A DNA stretch of 64,000 bases, taken from the NCBI GenBank assembly GCA_017557435.1, contig JAFYYR010000013.1, positions 18,736 through 82,735 on the forward strand, written 5' to 3'. The position numbers were made by a program, and so were the translations under genes. Every line of letters begins with the position of its first letter. Position 1 is the stretch's first letter. Positions 1 to 64,000 of this stretch are shown piece by piece. This stretch comes from Pseudobutyrivibrio sp. GTDB lineage: Bacteria; Bacillota; Clostridia; Lachnospirales; Lachnospiraceae. The notes under the pieces were generated by a model. It ran no database searches. It had not been told where the DNA came from and saw only the letters and a program-made list of their open reading frames with translations.

Positions 1-12
1 ATAATTTGAAAA

Positions 13-28
13 TAGTAATAAATTACTA
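13..28. promoter_or_regulatory. Palindrome upstream of Nudix/nadE operon
   Basis: TAGTAAT and ATTACTA flank a 2-bp spacer about 30 bp before the first start codon. This is a perfect 7-bp inverted repeat. Its place just upstream of an NrtR-like protein suggests an operator, but that is inference only. The AT-rich sequence makes chance palindromes common. Confidence 0.35.
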
Positions 29-59
29 CTGTATGGTATTTTGCACATAGGAGGACAAT

Positions 60-890
60 ATGGCATTAACAACAGCAAAAGGATTAAGAGATCAGAACGG
101 TTTAACAGAAGAAGAATTCTTAGCCCAATATGATCCAGGGGATTATGAGAGACCATCGGTAACAGTTGATATGTTACTCATTGGACCAAAGAAAGATTTG
201 TCAGGACTTAGAATCCTACTTATTAAGCGTGGTGGACACCCATACCTTAATTGCTGGGCTTTACCAGGAGGCTTTGTTCATCCAGATGAGACTTGTTACG
301 AGGCAGCAAAGAGAGAACTTAGTGAGGAAGCAGGTGTTAAGGACGTGTTCCTTGAGCAGGTTTATACTTTTTCTAAGCCAGATCGTGACCCTAGAACAAG
401 GGTAATCAGTGTTGCATATATAGCACTTACTAGCAAAACTGTACCAGTACGTGGCGGAGATGATGCTCTTGAAGCAGCATGGTTTGATTTTGAGTATACA
501 GACTCACAGATCCATATCTTCAACGAGGACATCGGAGTAGATATTGTATATGAGCTTTCTACAAAGAGATTTAAGAATGGTCATATTAAATATCCAAACC
601 TCACACCAACTCTTAAGAGCAAGACAAGACTTGCATTTGATCACGTTGAGATTATTATCGAGGCAATGAAGAAAATCAGAAAAGAAATCGAGTACACTGA
701 TTTGCCATTTAGTATGGCACCTGTTAAGTTTACATTGCCAGATTTACAGGTAATCTACGAATTACTTCTCGGACATAAGCTTTACAAGGCTAACTTCAGA
801 ATCATGGTTGCCGATAGAATTGAGGCACTTGGTGAGAAGACTAAGTCAATTGTAGGACGTAGAATGTCTGAGGTATACATGCTTAAGTAG
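60..890 (+). CDS. Nudix hydrolase with C-terminal winged-helix region (NrtR-like)
   Basis: The protein has 276 residues. A complete Nudix box lies at about residues 71-93 (G-x5-E-x7-R-E-x2-E-E-x-G-V: GFVHPDE, then REL.EEAGV), so hydrolase activity on an ADP-ribose-like substrate is plausible. The C-terminal 100 residues resemble the winged-helix part of NrtR-type regulators of NAD metabolism. The next gene, 14 bp downstream, is NAD synthetase, which supports a role in NAD turnover or control. NrtR repressors often have a degraded Nudix box; this one is intact, so it may be an enzyme, a regulator or both. An AGGAGG-like site precedes the ATG. Confidence 0.85.
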   Translation: MALTTAKGLRDQNGLTEEEFLAQYDPGDYERPSVTVDMLLIGPKKDLSGLRILLIKRGGHPYLNCWALPGGFVHPDETCYEAAKRELSEEAGVKDVFLEQVYTFSKPDRDPRTRVISVAYIALTSKTVPVRGGDDALEAAWFDFEYTDSQIHIFNEDIGVDIVYELSTKRFKNGHIKYPNLTPTLKSKTRLAFDHVEIIIEAMKKIRKEIEYTDLPFSMAPVKFTLPDLQVIYELLLGHKLYKANFRIMVADRIEALGEKTKSIVGRRMSEVYMLK

Positions 891-904
891 GAGACACAAG
901 GATA

Positions 905-1654
905 ATGAGAGAGTTTAATGTTAAGGACCAGACAGAGAAATTAATCCAGTACACTAGAGATTGGTTTAATAAGTTTGGTGACAATTCTAAAGCAATCATA
1001 GGTATATCCGGCGGCAAGGATTCCTCTGTTACAGCTGCAGTATTAAAGGCAGCCCTAGGAGCAGACAGAGTTCTTGGAATCATCATGCCAAATGGGCAGA
1101 TGGTAGACCTAGATGATGCAAAGCTTCTCGTTAATCATCTTGAGATTCCTTATGAGATAGTTCCAATCACAGATTATTACAATGCAGCTATAGCCACATT
1201 TGAAAAGGCACAGACATTTAAGGTGACTAAGGATTTAAAAATCAATCTTGCACCTCGTCTTCGTATGTCTACTCTTTATGCTGTAGCACAGGGACAGGAT
1301 GTTACATCATTCGTTGTTAATACTTGTAATGCATCTGAGGATTATGTGGGATATTCAACTAAATATGGAGATGCGGCTGGTGACGTTTCACTTCTTCAGG
1401 ATTTCACAGTGACAGAGGTTCTTCAGATTGGAGAATACTTAGGACTTCCAAATGAGCTAGTGCACAAGGTGCCTTCTGATGGATTGTCAGGTATGTCCGA
1501 TGAGGAGAAATTGGGATTTACATACAATATGCTTGATGAGTATATTTCCGATTCAAATGCAGATATCCCAGCAGACACTAGAGAATTAATTGATAAAAAG
1601 CATGTTGCTAACTTGCACAAGCTTCAATTAATGCCTGCATATAAAAGACATTAG
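905..1654 (+). CDS. nadE: Ammonia-dependent NAD(+) synthetase
   Basis: NadE amidates nicotinic acid adenine dinucleotide to NAD using ATP and ammonia. The N-type PP-loop SGGKDSS is at about residues 35-41. The later motif TCNASEDYVGYSTKYGDAAGD matches the deamido-NAD binding region of the family. At 249 residues it is the short, glutaminase-free form. It follows the Nudix gene closely and is probably cotranscribed. It completes the NAD pathway whose early steps (nadABC) are encoded 6 kb downstream. Confidence 0.95.
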   Translation: MREFNVKDQTEKLIQYTRDWFNKFGDNSKAIIGISGGKDSSVTAAVLKAALGADRVLGIIMPNGQMVDLDDAKLLVNHLEIPYEIVPITDYYNAAIATFEKAQTFKVTKDLKINLAPRLRMSTLYAVAQGQDVTSFVVNTCNASEDYVGYSTKYGDAAGDVSLLQDFTVTEVLQIGEYLGLPNELVHKVPSDGLSGMSDEEKLGFTYNMLDEYISDSNADIPADTRELIDKKHVANLHKLQLMPAYKRH

Positions 1655-1679
1655 TTAAATGTAATTGGGAGGATATTAT

Positions 1680-2099
1680 ATGTCTTTTGAAGTAAGAAAA
1701 ATATTTGAGGATTTATCGCATCTTAGCAAGGTTCATACTAAAAAAGAGTATGCAGCAGCTATGGATATGTTTAGAGCAGATAGATTCTCTCTGTTAAGTG
1801 ATTTGACAGAATCAGGGGATTATGCAGCTAAGGGTCTTGAGTTATGTCAGGACGTTCAGGAAGAATTTAAGAAATTCGGTAAGGTACGAGCTGCAGAGCT
1901 TATGAATCTCAATTATTTCATGATTTACTACATTTTCCCATCTATTCTTTTAGAAAAGGAAAATGGTACTGAGATTTGCGATACCCTTAGAGATACATGG
2001 AATGACTTCTTTAAGGCAAATATCAATTATACAGATTATGAATCATTGATGAGCGGTTTCCAGACCAAAATTTTTGGAATTCCAATCGGAAAGAACTAG
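1680..2099 (+). CDS. Conserved hypothetical protein
   Basis: I do not recognise this 139-residue protein. It is mostly helical in appearance, with no signal peptide or membrane segment and a hydrophobic patch near NLNYFMIYYIFPSILL. The start chosen is the ATG at 1680, placed 7 bp after GGGAGG; an upstream TTG at 1665 in the same frame lies before that site and is unlikely. It sits between nadE and asparaginase, one base before the next start, so it is probably part of the same operon. Function unknown. Confidence 0.8.
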   Translation: MSFEVRKIFEDLSHLSKVHTKKEYAAAMDMFRADRFSLLSDLTESGDYAAKGLELCQDVQEEFKKFGKVRAAELMNLNYFMIYYIFPSILLEKENGTEICDTLRDTWNDFFKANINYTDYESLMSGFQTKIFGIPIGKN

Positions 2100-2100
2100 C

Positions 2101-3105
2101 ATGAAAAAGATTTTAATGATAGGCACAGGAGGTACAATCGCCTCAAAGCAGACAGAAGCTGGTCTTACACCAGGACTTACTGCTGAGGATGTTTTATCGT
2201 ACATTCCTGCCGTGGAGCATGTTTGTCAGGTAGAGACCATACAGGTTCTTAATCTTGATAGCACTAACATGACTCCAGAACACTGGAAAGTGATTGTTAA
2301 GGCTATAGAGGATAATTATGCTAGCTATGATGGCTTTGTTGTGTGCCATGGTACAGATACCCTAGGATACACAGCGGCAGCCCTTAGCTACATGATTCAA
2401 AACTCTGCTAAGCCTATTGTAGTTACAGGCTCGCAGAAGCCAATTAGTCGAGATATCACAGATGCTAAGACTAATCTTTTAGATTCATTTATCTATGCCG
2501 CTGACGATGCATCACAAAATGTGAGCATTGTATTTGATGGCAAGGTCATCTGCGGTACTAGAGCTAAAAAGGAAAGAGCTAAAAGCTACAATGCATTTTC
2601 TAGTATTAACTTTCCATACCTTGCAGTAATTCAGGATGGAGTAATAGTTAGATATATTCCAGAGGTACCAGTTCGTGGCATCCCAAGCTTTTACTATGAG
2701 ATGTCTGATAAGGTAACACTCTTGAAGTTATATCCAGGGATGAAGGCAGATATTTTATCATTCCTGTTTGAAAACTACGATATTGTAGTTATCGAGAGCT
2801 TTGGTGTAGGCGGTATGCCTAATTCTCTCATGGATACATTCTATGATGAGATGGAAAAATGGAAGGGTACCGACAAGCTTGCAGTTATGACCACTCAGGT
2901 AGCCAATGAGGGCAGCAATATGACAGTCTACGAGGTAGGCCGTCAGATTAAGGCTGATTTCCACATGATTGAGGCCTACGACATGACACTTGAGGCTACC
3001 ATTACAAAGCTTATGTGGCTTCGTGGTATGAACTACAGCAACACCCGCCTTAGAGAGGCATTCTACACTGAGATTAATAGAGATATTCTATTTAAAAAAC
3101 ATTAA
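2101..3105 (+). CDS. ansA: Type I L-asparaginase
   Basis: This cytoplasmic-type asparaginase hydrolyses L-asparagine to aspartate and ammonia. The first catalytic threonine lies in TGGTIAS (residues 9-15) and the second motif, HGTDT, is at residues 83-87. There is no signal peptide, consistent with type I rather than secreted type II. The ATG at 2101 is used because the family motif begins a few residues after it; the in-frame extension back to 2074 lies inside the previous gene. Ammonia and aspartate made here could feed NadE and NadB, but this is an inference from location. Confidence 0.93.
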   Translation: MKKILMIGTGGTIASKQTEAGLTPGLTAEDVLSYIPAVEHVCQVETIQVLNLDSTNMTPEHWKVIVKAIEDNYASYDGFVVCHGTDTLGYTAAALSYMIQNSAKPIVVTGSQKPISRDITDAKTNLLDSFIYAADDASQNVSIVFDGKVICGTRAKKERAKSYNAFSSINFPYLAVIQDGVIVRYIPEVPVRGIPSFYYEMSDKVTLLKLYPGMKADILSFLFENYDIVVIESFGVGGMPNSLMDTFYDEMEKWKGTDKLAVMTTQVANEGSNMTVYEVGRQIKADFHMIEAYDMTLEATITKLMWLRGMNYSNTRLREAFYTEINRDILFKKH

Positions 3106-3109
3106 GCAC

Positions 3110-3144
3110 AAAGGCTTTTGCTAAAACGGCAAGGGCCTTTATTT
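3110..3144 (+). terminator. Rho-independent terminator-like hairpin
   Basis: A 12-bp stem pairs AAAGGCTTTTGC with GCAAGGGCCTTT (two G-U pairs), with a 7-nt loop, followed by a short T-rich run. It lies 5 bp after the asparaginase stop and 16 bp before the next start codon, so it may attenuate rather than fully stop transcription. Confidence 0.6.
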
Positions 3145-3159
3145 GGATTAGGAGAGAAT

Positions 3160-4317
3160 ATGAAGACGATTCCACTGTATGACAGAGAGCCATTTGCAAA
3201 AGAATTTTCAGCAAGGGTTATTTCATGCCAAGAGGAAATTACGGGGGAGAAAAAGCTGTACAAGGTTGTCTTAGATCAGACCATGTTTTTCCCAGAGCAG
3301 GGCGGTCAGTCTAGTGACAAGGGTACGCTGGATTCAGCAGCTGTTTTGGATGTGCAGATTGAGGATGAGGTGATTTACCACTATTGCAGTAGCGGCTTCT
3401 TAAGCGGCGAGGTAGTTCACGGCCAGATAGATTGGGATCATAGATTTAACAATATGCAGCAGCATACGGGAGAACACATTTTTACAGGATTGGCTCACAA
3501 TACTTATGGAGCAGAAAATGTGGGATTTCACTTAAGTGACAACACAGTCACCTTGGATTTAAATATCGAGATGACAGAGGATCAGGTGAGGGAAATCGAG
3601 TACAAGGCCAATCAGGTAATAGCAAGGGATTTACAGGTTAGAGCCTATTATCCTGAGACAGCTTTGCTTCCTGCAATTAATTATAGGAGCAAAAAGGAGA
3701 TAAATGGCCCAGTTCGTCTTGTGGAGATAGATGGCATAGATATATGTGCCTGCTGTGCACCACATGTGAAGACCACAGGTCAGGTGGGACTTTTGAAGGT
3801 GGTTTCCTGGGAGAAATACAAGGGCGGCGTAAGAGTTTATATCTTGTGCGGACTTCGTGCTCTTGAGGATTACAATCGCAGGATTAATATTTTATCAAGC
3901 ACCTACCAGACTCTTAACTGTACTGAGGAGGAGCTGCCAAACAGAGTGGCAGGCCTTTTACAGGACAACAAGGATTTGAAATTTAGAATTAGTGAAATCA
4001 AGTCAAAGGCACTTATGGAGCAAATTGAAAAATATCCATCAGATATAAGTGATGTGACTATTTTCACTGAGGATTTAGATATTAAGAATATGCGTGATGG
4101 TGTAAACGCTCTTATGGAGCATCACAGCGGACTTTGCTGCATATTCTCAGGTGATGATGAAAGTGGCTATGACTTTGTCATTGGCAGCACAACCCGTGAC
4201 TGTGGCGCTATTGCTGCAGGACTTCGAGAGTTGCTTGGAGCCAAGGGTGGCGGTAATAAGCAGATGGCTCAGGGCAATATAAATGCCACAAGAAGTGCTA
4301 TAGAAAACACGTTGTAA
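3160..4317 (+). CDS. AlaX-type alanyl-tRNA editing protein with DHHA1 domain
   Basis: The 385-residue protein resembles the long AlaX form that hydrolyses mischarged Ser- or Gly-tRNA(Ala) in trans. The zinc-binding HxxxH motif is HTGEH at about residues 102-106. A second metal motif, CACCAPH, is near residue 200. The C-terminal DHHA1 region carries the glycine-rich GAKGGGNKQMAQG signature. The ATG at 3160 follows GGAGAG by 5 bp and begins MKTIPLYD, typical for the family; the in-frame upstream extension crosses the terminator-like hairpin. It contains no alanine-activating domain, so it is not AlaRS. Confidence 0.9.
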   Translation: MKTIPLYDREPFAKEFSARVISCQEEITGEKKLYKVVLDQTMFFPEQGGQSSDKGTLDSAAVLDVQIEDEVIYHYCSSGFLSGEVVHGQIDWDHRFNNMQQHTGEHIFTGLAHNTYGAENVGFHLSDNTVTLDLNIEMTEDQVREIEYKANQVIARDLQVRAYYPETALLPAINYRSKKEINGPVRLVEIDGIDICACCAPHVKTTGQVGLLKVVSWEKYKGGVRVYILCGLRALEDYNRRINILSSTYQTLNCTEEELPNRVAGLLQDNKDLKFRISEIKSKALMEQIEKYPSDISDVTIFTEDLDIKNMRDGVNALMEHHSGLCCIFSGDDESGYDFVIGSTTRDCGAIAAGLRELLGAKGGGNKQMAQGNINATRSAIENTL

Positions 4318-4334
4318 CAAAACTGTAATAAACA

Positions 4335-4363
4335 TCAACAAAACGTAACAATTGTGTTATACT
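4335..4363 (+). promoter_or_regulatory. Candidate extended -10 promoter
   Basis: TCAACA (4335-4340) and TATACT (4358-4363) are separated by 17 bp, and the -10 is preceded by TGT, an extended -10. It lies 44 bp before the YARHG gene. This is a sequence match only. Confidence 0.5.
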
Positions 4364-4406
4364 GTATAAAAGTACAGAATAACTGGAGAAAAGGGAAGAG
4401 AAGTGT

Positions 4407-5144
4407 ATGAAAGATATTAGAGATTCAAAAAAAGTTGTGGAGACTTTTAGTTCTGTAAAGGAGTTTTTCGCTGGTTTATGGGCTAAGCCTAATGTAAGAA
4501 GATGGACAATTGAAGGACTGGTTTCAATTGCAGTAGGTATACTTGCTGCATTCCTCACATATCACACATTGAATAAGCCTAAATCCCTTGAGGTAAGCAA
4601 GAAGGGCGCTGAGGCACCGATAGTTGAAGGTGAGGCAGAAGTTAATGGTGAGGGACTCCCAGCAGACGACCCTGATGCAGATGTTGTAATTGAGGTTGTT
4701 GAGGATGTGGGAGATGCACCAGCCGAATTTACAGACGTGGCTGAGGAGGTAGCAGGCTGGTCAAATGAAGAAATAGATGCGGCTATTTCAGAGCGCAGTG
4801 AGTACATTTCAAACACCAAATATGCATCAGTTGTAAACAGCTTCTGGGAATCAAAAAGAGGTGTAACAGATGTGGCATGGCAGTCAATGCACATGTTTGA
4901 CACTGATGCAAAGCTATATACTGCAGCAGACTTCGAGGGCATGAGCCCAGAGGCTATTCATGCAGCTAAAAATGAAATCTATGCAAGACATGGATATTCA
5001 TTTAAGGATCAGGACCTTTACAATTATTTCATGTGCTACATTTGGTATAATCCATCAGTTATGCCGGCTGATTTTTCTGAAAGCGTGTTTAATGAAACTG
5101 AGGTAAAAAACCTCGACTTATTAAATGAGCTAGATACTATGTAA
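4407..5144 (+). CDS. Membrane-anchored YARHG-domain protein
   Basis: The 245-residue protein has one predicted membrane segment at about residues 35-55 (IEGLVSIAVGILAAFLTY). An acidic low-complexity linker follows, and a C-terminal extracellular region holds the YARHG signature (EIYARHGYSF, near residue 190). YARHG domains are found in extracellular Firmicutes proteins and have no well-defined activity. It has its own candidate promoter and a strong downstream terminator, so it appears monocistronic. Role at the cell surface is inferred from topology only. Confidence 0.8.
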   Translation: MKDIRDSKKVVETFSSVKEFFAGLWAKPNVRRWTIEGLVSIAVGILAAFLTYHTLNKPKSLEVSKKGAEAPIVEGEAEVNGEGLPADDPDADVVIEVVEDVGDAPAEFTDVAEEVAGWSNEEIDAAISERSEYISNTKYASVVNSFWESKRGVTDVAWQSMHMFDTDAKLYTAADFEGMSPEAIHAAKNEIYARHGYSFKDQDLYNYFMCYIWYNPSVMPADFSESVFNETEVKNLDLLNELDTM

Positions 5145-5161
5145 GATAATGTGTTTTGTCT

Positions 5162-5190
5162 AAGGACTGGCTTATAAGCTAGTCCTTTTT
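5162..5190 (+). terminator. Rho-independent terminator
   Basis: AAGGACTGGC pairs with GCTAGTCCTT around a TTATAA loop, followed by a T run. It ends the YARHG gene transcript. Confidence 0.85.
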
Positions 5191-5261
5191 GTTATGAATT
5201 AACATAGGATTTTTTAGGCGTAGTATGTATAATTGTAGAGGATTTTTTGTAAGGAGAAATT

Positions 5262-6413
5262 ATGGAAAATAAAAGCGGACGTCAGTCTAATATAGAACTA
5301 CTCAGAATCATAGCTATGCTTATGATTATCTGTTATCACATTATCATTCACTGCGTTAACATTCAGATAAGCAACACAGCATCAATAGAAAGACTTCAGA
5401 ATGGCTGGTTTAGCACTCCTGATTTCTATGACCAGCTACTTTTACTAGCACTTATGATGCCACTTGGACTTGTGGGCAATGCAATATTCATCATGATATC
5501 AGGATACTTCCTGGCAGATAGAGAAATCGACATGCTTAAAGTATCTAAGAAGCTTATATCACAGCTGTTTTTTGCGGCAGTAACTCTAGTTCTTGCATCC
5601 TCATTTTTTATCTGGTATTCATGCAAGAGCCAGTTCCTATCTGAGAACATGATAAGCTACATCAAAATCCAGTACTTTAACAAGATGTCATGGTTTGTTG
5701 GCTACTATTTCATAATCATTCTCATTGCATTTATGTTTTTGAATAAATATCTTGCTAAACTTACTCAGAGACAGTATATAGGATTTTTACTTGCTATATT
5801 TGCTGTGACAGAACTAGGCTGGTCAGGCAAGCTCTTAGACGATTTGGCAAGCGGACTTAGAACAGTATTCATCGGCGTATTTTTATATGCTCTTGCTGGC
5901 TACATTAAAAAGTACGACCCATTCAAAAAGGTGAGAGCCTATGTGTTCATAATTCTCATAATACTTGCCAATGTAATAATAGGACTTTCCTATTACAACA
6001 ACGTAATAGGCAAAATCGACACCTACTATGACACAATAGCTACCCAGAATCTTACAGAGTTAGAATTCGTCCAGTCCATACCACGCTACGAGAATTTCAG
6101 CGTCATGGTAGTAATAATCGGCATATGTTTATTTGAATTAGCCCGCAGGATTAGAATCCCATCCATAAGGCCAATCAACATGATAGCCCAGGCTACATTT
6201 ATGATATATCTTATTCACGACAATGGACTTGCCTACAGTATCTGGCAGACACAGGATTGGCCAACACTTTTATACAATGACGTGTCAGGCTTCCTGGTTA
6301 AATTATTACTGTGGACACTTGGTGTATTTGCAGTAGGATTAGTGGCCTATATTGTATATACTATTCTTAAAAAGTTGATAATAAAATCAAAGTGGTTATT
6401 TATCAAAAAATAA
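5262..6413 (+). CDS. Acyltransferase family 3 membrane protein
   Basis: The protein has 383 residues and about ten hydrophobic segments. The N-terminus (SNIELLRIIAMLMIICYHI) carries the R-x10-H arrangement typical of acyltransferase-3 enzymes, which O-acetylate or otherwise acylate cell-surface glycans. AAGGAG lies 7 bp before the ATG. The TSCPD gene follows 11 bp after its stop and could be cotranscribed. The acyl acceptor cannot be told from sequence. Confidence 0.85.
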   Translation: MENKSGRQSNIELLRIIAMLMIICYHIIIHCVNIQISNTASIERLQNGWFSTPDFYDQLLLLALMMPLGLVGNAIFIMISGYFLADREIDMLKVSKKLISQLFFAAVTLVLASSFFIWYSCKSQFLSENMISYIKIQYFNKMSWFVGYYFIIILIAFMFLNKYLAKLTQRQYIGFLLAIFAVTELGWSGKLLDDLASGLRTVFIGVFLYALAGYIKKYDPFKKVRAYVFIILIILANVIIGLSYYNNVIGKIDTYYDTIATQNLTELEFVQSIPRYENFSVMVVIIGICLFELARRIRIPSIRPINMIAQATFMIYLIHDNGLAYSIWQTQDWPTLLYNDVSGFLVKLLLWTLGVFAVGLVAYIVYTILKKLIIKSKWLFIKK

Positions 6414-6424
6414 AAGGAGTAATA

Positions 6425-6676
6425 ATGGAAAAATTTTCTTTCGTACCAAAGGGCGTATGCGCACGCCAAATTGACTTCGAAATCGAAGATGGCAAGCTTC
6501 ACAACGTAAAATTCACTGGCGGTTGTGACGGCAACACTAAGGCAATCAGCAAGCTTCTCGAGGGCGCTGACGCCGCTAACACCGTAGACATCCTCAAGGG
6601 TAACCTCTGCGGAATGAAGGGCACAAGCTGCGCTGACCAGCTAGCTAAGGGCATCGAACAGGCCATGGCCCAGTAA
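6425..6676 (+). CDS. TSCPD-domain protein (TIGR03905-like)
   Basis: This is a small, 83-residue protein made of a single TSCPD-type domain of the sort also seen at the C-terminus of some ribonucleotide reductases. Conserved cysteines occur at KGVCARQI, GGCDGN, LCGMKG and TSCADQL. The ATG at 6425 follows AAAGGAG with good spacing; an in-frame start at 6392 overlaps the acyltransferase and is unlikely. Codon use here is GC-richer than its neighbours, suggesting high expression. Giant hairpin element 1 begins 2 bp after its stop. Confidence 0.88.
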   Translation: MEKFSFVPKGVCARQIDFEIEDGKLHNVKFTGGCDGNTKAISKLLEGADAANTVDILKGNLCGMKGTSCADQLAKGIEQAMAQ

Positions 6677-6677
6677 C

Positions 6678-7375
6678 ACAGTTGTAAACACACATCACAA
6701 AGAGAGCAGGCTCCGCCGGCTCTCTTTTTTTATAAATTGAGCCCCTTCACTGATAGCCCCTCCATGCACCTGCCACCGGGCCCTGGGATATACTCTCAAA
6801 GAATCTCTGTTTTCTAAAACGCCAACAACGCTTTTTTATTAGAGTGTGTTCGTTCCAAGTTTTACAATTCTGCCGAAAATGATTACCCATGACGGACATT
6901 ATTTATATTTTAGTTATCTGTTTTTACAATCTAGATTTGCAGTAATTCCGCTTCTTTGGAATGAACCTAGTAAAACAGAAACAGGTTTTGTTTAACATAA
7001 GCACGAGGCGCCACGGACGGCGCCGAGAGCCTGACAGTGAAACGGACTGAACTTGAAGGCGGTGCATATGTTTACAAAACCTGTTTCGTAGTTTTACTTG
7101 GAGAATGTATCAGAAGAGGAATTATGCAAATTCTAGATGTAAAAACAGATATAAGATTCTCAAAAATGTTCGTCATGGGTAAAGCATTTTCTTCGAATAG
7201 TAAAAGCTTGAAAGGACACACTCAAAAGCTTTTGTTGGCATTTTGAAAACAGGGGATTCTCCTCGAATTGTATATCCCAGGGCCCGGTGGCCGGTGCAGG
7301 GGCATCAGTGAAGGGGCCAGAATAGGGATTTGGGAGCCGGCGGAGGCTGCTGTAAATAAATGTGTTTACAACTGT
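6678..7375 (+). repeat. Giant inverted-repeat element 1 (candidate structured RNA)
   Basis: This 698-bp intergenic stretch folds on itself over nearly its whole length. The outermost 15 bp (ACAGTTGTAAACACA at 6678-6692, complement at 7361-7375) pair perfectly. A second perfect 21-bp block pairs 6773-6793 with 7270-7290. Inner arms pair at roughly three quarters of positions. The apex (7001-7065) is a branched motif: outer stem GCAC/GTGC, a hairpin GGCGCC-ACGGAC-GGCGCC at 7007-7024, and an arm with CAGT/ACTG inside GCC/GGC at 7029-7060. The same apex architecture occurs in elements 2 and 3. No credible protein is encoded. It could be a large RNA, a giant 3'-UTR hairpin or a fold-back DNA element. 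Confidence 0.8.
6699..6731 (+). terminator. Intrinsic terminator within the left arm of element 1
   Basis: AAAGAGAGC and GGC pair with GCC and GCTCTCTTT, followed by seven Ts. It ends the TSCPD gene transcript. It competes with long-range pairing of the giant hairpin: the right arm has no matching T run. Confidence 0.8.
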
Positions 7376-7376
7376 C

Positions 7377-7405
7377 TTGTCAGTAGACTTTACATGTGCT
7401 AGAAT
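7377..7405 (+). promoter_or_regulatory. Sigma-A-type promoter of nad operon
   Basis: TTGTCA (7377-7382) and TAGAAT (7400-7405) are separated by exactly 17 bp, with an extended TGC before the -10. It starts 2 bp after the outer foot of giant element 1 and 38 bp before nadA. The operator for NiaR is expected here, but I cannot pick it out with confidence. Confidence 0.75.
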
Positions 7406-7442
7406 GTGTTAAATATTTTATAGATGTAAAGGGAGAAGTCCA

Positions 7443-8351
7443 ATGAACGAACTTGTACAAGAGATAGAGAAGTTAAAGAAAGAGAAGAACGCGGTGGTGC
7501 TGGCACACTACTATGTTAATGATGAGGTGCAGGCTATTGCAGATTATATTGGCGATAGCTATTATCTGGCAAAGGTTGCAGTGGGGCTTCAGGAGAGCAC
7601 TATTGTGTTTGCTGGTGTTAAGTTTATGGGAGAGTCGGCAAAGATTTTAAATCCTGAGAAGACAGTGCTTATGCCTGATCCTAAGGCTGATTGTCCTATG
7701 GCTCATATGGCGGAGATTGAGCGCATCGAGGAAGTTCGCAAGGAGTATGATGATGTGGCTGTTGTTTGCTATATCAATTCTACTGCGGAGCTTAAGATGC
7801 ATTCTGATGTGTGCGTTACATCTGCTAATGCTATGAAGATTGTTAAGGCGTTGCCTAATAAAAACATTTTCTTTATTCCTGATGAGAATCTTGGAAGATA
7901 TATTGCTGAGAAGGTGCCTGAGAAGAACTTCATTTTCAATGATGGATTCTGTCATGTGCATAAGGCAGTTACAGCTGATATGGTTAGCCGTGCTAAGGAG
8001 GCACATCCTGAGGCTGAGGTGCTTATCCATCCAGAGTGTACATTAGATGTTCTTGAGCTTGCTGATTACATTGGCAGTACTTCGGGAATCATCGATTATG
8101 CTACTAAGTCAGATAAAAAAGAGTTCATTATTTCGACAGAGCTTGGTGTACTTTACCAGCTTAAGAAGAACAATCCTGACAAGACATTCTTCTCCGCAGG
8201 TGGAGTTCAGATTTGTCCTAATATGAAAAAGGTAACACTTGAGAAGGTAAGAGATTGTCTTAGAGATAACACAGGTGTTGTGGAAGTTAGTGATGAGAAG
8301 AGAGAGAAGTCACTTAAGCCACTTGCTCGTATGTTAGAGCTTGCTAAATAA
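7443..8351 (+). CDS. nadA: Quinolinate synthase
   Basis: NadA condenses iminoaspartate with dihydroxyacetone phosphate to quinolinate and carries an oxygen-sensitive [4Fe-4S] cluster. The 302-residue protein has the expected cluster cysteines at about C84 (DCPMAH), C170 (DGFCHVH) and C258 (QICPNM), as in the compact NadA form. The N-terminal LAHYYVNDEVQ motif is typical. GGGAGA lies 7 bp before the ATG. It is the first gene of a four-gene nadA-nadB-nadC-niaR operon. Confidence 0.96.
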   Translation: MNELVQEIEKLKKEKNAVVLAHYYVNDEVQAIADYIGDSYYLAKVAVGLQESTIVFAGVKFMGESAKILNPEKTVLMPDPKADCPMAHMAEIERIEEVRKEYDDVAVVCYINSTAELKMHSDVCVTSANAMKIVKALPNKNIFFIPDENLGRYIAEKVPEKNFIFNDGFCHVHKAVTADMVSRAKEAHPEAEVLIHPECTLDVLELADYIGSTSGIIDYATKSDKKEFIISTELGVLYQLKKNNPDKTFFSAGGVQICPNMKKVTLEKVRDCLRDNTGVVEVSDEKREKSLKPLARMLELAK

Positions 8352-8364
8352 AGGTAATAAAGAT

Positions 8365-9672
8365 ATGGATAAAAAATATGATGTAGTAATTGTTGGTAGC
8401 GGTGTGGCAGGACTGTTTTGTGCCCTTAGCTTACCAAGAGATAAAAAAATACTTTGCATTTCAAAGGATGCCCTTGAGGGATGTGATTCATTTTTAGCCC
8501 AGGGTGGTATCTGTATGCTGAGAGATGACGAGGACTATGATGCATACTTTGAGGATACCATGCGAGCAGGTCATTATGAGAATCGCAAGGAATCAGTTGA
8601 AATCATGATTAAGAGTTCCCAGGATGTAATTGGGGATTTGGTAGAGTTTGGAGTAGAGTTTGAGAAGAAGGACGGAGAGTTCGTATTTACGAAGGAAGGT
8701 GCCCATTCTAATAACAGAATTCTCTTCCATGCAGATATCACTGGCAAGGAAATCACTAGCAAGCTTTTAGCTAGAGCTAAGGAGCGTGAGAATATTACTC
8801 TTATGGCCCACACTACTATGGTAGATTGGGTTTGCCAGGATAATGTGTGCTACGGTATCGTAGTTGCAGATATGGACGGTAAGACCACTGCCATTCAGGC
8901 TGATGTGACAGTGTTGGCCTGTGGTGGACTTGGTGGCGTGTATCAGCATTCTACTAATTATAGACATATATCAGGAGATGCATTGGCACTTGCCATGTAT
9001 CATAATGTTAGACTTGAGAACTGTGATTATGTGCAGATTCATCCTACTACACTTTATACTAAGCAGGGCGGACGTAGCTTCTTGATTTCCGAGTCTGTTA
9101 GAGGCGAGGGAGCTGTGCTTAGAGATAAGGACGGCAATAGATTTACAGATGAATTGCAGCCTAGAGATGTGGTTAGTAAGGCCATTTTTGATAAGATGAA
9201 GGAACAGGGCACAGAGCATGTATGGCTTGATTTCTCCCCTATTCCAAAGGAAGAGATACTTAACCATTTTCCTAACATCTATCAGAGATGTAAGGAGGCA
9301 GGCTATGACCCACTTACTGACTATGTGCCGGTAGTCCCAGCTCAGCATTATTTCATGGGCGGCATATACGTAGACAAGGATTCTAAGACTACAATGGAAC
9401 AGCTCTATGCAGTAGGTGAGACCAGCTGCAATGGAGTACATGGTCGAAATAGACTTGCCAGCAATTCACTTTTGGAGAGTCTTGTGTTTGCAAAGAGGGC
9501 AGCACATGATATCGCAAATACGGATTCCTTTAAAAAGCCAGCAGATTTTGATAATCTAGTAAATATGGATGGCTACGAGGATTTGCCATCTATCATGGAA
9601 TACTATCATGCCATGGTAATGGGAGAGATTGAAAAAGAAGAAAAATTAAGAGCCGCAAAGGAGGCAATATAA
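8365..9672 (+). CDS. nadB: L-aspartate oxidase
   Basis: NadB oxidises L-aspartate to iminoaspartate, the substrate of NadA. The FAD-binding GSGVAG motif is at about residues 11-16, followed by SFLAQGGI. The substrate-site region GRNRLASNSLLESLVF is present near residue 370. At 435 residues it lacks about 100 C-terminal residues found in the E. coli enzyme; short forms occur in anaerobic Firmicutes, where fumarate rather than oxygen probably accepts the electrons. The ATG at 8365 is chosen because it directly precedes the Rossmann strand; the upstream extension overlaps nadA. Its stop overlaps the nadC start (TAATG). Confidence 0.94.
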   Translation: MDKKYDVVIVGSGVAGLFCALSLPRDKKILCISKDALEGCDSFLAQGGICMLRDDEDYDAYFEDTMRAGHYENRKESVEIMIKSSQDVIGDLVEFGVEFEKKDGEFVFTKEGAHSNNRILFHADITGKEITSKLLARAKERENITLMAHTTMVDWVCQDNVCYGIVVADMDGKTTAIQADVTVLACGGLGGVYQHSTNYRHISGDALALAMYHNVRLENCDYVQIHPTTLYTKQGGRSFLISESVRGEGAVLRDKDGNRFTDELQPRDVVSKAIFDKMKEQGTEHVWLDFSPIPKEEILNHFPNIYQRCKEAGYDPLTDYVPVVPAQHYFMGGIYVDKDSKTTMEQLYAVGETSCNGVHGRNRLASNSLLESLVFAKRAAHDIANTDSFKKPADFDNLVNMDGYEDLPSIMEYYHAMVMGEIEKEEKLRAAKEAI

Positions 9673-10523
9673 TGAACAACATAACAATGACACTTAACGC
9701 AGACGAGCTTATCAGAATGGCTCTTAAAGAAGATATTTCAAGCGAGGACGTTTCCACTAATTCAGTAATGCCAAGTGATCAGGCAGGAGAGGTAGACCTG
9801 ATCTGCAAGGAAGACGGTATCATCTGTGGAATGGACGTATACGAGAGAGTATTCAAGATTTTAGATGAGAGTACTATAGTTGAAAAATATGTTAATGATG
9901 GCGATGCTGTAAAAAAGGGCGAGCTTATGGCCAAGGTTAAGGGCGATATTAGAGTGCTTCTTTCAGGTGAGAGAGTTGCCCTTAATTATCTCCAGAGAAT
10001 GAGTGGTATTGCTACATACACTAATCAGGTGGCTTCACTTCTCAAGGGAAGCAAGACAGTTCTTCTTGATACAAGAAAAACTACACCTAACATGAGAATT
10101 TTCGAGAAGTATGCTGTAAAGTGCGGCGGAGGTCAGAATCACCGTTACAATCTTTCAGATGGAATTCTTTTAAAGGATAATCACATTGGTGCTGCAGGTT
10201 CAATCACTAAGGCTATTGAGATGGCAAAGGCATACGCACCATTTGTTAGAAAAATTGAGATTGAGACTGAGACACTTGAGCAGGTTAAGGAAGCTGTTGA
10301 AGCTGGCGCAGATATTATCATGCTTGATAATATGGATGTAGAGACAATGAAGAAAGCCGTTGAGATAATTGACGGCAGAGCTAAGACAGAGTGCTCAGGC
10401 AATGTAACAAAAGAAAATATCAAGAACATCATCGACAGTGGAGTTGATTATGTATCAAGCGGTGCGCTTACTCACTCAGCACCTATTCTTGATATTTCAA
10501 TGAAGAACTTACACGCAGTATAG
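9672..10523 (+). CDS. nadC: Nicotinate-nucleotide diphosphorylase (carboxylating)
   Basis: NadC converts quinolinate and PRPP to nicotinate mononucleotide. The 283-residue protein has the family motifs SGERVALNYLQRMSGIAT, LLDTRKTTPNMR and CGGGQNHRYNLSDGILLKDNH in order. It overlaps nadB by one base, indicating translational coupling. niaR starts 8 bp after its stop. Together with NadE at 905-1654, the window encodes most of de novo NAD synthesis; NadD is not seen. Confidence 0.96.
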   Translation: MNNITMTLNADELIRMALKEDISSEDVSTNSVMPSDQAGEVDLICKEDGIICGMDVYERVFKILDESTIVEKYVNDGDAVKKGELMAKVKGDIRVLLSGERVALNYLQRMSGIATYTNQVASLLKGSKTVLLDTRKTTPNMRIFEKYAVKCGGGQNHRYNLSDGILLKDNHIGAAGSITKAIEMAKAYAPFVRKIEIETETLEQVKEAVEAGADIIMLDNMDVETMKKAVEIIDGRAKTECSGNVTKENIKNIIDSGVDYVSSGALTHSAPILDISMKNLHAV

Positions 10524-10531
10524 GAGGCGTC

Positions 10532-11062
10532 ATGGACGGACAAACTCGAAGACAGAGATTAATAGAGCTGGTCAGCGAATCAGATAAGCCAGTATCAGGT
10601 ACTGCTCTTGCTGCCAAGCTTAATGTCAGTCGTCAGGTGGTTGTGACAGATATTGCCTTAATTAGAGCCAATGGTATAGATATTATTTCTACTAATCGAG
10701 GCTATATCGTAAATACGGATAACAAAAAGTTTTCACGTGTGATAAAATGTCGTCATACTGATGATGAGATTTTAGATGAGCTTTTTACAATTGTTGATAA
10801 TGGAGGCTCAGCTGATAATATCATTATTAATCATAGATACTATAATCGTCTTGAGGCACCACTTAATGTGCATTCTAGATTAGATGCCAAGGAATTTATG
10901 GAGGCTATCAAGTCCGGTAAGTCTAAATCCCTTAGCTCTGCCACCAGTGGATATCATTATCACACTATCAGCGCAGACAGCGAAGAAGCCCTTGATATCA
11001 TCGAACAGGAGCTTAAAGAAAAGGGCTACTGGTTGCCGCTTGATGATTGGATTTTAAAATAA
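10532..11062 (+). CDS. niaR: Niacin-responsive repressor NiaR
   Basis: The 176-residue protein has an N-terminal winged helix-turn-helix (about residues 5-60, with AAKLNVSRQVVVTDIALIR) and a C-terminal 3H domain with spaced histidines (CRHTDDE, NHRYY, NVHSR, GYHYHTI). This is the architecture of NiaR (YrxA), a nicotinate-binding repressor of NAD biosynthesis and niacin uptake genes in Firmicutes. As the last gene of the nad operon it probably represses its own transcription. AGGAGG precedes the ATG. Confidence 0.92.
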   Translation: MDGQTRRQRLIELVSESDKPVSGTALAAKLNVSRQVVVTDIALIRANGIDIISTNRGYIVNTDNKKFSRVIKCRHTDDEILDELFTIVDNGGSADNIIINHRYYNRLEAPLNVHSRLDAKEFMEAIKSGKSKSLSSATSGYHYHTISADSEEALDIIEQELKEKGYWLPLDDWILK

Positions 11063-11098
11063 CGTTTAGCCAAGGGGCTAAATTAAGCGAGTAATTAA

Positions 11099-11253
11099 GC
11101 AAGTAATTATCAAGCTCTTAGTGTTGCTGCAGCTTCTTAGCACAAGCATTCGCTTGTGTACACACTAAAAGTCTACCTTACAGTCGACTTTTAGTATGAT
11201 TTTGACGTGTTAGTCGACGAAAGCAACATCTAAGGCTTGAGAATGTAACTTGC
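11099..11253 (+). repeat. Small structured repeat, copy A (candidate RNA motif)
   Basis: The outer stem is GCAAGT/ACTTGC. After an asymmetric internal loop comes CAAGC/GCTTG, a single bulged T at 11116, CTTAG/CTAAG, a single bulged T at 11229 on the other strand, and TGTTGCT/AGCAACA. Inside are two hairpins, CACAAGC/GCTTGTG and ACTAAAAGTC/GACTTTTAGT. Copies B and C share this layout with different base pairs. It ends 2-3 bp before the ung ribosome site. Confidence 0.75.
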
Positions 11254-11268
11254 GTAGGGAGTCGAAAA

Positions 11269-11943
11269 TTGTCAGCGATAAGCAATGATTGGCTGGAGCC
11301 ACTGGCTCCAGAATTTAAAAAGCCATATTACAAGGATTTATATTTAAAGGTAAAAAAGGAATATCATGAGCAGACGGTTTACCCACCTGCTGATGATATT
11401 TTTAATGCATTTGATTTCACACCTCTATCAGAGGTTAAGGTGGTAATAATTGGTCAGGACCCATATCATGAGCCGGGCCAGGCCCATGGACTTTGCTTTT
11501 CAGTAAAGCCAGGGGTGAAGACTCCACCATCACTTGTGAATATCTATAAGGAACTTCACGATGATTTGGGATGCAGCATTCCTAATAATGGATACCTGGA
11601 AAAATGGGCGCGTCAGGGTGTTTTAATGCTTAACAATGTACTGACAGTGCGTGCTCATCAGGCAGCAAGCCATGCAGGTATTGGCTGGGAGCAGTTTACT
11701 GATGCTGCAATTGATGTGCTTAACAAGCAGGATAGACCTATAGTTTTCTTACTTTGGGGCTCACCAGCAGCTAAAAAGTGTGCCAAGCTTAACAACCCAA
11801 ATCACTTGATTTTAAAGGCTCCTCATCCAAGCCCTCTTTCTGCTTATAGAGGCTTCTTTGGATGTAAGCATTTCAGTCAGGCTAATGAGTTTTTAAAGTC
11901 AAAGGGTCTTGAGCCAATCGATTGGCAGATAGATAACATCTAA
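11269..11943 (+). CDS. ung: Uracil-DNA glycosylase, family 1
   Basis: Ung removes uracil from DNA to start base-excision repair. The 224-residue protein has the water-activating motif GQDPYHEPGQAHGL (catalytic aspartate near residue 64), and the DNA-intercalation loop HPSPLSAYRGFFG near residue 187. The start is a TTG at 11269, 8 bp after AGGGAG; there is no in-frame ATG nearby and the N-terminus then aligns with the family. Structured repeat copy A lies just before the ribosome site and might influence translation. Confidence 0.94.
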   Translation: MSAISNDWLEPLAPEFKKPYYKDLYLKVKKEYHEQTVYPPADDIFNAFDFTPLSEVKVVIIGQDPYHEPGQAHGLCFSVKPGVKTPPSLVNIYKELHDDLGCSIPNNGYLEKWARQGVLMLNNVLTVRAHQAASHAGIGWEQFTDAAIDVLNKQDRPIVFLLWGSPAAKKCAKLNNPNHLILKAPHPSPLSAYRGFFGCKHFSQANEFLKSKGLEPIDWQIDNI

Positions 11944-12076
11944 AACACCAGAAATCACAGAAAATTCATGGTTTAATCCGCTGAATTCCTTGTTATTTTA
12001 AGGGGTTTAAATTATAGTTAGTTTAGAGATTTACGCACATTATGATATGTGGAAATAATGATAGAGGCGGGTTAGT

Positions 12077-14521
12077 GTGAAGAAGTTAATCGAGATTAGC
12101 AAACGCTTTTTTGGACAGGATCTCCCCACCGAGTTAGTCCTCTTTAATATTATTACTATTGTAGGATGCGCTGGTGGAGTTATTACTGTACCATTTAATA
12201 TTGTAAATGGCCTTTCAGGCGTTCTTACAACAGTTATTGCGGTGGCTGTTGTAATTGATATTGTATGCATTTATATGGCAAATCGCAGAAATCGACTGAA
12301 GAACAGTATGATTGCAGTTTGTTTCGTAGTGGCCATTGGTTTATTCCCTGTAATGTTCTTTGTTACCGGCGGTATCAACTCTGGTATGGTCTGCTGGTTT
12401 TCAATGGGAATAATTTTCATATTCATGCTTTTGGATGGCATGGATTTTGTCTTTATGTTGTTGACTGACATAGCGATTATCATAGGTTGCTATGTGGTTT
12501 CTTATTATCACCCTGAGTATGTAATAGAGTTAGATTCAAAAAAGAGTGTCTTCTTTGATACTATTCAGTCTCTTTTAGTTAGTTCTCTAGCAATAGGTGC
12601 CATTGTAAAATTCCAAAAGAGTGTATATGTTAAGCTTTACAAGCAGGCATCTATCAATAATGATGACCTGTTAGAAAAGACTTTGCAGGCGAAAAAGGCT
12701 GAGAAAATGGCCCAGACGGCTACAGAGGCAAAGAGTAATTTCCTTGCAAATATGTCTCATGAAATCAGAACCCCTATCAATACTATCATGGGTATGGATG
12801 AAATGATTCTAAGAGAGACATCTGAAAAGGTGGTTGAGGAATATGCTCTAGATATCAAGACAGCATCCCAAAACCTGCTGTCGCTTATCAATGATATTTT
12901 GGATATTACTAAAATTGAATCTGGTAAGATGGGCATTGTTATGGGTGAATACGCATTTATGAGTATGATGCATGACGTGCTTAACAATGTGACCTTAAGA
13001 GCAAAAGAGAAAAATCTGGAAATTCGCCTTAATATTTCTTCTGATATTCCATGTAATATGATTGGCGATGACATTAGAATTAAACAAATTTTAACAAATA
13101 TAATTACAAATGCGGTAAAATATACACAAGATGGTTATATTTCTATTGCAGCCTATTGCGTAAAGGAAGAAACGGGGTTTGCGGACCTAACCTTTGAGAT
13201 TAGCGATACAGGTATCGGAATCAAGCAAGAGGATATCAAGCGAATGTTTGATTCTTTCGAGAGACTTGAGGTCAGCAGAAATAGAAATATTGAAGGTGCT
13301 GGACTTGGAATGACCATTACTCAAAATCTTCTAAAGATGATGGGTAGTACACTTCATGTTCAGAGTATATACGGGGAGGGTTCTACATTCTCATTTACCA
13401 TTAGGCAGGAGATTATGGACCCTGAGCCAATAGGGGATTTTCAGCAGAAACTTAAGCAGATTACAGGCAACTACGAATATAGCACCAGCTTTGAAGCGCC
13501 AAATGCAAAGTTTCTTGTTGTTGATGATAACACAATGAACCGTAAGGTGTTTGTGGCATTGTTGAAGGACTCCAGAGTGCAGATTACTGAGGCCGACAGT
13601 GGAATGGAGTGCCTAAGACTTATTAGGGAAGAGCACTTTGATATGATTTTCCTTGACCACATGATGCCGGGCATGGATGGTATAGAGACTTTCAGAGCTA
13701 TGGCGACACTAGAAGGCAATAAATGTCTCGGCACTCCAGTTATAGCACTTACTGCAAATGCTATTGCAGGAGCCAAGGAAAGATATTTAACAACTGGTTT
13801 CCATGGATTCCTTCCAAAGCCAATTGTTCCAGCGCAGCTTGAGAAGATGATAAGGGATTTTCTTCCAGAACATCTGCTTGAGTACCATGAACAAAATGCC
13901 AAGGATGAGGCTAGAAAGAATCGTGTTAAAAAGATAGAATTACCTGATATCGAAGGAATCGATTGGGATTATGCACTGTTACATTTTCCTGATTCCAACA
14001 TGGTATATCAGACAGCAGTTGATTACTATGACTCTATTGATTATGAACGGGACCAGATATTAAGCTATTATGATGGTATAGAAACGGGAGAGTCTCTTGA
14101 GGATTATAGAATCAAGGTCCATAGCGTAAAGAGTATGTCAAATACTATTGGTGCTGTGGGGCTAGGCGGACTTGCAAAGATGTGTGAGTTTGCAGCAAGA
14201 GATGGGGATATTGAACGAATTAAACTATTAACACCGGTGCTTTTAGAAGAACTTGATAATATGAAGGCAAGAATGGAAGTACTTGCATCAGAGACAGAAA
14301 AGCCGATGCTAGAAGACATAGATGATTTGTTTGCAATGCTTGAGATGCTTAAGATGTCTATTCGTTCTCACGATACAGAATCTGCTGATAACACCATGAA
14401 GCAGATAATGACATTCTCCTATGAGGAGGGGATACAAGAGAAAATCGATTCTCTAAATATCCATATTTTAAATCTGGAGGATGATGAGGCATTAGAAGCT
14501 ATCGATGAACTACAAAAGTAA
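12077..14521 (+). CDS. Hybrid sensor histidine kinase with receiver and Hpt domains
   Basis: The 814-residue protein begins with about six membrane segments (residues 20-180). A HisKA domain follows with phospho-acceptor SHEIRTP near residue 227, then a HATPase region (NIITNAVKYTQDG, DTGIGI, GAGLGM). A receiver domain carries FLDHMMPGMDG near residue 524. A C-terminal Hpt domain has VHSVKSMSNTIGA near residue 681. This is a full phosphorelay in one chain. The GTG start at 12077 follows GAGGCGGG. The next gene, 19 bp on, encodes a double-receiver protein and is the likely partner. The sensed signal is unknown. Confidence 0.92.
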   Translation: MKKLIEISKRFFGQDLPTELVLFNIITIVGCAGGVITVPFNIVNGLSGVLTTVIAVAVVIDIVCIYMANRRNRLKNSMIAVCFVVAIGLFPVMFFVTGGINSGMVCWFSMGIIFIFMLLDGMDFVFMLLTDIAIIIGCYVVSYYHPEYVIELDSKKSVFFDTIQSLLVSSLAIGAIVKFQKSVYVKLYKQASINNDDLLEKTLQAKKAEKMAQTATEAKSNFLANMSHEIRTPINTIMGMDEMILRETSEKVVEEYALDIKTASQNLLSLINDILDITKIESGKMGIVMGEYAFMSMMHDVLNNVTLRAKEKNLEIRLNISSDIPCNMIGDDIRIKQILTNIITNAVKYTQDGYISIAAYCVKEETGFADLTFEISDTGIGIKQEDIKRMFDSFERLEVSRNRNIEGAGLGMTITQNLLKMMGSTLHVQSIYGEGSTFSFTIRQEIMDPEPIGDFQQKLKQITGNYEYSTSFEAPNAKFLVVDDNTMNRKVFVALLKDSRVQITEADSGMECLRLIREEHFDMIFLDHMMPGMDGIETFRAMATLEGNKCLGTPVIALTANAIAGAKERYLTTGFHGFLPKPIVPAQLEKMIRDFLPEHLLEYHEQNAKDEARKNRVKKIELPDIEGIDWDYALLHFPDSNMVYQTAVDYYDSIDYERDQILSYYDGIETGESLEDYRIKVHSVKSMSNTIGAVGLGGLAKMCEFAARDGDIERIKLLTPVLLEELDNMKARMEVLASETEKPMLEDIDDLFAMLEMLKMSIRSHDTESADNTMKQIMTFSYEEGIQEKIDSLNIHILNLEDDEALEAIDELQK

Positions 14522-14540
14522 TTGCTGAAGGAGAGGGCTC

Positions 14541-15305
14541 ATGCGAAAAATACTTATTGTTGGTGATTTTACAAATGATACATCTGACGTAAATTCATTT
14601 TTATCACAGCATTTCCACACTCAGCTGTGTACTAATAGTGCAAAGATTGTAAAGAGCATGCTGAAATTGTACACTCCTGATTTAGTTTTGATGGATTTGG
14701 ATTGTTTTAATAATACTCATACTGAAATTTTTGAAGTGATACAGGAATATAGTGATGAGATACCGGTTATTACCTATGGCCGTGAGAAGAATAAGCAGAT
14801 GTTTATCTCATATTACTATACAGGCCAGTGCAAGCATATTCCACAGGCAGATAGAGAATCTCTCATAAGAGCTATCTGCAAGGAATTTAGCATGAGTGCA
14901 GATCCAATTTTAAATGCAGTAGTGGAGACTGATAAGCGTCATATAATTGTTGTGGATGACAATCCCGTTCTTCTTAGAAATATGAGAAATATGCTTCAGG
15001 ATAAATATCGAGTTACACTTGCAACCTCTGCAGCTCAGTGCATGAAAGTATTAGGCCAGGATAGACCGGATCTTGTGATACTTGATTATGAGATGCCTGT
15101 CGTGGACGGCAAGCAGACACTTGAGATGATTAGGGCTGAGGATGATTACAAGGACGTTCCTGTTATTTTCCTTACTGGAATAGCAGACAAGGAACATGTA
15201 GATGCAGTTCTTGATTTGAAGCCGGCAGGATACTTTGTAAAGCCACCTATGCAGACTAAAATAATAAATGCTATAGAAAATATTTTCTTAAAGCAAGCAG
15301 ATTAA
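14541..15305 (+). CDS. Double-receiver response regulator without output domain
   Basis: The 254-residue protein consists of two CheY-like halves. The N-terminal half is degenerate: it begins ILIVGDFTN instead of an acidic DD pair, although LVLMDLD keeps an aspartate. The C-terminal half has all key residues: IVVDD, phospho-acceptor in LVILDYEMP, FLTG threonine and VKPP lysine. No DNA-binding or enzymatic domain follows. It is downstream of the hybrid kinase in the same operon and probably shuttles phosphate or acts by protein contact. A strong terminator follows. Confidence 0.88.
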   Translation: MRKILIVGDFTNDTSDVNSFLSQHFHTQLCTNSAKIVKSMLKLYTPDLVLMDLDCFNNTHTEIFEVIQEYSDEIPVITYGREKNKQMFISYYYTGQCKHIPQADRESLIRAICKEFSMSADPILNAVVETDKRHIIVVDDNPVLLRNMRNMLQDKYRVTLATSAAQCMKVLGQDRPDLVILDYEMPVVDGKQTLEMIRAEDDYKDVPVIFLTGIADKEHVDAVLDLKPAGYFVKPPMQTKIINAIENIFLKQAD

Positions 15306-15317
15306 TAACTAGCTTAC

Positions 15318-15362
15318 AAGCGGGGTCACTTAAGTATATCTTAGGTGGTCTCGCTTTATTAT
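15318..15362 (+). terminator. Rho-independent terminator
   Basis: A long stem with some G-U pairs (AAGCGGGGTCACTTAAG with CTTAGGTGGTCTCGCTT) and a 5-nt loop is followed by TTATTATTT. It ends the kinase/receiver operon. Confidence 0.75.
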
Positions 15363-15412
15363 TTATGATAAAATATTTCTAATTGAGGGGTGAATAAAGT
15401 TAGGGAGAACGT

Positions 15413-16495
15413 ATGCGAATTATTCATTGTGCAGACCTGCACTTAGATTCCAAAATGGAGAGCAATTTAGATAAAGAACAGGCCTTACTCAGGCGCTCGG
15501 AGCTTATTGAGACATACGAGCGCATGGTGGAGTACGCTGTAGACAATCAGGTTAGAGCTATTCTCATAGCCGGTGATTTGTTTGATAAGCAGCACATCCG
15601 CAAGGAGGTTAAAAGGCGAGTGGTGGAGCAGATTGTAGCTCATCCTGAGATTGATTTTTATTATCTCAAGGGCAACCACGATAGATGTGACTTTATGGAG
15701 GCTGGTATCGATGAGGTGCCTGCTAATTTTCATATGTTTACAGATGAGGGCTGGACTAGCTATACATGTGAGGATGTGGTAATTACAGGTATTGAGATTA
15801 ACTCATCAAATGCCAATACTCTTTCTCAGAGTCTGGTGCTGGATTCGGCAAATACCAATATTGTTATGCTTCATGGTCAGCAGTCAGATTATGACGGCAA
15901 GGATGGAGCAGAGATTGTAAATACTAATGCCTTAAAGGGCAAATTCATCGATTATCTGGCGCTTGGTCATATTCATAAGTATATTTTCCAGCAGCTAGAT
16001 GATAGAGGCGTATATTGCTATCCAGGCTGCCTAGAGGGAAGAGGATTTGATGAGACAGGAGACAAGGGCTTTGTCCTTATGGAGGTTGAGGATGGTGTTA
16101 TTACATCAGAATTTATCCCATTTGCCCTTAGACGTCTTCACGAGATTGAGGTGGCTGTCACAGCAGAGATGGATGTTCAGGCCGTCATAAGTAAGGCTAA
16201 GAGGCAGCTGGATGATGTGGATCCTCAGGATATGATTAAGTTTGTCATCACAGGAGAGCGTGAGCTTGAGGATGAGATAGATATCACTAGATTTGTTAGA
16301 GCATTTGAGAATAAATACTTCTTTGTAAAGTGCTATGACAGAACTAAGACTTTGATTGACTACGCTAGCTATCAGTACGATAAATCCCTTAAGGGGGAGT
16401 TTGTCAGACTGGTTCAGTCCCAGGATATGGATGAGGACGAAAAGGCTAAAATTATAGAGATAGGCATAAAGGCCATAATGGGGGAGGATATATAG
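15413..16495 (+). CDS. yhaO: YhaO/SbcD-like metallophosphoesterase, DNA repair exonuclease
   Basis: The N-terminal half has the calcineurin-type metal motifs in order: HCADLHLD (residues 5-12), GDLFD, GNHDR, LHGQ and GHIH. These mark an SbcD/Mre11-like nuclease. The 360-residue length fits the B. subtilis YhaO group. The start of the SMC-like yhaN gene lies 1 bp after its stop, as in other Firmicutes where the two form a nuclease-ATPase pair. It probably acts on DNA ends during repair. Confidence 0.88.
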   Translation: MRIIHCADLHLDSKMESNLDKEQALLRRSELIETYERMVEYAVDNQVRAILIAGDLFDKQHIRKEVKRRVVEQIVAHPEIDFYYLKGNHDRCDFMEAGIDEVPANFHMFTDEGWTSYTCEDVVITGIEINSSNANTLSQSLVLDSANTNIVMLHGQQSDYDGKDGAEIVNTNALKGKFIDYLALGHIHKYIFQQLDDRGVYCYPGCLEGRGFDETGDKGFVLMEVEDGVITSEFIPFALRRLHEIEVAVTAEMDVQAVISKAKRQLDDVDPQDMIKFVITGERELEDEIDITRFVRAFENKYFFVKCYDRTKTLIDYASYQYDKSLKGEFVRLVQSQDMDEDEKAKIIEIGIKAIMGEDI

Positions 16496-16496
16496 G

Positions 16497-19169
16497 ATGA
16501 AACTTATTTCTTGTTATATTGCCCATTTTGGCAAGATAAATGATTTTAAATATGATTTTAATGATGGCTTCAATTCCATCCTTGAGGAGAATGGATGGGG
16601 TAAGACCACATTCTCTGTTTTTATTAAGGCTATGTTTTATGGCTTGGAGTACTCTCCAAACACCAAGAAAAAGCTTTTAGAGCGCAATCACTATCTTCCT
16701 TGGGATGGTAGTCTTTGTGGTGGCAATATTGTCTTTTCTACCAAAGAGGGCCAGTATCGAATCGAGAGGACCTTTGGTAAGACAGACAAGGAAGACACAT
16801 TTGCAATTTATGACGATGTGACAGGCCTTGAGTGCACAGCCTATACAAGCAATGTGGGAGAAGAGATTTTCAAGGTGGACAGAGATTCCTTTGAAAAGAG
16901 TGTATATATTCCACAGCTTTCACTGGGCACATCTATGACAGATTCTTTGAATGCTAAGATGGGTAATCTTGCAGCAGCTAAGGACGACATCAGCAATTTC
17001 GATGTGGCCCTTAAGAGTGTCAAGGACGCAAGAACAGAGTACACCAGAAATAGTAAAATCAATCCAGGTAAGCTTGTTGCTGTTAAGCAAGAAATCAACA
17101 AATGCAAAGAAGAGTTTGAAAAGCTTCCTATTTTCGAAGAGAGCGTGGAGGCTATGAGTTGCCTTGTTGAGGAAAAGCAGGCTAATTTAGACGCTCTTGT
17201 TATGGAAAAAGCGAAACTCACTGAGACTATTCAGCAACAGAGTAAGAGAGAGCAGGAGCTTGGCGCATACAGAATTCAAAAGGAGAACCTCAATCAGGAG
17301 CTGGAAAAGGCCAGTGAATTTGAGACATTCTTTGCAACTGGTGTTCCAAATGATGATGAGATTGCAATGCTTGAGCAGACAGAGAGAGATTTGACTGTTC
17401 ATGAGAGAGCACTTCATGGTCTCAAGGAGAATATTCAGCGCGAGAATCCAGTATTTGAGGCTCCATTTAAGGAGAGAATACCAGATATTTCAGAGTTTGA
17501 TCTGTGGAATAAGATGGCAGCTAATCTCTCAGAGCTTAGAGCAAAAGCAGAGCATTCCAAGCTTTCAGAGGAGTCTAATAAGCAGCTTACAGAGCTTAAG
17601 TTTTTCTTTGGCAAGCTAGTGCCTACAGATGAGCAGTTGGCAGAGGTTGAGCACGCCACAACTGTGATTACAGGATTAGAGGCCCAGTTGTCCCAGAGCA
17701 ATGACAGACTTAAAAGTCTTACAGCTGAGCGAGACATAATGGAGAAGCTCAATAAAAAAAGAAATATCAAAATATGGCACATACTAGGCACAGTGCTCCT
17801 TGTGATATTTATTATTTTTGGAATTGTATTCAGTCAATATTTAGACGAGTATTTAGGCAGAATTGTTGAAACAGGAAGTATTGCAGCAATAGTAGTTGAT
17901 TTACTTCTTCTTGTTATATCCGGCAGGAGAGCTCGCGTTAATAGAGTAAAAGAGGCCAAGGACTACGAGGAGCGCATCCAAGAGGAGGAGGACTCTATCG
18001 AGATTACTAAGCTTGAGCTTAGAGAGTTACTGGAAAAATGTAATGAGTTCTTGTCTAATTATCTCTTAACCAGAGCGGATACCATGCAGGAAAATGTTTA
18101 CGAGATTCGTCGTAAGCTAGACCAGTATAGACATCTATTAGATGAGGAGCAGTCTCGACATCAGGAGGCGGAAGGCACACTTGATGAATTGGCAGACCTG
18201 CAGCTTGAGCTTTACACTAAGATACAGCCATTTGCCGCACCATACGGTATTAATCTATACGAGATGGGTGGAGAATACGAATTCTTGGCAAAGCTTAAAA
18301 AGGATGCAGATAGATATTCAGACTTCTTAGAGGAATCAGAAGAGATAGCTCGTCACGAGAATTCTATAAAAACTATGACAACTGATATTAAAAATATCCT
18401 TGAGAAGTTCCCAGTGGATACAACTCTTGATAGAGCTGAGCAGATTCAATCCATAAGCGCTAAAAAGCGTGATTATTTTGCTATTAAGGAGCGTATAGAG
18501 AATCTTAAGTCAGAGATAGCTGCATTTGAAACTAAGCACGCCGTAGATGACAATGTACTGTCAGTAGATGACTTGCAGCGACAGCAGAATGCTCTTGATG
18601 AGCAGATGATGGAGATTAACAAGCAGCTTCTTCAGGAGAAGGATAATTTATCTGCAGCCCTTGAGGAAGTGGAGCGACTTACAGATGTTTCAGAGCAGAT
18701 AGAGCGCCTTGAGGTTCAGGAAAAGGAATATAAAAAGAGCGCAGAGCTTTTAATTAAGACAGAAGACTTTTTACAGAAGGCTCGTGAGAGCTTCCAGGCA
18801 AAATACATGCAGCCTTTGCAGAATGGTCTCCACAAGTATTTAAGCCTTATTGATGGACCTACAGGCACCCATTCAGGCTACTCTATAGAGGACTTTGAGC
18901 TGGATATGGACCTTAACATTAAGCTTTCCTACTCTGGTAGCACTAAGGGGGCAGAATACCTATCACAAGGCTATCAGGACGTGGTTGCACTTTGTTCTCG
19001 TCTTGCTCTTGTAGATGTGCTCTATCCAGATGAGAAGCCTATTCTCATCTTAGACGATCCATTTACCAACCTAGACGACAAAAAAATAAAGGAGTCACTT
19101 AAGCTCCTTAACCGCATAGCGAAGGATCGCCAAACCGTCTACTTCACATGCCACGAAAGCAGATTGTAA
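16497..19169 (+). CDS. yhaN: YhaN-like SMC-type AAA ATPase
   Basis: The 890-residue protein has a Walker A motif (ENGWGKTT, residues 31-38), long coiled coils, a signature LSQGYQDVVALCSRLAL, and a Walker B segment (PILILDDPFTNLDD) near the C-terminus. Two hydrophobic segments at about residues 425-475 interrupt the coiled coil, a feature of YhaN rather than SbcC, and suggest membrane association. It is the ATPase partner of the nuclease encoded just upstream. Giant element 2 begins 7 bp after its stop with no separate terminator. Confidence 0.88.
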   Translation: MKLISCYIAHFGKINDFKYDFNDGFNSILEENGWGKTTFSVFIKAMFYGLEYSPNTKKKLLERNHYLPWDGSLCGGNIVFSTKEGQYRIERTFGKTDKEDTFAIYDDVTGLECTAYTSNVGEEIFKVDRDSFEKSVYIPQLSLGTSMTDSLNAKMGNLAAAKDDISNFDVALKSVKDARTEYTRNSKINPGKLVAVKQEINKCKEEFEKLPIFEESVEAMSCLVEEKQANLDALVMEKAKLTETIQQQSKREQELGAYRIQKENLNQELEKASEFETFFATGVPNDDEIAMLEQTERDLTVHERALHGLKENIQRENPVFEAPFKERIPDISEFDLWNKMAANLSELRAKAEHSKLSEESNKQLTELKFFFGKLVPTDEQLAEVEHATTVITGLEAQLSQSNDRLKSLTAERDIMEKLNKKRNIKIWHILGTVLLVIFIIFGIVFSQYLDEYLGRIVETGSIAAIVVDLLLLVISGRRARVNRVKEAKDYEERIQEEEDSIEITKLELRELLEKCNEFLSNYLLTRADTMQENVYEIRRKLDQYRHLLDEEQSRHQEAEGTLDELADLQLELYTKIQPFAAPYGINLYEMGGEYEFLAKLKKDADRYSDFLEESEEIARHENSIKTMTTDIKNILEKFPVDTTLDRAEQIQSISAKKRDYFAIKERIENLKSEIAAFETKHAVDDNVLSVDDLQRQQNALDEQMMEINKQLLQEKDNLSAALEEVERLTDVSEQIERLEVQEKEYKKSAELLIKTEDFLQKARESFQAKYMQPLQNGLHKYLSLIDGPTGTHSGYSIEDFELDMDLNIKLSYSGSTKGAEYLSQGYQDVVALCSRLALVDVLYPDEKPILILDDPFTNLDDKKIKESLKLLNRIAKDRQTVYFTCHESRL

Positions 19170-19175
19170 AATAAA

Positions 19176-19818
19176 CCTACACCACATGTAGGCCACCACC
19201 ACAAAATAGATAGGCCCCGCACATAGGGCAGCACCTACGCCCCGCCGGGGGTCCCACACTTTGCCTTCAGATTATGATTTTCTAAGTGTGCAGGTGCGCT
19301 TCTTCTATGGTGGGCGTTCTTTCGATTATTTGCAATTCTGACGCTACAGTTCGTGGAAGACAGACACATTTATTTTTAAATATAGCTTCCAAGGCAAGCT
19401 TAGGAATAATTGCGTGATTTTGGAGTGAGCTTAGTGAAATAAAAAAGAGTTTTGCAATGTATTGGCACGAGCCGCCATGGACGGCGGCGAGAGTACGAAA
19501 GCAACACGACGTTGCATAAAGTACGGTGCCAATACATGCAAAACTCATTTTTTTAATTTCACTTAGCGAATGGATTATGAACGCAATTATCCTAAGTCTT
19601 GATTGGAAGCTATTTTATATTACGCTCATGTCTGTCTTCCACGTACAGCAGCTTCGAATAGCAAAATCAGCGAAAGGACACCCACTAGAAGCTCCCTTTG
19701 CACACTAAGAAAATCTATAATCTTCGCAAAATTGTGTGGGACCCCCGGCGGGGCGTAGGTGCTGCCCTATGTGCGGGGCCTAATATAAAAGTTGTGTGGT
19801 GGCTAGAAGCGGTGTAGG
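19176..19818 (+). repeat. Giant inverted-repeat element 2 (candidate structured RNA)
   Basis: The 643-bp element has a GC-rich foot in which 47 bp pair perfectly (19213-19259 with 19734-19780), plus looser pairing outward to 19176/19818. The arms then pair imperfectly up to the apex at 19464-19530. The apex has stem GGCAC/GTGCC, hairpin GCCGCC-ATGGAC-GGCGGC, and a second arm built from GTAC/GTAC and GCAAC-ACGAC-GTTGC. The interior is very like element 3 in opposite orientation, while the feet differ. The outermost foot overlaps the last 16 bp of the minus-strand gene at 19803. Reading frames inside reflect repeat similarity, not genes. Confidence 0.85.
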
Positions 19819-20075
19819 TTTTTGTATTCTAGGAGACCTTCCTCTACCCATTCATGGATGATGGATTTGTCTATGCCAAATTCTTGGCATACTATCATTT
19901 CGTTTACATCATAGTTCTCGCTTATGAAGGCCTTTACTTTTGGAAAGAGTTCTTTTTTTATGCATTCCTTACATTTGCCTTGAGGGGAGCTGATAGGTAT
20001 TCTGCAGCCGCAGCTTTCACAATACCTAACAACTGGACCATTATTATTTAAAAAATCAAGAGCTGAATGTGTCAT
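19803..20075 (-). CDS. Zinc-ribbon protein with helix-turn-helix-like C-terminus
   Basis: The 90-residue protein has two CxxC pairs (CESCGC and CKECIK, about 13 residues apart) that probably bind zinc. The C-terminal half, with VNEMIVCQEFGIDKSIIHEW, resembles a small winged or MerR-like helix-turn-helix. The plan is like the YvyF/TIGR03826 flagellar-operon proteins, but I am not certain of membership. The ATG at 20075 follows GGAGGA by 7 bp; a TTG six bases earlier is a poorer choice. It follows murD by 25 bp on the same strand. Confidence 0.7.
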   Translation of the reverse strand: MTHSALDFLNNNGPVVRYCESCGCRIPISSPQGKCKECIKKELFPKVKAFISENYDVNEMIVCQEFGIDKSIIHEWVEEGLLEYKNLHRF

Positions 20076-20100
20076 AAACAAATCCTCCGAATGGGTGGAA

Positions 20101-21390
20101 TTAAAGTCCTACATATTCCTTAAAGAAATCACCGCGCTGTTCGAAGTTTTTAAATACTCCGTAGCTTGCTGAAGCAGGTGATAAAATTACCGCAGTACCC
20201 TTTGATGCATTTTCTTTGGCAAAAGCACATGCATCCTTTAGGTCTTCAATATAGTGAACCCTGCCCATAAACTCTGGTGATGCAGTAGCTTGAAGCTTTT
20301 CTAATATGACCTTGCCGCTGTCATACATAAGTATGATGTGCTCAAGTCTTGTGGTTGGAAGAAACTCTACAAGTGGGTCGTAGTCGATGCCTCTGTCCAT
20401 TCCTCCAAGAAGTATTGTGCCTGCATTTGGAATAGCTCTAACGGCACTAATAGCAGACTCGACAGTGGTGGAAATAGAGTCATCGTAATAATCTATCTCA
20501 TCAAGCTTGCCAAGGTACTGAAGACGATGAGCAAGTGTCTTGAAGGTGGCAAGTGCTGATTTGAAATCCTCATCAGAGATGTCATATCTGCGACATACAT
20601 CATAGACGAATGCTGTATTGAACAGGTTGTGTGTACCTCTTAAAGTTACCCCAGGGATTTCCTCAAATGAATTAAAAGGAAGGTCCTGAGACTTAACCTT
20701 GATTACAGTTGCCTTGCATTCTCCTGTGGCAGGTAAAAAGTCAGGGTTACAGAATAGGAAATCACAGTAGCCCTGATTTCTGTATATGTTTTTCTTGGCG
20801 TTCCAATATTTCTCAACTGTGCCATAGTGATCTAAATGGTCCTCGTAAAGGTTTAGAAGTATGGCTTTTGAAGGAGCAAATTTTGCATATTCAAGCTGAT
20901 GGCAAGAAAGCTCAAAAACTATTATTGTACGTGGATGAATCTGGTCTGTAATATCAAAAATAGGAATACCTATATTACCTCCGAAAAGCACATCCTTTCC
21001 GCATTCTTTAAGTATATGATATAAAAGTGAAGATGTTGTGGACTTGCCCTTGGTACCGGTGATTCCGATGGTCTGTGCACCATATACCTCCAGGAATAAA
21101 TCGGCCTGACAGGTAATGCGGCAAGTGTATTCGCTAATGTCCTTTGGAAGGACGATTCCAGGGCTTTTGAATACCACATCATAATCATTTAAACAGTCCA
21201 GGTAGTTAGCACCAGTAATTACCTTGTGACTTGATGTAAGGTCAGAGCTTACTGCGTTGGCATCAGCTATATCAAGACAAGCGTAACCGCCTACTGAGCT
21301 GACCATACGAAAGCTTGATTGACCCTCACGGCCGTAGCCTAAAATTAATACTTTTTTATCTTTAACTAAATTTCTAATTGTTTCCTTCAT
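20101..21390 (-). CDS. murD: MurD-type UDP-MurNAc-L-Ala glutamate ligase (MurD2-like)
   Basis: The 429-residue Mur ligase has the ATP-binding motif GITGTKGKSTTS, the conserved NLYEDHLDHYG segment and DDSISTTVESA. Its start overlaps the 3' end of the murL-like gene by 17 bp. In Xanthomonas the MurD2-MurL pair adds L-glutamate first and then epimerises it; the same pairing here suggests that this enzyme uses L-Glu, not D-Glu. That substrate choice is inferred from the neighbour. An alternative is ordinary MurD with an unrelated neighbour. Confidence 0.85.
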   Translation of the reverse strand: MKETIRNLVKDKKVLILGYGREGQSSFRMVSSVGGYACLDIADANAVSSDLTSSHKVITGANYLDCLNDYDVVFKSPGIVLPKDISEYTCRITCQADLFLEVYGAQTIGITGTKGKSTTSSLLYHILKECGKDVLFGGNIGIPIFDITDQIHPRTIIVFELSCHQLEYAKFAPSKAILLNLYEDHLDHYGTVEKYWNAKKNIYRNQGYCDFLFCNPDFLPATGECKATVIKVKSQDLPFNSFEEIPGVTLRGTHNLFNTAFVYDVCRRYDISDEDFKSALATFKTLAHRLQYLGKLDEIDYYDDSISTTVESAISAVRAIPNAGTILLGGMDRGIDYDPLVEFLPTTRLEHIILMYDSGKVILEKLQATASPEFMGRVHYIEDLKDACAFAKENASKGTAVILSPASASYGVFKNFEQRGDFFKEYVGL

Positions 21391-22768
21391 TTTTAAGTGC
21401 GTCCTTTATTATAGATTCGAAATAATCATTTAATGCATGCTCCTTGCTGTACTGCTTGATGTATTTATCAAAGGCGATACTTGGTACTACAGCAGCATCC
21501 TGATAGTGCATTAAAAGAGCTGGAAGCTGAATCTGCTTTGCAGCGTACTTGCTGATTGTTTCGGTGATAGAAGCGTTGACCTCGTCGCGGCTGCCAACAC
21601 ATTCAAATGGTTTTTCAGGTAGGATACCACAGAGCTTGTCAAAGTCCTCCATAAGTGTCTCATCCTCAAAAAGTCTCTTGCCAAAGATGGCATCCAATTC
21701 CTCAAGTGAAAGGAATGGAGAGAGGATGATATAAACAAAGAGACACTTTGGACAATGTCCACACCAGATATCCTGCTTGCTGCCTACATTGCAGCTTTTG
21801 AAAATACCATGATATTTTTTGAAACGTGAAAAGAGCATAGCAATCTGAAGCTCAGAAAGAGGACGCAGGAAGCTGAAATAAAATACTCCTGAGCCAATAT
21901 AGTTCTTTTCATAGCTTCTGAAATCAGCCTCAAACTCAAAGCTCTTTGAGTACTGATGGTTAACATAGCTGTCCAAAACAGTGGATTCGTTGGCACTTGA
22001 TTCATTGGAAAGAGCCACATAATCCGAGTTATTTAAATAGCCTGCGATAATACTTGAAAAGGCAACCAGGGCAGAAAATGGTGTGTGACCATTTAAAAAT
22101 CCCTTGGCATTAAGATCTAGCATATTCTTATCAAGTGTACGCTTAGCGTAGATTGTCTTATCTGTAAGCTCTGCCACCTCTACTGTAGAGTCAGTGGCAC
22201 CACGAGAATTAATTACATAGCAATTTACATCTGCCTTATCCTTAAGAAGCTCAATAGATACAACAGAGTCCTTGCCACCGCCAACAGGCACCATAACAGA
22301 AGGCTTTCTATTGCCTGTGAGTTTTGGAGTAGTCATAGGAGCAAAGCTTCTGGTAGCCTTAGAGCTATCGCAGTTGATAGTCATGAAGTCCTCGAATTCT
22401 TCGCTGATGCCATTGGTGTAGTAAAACTCTCCAAGGCCATTGAAATAAAGCTTTTTCCACCAGCCAATCTGCTCAGGGGTCAATGCCCTGTCCTTGATAA
22501 TTACAGTAGGTGGGCAGGCGATTTTCCAGTAGCTGACAAGCTCCACCATTCCAAGGGAAAACACCATGTCCTCAATAAGCTCAGTATTAATCTCATCAAC
22601 TGGATTGATTCTTGGGATATACCAAGTAGGATGAAACTCTGACAGACCATCAATTGAAAAATCAAAAGTCATGCAAATGCCTGACTCATCTAAATTATAA
22701 GAGAAGCCCTGATAAGTAAAAGTAGGGTAGTCCTCTCTACATTTTTTATAAAAATCTTGTCTACTCAT
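21374..22768 (-). CDS. murL: MurL-like UDP-MurNAc-L-Ala-L-Glu epimerase
   Basis: The 464-residue protein has a PP-loop-like ATP site VPVGGGKDSVVS, the motif LSNESSANESTV, and a C-terminal cysteine cluster WCGHCPKCLF. These features match MurL, which uses ATP to epimerise the terminal L-glutamate of UDP-MurNAc-L-Ala-L-Glu. The downstream overlapping murD supports the call. If correct, D-glutamate for peptidoglycan can be made without glutamate racemase. The family assignment is from remembered motifs, so an uncharacterised PP-loop enzyme is the alternative. AAGGAA lies upstream of the ATG. Confidence 0.82.
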   Translation of the reverse strand: MSRQDFYKKCREDYPTFTYQGFSYNLDESGICMTFDFSIDGLSEFHPTWYIPRINPVDEINTELIEDMVFSLGMVELVSYWKIACPPTVIIKDRALTPEQIGWWKKLYFNGLGEFYYTNGISEEFEDFMTINCDSSKATRSFAPMTTPKLTGNRKPSVMVPVGGGKDSVVSIELLKDKADVNCYVINSRGATDSTVEVAELTDKTIYAKRTLDKNMLDLNAKGFLNGHTPFSALVAFSSIIAGYLNNSDYVALSNESSANESTVLDSYVNHQYSKSFEFEADFRSYEKNYIGSGVFYFSFLRPLSELQIAMLFSRFKKYHGIFKSCNVGSKQDIWCGHCPKCLFVYIILSPFLSLEELDAIFGKRLFEDETLMEDFDKLCGILPEKPFECVGSRDEVNASITETISKYAAKQIQLPALLMHYQDAAVVPSIAFDKYIKQYSKEHALNDYFESIIKDALKNEGNN

Positions 22769-22826
22769 ATATATGATAATTCCTTTATATTATTCAAATC
22801 TAATGTAGGTTATAATATAGAAAAAA

Positions 22827-22862
22827 TATCCCTGCTAAGCAGGGCTTTCTTCGGGAGATATT
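22827..22862. promoter_or_regulatory. Nested palindrome between divergent murL and WYL genes
   Basis: AATATC and GATATT enclose a CCCTGC/GCAGGG hairpin with a TAA loop. It sits between the divergent starts of the MurL-like gene and the WYL regulator. It could be an operator or a leader hairpin; no function is known. Confidence 0.4.
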
Positions 22863-22907
22863 ATAACATAAATTCGTACAAGTAAAAACATTAGGGAGAA
22901 TGAGCCT

Positions 22908-23876
22908 ATGCCACACGTTGGAGGTCAAAAATTAAAGATAATAAATGAGTATCAGATTCTTATGGAAGAAAGCGATGAGCGCCATCCAATTAATGCCATT
23001 GAGATGACAAGACGCTTGGAAAAGCGCGGGATTCCTGCCGAGCGCAAGGGTGTCTACAAGGACATGGAGACACTTATTGACGCAGGAGTTGATGTAATTA
23101 AGGGAACAAAGGGATACTACATTGGCTCCCGTACTTTCGAGTTGGCAGAGCTGAAGCTACTTGTGGATGCAGTGGGGGCATCAAAGTTCATATCTCAGAA
23201 AAAAACAAGGGAGCTTGTGGAAAAGATTACAAGTCTTGCTGGAGTAGACGATGCAGAGCAGCTTAGCCGCCAAGTGGTTGTGCCAGACAAGCCTAAGGCA
23301 GGAAATGAAAAGATATTCTATTCCATCGATGTTATTTACCAGTGCATTGATAACAATAAAAAGATGTCCTTTAAATATCAGGAGTGGACCTTAAGTAAGG
23401 AAATGCAGCCTCGCCACGGTGGAAAAACATATGTAGTAAGCCCAGCATTTTTGCTTAGAAATGACGAGAACTATTATCTTGTAGCCTTTGATGAGGGAAG
23501 CGGTGAGATTAGACATTATCGAGTAGATAAGATGACATCCACCTCTGAAATGGAAGAGGATAGAAGTGGACTTGAATTAATAAAAGAGCTTAATCCTCAT
23601 GAGTATGCTAAGCAGCATATTAGCATGTTTGCAGGAGATGAGAAGGTTATTACAATCAGATTTGCCAAGCATTTGATTGGAGTAGTCCTTGATAAATTTG
23701 GAACAGAAATAGATGTGCGACCAGATGGAGCCGATTATGTAAAGGCCCGCATATCTGTAGCTGTATCTCCTCAGCTCTACGGATGGCTTGTGGGCATCGG
23801 AGCCACAGTGGCCTTTCCAGAGGAGGAGGTTATAAACTACCGTAAATACCTGGAGGGTATATTAGAGATGAGCTAG
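22908..23876 (+). CDS. WYL-domain transcriptional regulator
   Basis: The 322-residue protein has an N-terminal winged helix-turn-helix (about residues 8-65, with IEMTRRLEKRGIPAERKGVYKDMETL) followed by a WYL domain with YYLVAFDEGSGEIRHYRVDKM near residues 190-210 and a C-terminal WCX-like part. Such proteins usually bind a ligand or nucleic acid and regulate nearby genes or DNA-damage responses. It is divergent from murL and may regulate it. AGGGAG precedes the ATG. Confidence 0.9.
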   Translation: MPHVGGQKLKIINEYQILMEESDERHPINAIEMTRRLEKRGIPAERKGVYKDMETLIDAGVDVIKGTKGYYIGSRTFELAELKLLVDAVGASKFISQKKTRELVEKITSLAGVDDAEQLSRQVVVPDKPKAGNEKIFYSIDVIYQCIDNNKKMSFKYQEWTLSKEMQPRHGGKTYVVSPAFLLRNDENYYLVAFDEGSGEIRHYRVDKMTSTSEMEEDRSGLELIKELNPHEYAKQHISMFAGDEKVITIRFAKHLIGVVLDKFGTEIDVRPDGADYVKARISVAVSPQLYGWLVGIGATVAFPEEEVINYRKYLEGILEMS

Positions 23877-23910
23877 TAGTAGACGAGACTTTATGTATTA
23901 AAAAATGTAA

Positions 23911-23995
23911 GCCAGTAGATAACAAGCTCTTAGCTCTCTCAAGGGAATCGTGTTAGATGACTGGAGAGAGTCTAAGGCTTGTTGTCGTAACTGGC
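23911..23995 (+). repeat. Small structured repeat, copy B (candidate RNA motif)
   Basis: The outer stem is GCCAGT/ACTGGC. The next helices are CAAGC/GCTTG, a bulged T at 23928, CTTAG/CTAAG, a bulged T at 23971, and CTCTCTC/GAGAGAG, closing a 23-nt loop. The bulges match those of copy A although the innermost helix has entirely different base pairs. It lies 34 bp after the WYL gene stop and before a convergent gene. Confidence 0.78.
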
Positions 23996-24019
23996 ATAGT
24001 TTTTATAAGTCCTCTAGTT

Positions 24020-24751
24020 TTAGATATACCCTCCATCTACGCCTATAATTTGCCCTGTCATATATGATGGGGCATTTATTATGTTTAAAACTACCTGGGC
24101 TATTTCCTCAGGGGAGCAGAATTTGCCTGCAGGGATCTCATCGGCAAGTTCTGATTTTTCCTCAGGAGAAAGCTGAGAATTCATATCTGTGTCTACTACG
24201 CCGCAAGCGATGGCGTTTACAGCAATGCCATTTGGAGCAAGCTCCTTGGCAAGAGCCTTTGTAAATGAATTAACACCACCCTTTGTGGCAGAGTATGCCA
24301 CCTCACAGCTGGCACCTACAGTGCCCCACATAGAGCTGATGTTAATGATATTTCCCGATTTTTTGCTTACCATGTTTGGGACAATGACTTTTGATGTATA
24401 AAAAAGAGGAGAGAGATTGGTGCCGATCATGCTATCCCAATCCTCTACAGACATATCAGTAAGTAGTCCAATAGAAGCCTTACCTGCGTTATTTACAAGT
24501 ACATCTACCTGGCCAAGCTTTGCTAGGGCATCCTCACAGGAAGCTATTGTAAAAGAGCTGTCAGCTATATCACCGCAGTAGGTGTATACCTGAACGTGAT
24601 ATTCATTTGAAAGCTCAGTGGCGAGAGCATTTAACATTTCTTTATTCTTATGGCAGAAAAGTGCAAGATGATATCCCTCTTTTGCAAGTGCCTCTGCGAT
24701 AGCTTTTCCTATTCCTCTGCTGGCTCCAGTGATGATAGCTGTCTTTTTCAT
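24020..24751 (-). CDS. Short-chain dehydrogenase/reductase (FabG-like)
   Basis: The 243-residue enzyme has the NAD(P)-binding TGASRGIG motif near the start, NNAG in the middle, the catalytic serine in INISSMWG and the Y-x3-K pair in YSATKGG. These are classical SDR features, and the length fits 3-oxoacyl-ACP reductases and sugar or alcohol dehydrogenases. The ATG at 24751 is chosen because AAGGAG lies 7 bp upstream; a TTG 18 bp earlier precedes that site. No neighbouring fatty-acid genes are present, so the substrate is unknown. Confidence 0.88.
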   Translation of the reverse strand: MKKTAIITGASRGIGKAIAEALAKEGYHLALFCHKNKEMLNALATELSNEYHVQVYTYCGDIADSSFTIASCEDALAKLGQVDVLVNNAGKASIGLLTDMSVEDWDSMIGTNLSPLFYTSKVIVPNMVSKKSGNIINISSMWGTVGASCEVAYSATKGGVNSFTKALAKELAPNGIAVNAIACGVVDTDMNSQLSPEEKSELADEIPAGKFCSPEEIAQVVLNIINAPSYMTGQIIGVDGGYI

Positions 24752-24842
24752 TGAATTCTCCTTTGTCAATGGCTAATAGCGTATACAATTTATAAAATAA
24801 ATATTAATAATCTGATAAATGCCTTGTGGTTTTACCATGCAA

Positions 24843-24912
24843 TTGATATACTATTTACATGATATACCAATTCAAAAGTATCACATCTAATTGATACCTC
24901 TAGTATATCAAA
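24843..24912. promoter_or_regulatory. Four TTGATATAC-like repeats upstream of hpf
   Basis: TTGATATAC (24843), ATGATATACC (24859), TTGATACC (24891) and an inverted copy GTATATCAAA (24903-24912) occur within 70 bp upstream of hpf. They may be operator sites for a regulator of the hibernation factor, but AT-rich sequence makes this uncertain. Confidence 0.35.
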
Positions 24913-24937
24913 TCCACATGTAAAGGGGTACGACATC

Positions 24938-25471
24938 ATGAAAACAACAATCACAGGAAAGAACATCGAATTAACCCAAGGTCTCAAGGACGCTGTGGAG
25001 GAGCGTTTCAAAAAACTAGACAAGTATTTTAACAAGGATACGGAAGCAATAGTAACATTGGACGTGGAGAAAGGACGTCAGAAAATAGAAGTTACAATCC
25101 CTATGAAGGGAAGTTACTTGAGAGCCGAAGAAGTTACATCTGACATGTATGCATCTATCGAGGCAGTTACTAACACACTTGAAGCGCAGCTTAAGAAACA
25201 CAGAAACAAAATTATCGACAGAAAGCAATCAGATTCTCGTGTGATTTTCGCACAGGATTTCATTGAAGAGAAAGTAGGCGAGGAGGAATCAATTCAGATT
25301 ATCCGTAAAAAGACATTTGATATGAAACCAATGTATGCTGAGGATGCATGCCTTGAAATGGAGATGCTAGGACATGACTTCTTCATGTTTAGAAATGCCG
25401 ATACAGACGAGATTAACGTAGTTTACAAGAGAAAAAATGGAGCTTATGGTCTTATAGAGCCAGAGTTCTAG
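24938..25471 (+). CDS. hpf: Ribosome hibernation promoting factor, long form
   Basis: The 177-residue protein has the RaiA-like N-terminal domain (ITGKNIELTQGLKDAVEERFKKLDKYF) and a C-terminal dimerisation domain (MKPMYAEDACLEMEMLGHDFFMFRNADT). The long form pairs 70S ribosomes into inactive 100S particles in stationary phase. It stands alone with a 186-bp upstream region rich in short repeats, consistent with regulated expression. Confidence 0.96.
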   Translation: MKTTITGKNIELTQGLKDAVEERFKKLDKYFNKDTEAIVTLDVEKGRQKIEVTIPMKGSYLRAEEVTSDMYASIEAVTNTLEAQLKKHRNKIIDRKQSDSRVIFAQDFIEEKVGEEESIQIIRKKTFDMKPMYAEDACLEMEMLGHDFFMFRNADTDEINVVYKRKNGAYGLIEPEF

Positions 25472-25509
25472 TGTTCAAATTTTTATAAAGAAAATTTCAA
25501 AGAATTTTA

Positions 25510-25561
25510 ACCTCCTAATGATAGAATTGGAACTCGGTTCTGTGTTTTATCTTTAGGAGGT
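25510..25561 (+). promoter_or_regulatory. Hairpin masking the ribosome binding site
   Basis: ACCTCCTAA (25510-25518) is the exact complement of TTAGGAGGT (25553-25561), which contains the ribosome site of the next gene, 7 bp before its ATG. An inner GAAC-TCG-GTTC hairpin lies between. The fold would block initiation unless opened by temperature, a ligand, a protein or translation. It is placed to act in the mRNA. Confidence 0.6.
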
Positions 25562-25567
25562 ATTTTT

Positions 25568-26440
25568 ATGAATAAAACTGTATTCGGTTTTCAGTTGGCC
25601 TACTTCAGACGAGCGGCAAATCTTACTCAAGAAGAACTAGCATTGAAAGCAGGATGCGCAACATCTACCATTTCTCGAATTGAATGTGGATTGGAATTCC
25701 CAAGACTTGAACTTTTTGCAAGATTAGATTCCATATTTGAACAATTTGGATTTACCTATGAAGAATTGCCTATGAATGAGATTTATGATTTTCATAAGGC
25801 AAAGGATGAGCTTTTGGCAGCCATCCATGACGGAAGAGAAGAAATACTAGAACGAAAGCTAAACAGATTTGAAGAACTAATGATAAAAGACAATGTAGAA
25901 CACCAACAATACTATGCCCTAGGCTATCTTATTTGCATGAGAAAAAGGGGCATGGGCATTGAAGAATATATAGATAGATGTATTGAACTTTTTGAAAAGG
26001 GGAGAAAAATACCAAAGATAGAAGATTTGCATATGCTTCATCTCACAAGGATAGAGCATATGATTATTTTTGAATATGCCAAGGGACACTATGAATTAGG
26101 TGAGCTGGAATTTGCAGAGAAGCTTATGTCAGCGCTAATGAAATATAGTTTAAATAGAAATACGGATTATCATATCCAAAGATGCAAGGTTATATCTGCC
26201 ACATTTGCAAAGGTTCTTATTACTAAAAAGGATTATTGCAAGGCTCAAAAATGTATCAATTATTTATTGGGGAAAATTGCGGAGGCACTGGACTCTAGGA
26301 TTTTGTATCATGGACTACAGATCCAAAGGGAATTGTTTAACGCGGCCAATGATGAAGAAGGAGCTTTAGTTATAGACGAGTTTATCCTAGCATCTCAGAG
26401 GATGGTTAACTATCTTCATAATTATAGAAAGGCTGGATGA
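25568..26440 (+). CDS. XRE-family regulator with helical-repeat C-terminus
   Basis: The 290-residue protein starts with an HTH_3 domain (about residues 8-62, QEELALKAGCATSTISRIECGLEFPRL). The remaining 220 residues are helical and resemble the TPR-like peptide-binding part of Rgg/PlcR-type regulators. A secreted signalling peptide is therefore possible, but none is visible nearby. Its ribosome site is masked by a 9-bp hairpin, suggesting translational control. Target genes are unknown. Confidence 0.8.
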   Translation: MNKTVFGFQLAYFRRAANLTQEELALKAGCATSTISRIECGLEFPRLELFARLDSIFEQFGFTYEELPMNEIYDFHKAKDELLAAIHDGREEILERKLNRFEELMIKDNVEHQQYYALGYLICMRKRGMGIEEYIDRCIELFEKGRKIPKIEDLHMLHLTRIEHMIIFEYAKGHYELGELEFAEKLMSALMKYSLNRNTDYHIQRCKVISATFAKVLITKKDYCKAQKCINYLLGKIAEALDSRILYHGLQIQRELFNAANDEEGALVIDEFILASQRMVNYLHNYRKAG

Positions 26441-26514
26441 CTTGTTTTTTTTACCCCAAAATACTATATTAATCGAGGAGAAAAGCTTTAAATAATTTAA
26501 AGAGGTATAAATAA

Positions 26515-27558
26515 ATGGATATAGTAGTTTTAGCTGGCGGACTTAGCTCAGAGAGAGATGTATCATTTAAATCAGGCACAATGGTTGCAAAGGCCCTTAG
26601 AAATAGAGGACATAGAGCGTTGGTGCTTGATGTTTTTATGGGATATTCTGATGCAGAGTGTGATGTCACTGACATATTTGAGAACAGTGAAGCAAACTCT
26701 GTAAAGGTGGCTGATATCCCTACAGAAGCACCAGATATTGATGCTATTATTGCAAGTCGTGCAGACAAGAGCCCAAGCTTCTTTGGACCAAATGTAATTA
26801 AGATTTGTCAGATGGCAGATATTGTTTTCATGGCCCTTCACGGCGGCGATGGCGAGAGCGGTAAAGTTCAGGCAGCTTTTGACTTATATGGAATCAAATA
26901 CACTGGAAATGATTATGTTTCTAGTGCTATTTCTATGAGCAAGCAGCTTACCAAAAATGTATTTGAAAGAGTTGGCGTGCCAACACCTGCAGGTACTTCT
27001 CTTAAAAAAGAGGATAGAGCAGGATTTACATTTGAAAAATATCCTTGCATTGTAAAGCCAAACTGTGGCGGCTCATCAATTGGAGTTACTATTGTTGAGA
27101 ATCCTACAGAGCTTGATGCAGCACTTGATGCAGCATTTCAGTGGGAAGATGAGGTTGTTATCGAGCAGTTTATCAAGGGAAGAGAGTTCTCTGATGGTGT
27201 TATCGAGGGCAAGGCACTTCCAGTAATCGAGATTGCTCCAAAGCAGGGCTTCTATGATTACAAGAATAAATATGCAGCAGGCTCAGCAGTTGAGACATGT
27301 CCTGCTGAGATTAGCCCAGAGGCAACTGCTCAGATGCAGAAGTTTGCAGAGATGGCATTTACTTCACTTGGACTTACAACTTACGCCCGCATGGATTTCA
27401 TGATGGATGAGGATGGAAATATGTACTGCCTTGAGGCAAATACACTTCCTGGTATGACACCAACCAGTCTCCTTCCACAGGAGGCAGCTCAGGTAGGCAT
27501 GGATTTTGAAGACCTTTGCGAGCATTTAATTCAGGTTTCACTGAAAAAATATAGATAA
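26515..27558 (+). CDS. ddl: D-alanine--D-alanine ligase
   Basis: Ddl is an ATP-grasp enzyme that joins two D-alanines for peptidoglycan. The N-terminal VLAGGLSSERDVSFKSG motif, the PCIVKPNCGGSSIGV ATP-binding loop, and the C-terminal ARMDFMMDEDGNMYCLEANTLPGMTPTS metal-binding segment are all present. The 347-residue length is normal. murF starts 26 bp downstream, so the two enzymes that make and attach D-Ala-D-Ala are in one operon. Confidence 0.95.
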   Translation: MDIVVLAGGLSSERDVSFKSGTMVAKALRNRGHRALVLDVFMGYSDAECDVTDIFENSEANSVKVADIPTEAPDIDAIIASRADKSPSFFGPNVIKICQMADIVFMALHGGDGESGKVQAAFDLYGIKYTGNDYVSSAISMSKQLTKNVFERVGVPTPAGTSLKKEDRAGFTFEKYPCIVKPNCGGSSIGVTIVENPTELDAALDAAFQWEDEVVIEQFIKGREFSDGVIEGKALPVIEIAPKQGFYDYKNKYAAGSAVETCPAEISPEATAQMQKFAEMAFTSLGLTTYARMDFMMDEDGNMYCLEANTLPGMTPTSLLPQEAAQVGMDFEDLCEHLIQVSLKKYR

Positions 27559-27584
27559 GAGATAGAAGTAGAGAGACGTAGTAT

Positions 27585-28964
27585 ATGAAGAATATGACAT
27601 TGGCTTATGTTGCTCAGGTTGTTAATGGGCAGCTGAATATTCCTGAGGGTATGGAGGCCCTTAAGGATAAGGAGATTCAGGGTGCGGTTAATGATAACCG
27701 TAAAATAGAAGAGGGTTTTCTTTTTATTCCAATGGTTGGCGCTAGGGTTGACGGACATGATTTCATTGAGGATGCTTTTTCTAAGGGGGCACTTGCATCT
27801 CTTTCAGAGCGTCATCTTAACAATCCATCAGGTCCTTACATTATTGTAGAAGATACAAAGGTAGCACTTAAGCAGATTGCAACAGCATACAGAATGCAGC
27901 TTACAATTCCTGTAATTGGTGTTATTGGTAGCGTTGGTAAGACTAGTACAAAAGAAATGATTACATCTGTTCTTGAGACAAGGTTTAATGTACTCAAGAC
28001 AGAAGGTAACTTTAATAACGAGATTGGACTTCCACTTACAATCTGCCGTATTAAGCCTGAGCATCAGGTGGCAGTTGTAGAGATGGGTATTTCCGATTTT
28101 GGCGAGATGCATCGCCTTGGAGATATAGCAAAGCCTGACTATGTGGTAATGACTAATATTGGCCAGTGCCATCTTGAGTTTTTGAAGGATAGAGACGGAA
28201 TCCTTAGAGCCAAGACAGAGGTATTTGAGCACATGCCTGCAAATGGTGTTGTTATCTTAAATGGTGATGATGACAAGTTGATTGGTGCTGAGACCTTTGG
28301 ACAAAAGAAAATATTCTATGGCCTTAATGGTCAGGAAATCAGTGCCACTGATGTGGAGGCTGATGGAATTACAGGTACTAAGGCTGTAGTTAGTATCGGT
28401 TCAGATTCATTTGAAGTGACAATTCCTCTTCCAGGAACTCACAATGTAATGAATGGACTTGCAGCGGCTGCAGTTGGAAGAGAGCTTGGACTTTCTGTTT
28501 CAGATATAAAAAGAGGACTTGAAAATGCAGGCACTATCGCAGGCCGTAACAATATAATTAAGGTTCGTGAAGTAACAATCATCGATGATTGCTACAATGC
28601 TAACCCAGTTTCAATGAAGGCATCTATTCAGGTGCTTGGCAAGGCATCTGGCAGAACTATAGCAGTACTTGGTGATATGGGAGAGCTTGGCAGTGACGAG
28701 CGCAAGCTTCACTATGAGATTGGCCAGTCACTTGAGGAGAATCATATCGGATATGTTTTCACAGTGGGAGAGCTTTCTGAGGAAATCAACAAATCCCTCA
28801 GCCAGAAGAACAGCTCTTGCATGGCTCACCACTACAAGACAGTAGAGGGAATGCTTGAGGATTTGATTCCTATCATCAGAAGCGGCGACACAATCCTTGT
28901 GAAGGCATCGCACTTTATGAATTTCTCAGCTGTTGTTGAGGCTATTAAGACAAAATTAGGGTAA
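27585..28964 (+). CDS. murF: UDP-MurNAc-tripeptide--D-Ala-D-Ala ligase
   Basis: MurF adds D-Ala-D-Ala to the UDP-MurNAc tripeptide. The 459-residue protein has the P-loop GVIGSVGKTSTKEM, the Mur motif NFNNEIGLPLT, GISDFGEMHRL and IDDCYNANPVSMKAS. It follows ddl, which supplies its substrate. With MurD and MurL upstream, the window holds four enzymes of lipid II precursor synthesis. Confidence 0.95.
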   Translation: MKNMTLAYVAQVVNGQLNIPEGMEALKDKEIQGAVNDNRKIEEGFLFIPMVGARVDGHDFIEDAFSKGALASLSERHLNNPSGPYIIVEDTKVALKQIATAYRMQLTIPVIGVIGSVGKTSTKEMITSVLETRFNVLKTEGNFNNEIGLPLTICRIKPEHQVAVVEMGISDFGEMHRLGDIAKPDYVVMTNIGQCHLEFLKDRDGILRAKTEVFEHMPANGVVILNGDDDKLIGAETFGQKKIFYGLNGQEISATDVEADGITGTKAVVSIGSDSFEVTIPLPGTHNVMNGLAAAAVGRELGLSVSDIKRGLENAGTIAGRNNIIKVREVTIIDDCYNANPVSMKASIQVLGKASGRTIAVLGDMGELGSDERKLHYEIGQSLEENHIGYVFTVGELSEEINKSLSQKNSSCMAHHYKTVEGMLEDLIPIIRSGDTILVKASHFMNFSAVVEAIKTKLG

Positions 28965-28969
28965 ATAAA

Positions 28970-29242
28970 TTGCAGGAATTATATAATAAAATGCTAGAGG
29001 TACATGAAAGTGTTGATAAGATTTTCAAGACTGTTGAAGTGCCTTCTATGCTTAAGAACGAATATAATAACAAGGTATCACAATACGAGAATATGTATGA
29101 GTCTGTGGAGACTATGAAGTCTATGGCTCAGACTGAGGAGGCAAAAGAGTCCCTTATTAATCAGCAGATTGAGATACTTAATGTCCGCATAAAATGCGAG
29201 GTAGAGCTAGCCAAAAAGGCAGCAGCCTATAAGCATTCTTAG
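28970..29242 (+). CDS. Small hypothetical coiled-coil protein
   Basis: I do not recognise this 90-residue helical protein. It starts with TTG at 28970, 5 bp after the murF stop, with a weak AGGG site upstream; an ATG at 28991 is an alternative. Heptad-like spacing suggests a short coiled coil. Its stop interlocks with the stop of the convergent transglutaminase gene. Codon use is like its neighbours, which favours a real gene, but confidence is moderate. Confidence 0.55.
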   Translation: MQELYNKMLEVHESVDKIFKTVEVPSMLKNEYNNKVSQYENMYESVETMKSMAQTEEAKESLINQQIEILNVRIKCEVELAKKAAAYKHS

Positions 29243-31242
29243 GACTTTTTACCGTATTTTACGTTATAGTACAAATCAAACATTCTAATGGCATCATCCT
29301 GAATATAGGATGGTGCTTTTTTTACATAATCAGATAATAATCCCCTGTCGTAAATATCTTCATCAGTATATTTTTGAATGGTCTTTTTAATTTGCTCCAC
29401 ATCTAGCTCCAGCTTTCGCTCTGGGGTGGCAAAAATGTATCGTAACTTGTAAAAGATTTTAAGACCCAAAAGAACCAATACTAATAAGCCTATTAGGATA
29501 GCAAAAACTATAGCTATGATTTTAATTATGTGCAGAGTTGTAAATGATTTCTGTTGATTCTCATCAGAAAGACTATCTGGAATGTCAGGGACTTCTGGGA
29601 TGGTGACGGTATCTAAATCGCCTTCAAGCTGCCTTCTCCATGAGCGATACTCTGCAGGTATAAACTGACTGGTTGGCTCAAAAGGAACCCAACCTACGTT
29701 TTTAATATAGGCCTCTGGCCAGGTGTGAGCACAGGCGGCAGACACATTGTAGCTGCTGGACTCATCCAGAGGGAACTGGTAATGAAATCCACTGACGGCT
29801 CTAGCAGGAATTCCTGACAGACGAAGTAGCATTACCATTGAAGAGGTATAGTGGACGCAGTAGCCCTCTCCAGTTTCAAAGAGGAAGTTGTCCGCAAGGA
29901 GGCTCATGCCTTTGGCTTCATTCATATCTGCCTCAACTGCGTCATCATCTAAGTCAGTTGAGTAGGTGTATTGACGTAAATAGTTTTCGATGGCCTTACA
30001 TTTATCAAAATCATTATTGTAGTCACTAGTGAGAGTGGTGGCTAGAGATGTCATTCTATCTGTGACGCCGTCTGTATCTAAATAATCTTCACTAGAGCTC
30101 CCCATTTTTTCTACTGTGGCATCGTAGGTTTCCTTAGAAATCATCTTGGAAAAATCTGTACCATAGAGGGACTTCAGGTATGTCATACAGTCCTCATAAT
30201 TCATAAAGGTACTAGAAGACGGATTTCTATAAAGCTCCATAAGATATGGGCTTCCGTAGTCGATTTCCAAATAGCTGGCATTTAGCATGTAGCCCTTTTG
30301 ATGCTTTTTATCATCCTCCTTAAGTGGTTTGCCATCCTCATCGGTGAGATTGATGGCATTTATTGGAGCGATTTCATCACTTGTGGTGAGAAATGAATAT
30401 TCTAGAGACAATTTGGAAACAGATGAGAAAAGGTTGGCAGTTGCCTTGTCTACATTGTTATTTGATAGGAGATTGGCAAATTCAATGAAGCCTGTAATAT
30501 CAGAATTTTCGGTTCCAGTAAGATACAGAGTCTTTGCCTGCTTCATTCTCTTTGAGGTGGTCTCATCGAAGAATATAAAGTAAGGTGCATCATTAGTGGT
30601 GATAATAAGCTGTGTTGTGTCTGAAAGCTTGATTTTATTGCCAGACTGGCTAAGAGTGCTATAGCCGGTGGTGTATTTATCAGTGCCAAAAACATTAGAA
30701 AAATAGTAGGACACATTGCTTATGACCACATTTGCTTTTTCTGTTATAGGAGTCCAGTTGATTGGCTCCTGCCTAACTGGGATAAGATAAATAATAAGCC
30801 CAAGTAGGATGAAGTAATAAAAGGAAAACTTCTTAGGCTGGATAACACTGAGAGAAAGTGCTACAAGGCATATTAAAAGAACTGTGTTTATAGGACTTTT
30901 TTCCCAAAAACTTCCAAAGGCAAGGAAGAGGCAGATAGCAATAACAGCAAGGAAAATGCCAGCATAGTCCATGACTATTTTCAAGCGTCTTAAGAGATGT
31001 AGAATGATGCGAATTACAATAATAGAAAAGATGATGACTTTAGTATGAGAAAAAAGAGCATCAAAAATAAAGGAGCCAGCAGAGAAATCCTCGCCGTATC
31101 CTTTGTAAATCCTATACATTTCCACAGAGATAATTAGCAGGCAGTACCCAAACATTATCAGCTTGAGCTCATCCAATAATGCTGCAGAAATCTTTTTTGT
31201 CTCTACTATCTTCCTTAATGAGAATGCACGTGTTTTTGTCAT
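29239..31242 (-). CDS. Membrane transglutaminase-like protein (TgpA-type)
   Basis: The 667-residue protein has about six N-terminal membrane segments, an extracellular transglutaminase core, and a C-terminal membrane segment before a cytoplasmic DUF4129-like tail. The core has cysteine in EGYCVHYTS (near residue 458), histidine in CAHTWPEAY (near 503) and WVPFEPT, where the family may have D or E. It ends a MoxR-DUF58-transglutaminase operon. The ATG at 31242 lies 74 bp inside the DUF58 gene; an internal ATG at 31155 would avoid the overlap but lose a basic N-terminus. Substrate unknown. Confidence 0.9.
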   Translation of the reverse strand: MTKTRAFSLRKIVETKKISAALLDELKLIMFGYCLLIISVEMYRIYKGYGEDFSAGSFIFDALFSHTKVIIFSIIVIRIILHLLRRLKIVMDYAGIFLAVIAICLFLAFGSFWEKSPINTVLLICLVALSLSVIQPKKFSFYYFILLGLIIYLIPVRQEPINWTPITEKANVVISNVSYYFSNVFGTDKYTTGYSTLSQSGNKIKLSDTTQLIITTNDAPYFIFFDETTSKRMKQAKTLYLTGTENSDITGFIEFANLLSNNNVDKATANLFSSVSKLSLEYSFLTTSDEIAPINAINLTDEDGKPLKEDDKKHQKGYMLNASYLEIDYGSPYLMELYRNPSSSTFMNYEDCMTYLKSLYGTDFSKMISKETYDATVEKMGSSSEDYLDTDGVTDRMTSLATTLTSDYNNDFDKCKAIENYLRQYTYSTDLDDDAVEADMNEAKGMSLLADNFLFETGEGYCVHYTSSMVMLLRLSGIPARAVSGFHYQFPLDESSSYNVSAACAHTWPEAYIKNVGWVPFEPTSQFIPAEYRSWRRQLEGDLDTVTIPEVPDIPDSLSDENQQKSFTTLHIIKIIAIVFAILIGLLVLVLLGLKIFYKLRYIFATPERKLELDVEQIKKTIQKYTDEDIYDRGLLSDYVKKAPSYIQDDAIRMFDLYYNVKYGKKS

Positions 31243-32236
31243 AGTCTACACTCTTTTCTTGTATAAGGGACTGAAGTTCTTTTTTTACTGCATCTGATCT
31301 ATAGAAAACTCCATCAGCAATTTCATTGTAGAATTCCATAAAACTTTCGTAGGAATTAACTGTGGAAATTTTGATGTCACCGGATGGATATATGATTTCA
31401 AGAGGGACACTTTGCTGGCCGAAATTCCAGGCTGCAGAGACTACAAATTCTAAAAAGAAATCTCGCATTTTCAGGTAGTCTAAGTTCTGCTTGCTATCCT
31501 GCCAATTGGCGGCGTCCATTATTAGGGTGACGCTGCGCTTTTCCATAGGATTTGGAAGTCTCACCATAAGCTCTGAAAATTTAGCTGACACCTTCCAATT
31601 GATGGAAGATAGGCTGTCTCCTGCCTGGTAAGCTCTCATATCATTTCCTGGAATATCCTCCACCTGCTTGATGCTTTTAAATCCAGAGTTATTTACAAGA
31701 TTTTCAAAATCAAGGGCAGCATTTGCAATGTTAGTGATTTTTGGGCGAACCACCGCCTTGAATGTGTAAAGTACATTTAAATCAACAGAGAAAATATTAA
31801 AGGGGTCTGTAAATGTAAGGCTTTTTGCACCTACATCATAGGCTCCAGCGTATTTGCAGCTAATGTTAGAGAGAAGCTCTATTTTTTCTCTTACATCAAG
31901 TGATATTAGCTGTCCGTCTGTAATTTCAAGCAGATCACATCTATCGGAATAGGTAGATAGAGCCATGTTGTGGATTGGAAGGATTCCTGAGTTTTCAAGG
32001 AGAATTCTGTATCTGTGGATTTCTCCCTTTGAAACCTTGTGAATCTCTATTTCCTGATACAGGGACAGGAATTTGTAATTAAGTGCTATGTAAAGAATAG
32101 ATACTGGAATTAGAAGGGCCATGGCATATAGCCATACAAAGGCAACCGGCCCCCCGAAGAAGCTGGCAAAAACAATGCTTAGGATTAGCATTACAATATA
32201 GATTGCAAAGTTTTTGAAGTGAATTGAAATTCTCAT
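31169..32236 (-). CDS. DUF58 domain protein
   Basis: The 355-residue protein begins with two membrane segments (about residues 8-50) and has the DUF58 motif around GNDMRAYQAGDSLSSINWKVSAKFSELMVR. A von Willebrand A-like fold with LIMDAANW follows. DUF58 proteins are linked to MoxR ATPases and may recruit client proteins or metal cofactors. It overlaps the MoxR gene stop by 4 bp and the transglutaminase start by 74 bp. Confidence 0.9.
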   Translation of the reverse strand: MRISIHFKNFAIYIVMLILSIVFASFFGGPVAFVWLYAMALLIPVSILYIALNYKFLSLYQEIEIHKVSKGEIHRYRILLENSGILPIHNMALSTYSDRCDLLEITDGQLISLDVREKIELLSNISCKYAGAYDVGAKSLTFTDPFNIFSVDLNVLYTFKAVVRPKITNIANAALDFENLVNNSGFKSIKQVEDIPGNDMRAYQAGDSLSSINWKVSAKFSELMVRLPNPMEKRSVTLIMDAANWQDSKQNLDYLKMRDFFLEFVVSAAWNFGQQSVPLEIIYPSGDIKISTVNSYESFMEFYNEIADGVFYRSDAVKKELQSLIQEKSVDYDKNTCILIKEDSRDKKDFCSIIG

Positions 32237-33156
32237 GACACTTTGACCTTATGAAGTATCTGTTCAATCATGAATTCCTTTGTGGTCTTAGAAAGCTTAG
32301 CCTCGGTGGTAAGCATGATTCTATGAGGCAGAGTATAGGATGCCGCCTCCGAAATATCCTCAGGGATGCAATAGTCTCTATCAGCTATATAGGCAATTGC
32401 CTGAGAATATCTAAAGAGGGCAAGAAGTCCGCGGGGAGAAGCACCGCAGGAAATCTCTGGGGTGTGCCTTGTCTCTTCAACGATTTTTACTCCGTAACTA
32501 CGTAGCTCTTCATGAATGGTAACGGCATTAACTGCCTTTCTCATTTCTATAATATCTGCTCCAGTTAGGACAGGTGCTGTCTTCTCGTGAAGTGTTCCCT
32601 CCAGGAATCTATTGGCCATATCCTCTGATGCTTTGGTGTCGGGATAGCCTACACTTAGCTTTATCATAAAGCGGTCCATCTGGGATTCTGGGATAGGATA
32701 GGTGCCAGCCATTTCAGTAGGATTTTGGGTGGCAATTACCATAAAAGGCTCTGGAACCAAGCGCTTTTTACCATCAATAGTTACAGTATGCTCCTCCATT
32801 ACTTCCAGAAGGGCAGCCTGAGTCTTAGGTGAGGTTCTGTTAAGCTCATCTGCAAGAATGATATTGTTCATGACAGGTCCATCTATTACTTTGAAATCAC
32901 CGTTTTTCTGGTCGTACATAGAAAAACCAGTGATATCTGATGGTGTAGTGTCTGGTGTACATTGGATTCTTGAAAAAGAAAGGTCAATAGAATCTGACAG
33001 TGCCTTGACGATAGAGGTCTTACCTACTCCTGGAACATCCTCTAGAAGTACGTGGCCGTCGGCTAAAAGGCAAGCTATGATTTTATCTAGAACAGGACCC
33101 TTGCCTACAATGCGCTGTTCCATGTTAGATTTGAGTTTTTGAATTTTCTCCCCCAT
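32233..33156 (-). CDS. MoxR-family AAA ATPase
   Basis: The 307-residue protein has Walker A (DVPGVGKTSI), Walker B (NIILADELNRTSPKTQAALLEVMEE) and sensor motifs (ATQNPTEMAGTYPIPESQMDRF). It is the first gene of the MoxR-DUF58-transglutaminase set, a common Gram-positive cluster in which MoxR acts as a chaperone-like ATPase. A hairpin terminator separates it from plsC upstream. Confidence 0.95.
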   Translation of the reverse strand: MGEKIQKLKSNMEQRIVGKGPVLDKIIACLLADGHVLLEDVPGVGKTSIVKALSDSIDLSFSRIQCTPDTTPSDITGFSMYDQKNGDFKVIDGPVMNNIILADELNRTSPKTQAALLEVMEEHTVTIDGKKRLVPEPFMVIATQNPTEMAGTYPIPESQMDRFMIKLSVGYPDTKASEDMANRFLEGTLHEKTAPVLTGADIIEMRKAVNAVTIHEELRSYGVKIVEETRHTPEISCGASPRGLLALFRYSQAIAYIADRDYCIPEDISEAASYTLPHRIMLTTEAKLSKTTKEFMIEQILHKVKVS

Positions 33157-33190
33157 TATTATTCCCCTTAGTTTTAAATATTAGTGTATT

Positions 33191-33220
33191 AAAAAAGAGC
33201 GCTTTAATTAAGCGCTCTTT
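33191..33220 (-). terminator. Rho-independent terminator
   Basis: The palindrome AAAGAGCGCTT / AAGCGCTCTTT has a short AT loop and a run of Ts on the minus strand. It ends the plsC transcript just before the MoxR operon. Confidence 0.85.
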
Positions 33221-33223
33221 AAA

Positions 33224-33955
33224 CTACAAGAGTTTAGCATCTGCCTCAAGCTGTGCAGCTATTAAACTGCGTACATAAGCTCCTGGACGTTTTTTGTTGT
33301 CCCCTTCCAATGTGGCAAAGTCAACTGGTGGAAGGAAAGTGATAATAACTTTTGTCTTTTTAATACGAGGTGCGTGTGCCTCAAGGACGTTTCTAGTATT
33401 TGTGAAACATACAGGAACGATAGGTGCTCCTGTTTTAGTGGCAATTTTAATAGATGCCTCATGGAACTCAGCCATCTCGCCAGTCTTAGAACGTGTGCCC
33501 TCAGGAAATACGAACATATTGATGCCGGCTTTGATATATTCCTGAGCCTTGATGATAAGCTTTAAATCTGTACGTGGATCTGTTCTTGTAAGGAAGAGAC
33601 AGTAGTTCATGTACATCCAAACATTTAAAAGAGGTATCTTCTCAAATGTCTTCTTTGAAAGGAAACCTGTAACTGCAGGACAAATATGATATCCAAGGAT
33701 TACATCGAAGAAACTCTGATGGTTACCAACGAAGAGAACTGACTTATCCTTTGGAATATTGTCATATCCATTAACCTGATAATTAACACCTGAAATAAAA
33801 GCGATAACTCCAAAAGCCCAGGCAACACATTTATATCCGATGACGTCCTTAGCTCTTTTGCTGAATAATCCAACTATGAATAAAATTACCCAAATAGGAA
33901 TACTTACGATTAAGAAAAGTGTTACGAATGTAATTGCAAGAATGGTTCTTAGCAT
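33224..33955 (-). CDS. plsC: 1-acyl-sn-glycerol-3-phosphate acyltransferase
   Basis: PlsC adds the second acyl chain to make phosphatidic acid. The 243-residue protein has an N-terminal membrane anchor, the catalytic NHQSFFD (H-x4-D) motif and the glycerol-phosphate binding FPEGTRS motif. The ATG at 33955 is chosen because GGAGG lies 5 bp before it; the 12-bp upstream extension overlaps that site. It appears monocistronic. Confidence 0.94.
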   Translation of the reverse strand: MLRTILAITFVTLFLIVSIPIWVILFIVGLFSKRAKDVIGYKCVAWAFGVIAFISGVNYQVNGYDNIPKDKSVLFVGNHQSFFDVILGYHICPAVTGFLSKKTFEKIPLLNVWMYMNYCLFLTRTDPRTDLKLIIKAQEYIKAGINMFVFPEGTRSKTGEMAEFHEASIKIATKTGAPIVPVCFTNTRNVLEAHAPRIKKTKVIITFLPPVDFATLEGDNKKRPGAYVRSLIAAQLEADAKLL

Positions 33956-34070
33956 TTTGACCTCCAAATTATGTTTATGAATACATTATAAAATAGAGGA
34001 CAAAATTTAGCAATTGTGGGCTTTGAGAGGGGATAATTATAATAAATATTCAAAAAAATGAATATAAATT

Positions 34071-34099
34071 TTGACAAAATAACCAAAAAGTGATACAAT
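34071..34099 (+). promoter_or_regulatory. Sigma-A promoter of veg
   Basis: A consensus TTGACA (34071-34076) and TACAAT (34094-34099) are 17 bp apart. They precede the veg start by 63 bp. Confidence 0.85.
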
Positions 34100-34161
34100 A
34101 TCGCAAACCACATAAGAATGCTGATTAAAGTATTCAAATGCTAGAAAAGGGGGAGGACATC

Positions 34162-34401
34162 ATGGAACGCGAAGACTTCGACAAGGTGCGAGAATCAGTC
34201 AGAGCGCAATGCGGTAGTAGAGTTGTTATTCAGTTAGACAAGGGTCGTAACAAAGTTGACATTCAGCAAGGTGTTATTCAAGAGGCTTACCCAAGTGTAT
34301 TTACTATATTAGTTGACGACACTGAGACATGTCCATCACAGTTACTTTCCTTTAGCTATACAGACATCATTACTAAAGAAATACGCATGAAACTTTGCTA
34401 G
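34162..34401 (+). CDS. veg: Veg family protein
   Basis: The 79-residue protein matches Veg, a small, abundant Firmicutes protein linked to biofilm and sporulation control in Bacillus. The motif SVRAQCGSRVVIQLDKGRNK followed by the PSVFTILVD segment is typical. The ATG at 34162 follows GGGAGG by 6 bp. A strong promoter and terminator frame it, consistent with high, single-gene expression. Confidence 0.92.
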   Translation: MEREDFDKVRESVRAQCGSRVVIQLDKGRNKVDIQQGVIQEAYPSVFTILVDDTETCPSQLLSFSYTDIITKEIRMKLC

Positions 34402-34438
34402 AGTTTGATTACTAGTTACAATTAAATAATGAAGAATT

Positions 34439-34468
34439 GAGCCGTTGATTTAAATCAGCGGCTCTTTT
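34439..34468 (+). terminator. Rho-independent terminator
   Basis: GAGCCGTTGATT pairs with AATCAGCGGCTC (one G-U pair) and is followed by TTTT. It ends the veg transcript. Confidence 0.85.
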
Positions 34469-34500
34469 TAGTTGATGTTAATAGAGTCTTATAAATAAAA

Positions 34501-34694
34501 AGTTACTATTCACAGTTCCTCCCCTACATTCATAATGGAAGTCTTTCAGACTTCTTTCTCAGTGCTAAAGCACTTAACATTATTCATGTAGGAGGAGTCA
34601 CTGATTCCAGTTTATAAATATTTAATGATAATTTTCTTACAAGCAAGCTTGACGAAAATTGAACATTAAATATTTATAACTGTGAATAGTAACT
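34501..34694. repeat. Folded element with 17-bp perfect terminal inverted repeats
   Basis: AGTTACTATTCACAGTT (34501-34517) is exactly complementary to 34678-34694. Two large arms lie inside. The first pairs CTACAT/ATGTAG and ATAATG/CATTAT, with GAAGTC/GACTTC and AGTGC/GCACT hairpins at its tip. The second pairs TATAAATATTTAATG with its complement, then AATTTTC/GAAAATT. No protein is encoded. It may be a MITE or a structured RNA; no target-site duplication is clear. The rest of the 34402-34777 gap holds the veg terminator and the upstream region of the NlpC/P60 gene. Confidence 0.75.
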
Positions 34695-34777
34695 TGAAAA
34701 GCCACACTACAACTTGTATCATAATATTGAGAGATTATGAGAATTTGCACTAGATATAGAAGGATAGATATAGTGTT

Positions 34778-35881
34778 ATGAAATACAAGAAAATTGCTAA
34801 GGTAGCATGCTGCTTTGGGTTAATAGCATGCATTATTGGATCAGATTCCACTGTTTCGTTTGCCACTCGTACTGTTTCAGAGATTGAGGCAGAGCAGGAG
34901 GCCTTACAGGATGAGATTGATGCAATAGATTCGGATATTTATGCAGTCGTTAGTCAGATTGCTGAGATACAGGCAGAGATAGATGATACAGAAGCGGAGA
35001 TTGCTGAGACGGAGGAGGCTCTTCAGTCAGCAGAGGCTGCCCGTGATGAGCAGTATGAGGCTATGAAGCTTCGTATAAAATATATGTATGAGACTCCAGA
35101 CCCTAGTGTCTTTGAGATGCTTATGGAGTCAGGTAGTATCAGCCAGTTCCTTAACAGACTGGACTATGCCAATAGCGTACATGAATATGACGATGAAAAG
35201 CTCAATCAGTTCATTGCTACAATAGCAGAAATTGAAGAGCTTGCAGCAGCTTTGGATATTCAAAAGCAGGAGCTTGAATCAGCTAAGTCCGAACTGGCAG
35301 CTCAGGAGGTTGAGCTTGAGGCTGTAGCTGATGAAAAGCGTGGACATATGGATGATCTTGATGCTGAGTTAAAAGAAGCTAAGGAGATTGCAGCTCGTGA
35401 GGCAGCTCTTAGAGCAGCCCGTGAGGCAGCGGCTCGTGCTCAGAATCAGGGTAATGCCACAGCTAGTGTTTCAGCTGGCTATTCTGGCTACAATGTTAAT
35501 GGAGACTTAAACCCGGGTTACAGAACAGGTGTTAGTGGTGGAAGCGTTGTTTCTTTCGCTAATCAATATGTAGGCTGTCCTTATGTATGGGGTGGTAATT
35601 CCCTCAGCAATGGATGTGACTGCTCAGGTTTTGTACAGGGTGTACTTGCCAACTTTGGTATTACCTATGGTGGCCGTATGACATCTGGTACATTTAGAAA
35701 TGTTGGCCAGGAGGTTAGCTACAATTACATGCAGCCAGGTGACATTGTTTGTTACCCAGGTCACGTGGCAATTTACCAGGGCGGCGGCACAATTGTTGAG
35801 GCCCAGAGTACAGCAACAGGTATTACCAATTACCGTTCAGTTAACTGTCACTCAATCATTACAATTAGAAGAGTACTATGA
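34778..35881 (+). CDS. Secreted NlpC/P60 peptidoglycan hydrolase with coiled coil
   Basis: The 367-residue protein has a signal peptide (about residues 1-29, ending near TVSFA). A long coiled coil (residues 33-220) follows, as in PcsB-type hydrolases that are held inactive until activated. The C-terminal NlpC/P60 domain has the catalytic cysteine in CDCSGFVQG and the histidine in GHVAIYQGGG. It cuts peptide stems of peptidoglycan, probably at division. Its stop overlaps the start of the SurA-like gene (ATGA). Confidence 0.92.
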   Translation: MKYKKIAKVACCFGLIACIIGSDSTVSFATRTVSEIEAEQEALQDEIDAIDSDIYAVVSQIAEIQAEIDDTEAEIAETEEALQSAEAARDEQYEAMKLRIKYMYETPDPSVFEMLMESGSISQFLNRLDYANSVHEYDDEKLNQFIATIAEIEELAAALDIQKQELESAKSELAAQEVELEAVADEKRGHMDDLDAELKEAKEIAAREAALRAAREAAARAQNQGNATASVSAGYSGYNVNGDLNPGYRTGVSGGSVVSFANQYVGCPYVWGGNSLSNGCDCSGFVQGVLANFGITYGGRMTSGTFRNVGQEVSYNYMQPGDIVCYPGHVAIYQGGGTIVEAQSTATGITNYRSVNCHSIITIRRVL

Positions 35882-36594
35882 CAAAACAAAAGCTTATTAA
35901 ATCAATAGTCTTATTAGTATGCGTAGCTGTAGTAGGCTACGTATTACTTAATGTAAACTTTAATAGAGACAAGCTTGATTATAATGAGCATTTATCTGAT
36001 GTTGCAGTTACAATTGACGGAGAAAAGGTAACCTACCAGGATTTGGCTTTTTACATTCTCTTTGAGGAGAGAAAGGTGGAGGAGCAGGCTAGAATATACA
36101 ATCCAGATTCTCCAAAGGATTATTGGAATCTCCACACCAATGACACCTTCATTCAGGAAGAGGCCAAAAATGTTGTGATGGAGATGGCTATTCACGACCA
36201 TCTTTTCTATCAGCTTGCTGTGGAGGACGGTATGGATACTCTAACAGCCGACGAGGAAAAAGACTTAGAATTTGCCATTACAGATTTCTGGGAAGACTTA
36301 TATGATGAGCAGTGGGAGAAGCTGCCATGCGACCAGGATACCATCAATGAGCAGATTAGACTTGCTGCTGTGGCAGAGAAGTTCCAAAATTACCTTGCTG
36401 AGAATAAGGGACCGAGCCAAGCTGCATACAAATACGACGGCTACTATTATGAGCAGATTAGAAGTGAGCATTCCATTAAAATTAATGACAAGCTCTGGAA
36501 TAGATTTGTTCTTGGAGATGTTACACTGACACATACTCATTTAAATTACATTAATGGTTTAAATAATGAGAACAAGAAAAAGAAAGAAGATTAG
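35878..36594 (+). CDS. Membrane-anchored SurA/PrsA-like protein without PPIase domain
   Basis: The 238-residue protein has an N-terminal membrane anchor (about residues 8-26). The rest resembles the SurA N-terminal chaperone region (VAVTIDGEKVTYQDLAFYI), but there is no parvulin or cyclophilin domain. It overlaps the hydrolase gene by 4 bp and may help fold or control that secreted enzyme. The assignment is weak similarity by eye, and the function is inferred from context. Confidence 0.65.
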   Translation: MTKQKLIKSIVLLVCVAVVGYVLLNVNFNRDKLDYNEHLSDVAVTIDGEKVTYQDLAFYILFEERKVEEQARIYNPDSPKDYWNLHTNDTFIQEEAKNVVMEMAIHDHLFYQLAVEDGMDTLTADEEKDLEFAITDFWEDLYDEQWEKLPCDQDTINEQIRLAAVAEKFQNYLAENKGPSQAAYKYDGYYYEQIRSEHSIKINDKLWNRFVLGDVTLTHTHLNYINGLNNENKKKKED

Positions 36595-36607
36595 AAAGGC
36601 AATAACA

Positions 36608-37480
36608 ATGAGTAAGTTAAATAGAAACGACCCTTGCTGGTGCGGCAGTGGTCGTAAATACAAGCAGTGCCATGAGGCCTTCGATAGAAAAATCGAAAGC
36701 TTTGCGGTTAAGGGACACAAGGTTCCTACTCACGATCTGATTAAGACACCGGAACAGATTGAGAAAATTAGACAGTCAGCAGTTATTAACATGGCATGCC
36801 TTGATGCTGTTGCTGAGGCAATTCACGAGGGCATGGCAACATCAGAAATCGATAAGATTGTCTACGAGACAACTACTAAAATGGGAGGTATCCCTGCACC
36901 ACTTAATTACGAGGGCTTCCCATACAGCGTATGTACATCAGTAAATGACCAGGTATGTCACGGTTATCCTTCTGATGATGTTATCCTTAAAAGTGGTGAC
37001 ATAGTAAATGTAGATTGTTCCACAATTTTAGATGGATATTTTTCAGATTCATCTAGAATGTTCATGATAGGCGATGTTGACCCAGAGACAAGAAAGCTTG
37101 TTGAGGTCACAAAGGAGTGCTGTGATTTAGGACTAGAGCAGGTTAAGCCATGGGGATTTTTAGGCGATGTTGGAGCAGCTATCTGCAAGCACGCTCACGC
37201 TAATGGTTATCAGGTGGTTAGAGAAATCGGTGGTCATGGAGTGGGACTTGAGTTCCACGAGGAGCCATGGGTTGGCTATAATACACTTCCTGGCACAGAG
37301 ATGTTACTTGTTCCAGGATTTATGTTTACAATTGAGCCTATGATTAACATGGGCACACAGAAAATAAAGACAGACCCTAACAATGGCTGGGAAGTTTCCA
37401 CACTTGATGGCAAGCCATCAGCCCAGTGGGAATATCAGGTACTTGTTACAGAGACTGGATACGAGGTAATTTCATATTGA
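36608..37480 (+). CDS. map: Type I methionine aminopeptidase with SEC-C zinc motif
   Basis: The 290-residue enzyme removes N-terminal methionine. An N-terminal SEC-C metal-binding motif (NDPCWCGSGRKYKQCH, residues 6-21) precedes the catalytic pita-bread domain, whose metal ligands lie in NVDCSTILDGYFSDSS, GGHGVGLEFHEEP and FTIEPM. The SEC-C-bearing form is common in Clostridia and may help dock on ribosomes. The ATG at 36608 follows AGAAAGG; longer forms overlap the previous gene. Its stop overlaps the next start (TGATG). Confidence 0.94.
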   Translation: MSKLNRNDPCWCGSGRKYKQCHEAFDRKIESFAVKGHKVPTHDLIKTPEQIEKIRQSAVINMACLDAVAEAIHEGMATSEIDKIVYETTTKMGGIPAPLNYEGFPYSVCTSVNDQVCHGYPSDDVILKSGDIVNVDCSTILDGYFSDSSRMFMIGDVDPETRKLVEVTKECCDLGLEQVKPWGFLGDVGAAICKHAHANGYQVVREIGGHGVGLEFHEEPWVGYNTLPGTEMLLVPGFMFTIEPMINMGTQKIKTDPNNGWEVSTLDGKPSAQWEYQVLVTETGYEVISY

Positions 37481-38175
37481 TGCGATTAGACAAGCTTTTG
37501 GTAGAATTAAATATCGGAACAAGGTCTGAGGTTAAGGCTCTTCTTAAGAAGGGCCTTATTTTTGTAGACGGACAAAAGGCCATAAAGCCTGAGACAAAGG
37601 TAGATGAAAACTCAGTGGTGATTTCATATCAGGGTAAGGAATACACATACCAGCAATTTTCTTATTATGTGATGAACAAGCCTAAGGGATTGATAACTGC
37701 CACAGAGGATGCTCACGATAGGACGGTTATGGATTTGTTTTATGAGAAATGTCCAGACGCCCCAAAGGGATTGTCACCAGTGGGAAGACTTGATAAGGAC
37801 ACAACAGGACTTCTTCTCATAACAAATGATGGAAAGCTGGCACATGAGCTTTTATCTCCTAAGAAACACGTGGATAAAACATATTTTGTTACGCTAGATG
37901 GAGAGTTGTCAGATGAGGATATCGCTGCCTTAGAATCTGGAGTACGAATCGGTGAGGGAGATCTTACGGCTCCAGCTACAGTTAAATATGAAGGAGGCAA
38001 TACCTGTTACATTACAATCCATGAAGGTAAGTTCCATCAGGTGAAGAGAATGTTCTTTGCAGTAGGCAGGGAAGTCCTTGAATTAAAGCGAACTTCTTTT
38101 GGACAACTTACCCTAGATGAGGAAGATTTACCTGTTGGGCACATTAACAAACTAAAGTGTGAAAGTTTTTATTGA
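37480..38175 (+). CDS. RsuA-family pseudouridine synthase
   Basis: The 231-residue protein has an N-terminal S4 RNA-binding domain (MRLDKLLVELNIGTRSEVKALLKKG) and a catalytic domain with GRLDKDTTGLLLITNDG, where the aspartate attacks uridine. The motif EGKFHQVKRMFFAVG is also typical. It is an RsuA-type enzyme, probably for 16S rRNA. The start at 37480 overlaps the map stop by one base; the longer in-frame form lies inside map. Confidence 0.93.
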   Translation: MRLDKLLVELNIGTRSEVKALLKKGLIFVDGQKAIKPETKVDENSVVISYQGKEYTYQQFSYYVMNKPKGLITATEDAHDRTVMDLFYEKCPDAPKGLSPVGRLDKDTTGLLLITNDGKLAHELLSPKKHVDKTYFVTLDGELSDEDIAALESGVRIGEGDLTAPATVKYEGGNTCYITIHEGKFHQVKRMFFAVGREVLELKRTSFGQLTLDEEDLPVGHINKLKCESFY

Positions 38176-38295
38176 CGATTTAACAAACAAGTTTTATCAT
38201 AGTCTAATCGAGGGGTTTTAGAATTTAAAGCGATAAAGCGAAAAAGTGAAAATCTGATTGGGGAATGGGATTTTCAAGTACAGGAGGAAATAGAT

Positions 38296-39477
38296 ATGAA
38301 GAAGTTTCTTAGTCTTGCGCTTAGCGCATCAATGGCGACTGCTTTACTCGTAGGCTGTGGTAATAGCGGTAATTCTACAGGATCAGATAATGTAGATACT
38401 TCAGGAGAACTTGTTTGGAAGATTGGTGGCATCGGCCCTGTAACAGGTGGTGCTGCTCAGTATGGACAGGGAGTTGAGAATGCAATTCAGCTTGCTGTTG
38501 ATGAGATAAATGCAGAGGGCGGTATCAATGGATACCAGATAGCTTTTAATTTCCAGGATGATGAGGCAGATGCTCAGAAGGCTGTTAATGCTTACAACAC
38601 ACTTAAGGATTGGGGCATGCAGATTCTCGAGGGTACAGTTACATCTGGTGCCTGCGCAGCTGTTTCAGCAGAGACATACAATGACAGAATTTTCCAGCTT
38701 ACACCATCAGCTTCATCTACTAGTGTAACAGAGGGAAATGACAATACATTCCAGATCTGCTTCTCAGATCCTAACCAGGGTACTGTTTCAGCAGACTATA
38801 TTGCAGATAACAATCTTGGAACTAAAATCGGTGTAATCTTTGATAGCTCTGATCCATACTCTTCAGGTGTATATCAGAACTTCGCAGCAGAGGCACAGGC
38901 TAAGGGCCTTGAGATTGTTGCTACAGAGTCATTTACACAGGATAACAAGACAGACTTTACAACACAGCTTAACAAGTGTAAGGACGCAGGTGCAGACCTT
39001 TTATTCCTTCCATTCTACTATCAGGAGGGTTCGGTAGTACTTACACAGGCTAACCAGATTGGATATGATCCAGTAATGTTTGGTGTAGATGGTTTCGACG
39101 GATTACTTGGTGTTGAGAACTTCGATGTTAGCCTTGCAGAGGGTGTATATCTTCTTACACCATTCGCAGCAGATGCAACAGATGATGCTACAAAGTCATT
39201 CGTAGCAAGCTACGAGGAGAAATTTGGTGGCACACCTAACCAGTTCGCAGCAGATGCTTACGACGGAGTTTACATCTTAAAGGAAGCTATCGAGGCAGAA
39301 GGCCTTACACCAGATGCTTCTAACGAGGAAATCTGTGATGCACTTATTGCACAGATTCAGCAGGTTAACTACAACGGACTTACAGGTGAGAATATGACAT
39401 GGAATGATGCCGGCGAAGTATCAAAGGCACCAAAGGCTGTCATCATCAAAGATGGCGGTTACGTATCAGCAGAATAA
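38296..39477 (+). CDS. livJ: Branched-chain amino-acid ABC transporter binding lipoprotein
   Basis: The 393-residue protein has a lipoprotein signal with lipobox LVGC (cysteine near residue 21), a Ser/Gly linker, and a periplasmic-binding-protein type I fold (GPVTGGAAQYGQGVENAIQLAVDEINAEGGING). It should bind leucine, isoleucine or valine, or a related ligand, outside the cell. It is followed, after a 315-bp gap with a structured repeat, by the permease and ATPase genes. AGGAGG precedes the ATG. Confidence 0.93.
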   Translation: MKKFLSLALSASMATALLVGCGNSGNSTGSDNVDTSGELVWKIGGIGPVTGGAAQYGQGVENAIQLAVDEINAEGGINGYQIAFNFQDDEADAQKAVNAYNTLKDWGMQILEGTVTSGACAAVSAETYNDRIFQLTPSASSTSVTEGNDNTFQICFSDPNQGTVSADYIADNNLGTKIGVIFDSSDPYSSGVYQNFAAEAQAKGLEIVATESFTQDNKTDFTTQLNKCKDAGADLLFLPFYYQEGSVVLTQANQIGYDPVMFGVDGFDGLLGVENFDVSLAEGVYLLTPFAADATDDATKSFVASYEEKFGGTPNQFAADAYDGVYILKEAIEAEGLTPDASNEEICDALIAQIQQVNYNGLTGENMTWNDAGEVSKAPKAVIIKDGGYVSAE

Positions 39478-39513
39478 CCAAGTAGGTCGGTTACGTTCAC
39501 AAATATAATTATT

Positions 39514-39660
39514 CCGTTACGCTCTCAAGCCTAAGATATTAGCGGGAAAGCAGCACCCATTTAATAATCGCTTCGCGATGGGTGCGCTGTTGCAAACAGG
39601 TTTTCCCACTTACGTGGGATAGCCTATTTGCTCTCAACACTTAGAGCTTGATAGCTACGG
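39514..39660 (-). repeat. Small structured repeat, copy C (minus strand)
   Basis: Read on the minus strand, CCGT/ACGG encloses CAAGC/GCTTG, a bulged T, CTAAG/CTTAG and a second bulged T, then inner hairpins (CACCCAT/ATGGGTG and TCCCAC/GTGGGA). The CTAAG/CTTAG helix is inverted relative to copies A and B, so pairs are kept but bases swapped. An outer GGCAGTAGATAACAA (minus, 39674-39688) nearly matches the 5' end of copy B. It fills much of the 315-bp gap between the binding protein and permease genes. Confidence 0.72.
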
Positions 39661-39792
39661 ATAGGGATAAAGTTTGTTATCTACTGCCGGATTTATCATT
39701 ACTGAATATAGATACATCAATGACGATGTGGGGAAATCCATCTGCGATTTCTTTGCATCGTATTTAATTTTTTTTGAAAGGAAGTTTAGGTT

Positions 39793-40674
39793 ATGGGATT
39801 TTTAACCTATTTGATTAACGGCTTAAGCTTAGGAAGTGTATACGCGATAATCGCCTTGGGATATACCATGGTTTATGGTATTGCTAAGATGCTTAACTTT
39901 GCCCACGGTGATGTAATCATGATTGGCGCATATTTGGTGTTCATGACAATGACAGGTTCAGGAATGCCAGTTGTGGTCTCAATAGTGATTTCAATCATTT
40001 GCTGTACAGCTCTTGGAATGCTTATAGAAAAGGTGGCATACAAGCCCCTTAGAAAGGCAACAAACCTTGCGGTACTGATTACAGCTATCGGCGTCAGCTA
40101 CTTCTTGCAGAATATGGCGCTGTTGATTTTTGGCTCTAATCCTATTTCGTTTACTTCAGTAATCACTTGGCAGGGCATCACACTTGCAGGTGGACAGCTT
40201 AAAATCAATGGTGTAACAATCATTACTATTATTACATGTTTAATTATCATGGTAGCTTTGATGTGGTTTGTTAAGCACACTAAGCCAGGGCAGGCTATGA
40301 GAGCTGTATCTGAGGATAGAGATGCAGCCACACTTATGGGAATCAATGTAAACGGAACTATTTCCCTTACATTTGCAATTGGTTCAGGACTTGCAGCAAT
40401 CGCTGGTGCATTGCTTTGCAGTTCTTATCCAGTTCTTACACCATACACAGGCTCTATGCCAGGTATCAAGGCATTTACTGCTGCGGTATTTGGAGGAATC
40501 GGTTCTATTCCTGGAGCATTAATTGGTGGACTTTTACTTGGTATTATCGAAAATCTTGCAAAGGCGTACATCTCAAGCCAGCTTGCAGATGCTATCGTAT
40601 TTGCAGTACTTATTATTGTGTTGCTTGTTAAACCTACAGGAATTCTTGGCAAGCAGACAAAAGAGAAAGTGTAG
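39793..40674 (+). CDS. livH: Branched-chain amino-acid ABC permease LivH
   Basis: The 293-residue protein has about eight membrane segments and the LivH signature GLSLGSVYAIIALGYTMVYG near the start. The cytoplasmic loop AVSEDRDAATLMGINVN contacts the ATPase. It forms the transport channel with LivM. GAAAGGAAG lies before the ATG. The stop is followed within 9 bp by livM. Confidence 0.95.
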   Translation: MGFLTYLINGLSLGSVYAIIALGYTMVYGIAKMLNFAHGDVIMIGAYLVFMTMTGSGMPVVVSIVISIICCTALGMLIEKVAYKPLRKATNLAVLITAIGVSYFLQNMALLIFGSNPISFTSVITWQGITLAGGQLKINGVTIITIITCLIIMVALMWFVKHTKPGQAMRAVSEDRDAATLMGINVNGTISLTFAIGSGLAAIAGALLCSSYPVLTPYTGSMPGIKAFTAAVFGGIGSIPGALIGGLLLGIIENLAKAYISSQLADAIVFAVLIIVLLVKPTGILGKQTKEKV

Positions 40675-40683
40675 GTGGCAGCT

Positions 40684-41760
40684 ATGAAAAATCTTAATAA
40701 ATCTACACAGAAATTACTTACAACTATCGGACTAATCGTTGTTTTATATTTAGTGGTTACAATCATGGAGGCAACAGGTAATCTCAGCTCTCTTATGGGT
40801 GGTCTTATGGTACCTGTATGTGCATTCTCTCTTGTTGCAGTAGGACTTAACCTCTGCGTTGGATATCTTGGAGAGTTATCACTTGGACATGCTGGATTCA
40901 TGTGCGTTGGTGCATTTACATCAGCATTTTTCTCAAAGGTATTTATGAATACTATTCCAGATGTACCACGTTTTATATTGGCATTTATCATTGGTACAGC
41001 TATGGCAGCATTGTTTGGATTCCTTATTGCTATTCCAGTTCTTAGACTTAGTGGAGATTACCTTGCAATCGTAACACTTGCCTTCGGCGAGATTATTAAA
41101 AATGTAATCAACACTCTTTACGTAGGAATTGATGGAAATGGAGTTCATGTTTCAATCAAGGATATGCTTTCACTTGGCATGGAGCCAGGAGGACAGGTAA
41201 TTGTAAATGGCGCTCAGGGTATCACAGGTACACCTCGCCAGTCTACATTCCTTATCTCCGTGGTACTCCTTATTATAGTTCTTATTCTTACTTACAATTT
41301 TGTACATTCGAGAACAGGACGTGCAGTGCAGGCTATCCGTGATAATCAGATTGCAGCTGAGACAGTTGGACTTCCAATTACAAAATATAAGCTGATTGCA
41401 TTTACATTATCAGCAGGTATTGCCGGAGTGGGCGGTGTGCTTTTTGCTCACAATATCAGCTCAATTCAGGCTACAACTAATACTTTTGGTTACAACATGT
41501 CTATCATGATTTTGGTTTATGTTGTACTTGGTGGCATCGGTAACTTCAGAGGCTCTATCATTGCAACAGCAGTGCTTTATTTGCTTCCAGAGCTTTTAAG
41601 AGGCATGCAGAATTACCGTATGCTCATCTACTCTATAGTACTTATTGTACTTATGTTATTTAACTGGGCACCAGGTATTTTAAAATGGAGAGAGAAGCAC
41701 GGATTTACAGCCGCAGCTCTTTCACAGAAATTTGGTAAAAAGAAAAAGGAGGTGCAGTAA
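40684..41760 (+). CDS. livM: Branched-chain amino-acid ABC permease LivM
   Basis: The 358-residue protein has about nine membrane segments and the LivM motifs GLNLCVGYLGELSLGHAGF and AIRDNQIAAETVGLPITKYK (coupling helix). The ATG at 40684 is chosen because AGGTGG lies 5 bp before it; the GTG at 40675 overlaps that site. Its stop overlaps the livG start (TAATG). Confidence 0.95.
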   Translation: MKNLNKSTQKLLTTIGLIVVLYLVVTIMEATGNLSSLMGGLMVPVCAFSLVAVGLNLCVGYLGELSLGHAGFMCVGAFTSAFFSKVFMNTIPDVPRFILAFIIGTAMAALFGFLIAIPVLRLSGDYLAIVTLAFGEIIKNVINTLYVGIDGNGVHVSIKDMLSLGMEPGGQVIVNGAQGITGTPRQSTFLISVVLLIIVLILTYNFVHSRTGRAVQAIRDNQIAAETVGLPITKYKLIAFTLSAGIAGVGGVLFAHNISSIQATTNTFGYNMSIMILVYVVLGGIGNFRGSIIATAVLYLLPELLRGMQNYRMLIYSIVLIVLMLFNWAPGILKWREKHGFTAAALSQKFGKKKKEVQ

Positions 41761-42518
41761 TGAGTTTACTTGAAGTATCATCTCTTGGCATTTCCTTTGG
41801 TGGACTTAGAGCAGTTGATGAATTTAATCTTAAAATCGAAAAGGGCGAATTATACGGTCTGATTGGACCAAATGGAGCTGGTAAGACTACAGTTTTCAAT
41901 ATGCTTACTGGAATCTATAAGCCTACAGACGGCAAGATTTTCCTTGATGGCAAGGATATTACAGGCAAGAAGACAGCTGACATTAATAAGGCAGGTATCG
42001 CCAGAACTTTCCAGAATATTAGACTTTTTGGAGATCAGTCAGTTCTTGATAATGTAAAAATTGGACTTCACAATTCCTTTGACTACAGTACAGCTACAGG
42101 AATCTTTAGACTTCCAAAGTACTTTTCGGTAGAAAAGGATATGGACAAGAAGGCTCTTGAGATTTTATCTGTATTTGGACTTGATAAGGAGGCTGATGTA
42201 CTTGCTTCTAATCTTCCTTATGGAAAGCAGCGTCAGCTTGAGATTGCAAGAGCACTTGCAACTAATCCATCACTTCTTCTTTTGGATGAGCCAGCTGCTG
42301 GTATGAATCCAAATGAGACAAAGGATTTGATGGATACAATAGCTCTTATTAGAAAAGAGTTTGGTGTAACAATTCTTTTGATTGAGCATGATATGAAACT
42401 TGTATCTGGTATATGTGAGAAGCTTACAGTGCTTAATTTTGGACGTGTACTTTCACAGGGAGAGACATCAACAGTACTTAATGATCCAGAGGTTATTAAG
42501 GCTTATCTTGGAGAATAA
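41760..42518 (+). CDS. livG: Branched-chain amino-acid ABC ATP-binding protein LivG
   Basis: The 252-residue ATPase has Walker A (GPNGAGKTT), a signature in LPYGKQRQLEIARALA, Walker B (LLLLDEPAAGMN) and the H-loop (LLIEHDMKL). The N-terminal LGISFGGLRAVD is typical of LivG. It powers uptake with LivF. Confidence 0.96.
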   Translation: MSLLEVSSLGISFGGLRAVDEFNLKIEKGELYGLIGPNGAGKTTVFNMLTGIYKPTDGKIFLDGKDITGKKTADINKAGIARTFQNIRLFGDQSVLDNVKIGLHNSFDYSTATGIFRLPKYFSVEKDMDKKALEILSVFGLDKEADVLASNLPYGKQRQLEIARALATNPSLLLLDEPAAGMNPNETKDLMDTIALIRKEFGVTILLIEHDMKLVSGICEKLTVLNFGRVLSQGETSTVLNDPEVIKAYLGE

Positions 42519-42538
42519 TACAAACAGAGGATTTAGAA

Positions 42539-43243
42539 ATGTTAAAGGTTGAGAACTTAGTAGTTAATTATGGAGTTATTCAGGCTCTTAAAGGCATAAG
42601 TTTTGAAGTAAATGAAGGCGAAGTTATTGCCCTTATCGGTGCCAATGGCGCAGGTAAGACAACTACCCTTCAGACTATTTCTGGAATGCTTTCTCCTAAC
42701 TCAGGTAGTGTACTGTTAAATGGCGTTGATATTACTACAATTCCAGGCCATAAAATAGTGTCTATGGGTATGGCTCATGTACCTGAAGGACGTAGAGTTT
42801 TCCCTGGATTAACAGTGCTTGAAAACTTGAAAATGGGAGCTTATACTAGAAGTAACAAGACAGAAATAGCTAATACATTAGAGAGGGTTTACGAGAGTTT
42901 CCCACGACTTAAGGAGAGACAGAATCAGCTAGCTGGTACACTTTCAGGTGGCGAGCAGCAGATGCTTGCAATGGGGCGTGCCCTTATGAGTAATCCTAAA
43001 ATCGTACTTATGGATGAGCCATCAATGGGACTTTCACCTATCTATGTAGATGAGATTTTTAAAATCATTCAGTCTATTTCTGACGCAGGCACCACAGTAC
43101 TTCTTGTAGAGCAGAATGCTAAGAAGGCACTTGCAATAGCAGATAGAGCATACGTACTTGAGACAGGTAATGTGGTTCTTTCTGGTGATGCTAAGGACCT
43201 ACTTAATGATGATTCTATCAAGAAGGCATACTTGGGCGAGTAG
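42539..43243 (+). CDS. livF: Branched-chain amino-acid ABC ATP-binding protein LivF
   Basis: The 234-residue ATPase has Walker A (GANGAGKTT), the LivF-specific MAHVPEGRRVFPGLTVLENL segment, signature LSGGEQQMLAMGRAL and Walker B (VLMDEPSMGL). It is the last gene of the liv operon; no clear terminator follows in the 94-bp gap. Confidence 0.96.
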   Translation: MLKVENLVVNYGVIQALKGISFEVNEGEVIALIGANGAGKTTTLQTISGMLSPNSGSVLLNGVDITTIPGHKIVSMGMAHVPEGRRVFPGLTVLENLKMGAYTRSNKTEIANTLERVYESFPRLKERQNQLAGTLSGGEQQMLAMGRALMSNPKIVLMDEPSMGLSPIYVDEIFKIIQSISDAGTTVLLVEQNAKKALAIADRAYVLETGNVVLSGDAKDLLNDDSIKKAYLGE

Positions 43244-43337
43244 AATATGCAGTTCTATGTGGAGATTTCTTAGGGGCTGTTAGACCGTTGTTACTAGGAC
43301 TTTTCTTATAGGATTGCAAATAATAAGGGGGGCTAGT

Positions 43338-43961
43338 ATGGAGGAGAAGAAGCTAGTTATTTCTATTGCACGTAGTTACGGATCTGGTGGTTTAACCCTT
43401 GCTAAGAAACTGTCGAAGGAATTGGGGATTCCAGTATACGACAGAGAGATTCTACGAATGGCCTCGGACCAGAGTGGAATCAACGAAGAGTTATTTGGTC
43501 AGGTGGATGAGACGGTTAGGAAGATTTTCCTTTCCACTAAGGGCAAGTACAAAGGCATGCCACTGACACCTGAGTACGCAGCATTTACTTCTGATGACAA
43601 TCTATTTGAGCTTCAGGCTGATGTTATCAAGAGGATTGCCAACACACAGAGTTGTATTTTTGTAGGTCGCTGCGCTGATTATATCCTTAGGGATAGACCT
43701 TATGTGCTTTCGCTTTTCTTCTATGCATCTGAAGAGGATTGCTTAGCGAGACTTAGAAAGCAGGTTAGCGGAACTGACGAGGAGCTTATTAAGAGGATGC
43801 ATGCCATCGACAAGCATCGTGCAGATTACTATAAGTACTACACGGGCCGTGATTGGAATGATGCAAGGAACTATGACTTCTGCTTAGACACAGGAGTGAT
43901 GGATTACGATAAGCTAATCGAAGTAGTTAAGGCCTACATAGACATAAAAAATAGAGAATAG
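43338..43961 (+). CDS. Cytidylate-kinase-like protein
   Basis: The 207-residue protein belongs to the cytidylate kinase-like family. The N-terminal ISIARSYGSGGLTLAKKLSKELGIPVYDREI contains the degenerate P-loop (SYGSGG) typical of this group instead of GxxGxGKS. CIFVGRCADYIL is also conserved. The substrate is not established. The ATG at 43338 follows GGGGGG by 6 bp; the TTG-started longer form is unlikely. A terminator follows. Confidence 0.88.
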   Translation: MEEKKLVISIARSYGSGGLTLAKKLSKELGIPVYDREILRMASDQSGINEELFGQVDETVRKIFLSTKGKYKGMPLTPEYAAFTSDDNLFELQADVIKRIANTQSCIFVGRCADYILRDRPYVLSLFFYASEEDCLARLRKQVSGTDEELIKRMHAIDKHRADYYKYYTGRDWNDARNYDFCLDTGVMDYDKLIEVVKAYIDIKNRE

Positions 43962-43983
43962 CTATATTGAACAAGTGATTTTA

Positions 43984-44010
43984 GGAAGCAGCTTACGGCT
44001 GCTTCCTTTA
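43984..44010 (+). terminator. Rho-independent terminator
   Basis: GGAAGCAGC pairs with GCTGCTTCC around TTACG and is followed by TTTATTT. Confidence 0.85.
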
Positions 44011-44137
44011 TTTGTTGGCAGTAATGTAAAATAAGCTGTAATAATGAAATATAAGGCATAAAAGTAGAATTTTATTTGATAATATATATAATGAAATAAG
44101 GTCAGATAGAGAAAGATTTTATTGAAAGGTAATTTAT

Positions 44138-46612
44138 ATGAATCTTAAAGTTTTAAAAACACTTGAATATGACAAGATAGTGGCGAGACTTTCTGAGAAG
44201 GCTACCTGCGAGGCAGGAAGGCTCAGATGTCAGCAGCTTCTTCCTATAAATGATATAGAAGAGATAAAGGTAATGCAGTCGGAGACTGCCAGCGCTTTTA
44301 ATAGACTTATTAAGGTGGGAGATGTAAGTGCCAGTGGAACAACTGATTTGCGTCCATCTCTTGCAAGGCTTGAGCTGGGCTCATCTCTTACAATAGAAGA
44401 GATTCTAGCTGTAGCTAATGTGCTAGAGGTGACAAAGCGTGTATCTGCCTACGGCAAGCAGCTTGAAGGGGAAGATGCCCTTAGCTTCTACTTTAATGGG
44501 CTTTCTCCAGAGGTGGCAATATTAAATGAAATTCGCCGCTGCATTATAGATGAAGAGACAATAGCAGATGATGCCAGCACAGCTCTTTTTGATATAAGAA
44601 AGGGCATGCAGCGCACAAATGACAAGATAAAGAGTGTAATGAACTCTCTGCTTAATAATTCAACTACAAGAGGCTATCTCCAGGAGCCAGTAGTTACAAT
44701 GCGTCAGGGCAGATATTGTCTTCCAGTGCGCTCAGATTATAAATCAAGAGTTCCAGGTATGGTTCATGATCAGTCATCTACAGGTTCTACATTCTTTATT
44801 GAGCCAATGCAGGCTGTTGATTTGAACAATGAGATGCGAGAGCTTCAGGTTAGAGAGCAGGATGAGATAGAAAGAATCCTTGCAACACTTTCAAATAGAA
44901 TTGCAGAGGCTTCAGAGGGAATCATCAGAAACTTCGAGCTTCTTACAGAGATAGATTTCAACCTAGCTAAGGGTCGTTATGCAGTAGAGCTTAATGCCTG
45001 CAGCCCAGAGTTTAATGAAGATGGAATCATTAATTTACGTGGAGCACGCCATCCACTTTTGGACCCAAAGAAAGTAGTGGCAACTGATATTAAATTAGGT
45101 GATGATTACAATCTTCTTTTGGTTACAGGTCCAAATACCGGTGGTAAGACAGTATCCCTTAAGACCTGTGGATTGCTTACACTTATGGCCCAGGCAGGAC
45201 TTCATATTCCAGTTAAGGATAGAAGCCAGGTAGCGGTATTTGATGACGTATATGCAGATATAGGTGACGAGCAGTCAATTGAGCAGTCACTATCCACATT
45301 CTCATCTCATATGGTTAACATTGTCCACATTTTAGAGGCTATAAATGGTGGAAGCTATTCACATGAGACCGAAGAATTAATAGCAAAGAATAAAAAGGAC
45401 CTTAAGCATTCTAAGGTGCTTTACGGTTCAAAGGCTGAGGTAAAGGTTCCTCAGTTCCTTATTCTTATTGATGAGTTATGCGCAGGTACCGACCCTAAGG
45501 AAGGTGCTGCACTTGCACAGTCTATTCTTGATAGACTTCATACACTTGATGTACGTACAATGGCAACCACTCACTACAGTGAGTTAAAGGTCTACGCCCT
45601 GTCAACTGAGGGGGTAGAGAATGCTTCATGTGAGTTTTCTCTTGAAACTTTAAGTCCAACTTACAGACTTATCATCGGTGTGCCAGGAAAATCTAATGCT
45701 TTTGCTATTTCCACAAAACTTGGAATTCCTTGTGAGTTAATTGATGATGCAAAGAGTCGATTGTCTGAAAATGATAAATCATTCGAAGATTTGATGGTAG
45801 ATTTAGAACAGAAACGTCACGAGGTGGAAGAAAATGCAAGAAAAGCTGCATCAGATTTGGCTGCAGCTGAGCAAAAATTGGCAGATGCAACTGCCCGTGA
45901 AGAGAAAATCAAATCACAGAGAGAAGAACTTATTAGACAAGCTCACGAAGATGCGGCGGCAATTTTGCAGGAGGCAAAGGATATAGCTGACGAGACAATT
46001 CGTGACTTCAATAAATTCGGAAAAGGTGCAGGTAATATCTCTGCCATGGAGGCAAAGAGAGCCGCTCTTGGTAAAAACATTAACAAAAATAAGAGCAAGG
46101 CCAAGGAAGAAAAGAAGGTGGAAGAGAATCACAATGTACCTACCAACCTTCATGTTGGCGACAAGGTTAAGGTGCTTTCTATGAACTTAACAGGTCAGGT
46201 CTGCACAGCTCCAAACTCCAAGGGAGACGTAACTGTACAGATGGGCATAATGAAGTCCACCGTCAACATAAAAGATTTAGTTTTAATTGAAGAGGAAGAT
46301 AAATTCGTACCTAAGAAGGGCACTCGAGTTAAGAATATGACCTACGGAGGCTTTAACAAGGCTGCATCAATCTCTCCAGAGATTAACCTCCTTGGTTGTA
46401 CAGTAGATGAAGGTATTGCAAAGCTAGAAAAATACCTAGACGATGCCTACATTAGCCACCTTACCTCTGTTAGAGTAGTACACGGCAAGGGAACTGGAGC
46501 ACTTCGTGCCGGCGTTCATCAGTACCTAAAGAAATGTAAAAACGTGTCCGACTTCCATCTCGGTGAATTCGGCGAAGGCGACGCAGGCGTAACAATCGTA
46601 ACCTTCAAATAA
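44138..46612 (+). CDS. mutS2: MutS2 endonuclease/ribosome-rescue ATPase
   Basis: The 824-residue protein has the MutS2 core and clamp region, Walker A (TGPNTGGKTVSLK), Walker B (FLILIDELCAGTDPKEGAAL) and a C-terminal Smr nuclease domain (VRVVHGKGTGALRAGVHQYLKK). It lacks the MutS mismatch-recognition domain. MutS2 limits recombination or splits collided ribosomes, depending on species. A charged linker with KNINKNKSKAKEEKK lies before the KOW/Smr part. It is monocistronic; element 3 lies 26 bp downstream. Confidence 0.95.
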   Translation: MNLKVLKTLEYDKIVARLSEKATCEAGRLRCQQLLPINDIEEIKVMQSETASAFNRLIKVGDVSASGTTDLRPSLARLELGSSLTIEEILAVANVLEVTKRVSAYGKQLEGEDALSFYFNGLSPEVAILNEIRRCIIDEETIADDASTALFDIRKGMQRTNDKIKSVMNSLLNNSTTRGYLQEPVVTMRQGRYCLPVRSDYKSRVPGMVHDQSSTGSTFFIEPMQAVDLNNEMRELQVREQDEIERILATLSNRIAEASEGIIRNFELLTEIDFNLAKGRYAVELNACSPEFNEDGIINLRGARHPLLDPKKVVATDIKLGDDYNLLLVTGPNTGGKTVSLKTCGLLTLMAQAGLHIPVKDRSQVAVFDDVYADIGDEQSIEQSLSTFSSHMVNIVHILEAINGGSYSHETEELIAKNKKDLKHSKVLYGSKAEVKVPQFLILIDELCAGTDPKEGAALAQSILDRLHTLDVRTMATTHYSELKVYALSTEGVENASCEFSLETLSPTYRLIIGVPGKSNAFAISTKLGIPCELIDDAKSRLSENDKSFEDLMVDLEQKRHEVEENARKAASDLAAAEQKLADATAREEKIKSQREELIRQAHEDAAAILQEAKDIADETIRDFNKFGKGAGNISAMEAKRAALGKNINKNKSKAKEEKKVEENHNVPTNLHVGDKVKVLSMNLTGQVCTAPNSKGDVTVQMGIMKSTVNIKDLVLIEEEDKFVPKKGTRVKNMTYGGFNKAASISPEINLLGCTVDEGIAKLEKYLDDAYISHLTSVRVVHGKGTGALRAGVHQYLKKCKNVSDFHLGEFGEGDAGVTIVTFK

Positions 46613-46638
46613 GACATTAGTTAAATGGAGATATGATA

Positions 46639-47242
46639 GCCCTCCGCTCTATAGAAATTTCTGAGGCAGCCCCCATAATGGTTTTGCCTAGGGCTCCACA
46701 CAATTTTGCGAAGATTATAGATTTTCTTAGTGCGCAAAGGGAGCTTCTAGCGGGTGTCCTTTCGCTGATTTTGCTATTCGAAGCTACTGTATGTGTATGA
46801 CAGACAATCATATATATATACAAAAAGCTTCCAAGCCGTGCCTAGGGTAATTGCGTTCATAATCCGTTCGCTAAGTGGAATTAAAAAAATGAGTTTTGTA
46901 TGTATTGTCACCGTACTTTATGCAACGTCGTGTTGCTTTCGTACTCTCGCCGCCGTCCATGGCGGCTCGTGCCAATAAATTACAAAACTCTTTTTTATTC
47001 CACTAAGCTCACTCCAAAATCACGCAATGTACCCTAGCACAGCTTGGAAGCATTTTAGCTAGTTTAATATTGTCTGTCATACACAAACTGTAGCAACAGA
47101 ATTGCAAATAATCGAAAGAACATCCGCCTATAGAAGAAGCGCACCTGCACACTTAGAAAATCATAATCTGAAGGCAAAGTGTGGAGCCCTAGGCAAAACC
47201 ATTATGGGGGCCGACCCTTCAGTATACATATGAGCGGAGGGC
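46639..47242 (-). repeat. Giant inverted-repeat element 3 (minus strand)
   Basis: The 604-bp element pairs GCCCTCCGCTC (46639-46649) with 47232-47242 and 33 bp perfectly (46669-46701 with 47179-47211). The interior closely matches element 2 in reverse orientation. The apex (46907-46973, minus strand) differs from that of element 2 at only one base. The feet share little sequence with element 2 except near CCACAC, but remain fully self-complementary. Its 5' foot, in its own orientation, starts 10 bp after the stop of the minus-strand gene at 47253. No protein is credible inside. Confidence 0.85.
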
Positions 47243-47252
47243 AATGGAATAT

Positions 47253-49529
47253 TTACATACGTAGGTAGTCCATGCCCTGGCGTACTTCATCAGGGACTTC
47301 GCCACCATTCTTTTCCACCTTGTCAATGATGGTCTTTAGGTGGTTAACGGCTTGGGCTGTCTTTATCTCATGACGAGAGAGAACCTGTTCGTACATTGGA
47401 TGGTTTGCAACCTTGGAACGGTAAGCCTTTGAGAAGGTGCAATATTTGTTGAGAATATTACGCTCGGCCTTGTTCAGGCGGATACTTCCCTTGGCTTCGA
47501 AATTAATCCAGATTGTGTATTGTTTTGTAAAGGCCTCACGCATGTTGTTGCGGGAAGACTTAAGCAATATTTTGACTTTTTCCTTGTTCTCAGCTGAGAG
47601 TTCCTTGTTCTTGCGATAGAAGGTAAAGTAATCGTAAAAGTCTGATGTCAGGCAATCGCTGGAAATATCATTCCATCTAGGACCCTGTTCCTTACGGCAA
47701 ATCTCCCAACGGAAGGCACCGCAGCAGTAAATCATTAGCTTGTCTAGGTCATCAAATGTAAACATTGGGAATACGAAACGACCTGGGCTGTCTACTTTGA
47801 TTCCACCACATTCCTGCCACATCATGGCACGCATACCACAGTTAGGAAGAAGAATAATATCTGGCTCAACTCTCTTGAGGTAAGCCTCACTCTTTACATT
47901 GGCTTCCATATCAGTGAAGTAGCCTTCACGTAAAAAGATACCGTAGTCCACTTCCTCTATTTTACCAAGAGCCTCCTGAAGCTTTGAGCTAGTTAAAAGC
48001 ATTCGTGATGGCTCGGCACCAAAGTCTTCTTTTGTAAGAACTGGACAGAATGCAGTCATCTTACCTGATGTAGTTCTATTTGAAGAAACAAAGAAGTTGT
48101 TGATCTCAAATTTTACTTTTTGCTCCTGGTCATTCATCCATGTAGGCATATCTGCCTCGGAAATATTTCCCATTTTACGCTCTTCAAGAATGAATCCTCT
48201 GTAGTCGAGGTCAAGCTCATTCTTGCTAGGCTCACGCTCCCCTGCGTATACAGCTCTAAGCCAGCTGTATATTGTGAAGCAATGCTCGCTCTGGCAGAGA
48301 GTATCAAGTCTTTCAACTATGTCGGCAAGTTCATTGGTAAGTTCCTCGCCAACTGCGCCATAATCGATGTAACCGAAGTTAAGGAACATCAAAATAATAG
48401 TATCTAGTTCGCCACCATAGGCCTCAAACTCCAGAGCTCTGAAGAAGGTCTTAAGGTAGATTTCATAGAATAAATCTGTAGCTTTCTTTCTGGTACGGCG
48501 CTCATTGTCCTCCTTACCCTCGCGGTCGCTAAGAGCAAGATAGGCATCAAGCTGAGCTCTATATTCCTCAACTTTTTCTTCTTCAATTTCAGCAAACTCA
48601 CAGATGTGTTCAAAGGTCTGAGTAAACTCAGCCTGCTTTTGCATTTTAGCCTCATCAAAGGCTGCAGCACTTGCAGCAAAATCGTGGCTTTCGTATTCAG
48701 TCCAACGTTCCTTAAGGAGAGCCTTGTCATAGAGACCACAGGTAGAGAGATATTTATAAAGCATTTTCATGAGCTTTATAATGTCATCCTGAGCAGCGCC
48801 ACGCTCTGCAGCGTATATTCTTAAGTTGAAAATGAGCTCGAACATGTCATCTCTTTCAGCAGAAAGAAGAATAGGTGTGAACTCATCAAGATAAAAGCCC
48901 ATAGTCTCAGAGCATTCGATAGCACGCTTCATATAGCCGCAGCTGATACCAATAACACCGTTAACGATTTCAGTGCGCTTACCATAAATATTTTCAATTT
49001 CTTTGTTATCAACAGAATTTAAACTGTCGATGTAGTCGTGTTCCCATTTTAAAATCTCACCGTTAAGCTCAAGTGGCTCCATCTCCTCAAGCATAGGAAT
49101 CTCACCGGCAGTAGCGCCTATAGCACGGCACTGTTTGCGGTACTCGGAATTAATTCCTCTGCAATAGTCAGTGAAATCATCCACCTTTTTCTTATAGCCA
49201 TCATATATTTTAAAAACGTCACGACATTGTCTGAATGAGCCCTTGGCGAATCCAAAGATGTAGACAGGCTGTTCTTTGAAAATAGCTTCAAAGTCAGACA
49301 TGTGCTTGTATGAACATCTTATGATAGTGGAATCCTCGGCAGCAGTATAGTCAGCCTCGTAAGAAATGTTGAGGGCGTCAGAAAGACCAGCAACAGTTCC
49401 AGGTCCTAAAGCCAGCTTTTGACCTCTCCACTGCTGAACAATTTTGCCCTTCAGTACAACATACATGCTGTCTACTGGATCGCCTTCATTTATTAATTTT
49501 TTGCCTTTTTCGATAGTGATAGGTTCCAA
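47253..49529 (-). CDS. Large protein with N-terminal cyclic-nucleotide-binding-like domain
   Basis: Residues 1-110 of this 758-residue protein resemble a CRP/cNMP-binding domain (KGKKLINEGDPVDSMYVVLKGKIVQQW, LGPGTVAGLSDAL, YTAAEDSTIIRC). The arginine-containing phosphate cassette is not obvious, so nucleotide binding is uncertain. The remaining 640 residues are soluble, mostly helical and unlike any domain I recognise; no helix-turn-helix or kinase motif is visible. The gene stands alone, with element 3 directly downstream. It may be a stress or signalling scaffold, but that is a guess. Confidence 0.75.
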   Translation of the reverse strand: MEPITIEKGKKLINEGDPVDSMYVVLKGKIVQQWRGQKLALGPGTVAGLSDALNISYEADYTAAEDSTIIRCSYKHMSDFEAIFKEQPVYIFGFAKGSFRQCRDVFKIYDGYKKKVDDFTDYCRGINSEYRKQCRAIGATAGEIPMLEEMEPLELNGEILKWEHDYIDSLNSVDNKEIENIYGKRTEIVNGVIGISCGYMKRAIECSETMGFYLDEFTPILLSAERDDMFELIFNLRIYAAERGAAQDDIIKLMKMLYKYLSTCGLYDKALLKERWTEYESHDFAASAAAFDEAKMQKQAEFTQTFEHICEFAEIEEEKVEEYRAQLDAYLALSDREGKEDNERRTRKKATDLFYEIYLKTFFRALEFEAYGGELDTIILMFLNFGYIDYGAVGEELTNELADIVERLDTLCQSEHCFTIYSWLRAVYAGEREPSKNELDLDYRGFILEERKMGNISEADMPTWMNDQEQKVKFEINNFFVSSNRTTSGKMTAFCPVLTKEDFGAEPSRMLLTSSKLQEALGKIEEVDYGIFLREGYFTDMEANVKSEAYLKRVEPDIILLPNCGMRAMMWQECGGIKVDSPGRFVFPMFTFDDLDKLMIYCCGAFRWEICRKEQGPRWNDISSDCLTSDFYDYFTFYRKNKELSAENKEKVKILLKSSRNNMREAFTKQYTIWINFEAKGSIRLNKAERNILNKYCTFSKAYRSKVANHPMYEQVLSRHEIKTAQAVNHLKTIIDKVEKNGGEVPDEVRQGMDYLRM

Positions 49530-49680
49530 TTTTTCTCCTTAATACATAGTACCCTTATTATAGATACTTTAATTATAAAAATGTCTGAAAATTATGTCAA
49601 TTAAATGCAGATGTTTCCCAGAAAATTCACCATTTCAGCAAATTAATTAAATCAGATAAAAAAATATTTTTCAAAAGGTG

Positions 49681-49709
49681 TTGACATACTTTATCAGTCG
49701 TAGTATATT
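49681..49709 (+). promoter_or_regulatory. Sigma-A promoter of padR operon
   Basis: TTGACA (49681-49686) and TATATT (49704-49709) have a 17-bp spacer. The spacer contains CAGTCGTAG, one half of the neighbouring palindrome, so repressor and polymerase sites overlap. Confidence 0.85.
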
Positions 49710-49728
49710 TACTTCAACAGATGAAGTA

Positions 49729-49743
49729 CTACGTCAGACGTAG
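49729..49743. promoter_or_regulatory. PadR operator palindrome
   Basis: CTACGTCAGACGTAG is a perfect 7-bp inverted repeat with one central base, 40 bp before padR and just after the -10. A related CGTAGTA half-site lies in the promoter. PadR regulators usually bind such palindromes in their own promoter. Confidence 0.65.
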
Positions 49744-49782
49744 CACATCAGATAGAGTATAAATTTAATATGGAGGGAGCAC

Positions 49783-50121
49783 ATGAGTGAGATTAGTAGT
49801 GATGTAATCCGCGGCTACAATGATACCATGATTCTTAGCATTCTGATTAAGGAACCTTCCTATGGTTATGAGATTTCAAAGCAGATTAAGAAGATATCTG
49901 AAGAGAAGTACATTATCAAGGAGACTACCCTATATTCAGCATTCACAAGAATGGAAAAGAATGGATATATAGAATCATTTGTGGCTGATCCGGATCCAGA
50001 AGGTAACGGTAAGAAGCGAACCTATTATCGCGTTACAGAGGCGGGCAAGGAATATTATCAATCAAAATGCGAGGAATGGGAATTAACAAAGGAAGTTGTG
50101 GGACGTTTTATAGACAGTTAG
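49783..50121 (+). CDS. PadR-family transcriptional repressor
   Basis: The 112-residue winged-helix protein matches PadR: DTMILSILIKEPSYGYEISKQI, then LYSAFTRMEKNGYIESF and a C-terminal dimer helix. It is the short PadR-s2 form. The next gene starts 9 bp on and encodes a membrane protein of the type such repressors control. The upstream palindromes suggest it represses its own operon. Confidence 0.92.
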   Translation: MSEISSDVIRGYNDTMILSILIKEPSYGYEISKQIKKISEEKYIIKETTLYSAFTRMEKNGYIESFVADPDPEGNGKKRTYYRVTEAGKEYYQSKCEEWELTKEVVGRFIDS

Positions 50122-50130
50122 GAGAAAATT

Positions 50131-51099
50131 ATGGAAACAATAAAAAGTTATTTGGAGGCAATGTTTGCTAACATGCCAAATACTCCAGAAGTTAAAAAAG
50201 CAAAAGATGAGCTTTTTTCAATGATGGAGGACAAGTACAATGAATTGATTGCTGAGGGCGTTAATGAGAACACTGCAGTAGGCACAGTTATTTCTGAGTT
50301 TGGAAACCTTGATGAATTGGCTGAGAGCCTTGGCCTTGAGAAAGAGGTTGAGGAAGTTCACGAGAGAGAGCAGGAGGTTTCTAGACGTTTTGTATCAATG
50401 GAAGAGGTCTTTGATTTCATCGCATCTAGGAAAAAGAGCGGATTATTTGTAGGACTTGGAGTGATGCTTTGTATTGTTAGTGTGTGCGGTCCTATTATAA
50501 CCGATGGTATTTACTATTCAGGCAATGCAGATAAATATGGAGTACTTGCAATGTTTATGTGCATCGCAGTAGCTGTGGGACTATTTGTATTTAATGGACT
50601 TACAGGAAAGGATTGGGATTTTCTTAAGAAACAGCCTTGTCAGATTGATATGGCAACAGCCAATATGGTTAAGGAAAAGAGAAAGGATTTCAAGATTACA
50701 AGGGCATGGATGCACACATTGGGTATTTTATTATGTGCCTTTTGTTGGTTGCCATGCGCAATGATGGACAATGAGGTTTGTCCAGTACTCTTATTCTTTT
50801 CAATAGGCATAGGTGTTCTTCTTCTTGTGTATAGCTCATATGTTTACAGCGGTTATGAGACAATTTTAAGTCTCAATGACCAAAACACTATCAGTGGAAG
50901 ATATGGTAAAGAAGAGGATGTTGAGTATATAAATGATAAGGCAAAGGGAATTATGGAAGTTTACTGGAGCACAGTAACTTGCATTTATCTTATTATCAGC
51001 TTCATTACATTTCACTGGGAGATTACCTGGCTTATTTGGCCAATAGCATTTGCAATTAATAAGATTTTAAGGCTTACACTTACTAAGGAGGAAGATTAA
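50131..51099 (+). CDS. Membrane protein with HAAS/permease-prefix domain
   Basis: Residues 1-75 of this 322-residue protein form the helical, cytoplasmic HAAS/DUF1700-like domain (SYLEAMFANMPNTPEVKKAKDELFSMMEDKY), which normally pairs with PadR regulators. About six membrane segments follow from residue 105. It is probably a sensor or regulator of envelope state together with PadR and the DUF4097 protein. Confidence 0.85.
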   Translation: METIKSYLEAMFANMPNTPEVKKAKDELFSMMEDKYNELIAEGVNENTAVGTVISEFGNLDELAESLGLEKEVEEVHEREQEVSRRFVSMEEVFDFIASRKKSGLFVGLGVMLCIVSVCGPIITDGIYYSGNADKYGVLAMFMCIAVAVGLFVFNGLTGKDWDFLKKQPCQIDMATANMVKEKRKDFKITRAWMHTLGILLCAFCWLPCAMMDNEVCPVLLFFSIGIGVLLLVYSSYVYSGYETILSLNDQNTISGRYGKEEDVEYINDKAKGIMEVYWSTVTCIYLIISFITFHWEITWLIWPIAFAINKILRLTLTKEED

Positions 51100-51101
51100 T
51101 T

Positions 51102-51815
51102 ATGAAAAGAAAGAAAAAGAAAATATATCTGGTAATTCTGTGGTTAATTACCTTAGCAGTTATTGTAGGTGTTTGCTTATATAGATTTTCCTTTGGTGAG
51201 AAGGGAACTTTAGCGGTAGCTGATTTTAAAGGTCAGGATGTTACAAAAGTTAATCTAGATATGGATATTGGAGATGTTGAAATAAAATATGGTCCTGTTT
51301 TTCAGGTTGAATATTACTATCCTAAAAAGTTTGCACCAAAGGTAGAATTAAAAGACGGAGTTCTTAGTATAAAACAATCCGAGAATGGCTGGAATTTTAA
51401 TGGTTCTTTATTTGGTGAAAAAAATTATGAAATGACAATTACGATACCAAATGGATCGATTCTCTCAGACTTAGATATTGAGTTAGATTTGGGTGATATA
51501 GAGATTGAAGGACTATCAGCAGATAACCTTACAGTGAATGCTTCTTTAGGAGATGTTAAGATTCAAAATTGTCAGGGAACAATGGTGGATACAACAGCGG
51601 AACTTGGAGCAATTGAGTTGACAAATTGCGTTTATCCAACAGTGATTGCTAAAGCGGACTTAGGTGATGTGGATCTTGATGGAGATTTTGATTCCATTGA
51701 TGCACACGTGGATTTAGGCGATCTTGATATTAGAACTGAGAAGCCAACAGATGATGTTAAAATTAAAGCCGCATGTGAACTTGGTGATATTGAAGTTAAC
51801 GGCGAAGACTGGTAA
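51102..51815 (+). CDS. DUF4097 surface beta-repeat protein
   Basis: The 237-residue protein has one N-terminal membrane segment (about residues 8-25), then an external region with repeated LGDxxx(I/L) strands (IGDVEI, LGDIEI, LGDVKI, LGAIEL, LGDVDL, LGDLDI, LGDIEV), as in DUF4097 beta-helix adhesin-like proteins. It forms a PadR-HAAS-DUF4097 operon, a known Gram-positive combination of unclear role. A strong terminator follows. Confidence 0.88.
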   Translation: MKRKKKKIYLVILWLITLAVIVGVCLYRFSFGEKGTLAVADFKGQDVTKVNLDMDIGDVEIKYGPVFQVEYYYPKKFAPKVELKDGVLSIKQSENGWNFNGSLFGEKNYEMTITIPNGSILSDLDIELDLGDIEIEGLSADNLTVNASLGDVKIQNCQGTMVDTTAELGAIELTNCVYPTVIAKADLGDVDLDGDFDSIDAHVDLGDLDIRTEKPTDDVKIKAACELGDIEVNGEDW

Positions 51816-51822
51816 TCAAAGC

Positions 51823-51858
51823 CCCTTAAGTAGAGTTAAATCTACTTAAGGGTTTTTT
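51823..51858 (+). terminator. Rho-independent terminator
   Basis: CCCTTAAGTAGA pairs with TCTACTTAAGGG, with a 6-nt loop and six Ts. It ends the padR operon. Confidence 0.92.
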
Positions 51859-51969
51859 ATATTTTAGATTGCAGTCTTACGTTGATAATCCGCCCTCTAT
51901 TTCGTATAATTAAGAAGAAATTTGCAGCAAAGCTGCGCTGCTCCATTGGAGCTTAGATTGGAGAGTAAT

Positions 51970-52920
51970 TTGAAGTACATTAACACACTTAAAGAGGGAG
52001 ACAGAGGCACAGAGACATATTTGTGCAAGAAAAAAACACAGGGAATTTCAAAGACCGGTAAGGCATTTGAATCTCTTACACTTTGTGACAAGACAGGCAC
52101 TATCGATGCTAAAATTTGGGATGTTGATTCTGAGGGAATCAGCGATTATGATGAGCTTGATTTCATCACAGTTACAGGTGATATCACTAGCTGGAATGGT
52201 GCATTACAGTTTAATATAAAGCGCCTTCGCAAGGCCAATGAGGGAGAGTTTGAGATTACAGACTACATCCCTTCTAGTAAAAAAGACATCGGTGTTATGT
52301 GGAATGATTTGACAGCACTTATCAATTCAATCCAGGCGCCATATTTTAAGGCATTACTTAAGAAATTCTTTGTCGATGACAAGGCATTTATCGATGAGTT
52401 TAAGGCACATTCGGCTGCCAAGTCAGTTCACCATGGATTTACAGGTGGTCTTCTTGAACATACACTTTCAGTGGCTACTAATTGCGATTTTTATAGCAGA
52501 CAGTATCCATTCCTTGATAGAGATTTGCTTATTACAGCAGCTATTTTCCACGATATAGGAAAGGTTAGAGAGCTTTCAGAGTTCCCTAGAAATGACTACA
52601 CAGATGAGGGACAGCTTCTTGGCCACATTTACGTGGGAGCTACTATGATTGATAGAGCTATCGATGACATCGAGGGATTCCCAGTTGTTAAGAGAAAGGA
52701 ACTCATCCACTGTATACTTTCTCATCACGGAGAGCTTGAGTTTGGTTCACCTAAGAAGCCAGCAATTGCAGAGGCTATTGCACTTTCATTTGCGGACAAT
52801 CTTGATGCTAAGCTTGAGACTATTTACGAGGCTCTTGAGAATGTTGAGGAGAACAATTTGACATGGCAGGGATTCAATCGCTTGCTTGATTCAAATATCC
52901 GTAGAACAGGAAAAAATTAA
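51970..52920 (+). CDS. yhaM: 3'-5' exoribonuclease YhaM
   Basis: The protein has an N-terminal OB-fold (TLCDKTGTIDAKIWDVDSEGI) and a C-terminal HD domain (HHGFTGGLLEHTLSV, FHDIGKVRELS, SHHGELEFGSP), the YhaM plan. YhaM trims RNA and can act on DNA. The TTG at 51970, 5-8 bp after GGAGAG, gives a 316-residue protein starting as in Bacillus YhaM; an earlier TTG at 51922 adds an unlikely leader. It overlaps the rlmD start by one base. Confidence 0.92.
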   Translation: MKYINTLKEGDRGTETYLCKKKTQGISKTGKAFESLTLCDKTGTIDAKIWDVDSEGISDYDELDFITVTGDITSWNGALQFNIKRLRKANEGEFEITDYIPSSKKDIGVMWNDLTALINSIQAPYFKALLKKFFVDDKAFIDEFKAHSAAKSVHHGFTGGLLEHTLSVATNCDFYSRQYPFLDRDLLITAAIFHDIGKVRELSEFPRNDYTDEGQLLGHIYVGATMIDRAIDDIEGFPVVKRKELIHCILSHHGELEFGSPKKPAIAEAIALSFADNLDAKLETIYEALENVEENNLTWQGFNRLLDSNIRRTGKN

Positions 52921-54584
52921 TGAATAAAAATGATATTGTAAGACTTACAATTGAAGATATGTCCCTTGAGGGGGCTGGAATTGGTCACACTGATGGTGTG
53001 ACCATTTTTGTGAAAGATGCAGTGGTGGGAGATGTTTGTGATGTGATTATCACAAAGGTCAAAAAGACCTATTGTTTTGCTGCCCTTAAGGAGGTTTTGG
53101 AGCCTAGTCCATTTCGAGTGGAGCCAGCATGTCCTAATGCCAAGCAATGTGGCGGCTGCCAGATTATGCAGGTGGACTATTCTAAGCAGCTTGAGATTAA
53201 GGACAATATTGTAGCTAACAATCTGGTGAAAATTGGTGGCTATGACCGCTCATTTGTAGAGAGTATCAGAGAGCCTATTCTTGGAATGACAGAGCCACTG
53301 CGCTATCGCAATAAGGCTCAGGTGCCTATTGGTGTAGACAAGGAAGGCAAAATCATTGCCGGATTCTACGGGGCTAGAAGTCATCGAATTGTTCCATCAA
53401 ATGATTGTAAAATCTGCTCTAAAAAGAGCATGGATATCGTATACGCGGTAATAGTTTACATGAATGAATGTGGCGTGACCCCATATGATGAGGCCACAGG
53501 TAAGGGCCTAATCCGCCATGTGCTAGTCCGTGAAGGCAAGGCTACAGGCGAGACCATGGTCTGCGTAGTTGTAAATGGAGATAAGCTGCCAGCTGTGGAT
53601 TCACTTATAGAGCATGTGAAATCAGTAGAGCCAGAGCTGGCATCACTTGTGCTCAACATCAACACCCGCCGTGATAATGTGATCATGGGTTATGAGACTA
53701 GAGTGCTCTATGGTAAGGAAGCTATAAGAGATACCATAACGCTTACAAATGGAGACACTATTGCATTTGATATCAGCGCTAATTCTTTCTATCAGGTAAA
53801 TCATGACCAGATGGAGAGACTCTATAGTCGCGCCTTAGAGTACGCCGATTTGCATGGTACAGAGGATGTGTGGGACTTATATTGCGGTATCGGCACCATT
53901 TCTCTATCCATGGCAAAACACGCAGGTCGAGTAATCGGAATCGAGGTAGTGCCACAGGCCATCGAAAATGCCAAGGCCAACGCTAAGCTTAACGGCCTTG
54001 ATAATGCAGAGTTTTACTGTGGCGAGGCGGAAGTGGTTCTTCCAGAAATCTATGAGAAGATGTCCCACCCAGATGTTATTATGGTGGACCCACCTAGAAA
54101 AGGTTGCGATGTAGTAGCTCTTGATACCATGGTTAAAATGCAGCCAAAGCGCATCGTCTACGTCAGCTGTGACAGTGCTACACTAGCCCGTGACCTAAAG
54201 CACCTTGAGACTCAGGGCTACCACCTAGAAAAATACACAGTCTGCGACCAATTCGGCCACACCATGCACACGGAAACGTGCGCGTTATTGTCCAAAAAAA
54301 TTGCACAGGCTGAGCACTTTGTAAATGTTAATGTGGAACTTGATAAAATGGATGTTACTAAGTCTGAGTGTAAAGCGACTTATGAAGAGATTAAGGCGTG
54401 GATCTTAGAAAAATATGATTTGAAGGTTCCAAATCTTTACATAGCCCAAGTAAAAGCAAAACATGGAATTATTGAACAGAAAAATAATAGACCATCACAG
54501 AATAGTGAATACAATCAGCGTCAATGTCCTCCGAAGACTTGGAAGATAATTGAAGAAGCACTGGAACATTTTAAAATGATATAG
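52920..54584 (+). CDS. rlmD: 23S rRNA (uracil-1939-C5)-methyltransferase with element-derived C-terminus
   Basis: Residues 1-460 form a normal RlmD/RumA: a TRAM domain, an Fe-S cysteine cluster (CPNAKQCGGCQIMQ with a later cysteine), SAM-binding DLYCGIGTISL and catalytic VYVSCDSATLARD. The last ~93 residues, after HTETCALLSKK, are an extra segment (with YIAQVKAKHGI) not present in ordinary RlmD and more AT-rich in DNA. I infer that a mobile element integrated at the gene's 3' end and restored the frame with its own tail. The methyltransferase core should be functional. Confidence 0.9.
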   Translation: MNKNDIVRLTIEDMSLEGAGIGHTDGVTIFVKDAVVGDVCDVIITKVKKTYCFAALKEVLEPSPFRVEPACPNAKQCGGCQIMQVDYSKQLEIKDNIVANNLVKIGGYDRSFVESIREPILGMTEPLRYRNKAQVPIGVDKEGKIIAGFYGARSHRIVPSNDCKICSKKSMDIVYAVIVYMNECGVTPYDEATGKGLIRHVLVREGKATGETMVCVVVNGDKLPAVDSLIEHVKSVEPELASLVLNINTRRDNVIMGYETRVLYGKEAIRDTITLTNGDTIAFDISANSFYQVNHDQMERLYSRALEYADLHGTEDVWDLYCGIGTISLSMAKHAGRVIGIEVVPQAIENAKANAKLNGLDNAEFYCGEAEVVLPEIYEKMSHPDVIMVDPPRKGCDVVALDTMVKMQPKRIVYVSCDSATLARDLKHLETQGYHLEKYTVCDQFGHTMHTETCALLSKKIAQAEHFVNVNVELDKMDVTKSECKATYEEIKAWILEKYDLKVPNLYIAQVKAKHGIIEQKNNRPSQNSEYNQRQCPPKTWKIIEEALEHFKMI

Positions 54585-54590
54585 CATGTA

Positions 54591-54622
54591 AAAAAGGATT
54601 ATGACAAATCATAATCCTTTTT
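54591..54622 (+). terminator. Rho-independent terminator
   Basis: AAAAAGGATTATGA pairs perfectly with TCATAATCCTTTTT, loop CAAA. It ends rlmD. Confidence 0.92.
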
Positions 54623-54652
54623 GCATTTCACAACAAAAAAAGTGCGTTTCAC
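54623..54652 (+). promoter_or_regulatory. LytTR-type direct repeats upstream of two-component operon
   Basis: GCATTTCAC (54623-54631) and GCGTTTCAC (54644-54652) are direct repeats exactly 21 bp apart, two helix turns, the usual spacing of LytTR regulator sites. A TATAAT lies at 54687-54692. The same arrangement precedes the operon at 57025. Confidence 0.7.
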
Positions 54653-54717
54653 GCAATTAATAGAGCGCATAATAATCATATTTGGCTATAATGAGTAATA
54701 AGAGGATGGTCGGTATT

Positions 54718-55434
54718 ATGAAGGTAGCTATATGTGATGACGAAAAGTACATAAGAGATTTTATTAAAGATTGTATTACCAGTGAATTATCTGATGCTGA
54801 TATATTATGCTTTGAGTCTGCGGAAAGTTTTCTTAAAGCAAATGAGAATGCAGATATAATGTTTCTAGATATTCAGATGCCTGGAATCAATGGAATGGAA
54901 CTTGCGAGAAGAGTACGTTTTAGAGGAAGTGAGGCAGTGATAATATTCATAACTGCGATAGAGGAATATGTTTTTAATGCCTTTGATGTTAGGGCATTTA
55001 ACTATCTTGTTAAGCCAATTAATAAAGATAAATTTATTGAAGTATTACAAGCAGCTGTTAAAGAAGTCATTGATAAAAAGAACGAGCCTATTGATGAGAT
55101 AGCACATGAAAAATCATTCATAATAAAGTCAAATGGAATAAGTAGAAGTATTGATATTTCAGAGATTGCTTTTGCGGAAGTATTTAACCGTAGAATTGTA
55201 CTTCACATGAAAGACAATGATGAAATTGAATACTATGGAAAAATGGCGGATTTAGAGAAAATTGCGGGATCAGATTTCTATAGAGTGCATAGAGCTTATT
55301 TGATAAATCTTTCAGCTATTCAGGCCTATAATTCTAAGGCGGTAAATGTTAATGGCATAGAAATACCAGTTGCCAGAGGTAAGTATCCGGAGCTAGTGAA
55401 AGCATTTTTATCATTTAACACAAGAGGTTTATGA
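54718..55434 (+). CDS. LytTR-family response regulator (AgrA-like)
   Basis: The 238-residue protein has a receiver domain (AICDDEKY at the start, phospho-acceptor in MFLDIQMPG near residue 50, NYLVKPI lysine) and a C-terminal LytTR DNA-binding domain (FYRVHRAYLINLSAIQAY). It is the partner of the overlapping GHKL kinase. The ATG at 54718 gives a receiver with the usual start. No AgrB/AgrD-like peptide genes lie nearby. Direct repeats upstream indicate autoregulation. Confidence 0.9.
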   Translation: MKVAICDDEKYIRDFIKDCITSELSDADILCFESAESFLKANENADIMFLDIQMPGINGMELARRVRFRGSEAVIIFITAIEEYVFNAFDVRAFNYLVKPINKDKFIEVLQAAVKEVIDKKNEPIDEIAHEKSFIIKSNGISRSIDISEIAFAEVFNRRIVLHMKDNDEIEYYGKMADLEKIAGSDFYRVHRAYLINLSAIQAYNSKAVNVNGIEIPVARGKYPELVKAFLSFNTRGL

Positions 55435-56822
55435 TGGTGGGTTCAGAGACATTTTTTAGTAATTTTATGAATGGAATAATTGAAGGTTACTGTATTTTTA
55501 CCTCGTTAATATTCATATATTGGCTTCGACCTTTTGTGAGAAATAGGAGAGCAGTTTATATTTCCGTTCTCTTAGAATGGTGTACAGACTGTATACTTAG
55601 ATATGCAGATATATCAAGTGGGTTAAGATTGTTAATTTCTGTAAGCTCAGTTTTTATAGTAGGTTTTTTACTATACTTGTTGGATGAAAAAAGAAACCCT
55701 ATGCAGAAGATATTTTTATGTGTAAGTTTTTTCATTATCAGATGGCTGACGTTAGAAATATTTACTGAACTTGGATTCTATGAGCGCGACATTATATTGG
55801 AGTTCAGATTATTTAGAGAAAGTGTGCCAGCAATTGTTGCTGAATACGTGGTCTCATCTATTCTGGAGTATGGATTAGCATTAATACTACTATTTCTTTC
55901 CGTTAGGTTATTTCTTAGGACATATAGAAATAAGCATGAAGATTTGTCTTGGAAAGAGCTAATAATGCTGTTAATCCCATGTACAAGTATTTTTCTTGTT
56001 ACTCGAATAATATATTCATATTATATGCTGTGGTTTGATGGCATTGAGAATGGAAGTATTCAAGCGAATATTCCAGGTAATGTATATAGGATATTGTTTT
56101 GTGTGTTGTCTTACCTGACGCTTGTTGTAATGCTGTATTTTTACCAAAGCATTAAGGAAAATAAAGATATTGAATATGCAAATCGAGTTTTAGCTAATCA
56201 GATTGAGGATAGTAAGAGATACGTAGAGCAAGTAGAGTTAACTTATCAAAAGATGAAATCAATGCGACATGATACTGGTAATCATATTGCTGTAATTTCT
56301 GGTTTGATAGAGTCTGAGAAGTATGATGAATTAAGAGATTATATTGGAAAATGGGAAGAAGCATATAAGGATGCAGTGCCTTCCGTTAAGACTGGAAATG
56401 CTGTAACTGATGTGGCGTTATCAGAGTATGTAGACAAGTTTGCTGAGGGAGAGATTTGTTTAAAGCAAACTTTTAAATATCCTTGTAAGATAGATGTAAA
56501 TCCGTTTGATATGTGTGTGATTCTTTCAAATGCTTTGCAAAATGCTTATGAAGCCTCAATTAATGTGAAGGATTCTTATGTCGAGATTACATCAGTTGAA
56601 CGCGATAATGTTTATATTATTAGTCTTAAAAATAGGACGGATAAAAAGGTTGTATTTAATGAAGATGGCCTTCCAATTTCAATAAAGACAGGTGATGGGC
56701 ATGGATACGGTATACGCAATATACGGGAAATCGCTAGGAAGCACAATGGCGATATAGAAATAAAACAATTAAGTGAAAAAGACGGATTATGGTTTGTACT
56801 TAACATAATGCTTGTATCATAA
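55431..56822 (+). CDS. GHKL sensor histidine kinase (AgrC-like)
   Basis: The 463-residue protein has about six membrane segments to residue 235. A short helix with phospho-acceptor in SMRHDTGNHIAV (near residue 281) follows, and a GHKL ATPase domain with ILSNALQNAYEAS and HGYGIRNIREIARKHNG ends the protein. Its start overlaps the regulator stop (ATGA). The sensed molecule is unknown; such kinases often detect peptides. Confidence 0.9.
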   Translation: MMVGSETFFSNFMNGIIEGYCIFTSLIFIYWLRPFVRNRRAVYISVLLEWCTDCILRYADISSGLRLLISVSSVFIVGFLLYLLDEKRNPMQKIFLCVSFFIIRWLTLEIFTELGFYERDIILEFRLFRESVPAIVAEYVVSSILEYGLALILLFLSVRLFLRTYRNKHEDLSWKELIMLLIPCTSIFLVTRIIYSYYMLWFDGIENGSIQANIPGNVYRILFCVLSYLTLVVMLYFYQSIKENKDIEYANRVLANQIEDSKRYVEQVELTYQKMKSMRHDTGNHIAVISGLIESEKYDELRDYIGKWEEAYKDAVPSVKTGNAVTDVALSEYVDKFAEGEICLKQTFKYPCKIDVNPFDMCVILSNALQNAYEASINVKDSYVEITSVERDNVYIISLKNRTDKKVVFNEDGLPISIKTGDGHGYGIRNIREIARKHNGDIEIKQLSEKDGLWFVLNIMLVS

Positions 56823-56880
56823 GGAAGTGAAAATGAAGCTTGCTGCAGAGATGTAGCAGGCTTTATTTTTTTCTATTAAT

Positions 56881-56956
56881 GCTATTCACACCAGATAAAA
56901 TGCTGTTCACAACAAATTGGTTCAGATTGAAAAATTAATAGTCGATAGCGATTATA
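56881..56956 (+). promoter_or_regulatory. LytTR-type direct repeats and promoter of five-gene operon
   Basis: GCTATTCAC (56881-56889) and GCTGTTCAC (56902-56910) are direct repeats 21 bp apart and match GCnnTTCAC at 54623-54652. TTGAAA (56927-56932) and ATTATA (56951-56956) with an 18-bp spacer form a candidate promoter just downstream, so the regulator would sit as an activator upstream of the -35. Confidence 0.7.
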
Positions 56957-57024
56957 GAAAGCTATAAATGTGTGTAATCAAGGAAAAGGAGTTCGATTAT
57001 TTCTCAAGGAAGAGAGGTGGGATT

Positions 57025-57756
57025 ATGACGGTAAATAATGTTGGCTCAAATCAAAATAATACAACTAATACATTTCAATTAAGAAAGATTACAGGGGAAG
57101 ATTCTGTAAGTATGAATATACAGAATCAGATACAGAATGCTCAGGAACAACTGCAATCCATTGGTGAGAATAAAGAGTTGTCTCCTGATGAGAAGATGAA
57201 ACGTCGGCAAGAGATTCAAAAACAGATTAGTGATTTGCAGAATCAATTACGTCAGCATCAAATTGAGCAGCAAAGAGAAAACCGCCAAAAGAAAAGCGCT
57301 GGCTCGTCTATGGAAGATATGCTAGGAGCCAAGCAGTCTAGTAAAGCAGGAAAGAAAAATGGGGCTATTTCAAAGGCTAGTATGCAAGCCATTATTACAG
57401 CTGGTTCTACACTAAATCAGATTGAAGTGCAAGGTGCTTTAAAGGGACAGCTGGACGGACAGGCTGGTGTGCTTGAAACAGAGATAAAACTTGATAGTGC
57501 TCGTGGAGCTAATGTTGAACGTAAAGAGGAAGAATTAGCATCTATTGAGGATAAAGCAAACAAAATACAATCTTCGCAAATGGAAATGTTAGCTGAGGCG
57601 AATAAAGAAATAAAGGATACTCAGGATACAGAGGATAAGAAACAAGAAGTTAAGGATAATGACAAAAAGAATAGTCAAGAGAGTGAGGCTGTTCCTGATG
57701 GAGTTGAAGTCAATCCAGATAATCCTGTAGGTAACAATGTTGATGAAATAATTTAA
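57025..57756 (+). CDS. FlxA-like coiled-coil protein
   Basis: The 243-residue protein has a FlxA-like segment (about residues 30-85) with repeated Gln-rich heptads (IQNQIQNAQEQLQSIGE, LSPDEKMKRRQEIQKQISDL). FlxA in E. coli is a prophage gene expressed with flagellar genes. No signal peptide is visible, and the acidic C-terminus is low-complexity. The ATG at 57025 follows AGAGGTGGG. It is the first gene of the LytTR-controlled operon. Confidence 0.75.
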   Translation: MTVNNVGSNQNNTTNTFQLRKITGEDSVSMNIQNQIQNAQEQLQSIGENKELSPDEKMKRRQEIQKQISDLQNQLRQHQIEQQRENRQKKSAGSSMEDMLGAKQSSKAGKKNGAISKASMQAIITAGSTLNQIEVQGALKGQLDGQAGVLETEIKLDSARGANVERKEEELASIEDKANKIQSSQMEMLAEANKEIKDTQDTEDKKQEVKDNDKKNSQESEAVPDGVEVNPDNPVGNNVDEII

Positions 57757-57795
57757 TAACAGCAATGTTTATTAGATTATGTAGGAGGAATGCCG

Positions 57796-58377
57796 ATGAA
57801 TATTAGTTTGCAAGGCATGGATTTATTCGGGAACATAGGATTAAAGAGTATTCAGGAGAGATTAGATCGCCAAGCAAAGCGTGATAATCAAATAGCTTTT
57901 TATGAGCAGCAAAAAGAGAATCTTAAAAATATGAAAGCCAATACCCTTGAGGAAATATCTAGAAAGCTTGAGTTATTTCATGGCTATGAAAATCAAATAG
58001 CGGCTGCAAAGATGGAATACAACAATTCTCAGATGTTTCATGTATTTGATGAAGCCCAGGAGCTTGCTGAAAAGATTGCTGAGGCTGCTGAAAAGAATAA
58101 GCCAAAGACTCCAGAAGAACGTCGTGAAGATATGATTGAAGAGGCAACTGGAGTAGAAGAATCTGAAGGTTTATTATCAGAGGTTCTTGATGAGTTAACA
58201 GATGTTATGGACGAGGTTACTGAAGAAATCACAGAGGAAACTGTAGATGAACTGGAGGAAATAACTGAAGAATTAGACCCATTAGCAATCGAAGAAAAAG
58301 AATTAATTGAGAAGCAAATAAAAGAAAAAGAAAATCTATTACCAGAGAATTATCAGGGATTCGATTATCGTATTTAA
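57796..58377 (+). CDS. Hypothetical acidic coiled-coil protein
   Basis: I do not recognise this 193-residue protein. The first 100 residues are basic and helical; residues 110-180 are strongly acidic (EELTDVMDEVTEEITEET pattern). There is no signal peptide or membrane segment. The ATG at 57796 is chosen because AGGAGG lies 7 bp before it, while the ATG at 57790 is too close. It is part of the same operon as the FlxA-like gene. Confidence 0.7.
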   Translation: MNISLQGMDLFGNIGLKSIQERLDRQAKRDNQIAFYEQQKENLKNMKANTLEEISRKLELFHGYENQIAAAKMEYNNSQMFHVFDEAQELAEKIAEAAEKNKPKTPEERREDMIEEATGVEESEGLLSEVLDELTDVMDEVTEEITEETVDELEEITEELDPLAIEEKELIEKQIKEKENLLPENYQGFDYRI

Positions 58378-58412
58378 ATGGATTTTATGAAAAGACAAGG
58401 AGGTCGATAATT

Positions 58413-59186
58413 ATGGCAAGGATAAGCGATTATGTATCAAATCACAAGTATTTTGATGATAACTATAATGTGAAAAATCAAAATTATTCTAATGATTTCT
58501 TGGCAGGCTTAAATGTGTCCTCACCAGCAGCTTCAAGTAGTACATTTAGTTTGGCGGATTATTCTCTTATTAAAAGTGGAACTTATGGAAAGTTGATGAA
58601 AGCCTATTATGCGCAAGAGAAAGCTCAGGCTTCATCCTCTGGTAAGGACTCTAAATCCAAACTAAGTGTTATGGCAGATACAGCTGCAGCTTTGTCAAAA
58701 TCATCGGAAGCATTGATGAATGGGGCTCTCTGGACAAAGAAAAGTCTTACAGAAAAAGATGAAGCTACGGGAGAAGAAACTACAAAATCAGATTATGATT
58801 GGAGTGCTATAGCAAAAGCATTAAATACATTTATTGATGATTATAACAGTACAGTAGAAGAGGCTGGAAATTCAAATACAAAAGCTGTTCTAAGAAATGC
58901 TGCTTGGATGACTAAAACAACTTCAGTAAATAGAGAATTGTTAGCAAAAGTAGGAATATCAATTGGCAAGGGCAATAAGCTTTCGCTTGATGAGGAACAG
59001 CTAAAGAAAGCAGAAATTTCAGATTTAAAATCATTATTTATGGGACATAATTCATATGCTTCGCAGTTGATGAGTAAAGGAAACTCAATTGCTAACGCAG
59101 CTGGATCAGGTAGTGCATATACAAATAAAGGAACATATTCCAAAGCAGTAAATCAGTTGGCAAGTAAGTTTGATGTAAAGGAATAA
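58413..59186 (+). CDS. FliD/flagellar-cap-like hypothetical protein
   Basis: The 257-residue protein has no signal peptide. Residues 125-235 resemble the C-terminal region of the flagellar cap protein FliD (ALNTFIDDYNSTVEEAGNSN, ELLAKVGISIGKGNKLSLDEEQLKKA). The N-terminal part is unlike FliD. It may be secreted by a flagellar-type route, but that is inference. AAGGAGG precedes the ATG. It lies in the LytTR-controlled operon. Confidence 0.65.
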   Translation: MARISDYVSNHKYFDDNYNVKNQNYSNDFLAGLNVSSPAASSSTFSLADYSLIKSGTYGKLMKAYYAQEKAQASSSGKDSKSKLSVMADTAAALSKSSEALMNGALWTKKSLTEKDEATGEETTKSDYDWSAIAKALNTFIDDYNSTVEEAGNSNTKAVLRNAAWMTKTTSVNRELLAKVGISIGKGNKLSLDEEQLKKAEISDLKSLFMGHNSYASQLMSKGNSIANAAGSGSAYTNKGTYSKAVNQLASKFDVKE

Positions 59187-59215
59187 ATCGTAGTAAAGAA
59201 AAGGAGGTTTTTACT

Positions 59216-59866
59216 ATGGCAATGGAAATTAATGGGGTTACTTATACAATAAACACACAGACAGTTACTAGTGAAGCAAAGAATAGCGATAATATTAAAG
59301 TAACGGAGAAGAAGGTAACAGATTCAAAGGCAGAGGAAGTTGGAGTAACATACGAAAAAACTGAATCAAAGGAATCGGGCTTATATAAAATTAATAAAAT
59401 GAGCAAGGAGGACAGAGCTGCTCTTGTAAATCAGTTAAAAGCTGATATGGAAAACCAGAAACAGCAAATGCTTGATTTAGTAAATAAAACTCTGTCAGGT
59501 CAGGTTGGTACATTTGGTAAAGCTAATGATGACAATTTCTGGCGCATGCTTTCTGGTGGTAATTTTAAGGTTGATGCTGCAACTAAGGCCAAGGCGCAAG
59601 CAGATATAGGTGAGGATGGTTACTGGGGTGTAAAACAAACCTCACAAAGACTGTTCGATTTCGCAAGTGCATTAGCTGGTGATGATGTAGATAAGATGAA
59701 GGAAATGCAGAAAGCTATGCATAAAGGCTTTAACTTAGCAACTAAAGCATGGGGAAAGAAACTTCCAGACATAAGTCAGCGTACAATGGATGCTGCTGAT
59801 TCATTGTTTGATAATTATTACAAGTCTAAGGAAACTCCCGAGCGTGAAGTGATAAGTGAGGAATAG
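59216..59866 (+). CDS. Hypothetical protein
   Basis: The 216-residue soluble protein begins with a short beta-rich segment (EINGVTYTINTQ). A helical part follows, with LFDFASALAGDDVDKMKEMQKAMHKGF and a C-terminal SLFDNYY motif. I do not recognise a family. AAAGGAGG precedes the ATG. Conserved spacing and strong ribosome sites across the operon suggest the five products work together. Confidence 0.7.
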   Translation: MAMEINGVTYTINTQTVTSEAKNSDNIKVTEKKVTDSKAEEVGVTYEKTESKESGLYKINKMSKEDRAALVNQLKADMENQKQQMLDLVNKTLSGQVGTFGKANDDNFWRMLSGGNFKVDAATKAKAQADIGEDGYWGVKQTSQRLFDFASALAGDDVDKMKEMQKAMHKGFNLATKAWGKKLPDISQRTMDAADSLFDNYYKSKETPEREVISEE

Positions 59867-59914
59867 TTGTGATATTTAATTAGGCTAAAATCAATTATGA
59901 AAGTGGGGGATTGT

Positions 59915-60526
59915 ATGCAGGTAACAAACGCCTATAGTTCGGCCGAAGTCAAAACTCAAGAAATGGTTGCCGAAGCAAATAGCCGCGAAAAAACTAAAAA
60001 TGAGAAAGAGTATGCTAATTATTTAATGGAGAAATATGCTTGCCTTACGCCAGGTAAGAATGCATCTGTGTCAATCACGAGTGGATTATTGAGAAAAGCA
60101 ATGAATGATGAGGAAACGAGTGAATGGCTTGAAAGAGAATTATCCAAAGCCCCAGATTATATTAAAGAAGCCCAGCAGTCAGCATTAGCTAGAGGCTCTA
60201 CGCTTAAATTTGTATCAATAGAATTCGGAGAAGAATATAGTACTATGTGCGTTTGTACTGTAACTGATGGTGGTGGAAAAGATCCTGATATTGAAAAATG
60301 GTTGGAAAGAATTAAGGAAAAGAAAGCAGAGAAAAAAGAAAATGAAAAGAAACTTGAGCATAAGAAGTTAGAAGAAAAAGCAATTGAGAAGGCCGATAAA
60401 GATGTTTCTTATCAGATGGTATTAAAAGGTAAAGATTTAGAAAGCTTAACAAATCAATTTTCCTTAAAACTATCCATGGCGGCTTCGGAGCAATTTACAT
60501 CTGGATATTTTGATATAAAGGGGTAG
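59915..60526 (+). CDS. DUF6033-like hypothetical protein
   Basis: The 203-residue protein has a central part (YACLTPGKNASVSITSGLLRKAMNDEE) that resembles DUF6033 proteins of Clostridia, from memory and with low certainty. A lysine/glutamate-rich coiled coil lies near residues 135-165. The ATG at 59915 follows GGGGGA by 4 bp; an ATG at 59897 lies before that site. It is the last gene of the operon; a terminator follows. Confidence 0.68.
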   Translation: MQVTNAYSSAEVKTQEMVAEANSREKTKNEKEYANYLMEKYACLTPGKNASVSITSGLLRKAMNDEETSEWLERELSKAPDYIKEAQQSALARGSTLKFVSIEFGEEYSTMCVCTVTDGGGKDPDIEKWLERIKEKKAEKKENEKKLEHKKLEEKAIEKADKDVSYQMVLKGKDLESLTNQFSLKLSMAASEQFTSGYFDIKG

Positions 60527-60590
60527 CGATACGTCAATTTTGATGTGTAAGATAATTAAATGAAAGACAATATTGTTAGGAATACTGCAG

Positions 60591-60625
60591 AATAGCGAGG
60601 GCATTGAGCTCTCGCTATTCTTATC
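60591..60625 (+). terminator. Rho-independent terminator
   Basis: AATAGCGAG pairs with CTCGCTATT around an 11-nt loop and is followed by a T-rich run. It ends the five-gene operon. Confidence 0.75.
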
Positions 60626-60638
60626 TTTGGAATCGAGA

Positions 60639-61526
60639 TTATTTCTTTCGTCTTCTGCCATTTGTAGGCTGCTTAAAAATGGGATTTTTAGAAGCCTTTC
60701 TAACTAAATACATTAGAACCTGGTGCTCATTTGGGGAAAGTTTCTTAAGGTTAATTCCCCAAATATTAGAGAGCCTAGCAACTTCTGCCATTTCAAGCTG
60801 AGACATAGAATCATCTTTAGGGAAGTCTTCTTGCTCCATGATAGCCTCAAGATTAGCGGTGTTTTCATCTTTATATTCTTCAGCTAGTTCGTCTAGTTGT
60901 TCAAAGAACTTGTCTGCTATAGGTTCTTCGTCTCCAGTATCCCAATCGTCCTTATGAGCACTTCTAATGTCTTTAGCGATTGTCTTAATGTCTGATTCAA
61001 TCAAGTCTCCAAAATAGTTGTCGTCGTCGATAAGAGCAGCTGCAAATGTTTTCATATGGATATCATTGTCAGAAACGTCACACTTGGATTGTATTTTAGT
61101 TCTCATTTTAGAAATAAAACTGTTTAAATTATGAATCCAGTTCCCGGCAAGATTGTCTACATATATTTCAATATCTGAGAGTAGATTCGGAAAAGATGGA
61201 TGCTTTATCATCTCACATAGTAGTCGATTGTTTAATTGTCTAGATTTTAAAATCTTTATAGTCTCATCATCTAAATGCAAATCAGAAATACTAGTATCAG
61301 ATTCTTCAAGGTTGTCAGTTAATCCAATTAAATATGCCAAAGGAACATTATAGTAAGCTGCAAGCTCAGTTAAGATACTAAGCTGCTGTTCTTTGAAATC
61401 GTCACTTTCATAGTTTCCAATTGTGGATTTACTAATGTGTGTAGCTTCGGCAACCTGTGTCAAAGAAAGACCTGTTTTGTCTCTAAGGTCCCTTAATTTC
61501 TCCTGTGGAGTCAGTCTACATTTCAT
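60639..61526 (-). CDS. XRE-family repressor of the mobile element
   Basis: The 295-residue protein has an N-terminal helix-turn-helix (about residues 10-65, LRDKTGLSLTQVAEATHISKSTIGNYESDD) and a long acidic helical C-terminus with no visible protease motif. It is divergent from the transfer genes, with two palindromic operators in between. It probably keeps the element silent and represses itself. The C-terminus could sense a signal, but no known domain is evident. Confidence 0.85.
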   Translation of the reverse strand: MKCRLTPQEKLRDLRDKTGLSLTQVAEATHISKSTIGNYESDDFKEQQLSILTELAAYYNVPLAYLIGLTDNLEESDTSISDLHLDDETIKILKSRQLNNRLLCEMIKHPSFPNLLSDIEIYVDNLAGNWIHNLNSFISKMRTKIQSKCDVSDNDIHMKTFAAALIDDDNYFGDLIESDIKTIAKDIRSAHKDDWDTGDEEPIADKFFEQLDELAEEYKDENTANLEAIMEQEDFPKDDSMSQLEMAEVARLSNIWGINLKKLSPNEHQVLMYLVRKASKNPIFKQPTNGRRRKK

Positions 61527-61585
61527 GATATTTATTCCCCCGTCAACTGATTCATTTCAATAATTCTAGCATAAGAAAAAAGCAG

Positions 61586-61603
61586 TTTCCACGAGCGTGG
61601 AAA
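61586..61603. promoter_or_regulatory. Repressor operator 1
   Basis: TTTCCACGAGCGTGGAAA is a perfect palindrome with a 2-bp centre. It overlaps the -35 region of a minus-strand extended -10 promoter (TGCTAGAAT) for the XRE gene, fitting autorepression. Confidence 0.7.
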
Positions 61604-61621
61604 TTTTGATAAAAAACAAAT

Positions 61622-61641
61622 ATTTCCATCATCGTGGATAT
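61622..61641. promoter_or_regulatory. Repressor operator 2
   Basis: ATTTCCATCATCGTGGATAT is an imperfect palindrome that shares TTTCCA and CGTGGA with operator 1, 36 bp away. It may control the rightward transfer genes. Confidence 0.6.
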
Positions 61642-61855
61642 ACGGGATGAGGCTTTCTAAAATGGCATACTCACATCATGAAAACTGAATGAGCATTCCA
61701 AATGGATACTATTTCGGGGAAGTCAAGCGATGATGTGAAGAGACGGAGCGGACCAAGGATAGAAAAAACGGCACAGCGCCACGAAAGGTTGCCTGCTAGG
61801 AACTGATTTGGGGAGATGACGAGGAAGGAAAAGGTTTTAAGGTTTTTGCTTTTTG

Positions 61856-62062
61856 TAATGAGCAAATGATTGGCCGTCAGGATGAACTGGCGGCTTTTGA
61901 TTTGCCCATTACTTCCAAAATCTGAGCGCGAGATTTTGGAATATAAAGAAATTTCAAAGACTCCATTAAGGGCAAAGATGGAGAATTTGAGATTTCTTTG
62001 CGGGGTCTGGGGCGGTTAACCCCAGCCCAGTTATATGTTCGCTAGCGACATATTGTACTGGG
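61856..62062 (+). other. Cluster of consecutive hairpins, candidate oriT/leader
   Basis: The 636-bp gap before the relaxase holds several strong hairpins in a row. These are GCAAAT/ATTTGC enclosing GCCGTCAG/CTGGCGGC (61862-61905), TTCCAAAATCT/AGATTTTGGAA (61913-61941), AAAGAAATTTCAAA with TTTGAGATTTCTTT (61945-61999), CTGGGG/CCCCAG (62007-62025) and CCCAGT/ACTGGG with an inner ATATGT/ACATAT (62026-62062). Such structure next to a relaxase is typical of transfer origins, but the nick site cannot be located by eye. Confidence 0.55.
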
Positions 62063-62162
62063 TATTCTTTGTCACACATAGCCCACTCAGGCTTTGAAGA
62101 CGGTGTTACCCCGCGGCCCTAAAAACATAAAAAAGATTTTCTAACAAAGGAGGAAAAACGTT

Positions 62163-63446
62163 ATGAGAGCATCAAGGCATAATGGAAGAGCTGGGAAAAA
62201 TGGTTCTTATAATCCAAAGCATAATGATAGAGAGTTTAACGTAGATTTGTCAGAAGACATTAATGAAGAAATGACACCCTACAATGTTTATTGGAATTGT
62301 ATAGACAGGATTCCTGTAAGGCATATGGATAGAGATGAACACTGGCATTCATTTACTGAAGTTGAGAAAGGCTTCTATGCATTACTTTATAAGGATTACC
62401 TGGAAGGTCAAAATGCTAGACACATAGCAAGTCGACATAAGGAAAGATGCAGAACAATGGATGATCTGAGAACAAACAAAATGACTTGTCCAGAGGAAAC
62501 GGTTTATCAGATTGGTAACATTGATGGCACTGTTGATTATGGAGTTTTGCTGGAAGTTGCAGCAGAGTTTTTCAACACTATTCAGGAAAGATATGGAGAA
62601 CATGTTCACATTTTGAACTGGTCTCTTCATCTCGATGAGACCACGCCCCACATCCATGAACGTCATGTTTTTGATGTTATAAACAAGTACGGAGAAAGAC
62701 AGCCTAAGCAGGAGCAGGCATTAAAGGAAATGGGATTTGAATTACCTGATCCAAACAAGAAGCAGGGAAAGTTCAATAACAGAAAAATGTCATTTGATGC
62801 TGAATGCAGAAAGCTGTTCCTTGAAATCTGTCATAAGCACGGCCTACAGATTGAGGAAGAACCTATCTATGGTGGTAAGCAGTATCTTGAGAAGAAAGAA
62901 TTCATTATTGAGAAGCTTAATGCAAATTATAAAGAGCTTCAGGAGAAGTTTCAGAAAATGGATGCTATGTATAGTGAAGCTATTGCAGAAAATGAGAAGC
63001 TCACAGCTATCAATGAAAAGCTTGAAGTTAAAATTGAAGATATGGAAAGCCTGGTAAAGGAAGTATCTGAGATAGCATACGATAAGGCTTGTGAGACTAT
63101 AGTAGATGAAATCGTTGACCGAGTTCGAACTGAGGACAATGATGAAATTGAGAAATATAAACGCTGGATATCCTCAGAAAAATGTAAAGCACCAAGTAAG
63201 GTTAAGCCATTAATCATAAAGCATCTTGATGGCGTAAATGATTTGCTTACAAGGGTGAGGGATAGAGTGATAGATAAGATTAAGACTTCTCTTAAATCAA
63301 TAGAAAAGAAGACAGAACTAACTAATCAGGTCGTTGATGCCGCTCGTCCTAGCATAGTCGAAAGACTTAAAAAGAGACAGGCAGAAATTGATTCAATCGA
63401 GAGGAAGACTTCAAAAAGAAATATCAGAGAGGAGGAAATCCGATGA
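62163..63446 (+). CDS. Pre/Mob (MobV-like) relaxase
   Basis: The 427-residue relaxase has the metal-binding motif HLDETTPHIH at about residues 156-165, the HxDExxPHxH signature of plasmid mobilisation/recombination proteins. The N-terminal SRHNGR motif is also family-like. The C-terminal half is a long coiled coil. It would nick oriT, which should lie just upstream, and lead the DNA strand during transfer. Its stop overlaps the CHC2 gene start (ATGA). Confidence 0.9.
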   Translation: MRASRHNGRAGKNGSYNPKHNDREFNVDLSEDINEEMTPYNVYWNCIDRIPVRHMDRDEHWHSFTEVEKGFYALLYKDYLEGQNARHIASRHKERCRTMDDLRTNKMTCPEETVYQIGNIDGTVDYGVLLEVAAEFFNTIQERYGEHVHILNWSLHLDETTPHIHERHVFDVINKYGERQPKQEQALKEMGFELPDPNKKQGKFNNRKMSFDAECRKLFLEICHKHGLQIEEEPIYGGKQYLEKKEFIIEKLNANYKELQEKFQKMDAMYSEAIAENEKLTAINEKLEVKIEDMESLVKEVSEIAYDKACETIVDEIVDRVRTEDNDEIEKYKRWISSEKCKAPSKVKPLIIKHLDGVNDLLTRVRDRVIDKIKTSLKSIEKKTELTNQVVDAARPSIVERLKKRQAEIDSIERKTSKRNIREEEIR

Positions 63447-64000
63447 GCGTATTTGAATTAGTAAAAGCAAATGTAACTGCTTATGATGTGGCAGTGGCTG
63501 AGGGATTTAATCCAACTAGAAACAAACTGATATGTTGCCCTTTCCATAATGACAAGCATCCAAGCATGAAGGTAGATAAAAGATTTTATTGTTTCTCCTG
63601 CGGTGAAAAAGGAGATGTTATTGACTTCGAAGGAAAGCTTTATGGTTTGTCTTCGAAGGATGCAGCAGAAAAGATTGTTTCAGATTTTGGGTTATCCAGT
63701 GAGGATGATTCAAAAGTAAGGGAATATAAAAGACAGAAAAGTGAACAACAAGTTTTTGCAGAGAAGAAAAGAAATCTGGTGCAATCACTTTCGACTTTAA
63801 TGGATAAGCTCTATCAGCTAAAAATTTCATATAGACCAACAGAGGAACAGGATTCTACATGGAGTCCTGTTTTTTCTTTTGCAGTAAACAAGTATGAATA
63901 CATTGCTTATCTATATGACTATGTGACGTTCGAAGCTACAGATTCGGAACTTAAAAATGAACTAGAAGAATTATTACAGGAGGTTGAAAAAATTGAACGA
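63443..64000 (+). CDS. CHC2 zinc-finger (primase-like) protein, partial
   Basis: The gene runs off the window; 186 residues are visible. The zinc finger has C32-P-F-H35 and C50-F-S-C53 (CPFHNDKHPS, FYCFSCG), followed by GDVIDF, as in DnaG-type primases and mobile-element CHC2 proteins. The part after residue 75 is helical and not typical of DnaG. It is translationally coupled to the relaxase and may prime or load at the transferred strand. Confidence 0.88.
   Translation, partial: MSVFELVKANVTAYDVAVAEGFNPTRNKLICCPFHNDKHPSMKVDKRFYCFSCGEKGDVIDFEGKLYGLSSKDAAEKIVSDFGLSSEDDSKVREYKRQKSEQQVFAEKKRNLVQSLSTLMDKLYQLKISYRPTEEQDSTWSPVFSFAVNKYEYIAYLYDYVTFEATDSELKNELEELLQEVEKIER

Follow-up and report, generated by a model that had tools for sequence, protein, structure and literature searches.

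MITEs and fold-back elements are short, non-coding, multicopy sequences with terminal inverted repeats and target duplications. Hairpins maintained by template switching, as described for RNA genes and yeast coding genes (PMC8794818, PMC8604942), carry multi-base compensated changes, homogenised arms and inverted spacers. TwoAYGGAY is an RNA motif catalogued earlier by Weinberg et al. 2010 (PMC2864571), in whose table it appears as a probable RNA that is not cis-regulatory; Rfam types it (RF01731, model length 168 positions) as cis-regulatory, and Gardner and co-workers (PMC4333381) proposed that AYGGAY loops titrate CsrA.

The window, a stretch of 64,000 nucleotides from Pseudobutyrivibrio sp. 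(genome G000), contains three giant hairpin elements. They probably belong to a family of giant, MITE-like fold-back elements of this genus that are mobile, non-coding and non-autonomous. Like MITEs and fold-back elements, the family is multicopy and dispersed, has no transposase gene inside, and bears terminal inverted repeats (TIR) and target duplications in part of its members, whose ends also occur on a transposase-bearing element; unlike them, it forms one imperfect palindrome nearly throughout, with copy-specific arms and a conserved RNA-like apex. The elements are as follows:

6711-7345, plus strand: giant hairpin element 1, outer stem CTCCGCCGGCTCTC / GGGAGCCGGCGGAG, in a terminator hairpin 3' of a TSCPD-domain gene and ahead of nadA
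19184-19801, plus strand: giant hairpin element 2, inside a terminator hairpin, with convergent reading frames on either side
19211-19259, plus strand: left outer arm of element 2, specific to this copy, perfect complement of 19734-19782
46639-47242, minus strand: giant hairpin element 3, between convergent genes (a MutS-domain V/Smr gene ending at 46612 and a cNMP-binding-domain gene ending at 47253)

The predicted single-strand folds of elements 1, 2 and 3 reach -370.6, -379.4 and -324.9 kcal/mol, compared with shuffle means of -182.2, -183.9 and -167.9 (z -25.6, -33.3 and -19.3, respectively; 20 shuffles per element, none of which matched the real fold). Their arms include complementary blocks of 32 nt (6762-6793/7270-7301, 94%), 49 nt (19211-19259/19734-19782, 100%) and 33 nt (46669-46701/47179-47211, 100%), a branched apex is common to all three, and none contains a reading frame of 100 or more amino acids. 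The three inverted repeats of the first-pass annotation are thus all real, although the genome has four TwoAYGGAY family copies and the ends of elements 1 and 2 have been shifted; the compensated changes that it listed (GTGGAAGACAG/CTGTCTTCCAC versus GTGTATGACAG/CTGTCATACAC in the arms, GGCGCC/GGCGCC versus GCCGCC/GGCGGC in the apex stems) and the conserved segment TTCGAATAG...GAAAGGACAC are present in the sequences, and its view of one family with a shared apex and real arm covariation is borne out.

The first-pass annotation did not recognise the family, but the apex of each element belongs to a described class, scoring above the RF01731 gathering score of 43 over the full model length:

6955-7112, plus strand: apex of element 1, TwoAYGGAY RF01731, 48.4 bits
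19418-19578, plus strand: apex of element 2, TwoAYGGAY RF01731, 64.4 bits
46859-47019, minus strand: apex of element 3, TwoAYGGAY RF01731, 64.5 bits

RF01731 was the sole match of the whole window against Rfam at gathering scores (GOLLD, ROOL, OLE and HEARO were unmatched), so that the proposed check against Rfam found a known class for the apex and no counterpart for the giant arms; unlike the elements here, the Rfam model comes without giant arms, terminal repeats or mobility. The apex may function as RNA. As to an RNA strand signature, an early surplus of G-T over A-C pairs in the apex (13:4, 120:46 and 35:0, with 2:3 and 14:47 in the second hairpin) shrank in later counts, to 83:78 distinct pair-genome combinations on a second alignment and, per copy, to 3:0 in the two hairpins and 22:14 in the main stem.

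One possible role, compatible with mobility, is that of a CsrA-binding RNA whose AYGGAY loops titrate CsrA, the mobile element being the vehicle; this is put forward tentatively. The first apex loop is ATGGAC or ACGGAC in all three elements, and csrA is present in 32 of the 33 genomes that carry TwoAYGGAY, G000 included, versus 74 of 99 genomes overall. The one carrier without csrA has a genome that is 81% complete. The association weakens outside the genus, where the six carriers all possess csrA compared with 46 of 70 genomes (chance estimate about 0.07), and the loops themselves are not strictly kept: elements 2 and 3 have ACGAC as their second loop, which falls one base short of the motif, where element 1 has ACGGAC; two copies in G036 lack one base in each loop, and IS110 or IS4 elements interrupt the apex of some copies.

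Matches to RF01731 occur in 33 of 99 genomes and in 27 of the 29 Pseudobutyrivibrio genomes, with up to 25 per genome. From the outside inward, a copy usually consists of an outer stem or TIR, a short, unpaired and often AT-rich spacer, a copy-specific arm (C-rich on the left, G-rich on the right), and a conserved core of ~480 nt around the TwoAYGGAY apex. Among the matches listed for the 29 genus genomes, the outer left arm of element 2 is covered only by itself. Near-identical cores were found within different arms, a pattern that would be better accounted for by gene conversion of cores than by transposition. Plasmid and phage collections held no match to the element 2 core at E 1e-5.

Terminal inverted repeats resembling GTTACTATTCACAG bound both ends of 7 of the 80 copies that were not fetched through TIR, the other 73 lacking TIR at both ends; 200 letter-shuffled motifs were found at both ends of 0.02 copies on average (maximum 2), and the reversed motif at both ends of none. 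The full set of 104 copies is TIR-enriched, and its 31 TIR-bearing copies do not represent a frequency, because 24 copies came from TIR searches. Exact 8-bp target duplications flank 5 of these 31 copies, four of the five being in the TIR-enriched part and in one genome, G021; three further TIR-bearing copies have 8-bp duplications with one mismatch, of which two resemble one shared insertion. Elements 1-3 have neither a canonical TIR nor a clean target duplication. The first-pass annotation had named flanking duplications with a transposase, marking a plain insertion element, as what would refute its reading; relatives show features of this kind, with TIRs and 8-bp duplications in part of the family and a transposase-bearing element that has the same ends. 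The window does contain another hairpin with the same ends as some giant-family copies, in which the Rfam scan found no TwoAYGGAY:

34502-34693, unstranded: separate hairpin element of 192 bp, GTTACTATTCACAG at both boundaries

In the closest relative, G013, elements 1, 2 and 3 are all absent from the corresponding sites, and those of elements 1 and 2 are occupied by a plain terminator hairpin, which reads AGAGAGCAGG-AAGA-GCCTGCTCTCTTTTTT at the former and AACCTACACC-GCTAAAAA-CGGTGTAGGTTTTT at the latter. The ends of elements 1 and 2 were set at 6711-7345 and 19184-19801 because the flanking bases are remnants of these host terminators:

6701-6710, plus strand: left half of the host terminator at element 1, AGAGAGCAGG
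7346-7352: right terminator half at element 1, GCTGCTG, diverged
19174-19183, plus strand: left half of the interrupted terminator at element 2, AACCTACACC
19802-19823: right half of the interrupted terminator at element 2, GCTAGAAGCGGTGTAGGTTTTT

Besides G013, 20 further genomes of the genus were compared at site 2, and 19 of them lack a giant element there. Mobility is supported by the absence of the three copies at the same sites in relatives, together with the 8-bp target duplications of some members. Insertion into terminator loops, an idea prompted by elements 1 and 2, was not supported as a rule: at least 6 pairs were found across the site in 18 of 29 TIR-bounded copies versus 111 of 174 control windows.

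Each of elements 1-3 has a stop codon no more than 35 nt away; two of the elements are between convergent reading frames and two within former terminators, and only 8 of 100 family copies lie between two gene starts. All of this would fit transcription terminators, or protectors of mRNA 3' ends, of mobile-element descent that the host has domesticated. The chances of this explanation appear slim: sites are not conserved (the giant element is at site 2 in 1 of 21 other genomes), placing is not strict (the gene on the left faces the copy with its 3' end in 50 cases and its 5' end in 46, the gene on the right in 63 and 28), and similar placing is expected from selection against gene damage. As mobile elements, the copies would persist between genes and rarely between two gene starts.

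A candidate source of transposase is an IS66-type transposon (L277), which is bounded by the TIR on both sides and shows an 8-bp duplication, CGCATAAA. These shared ends suggest that a transposase of the IS66 type, supplied in trans, may move, or may once have moved, the giant family. L277 is the only one of 30 IS66 loci scanned with TIR at both ends, and matches to its type of transposase occurred in 7 of 99 genomes. Only 3 of these are among the 33 TwoAYGGAY carriers (G009, G028 and G050, the matches in G009 and G050 being fragments), and G000 had no match. A TIR-like end accompanies the protein match on one side only in G034 (one of two loci), G050 and G009; the second G034 locus and G095 have only a looser TIR variant, and no TIR-like end was found in G042 and G037. 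The earlier remark that no transposase lies near the elements holds for the 9 window proteins checked against Pfam. Two other candidates were rejected: an IS4-type transposase (L291), as the insertion sequence's own ends read CAATGTCATT, and IS110 as the autonomous form, because one copy has its second AYGGAY hairpin interrupted by this insertion sequence.

The arms of a copy change together (left and right agreed in 258 of 320 cells versus 178.6 when shuffled, with 0 of 5000 shuffles as good), and some of the changes affect blocks of several bases and come with exchanged spacers: AACAAAGG stands in both arms of L251 but in only one arm of L252, whose other arm reads ACCCCTG and whose spacers are exchanged. 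The first-pass annotation took the covariation to imply selection on the fold; the covariation is real, but does not by itself imply RNA selection. These concerted changes, the great stability of the folds, the conservation of unpaired core segments such as TTCGAATAG...GAAAGGACAC, and a 50-nt stretch left of the core that holds more C than G in 95 of 102 copies, whichever genomic strand the copy is on, are what favours a giant structured non-coding RNA, transcribed over its whole 600-700 nt and selected for its fold, with TwoAYGGAY as its tip only. Such an RNA is nevertheless unlikely, given arms that have no excess of G-T over A-C mismatches (327:390 inner and 177:241 outer in 102 copies; 304:327 when distinct pair-genome combinations beyond the Rfam model are counted), orthologous copies in G012 and G019 that gained 58 broken pairs versus 12 compensated ones, complementary arms that span just 26-97 nt in 24 copies of four other genera, and a single promoter-like site around element 2 compared with 1.6 in shuffles.

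Arm pairing is instead probably the signature of a mobile DNA element folded back on itself, and concerted change without a G-T excess is read here, from sequence comparison, as copying from arm to arm at the DNA level. Complementarity would be kept up mainly by template switching or recombination within the hairpin, which would homogenise the arms, could exchange spacers, and would leave the outer arms free to drift while remaining palindromic. Arm correction cannot be fast, because single changes exceed paired ones in the G012/G019 orthologues. The family shares compensated changes of several bases, homogenised arms and inverted spacers with hairpins maintained by template switching, and differs in being a mobile element family, where the published cases cited above concern RNA genes and yeast coding genes. 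In palindromic mobile elements, strong covariation of the arms can arise at the DNA level and mimic RNA selection. Arm-to-arm conversion is directly testable in G021, a single genome that holds copies in the matched as well as the mismatched arm state. De novo origin of arms at each insertion, suggested by their copy-specificity, was rejected for the TIR copies of G021, whose arms are recognisably related.

The orphan TwoAYGGAY family is hereby placed in a genomic context, at the tip of mobile fold-back elements, that was not met in the accounts of the motif cited above. It is conceivable, though doubtful, that TwoAYGGAY is a transposon-borne RNA module that forms the tip of different palindromic elements in several genera and has a function for the element that carries it, such as capture of an RNA-binding protein of the host (CsrA, for example) or assistance in transposition; with equal reserve, template switching in the hairpin may, jointly with such a module, keep rewriting the arms. 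TwoAYGGAY occurs in ~250-bp elements with AACTTCC-like ends in G032 and within short, copy-specific perfect arms in G050. In G003, the IS4-type insertion sequence lies inside a short palindrome where 9 bp, ATTCACAGT, are duplicated (L357), between GTTACTATTCACAGT and a near-inverted copy of GTTACTATTCACAGT (L291), and in the apex of giant elements at three further loci; the apex-IS4-type copy is found at two loci that are 96% aligned over 2,115 nt, including both element halves, and a third locus holds the insertion sequence plus one element half only.

The three giant inverted repeats that the first-pass annotation had described in the window (elements 1 to 3) are real: their folding energies are roughly double the values for shuffled sequence, the outer arm blocks (32-49 nt) are 94-100% complementary, and the compensated arm changes quoted as support are present in the sequence. 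The family had been reported as unrecognised, but a check against Rfam identified the apex of all three elements as the TwoAYGGAY motif (RF01731); across the 64 kb of the window, no other Rfam family reached its gathering score. The same genome (G000) has a fourth copy outside the window.

On sequence comparison, the window elements are insertions. In the closest relative, G013 (flank identity 87-93%), site 2 reads AACCTACACC-GCTAAAAA-CGGTGTAGGTTTTT, and the window has the same halves on both sides of element 2; element 1 sits within a hairpin that is intact in G013 (AGAGAGCAGG-AAGA-GCCTGCTCTCTTTTTT); and the 131-bp spacer at site 3 contains a different hairpin. Among 21 genomes compared at site 2, a giant element was found only in G011, in the opposite orientation, and the spacers of 17 were 5-116 bp long, many with a terminator-like hairpin. 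The fourth copy is common to G000 and G013, its arms having 61 columns paired and equal, 8 concerted changes and 19 columns paired in just one of the two species. Further nested hairpins, some 90-100 nt long, occupy the terminator position at L109, L111 and L135 (in G002, G014 and G013).

RF01731 matches occur in 33 of 99 related genomes (hereafter carriers), including 27 of the 29 in the genus, at 1 to 25 per carrier; one of the two remaining genus genomes, G010, retains weaker DNA matches to the apex. A search pattern based on right-arm sequence conserved in the family (TTCGAATAG N9-10 GAAAGGACAC) matched 21 stretches of named genomes, every one of them from Pseudobutyrivibrio. Of 64 measured copies, 40 were from the genus, and 32 of these had complementary arms stretching 190 nt or more past the Rfam model; contig ends truncate three of the eight shorter ones. 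In the remaining 24 copies, from four other genera, the arms reached just 26-97 nt past it; thus, the giant form was seen in the genus only.

A GTTACTATTCACAG-like terminal repeat (up to 3 mismatches) is present at both ends of 7 of the 80 distinct full-length copies that had not been fetched through the repeat, compared with an average of 0.02 copies (maximum 2) for 200 letter-shuffled motifs and none for the reversed motif. With 24 copies fetched through the repeat itself, the repeat-bearing set comes to 31, of which five (four in G021, one in G017) have an exact 8-bp target duplication, such as TCTTACTC, AATAAATT and AAAAATCC in G021; by our own arithmetic, about 0.0005 would be expected by chance. 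The outer stems of the window copies and of most others differ from this repeat. The window does contain a short element with such ends:

34502-34693: 192-bp hairpin element with GTTACTATTCACAG ends, as in some giant copies

Two further sites in G000 have paired GTTACTATTCACAG-like ends about 190 bp apart, as do other genomes of the genus. The same ends bound a 1,264-bp stretch with a DUF6290/ParE-type toxin-antitoxin pair in G005 (L237 908-2171).

A possible partner of the giant hairpin family is an IS66-type element of G028 (L277; 2,963 bp), which has GTTACTATTCACAG-like ends, a target duplication (CGCATAAA) and a 581-aa transposase matching NF033517 (183.2 bits; cut-off 180) and Pfam DDE_Tnp_IS66. 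A one-sided GTTACTATTCACAG-like end accompanies transposase homologues in G034, G009 and G050, in the last about 100 bp behind a transposase fragment. Homologues of this transposase are absent from G000 and present in just 3 of the 33 carriers, so the copies in the window may by now be left without their partner, or a different enzyme may play that part.

Eight G021 copies have cores 86-95% identical and arms only 53-89% identical, yet within each copy the left and right arms match, in total in 258 of 320 cells, versus 178.6 with arms shuffled among copies (none of 5000 shuffles did as well). The trend is the same in three smaller sets, in which 134 (5 copies), 222 (4 copies; floor about 208) and 11 (6 copies) of 5000 shuffles equalled the observed agreement. 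L251 carries in both arms a block that L252 has in only one, and unpaired spacers are swapped between sides in L252 and L300 and, on visual inspection, probably in L304 and L250 as well; passages of two papers list homogenisation of the arms and inversion of the spacers among the signs of template switching between inverted repeats (PMC8604942, PMC8794818). Selection on the RNA of a named strand would favour G-T mismatches, and the lack of any G-T excess over A-C in the arms (327:390 and 177:241 in 102 copies; 304:327 when counted as distinct combinations) counts against it. Nor is arm correction fast, since eight G012/G019 orthologue pairs have 58 broken and 12 compensated among 2,020 base pairs (1,868 unchanged, 17 changed to G-U, 19 from G-U, 46 gapped; L166/L180 contributed only 94 countable). 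In 95 of 102 copies, whichever genomic strand they lie on, C outnumbers G in the left outer arm (50 nt left of the core) when the element is read in its own orientation.

From sequence, TwoAYGGAY seems to be carried by palindromic elements, which may be mobile, in more than one genus, since 11 G032 copies have AACTTCC-like ends in common (aligning over about 245-259 nt) and five G050 copies have arms of 28-32 nt, 81-100% complementary and different in each copy. Mobility is unmentioned in the passages on the motif covered by a search of largely non-subscription literature, and no paper on mobile TwoAYGGAY hairpins appeared, by title or start of abstract, among the papers listed in that search.

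A passage of PMC4333381 proposes that TwoAYGGAY binds CsrA, which 32 of 33 carriers encode, versus 74 of all 99 genomes, a co-occurrence weakly compatible with such binding by the apex. Separate strand-specific pairing counts in the apex gave no settled direction. One giant-element match lies directly behind csrA (G021:C1:229517-230349), which may be chance, given up to 25 copies in that genome. Some copies have had their apex invaded by IS110 or IS4 elements: in G006, the second AYGGAY hairpin of a giant element (L236 808-3152) is interrupted by an IS110-type element with a DEDD transposase, and an IS4-type element of G003 with CAATGTCATT ends may prefer hairpins, because it occupies giant-element apexes at three loci and short palindromes at two others (L349-L351, L291, L357).
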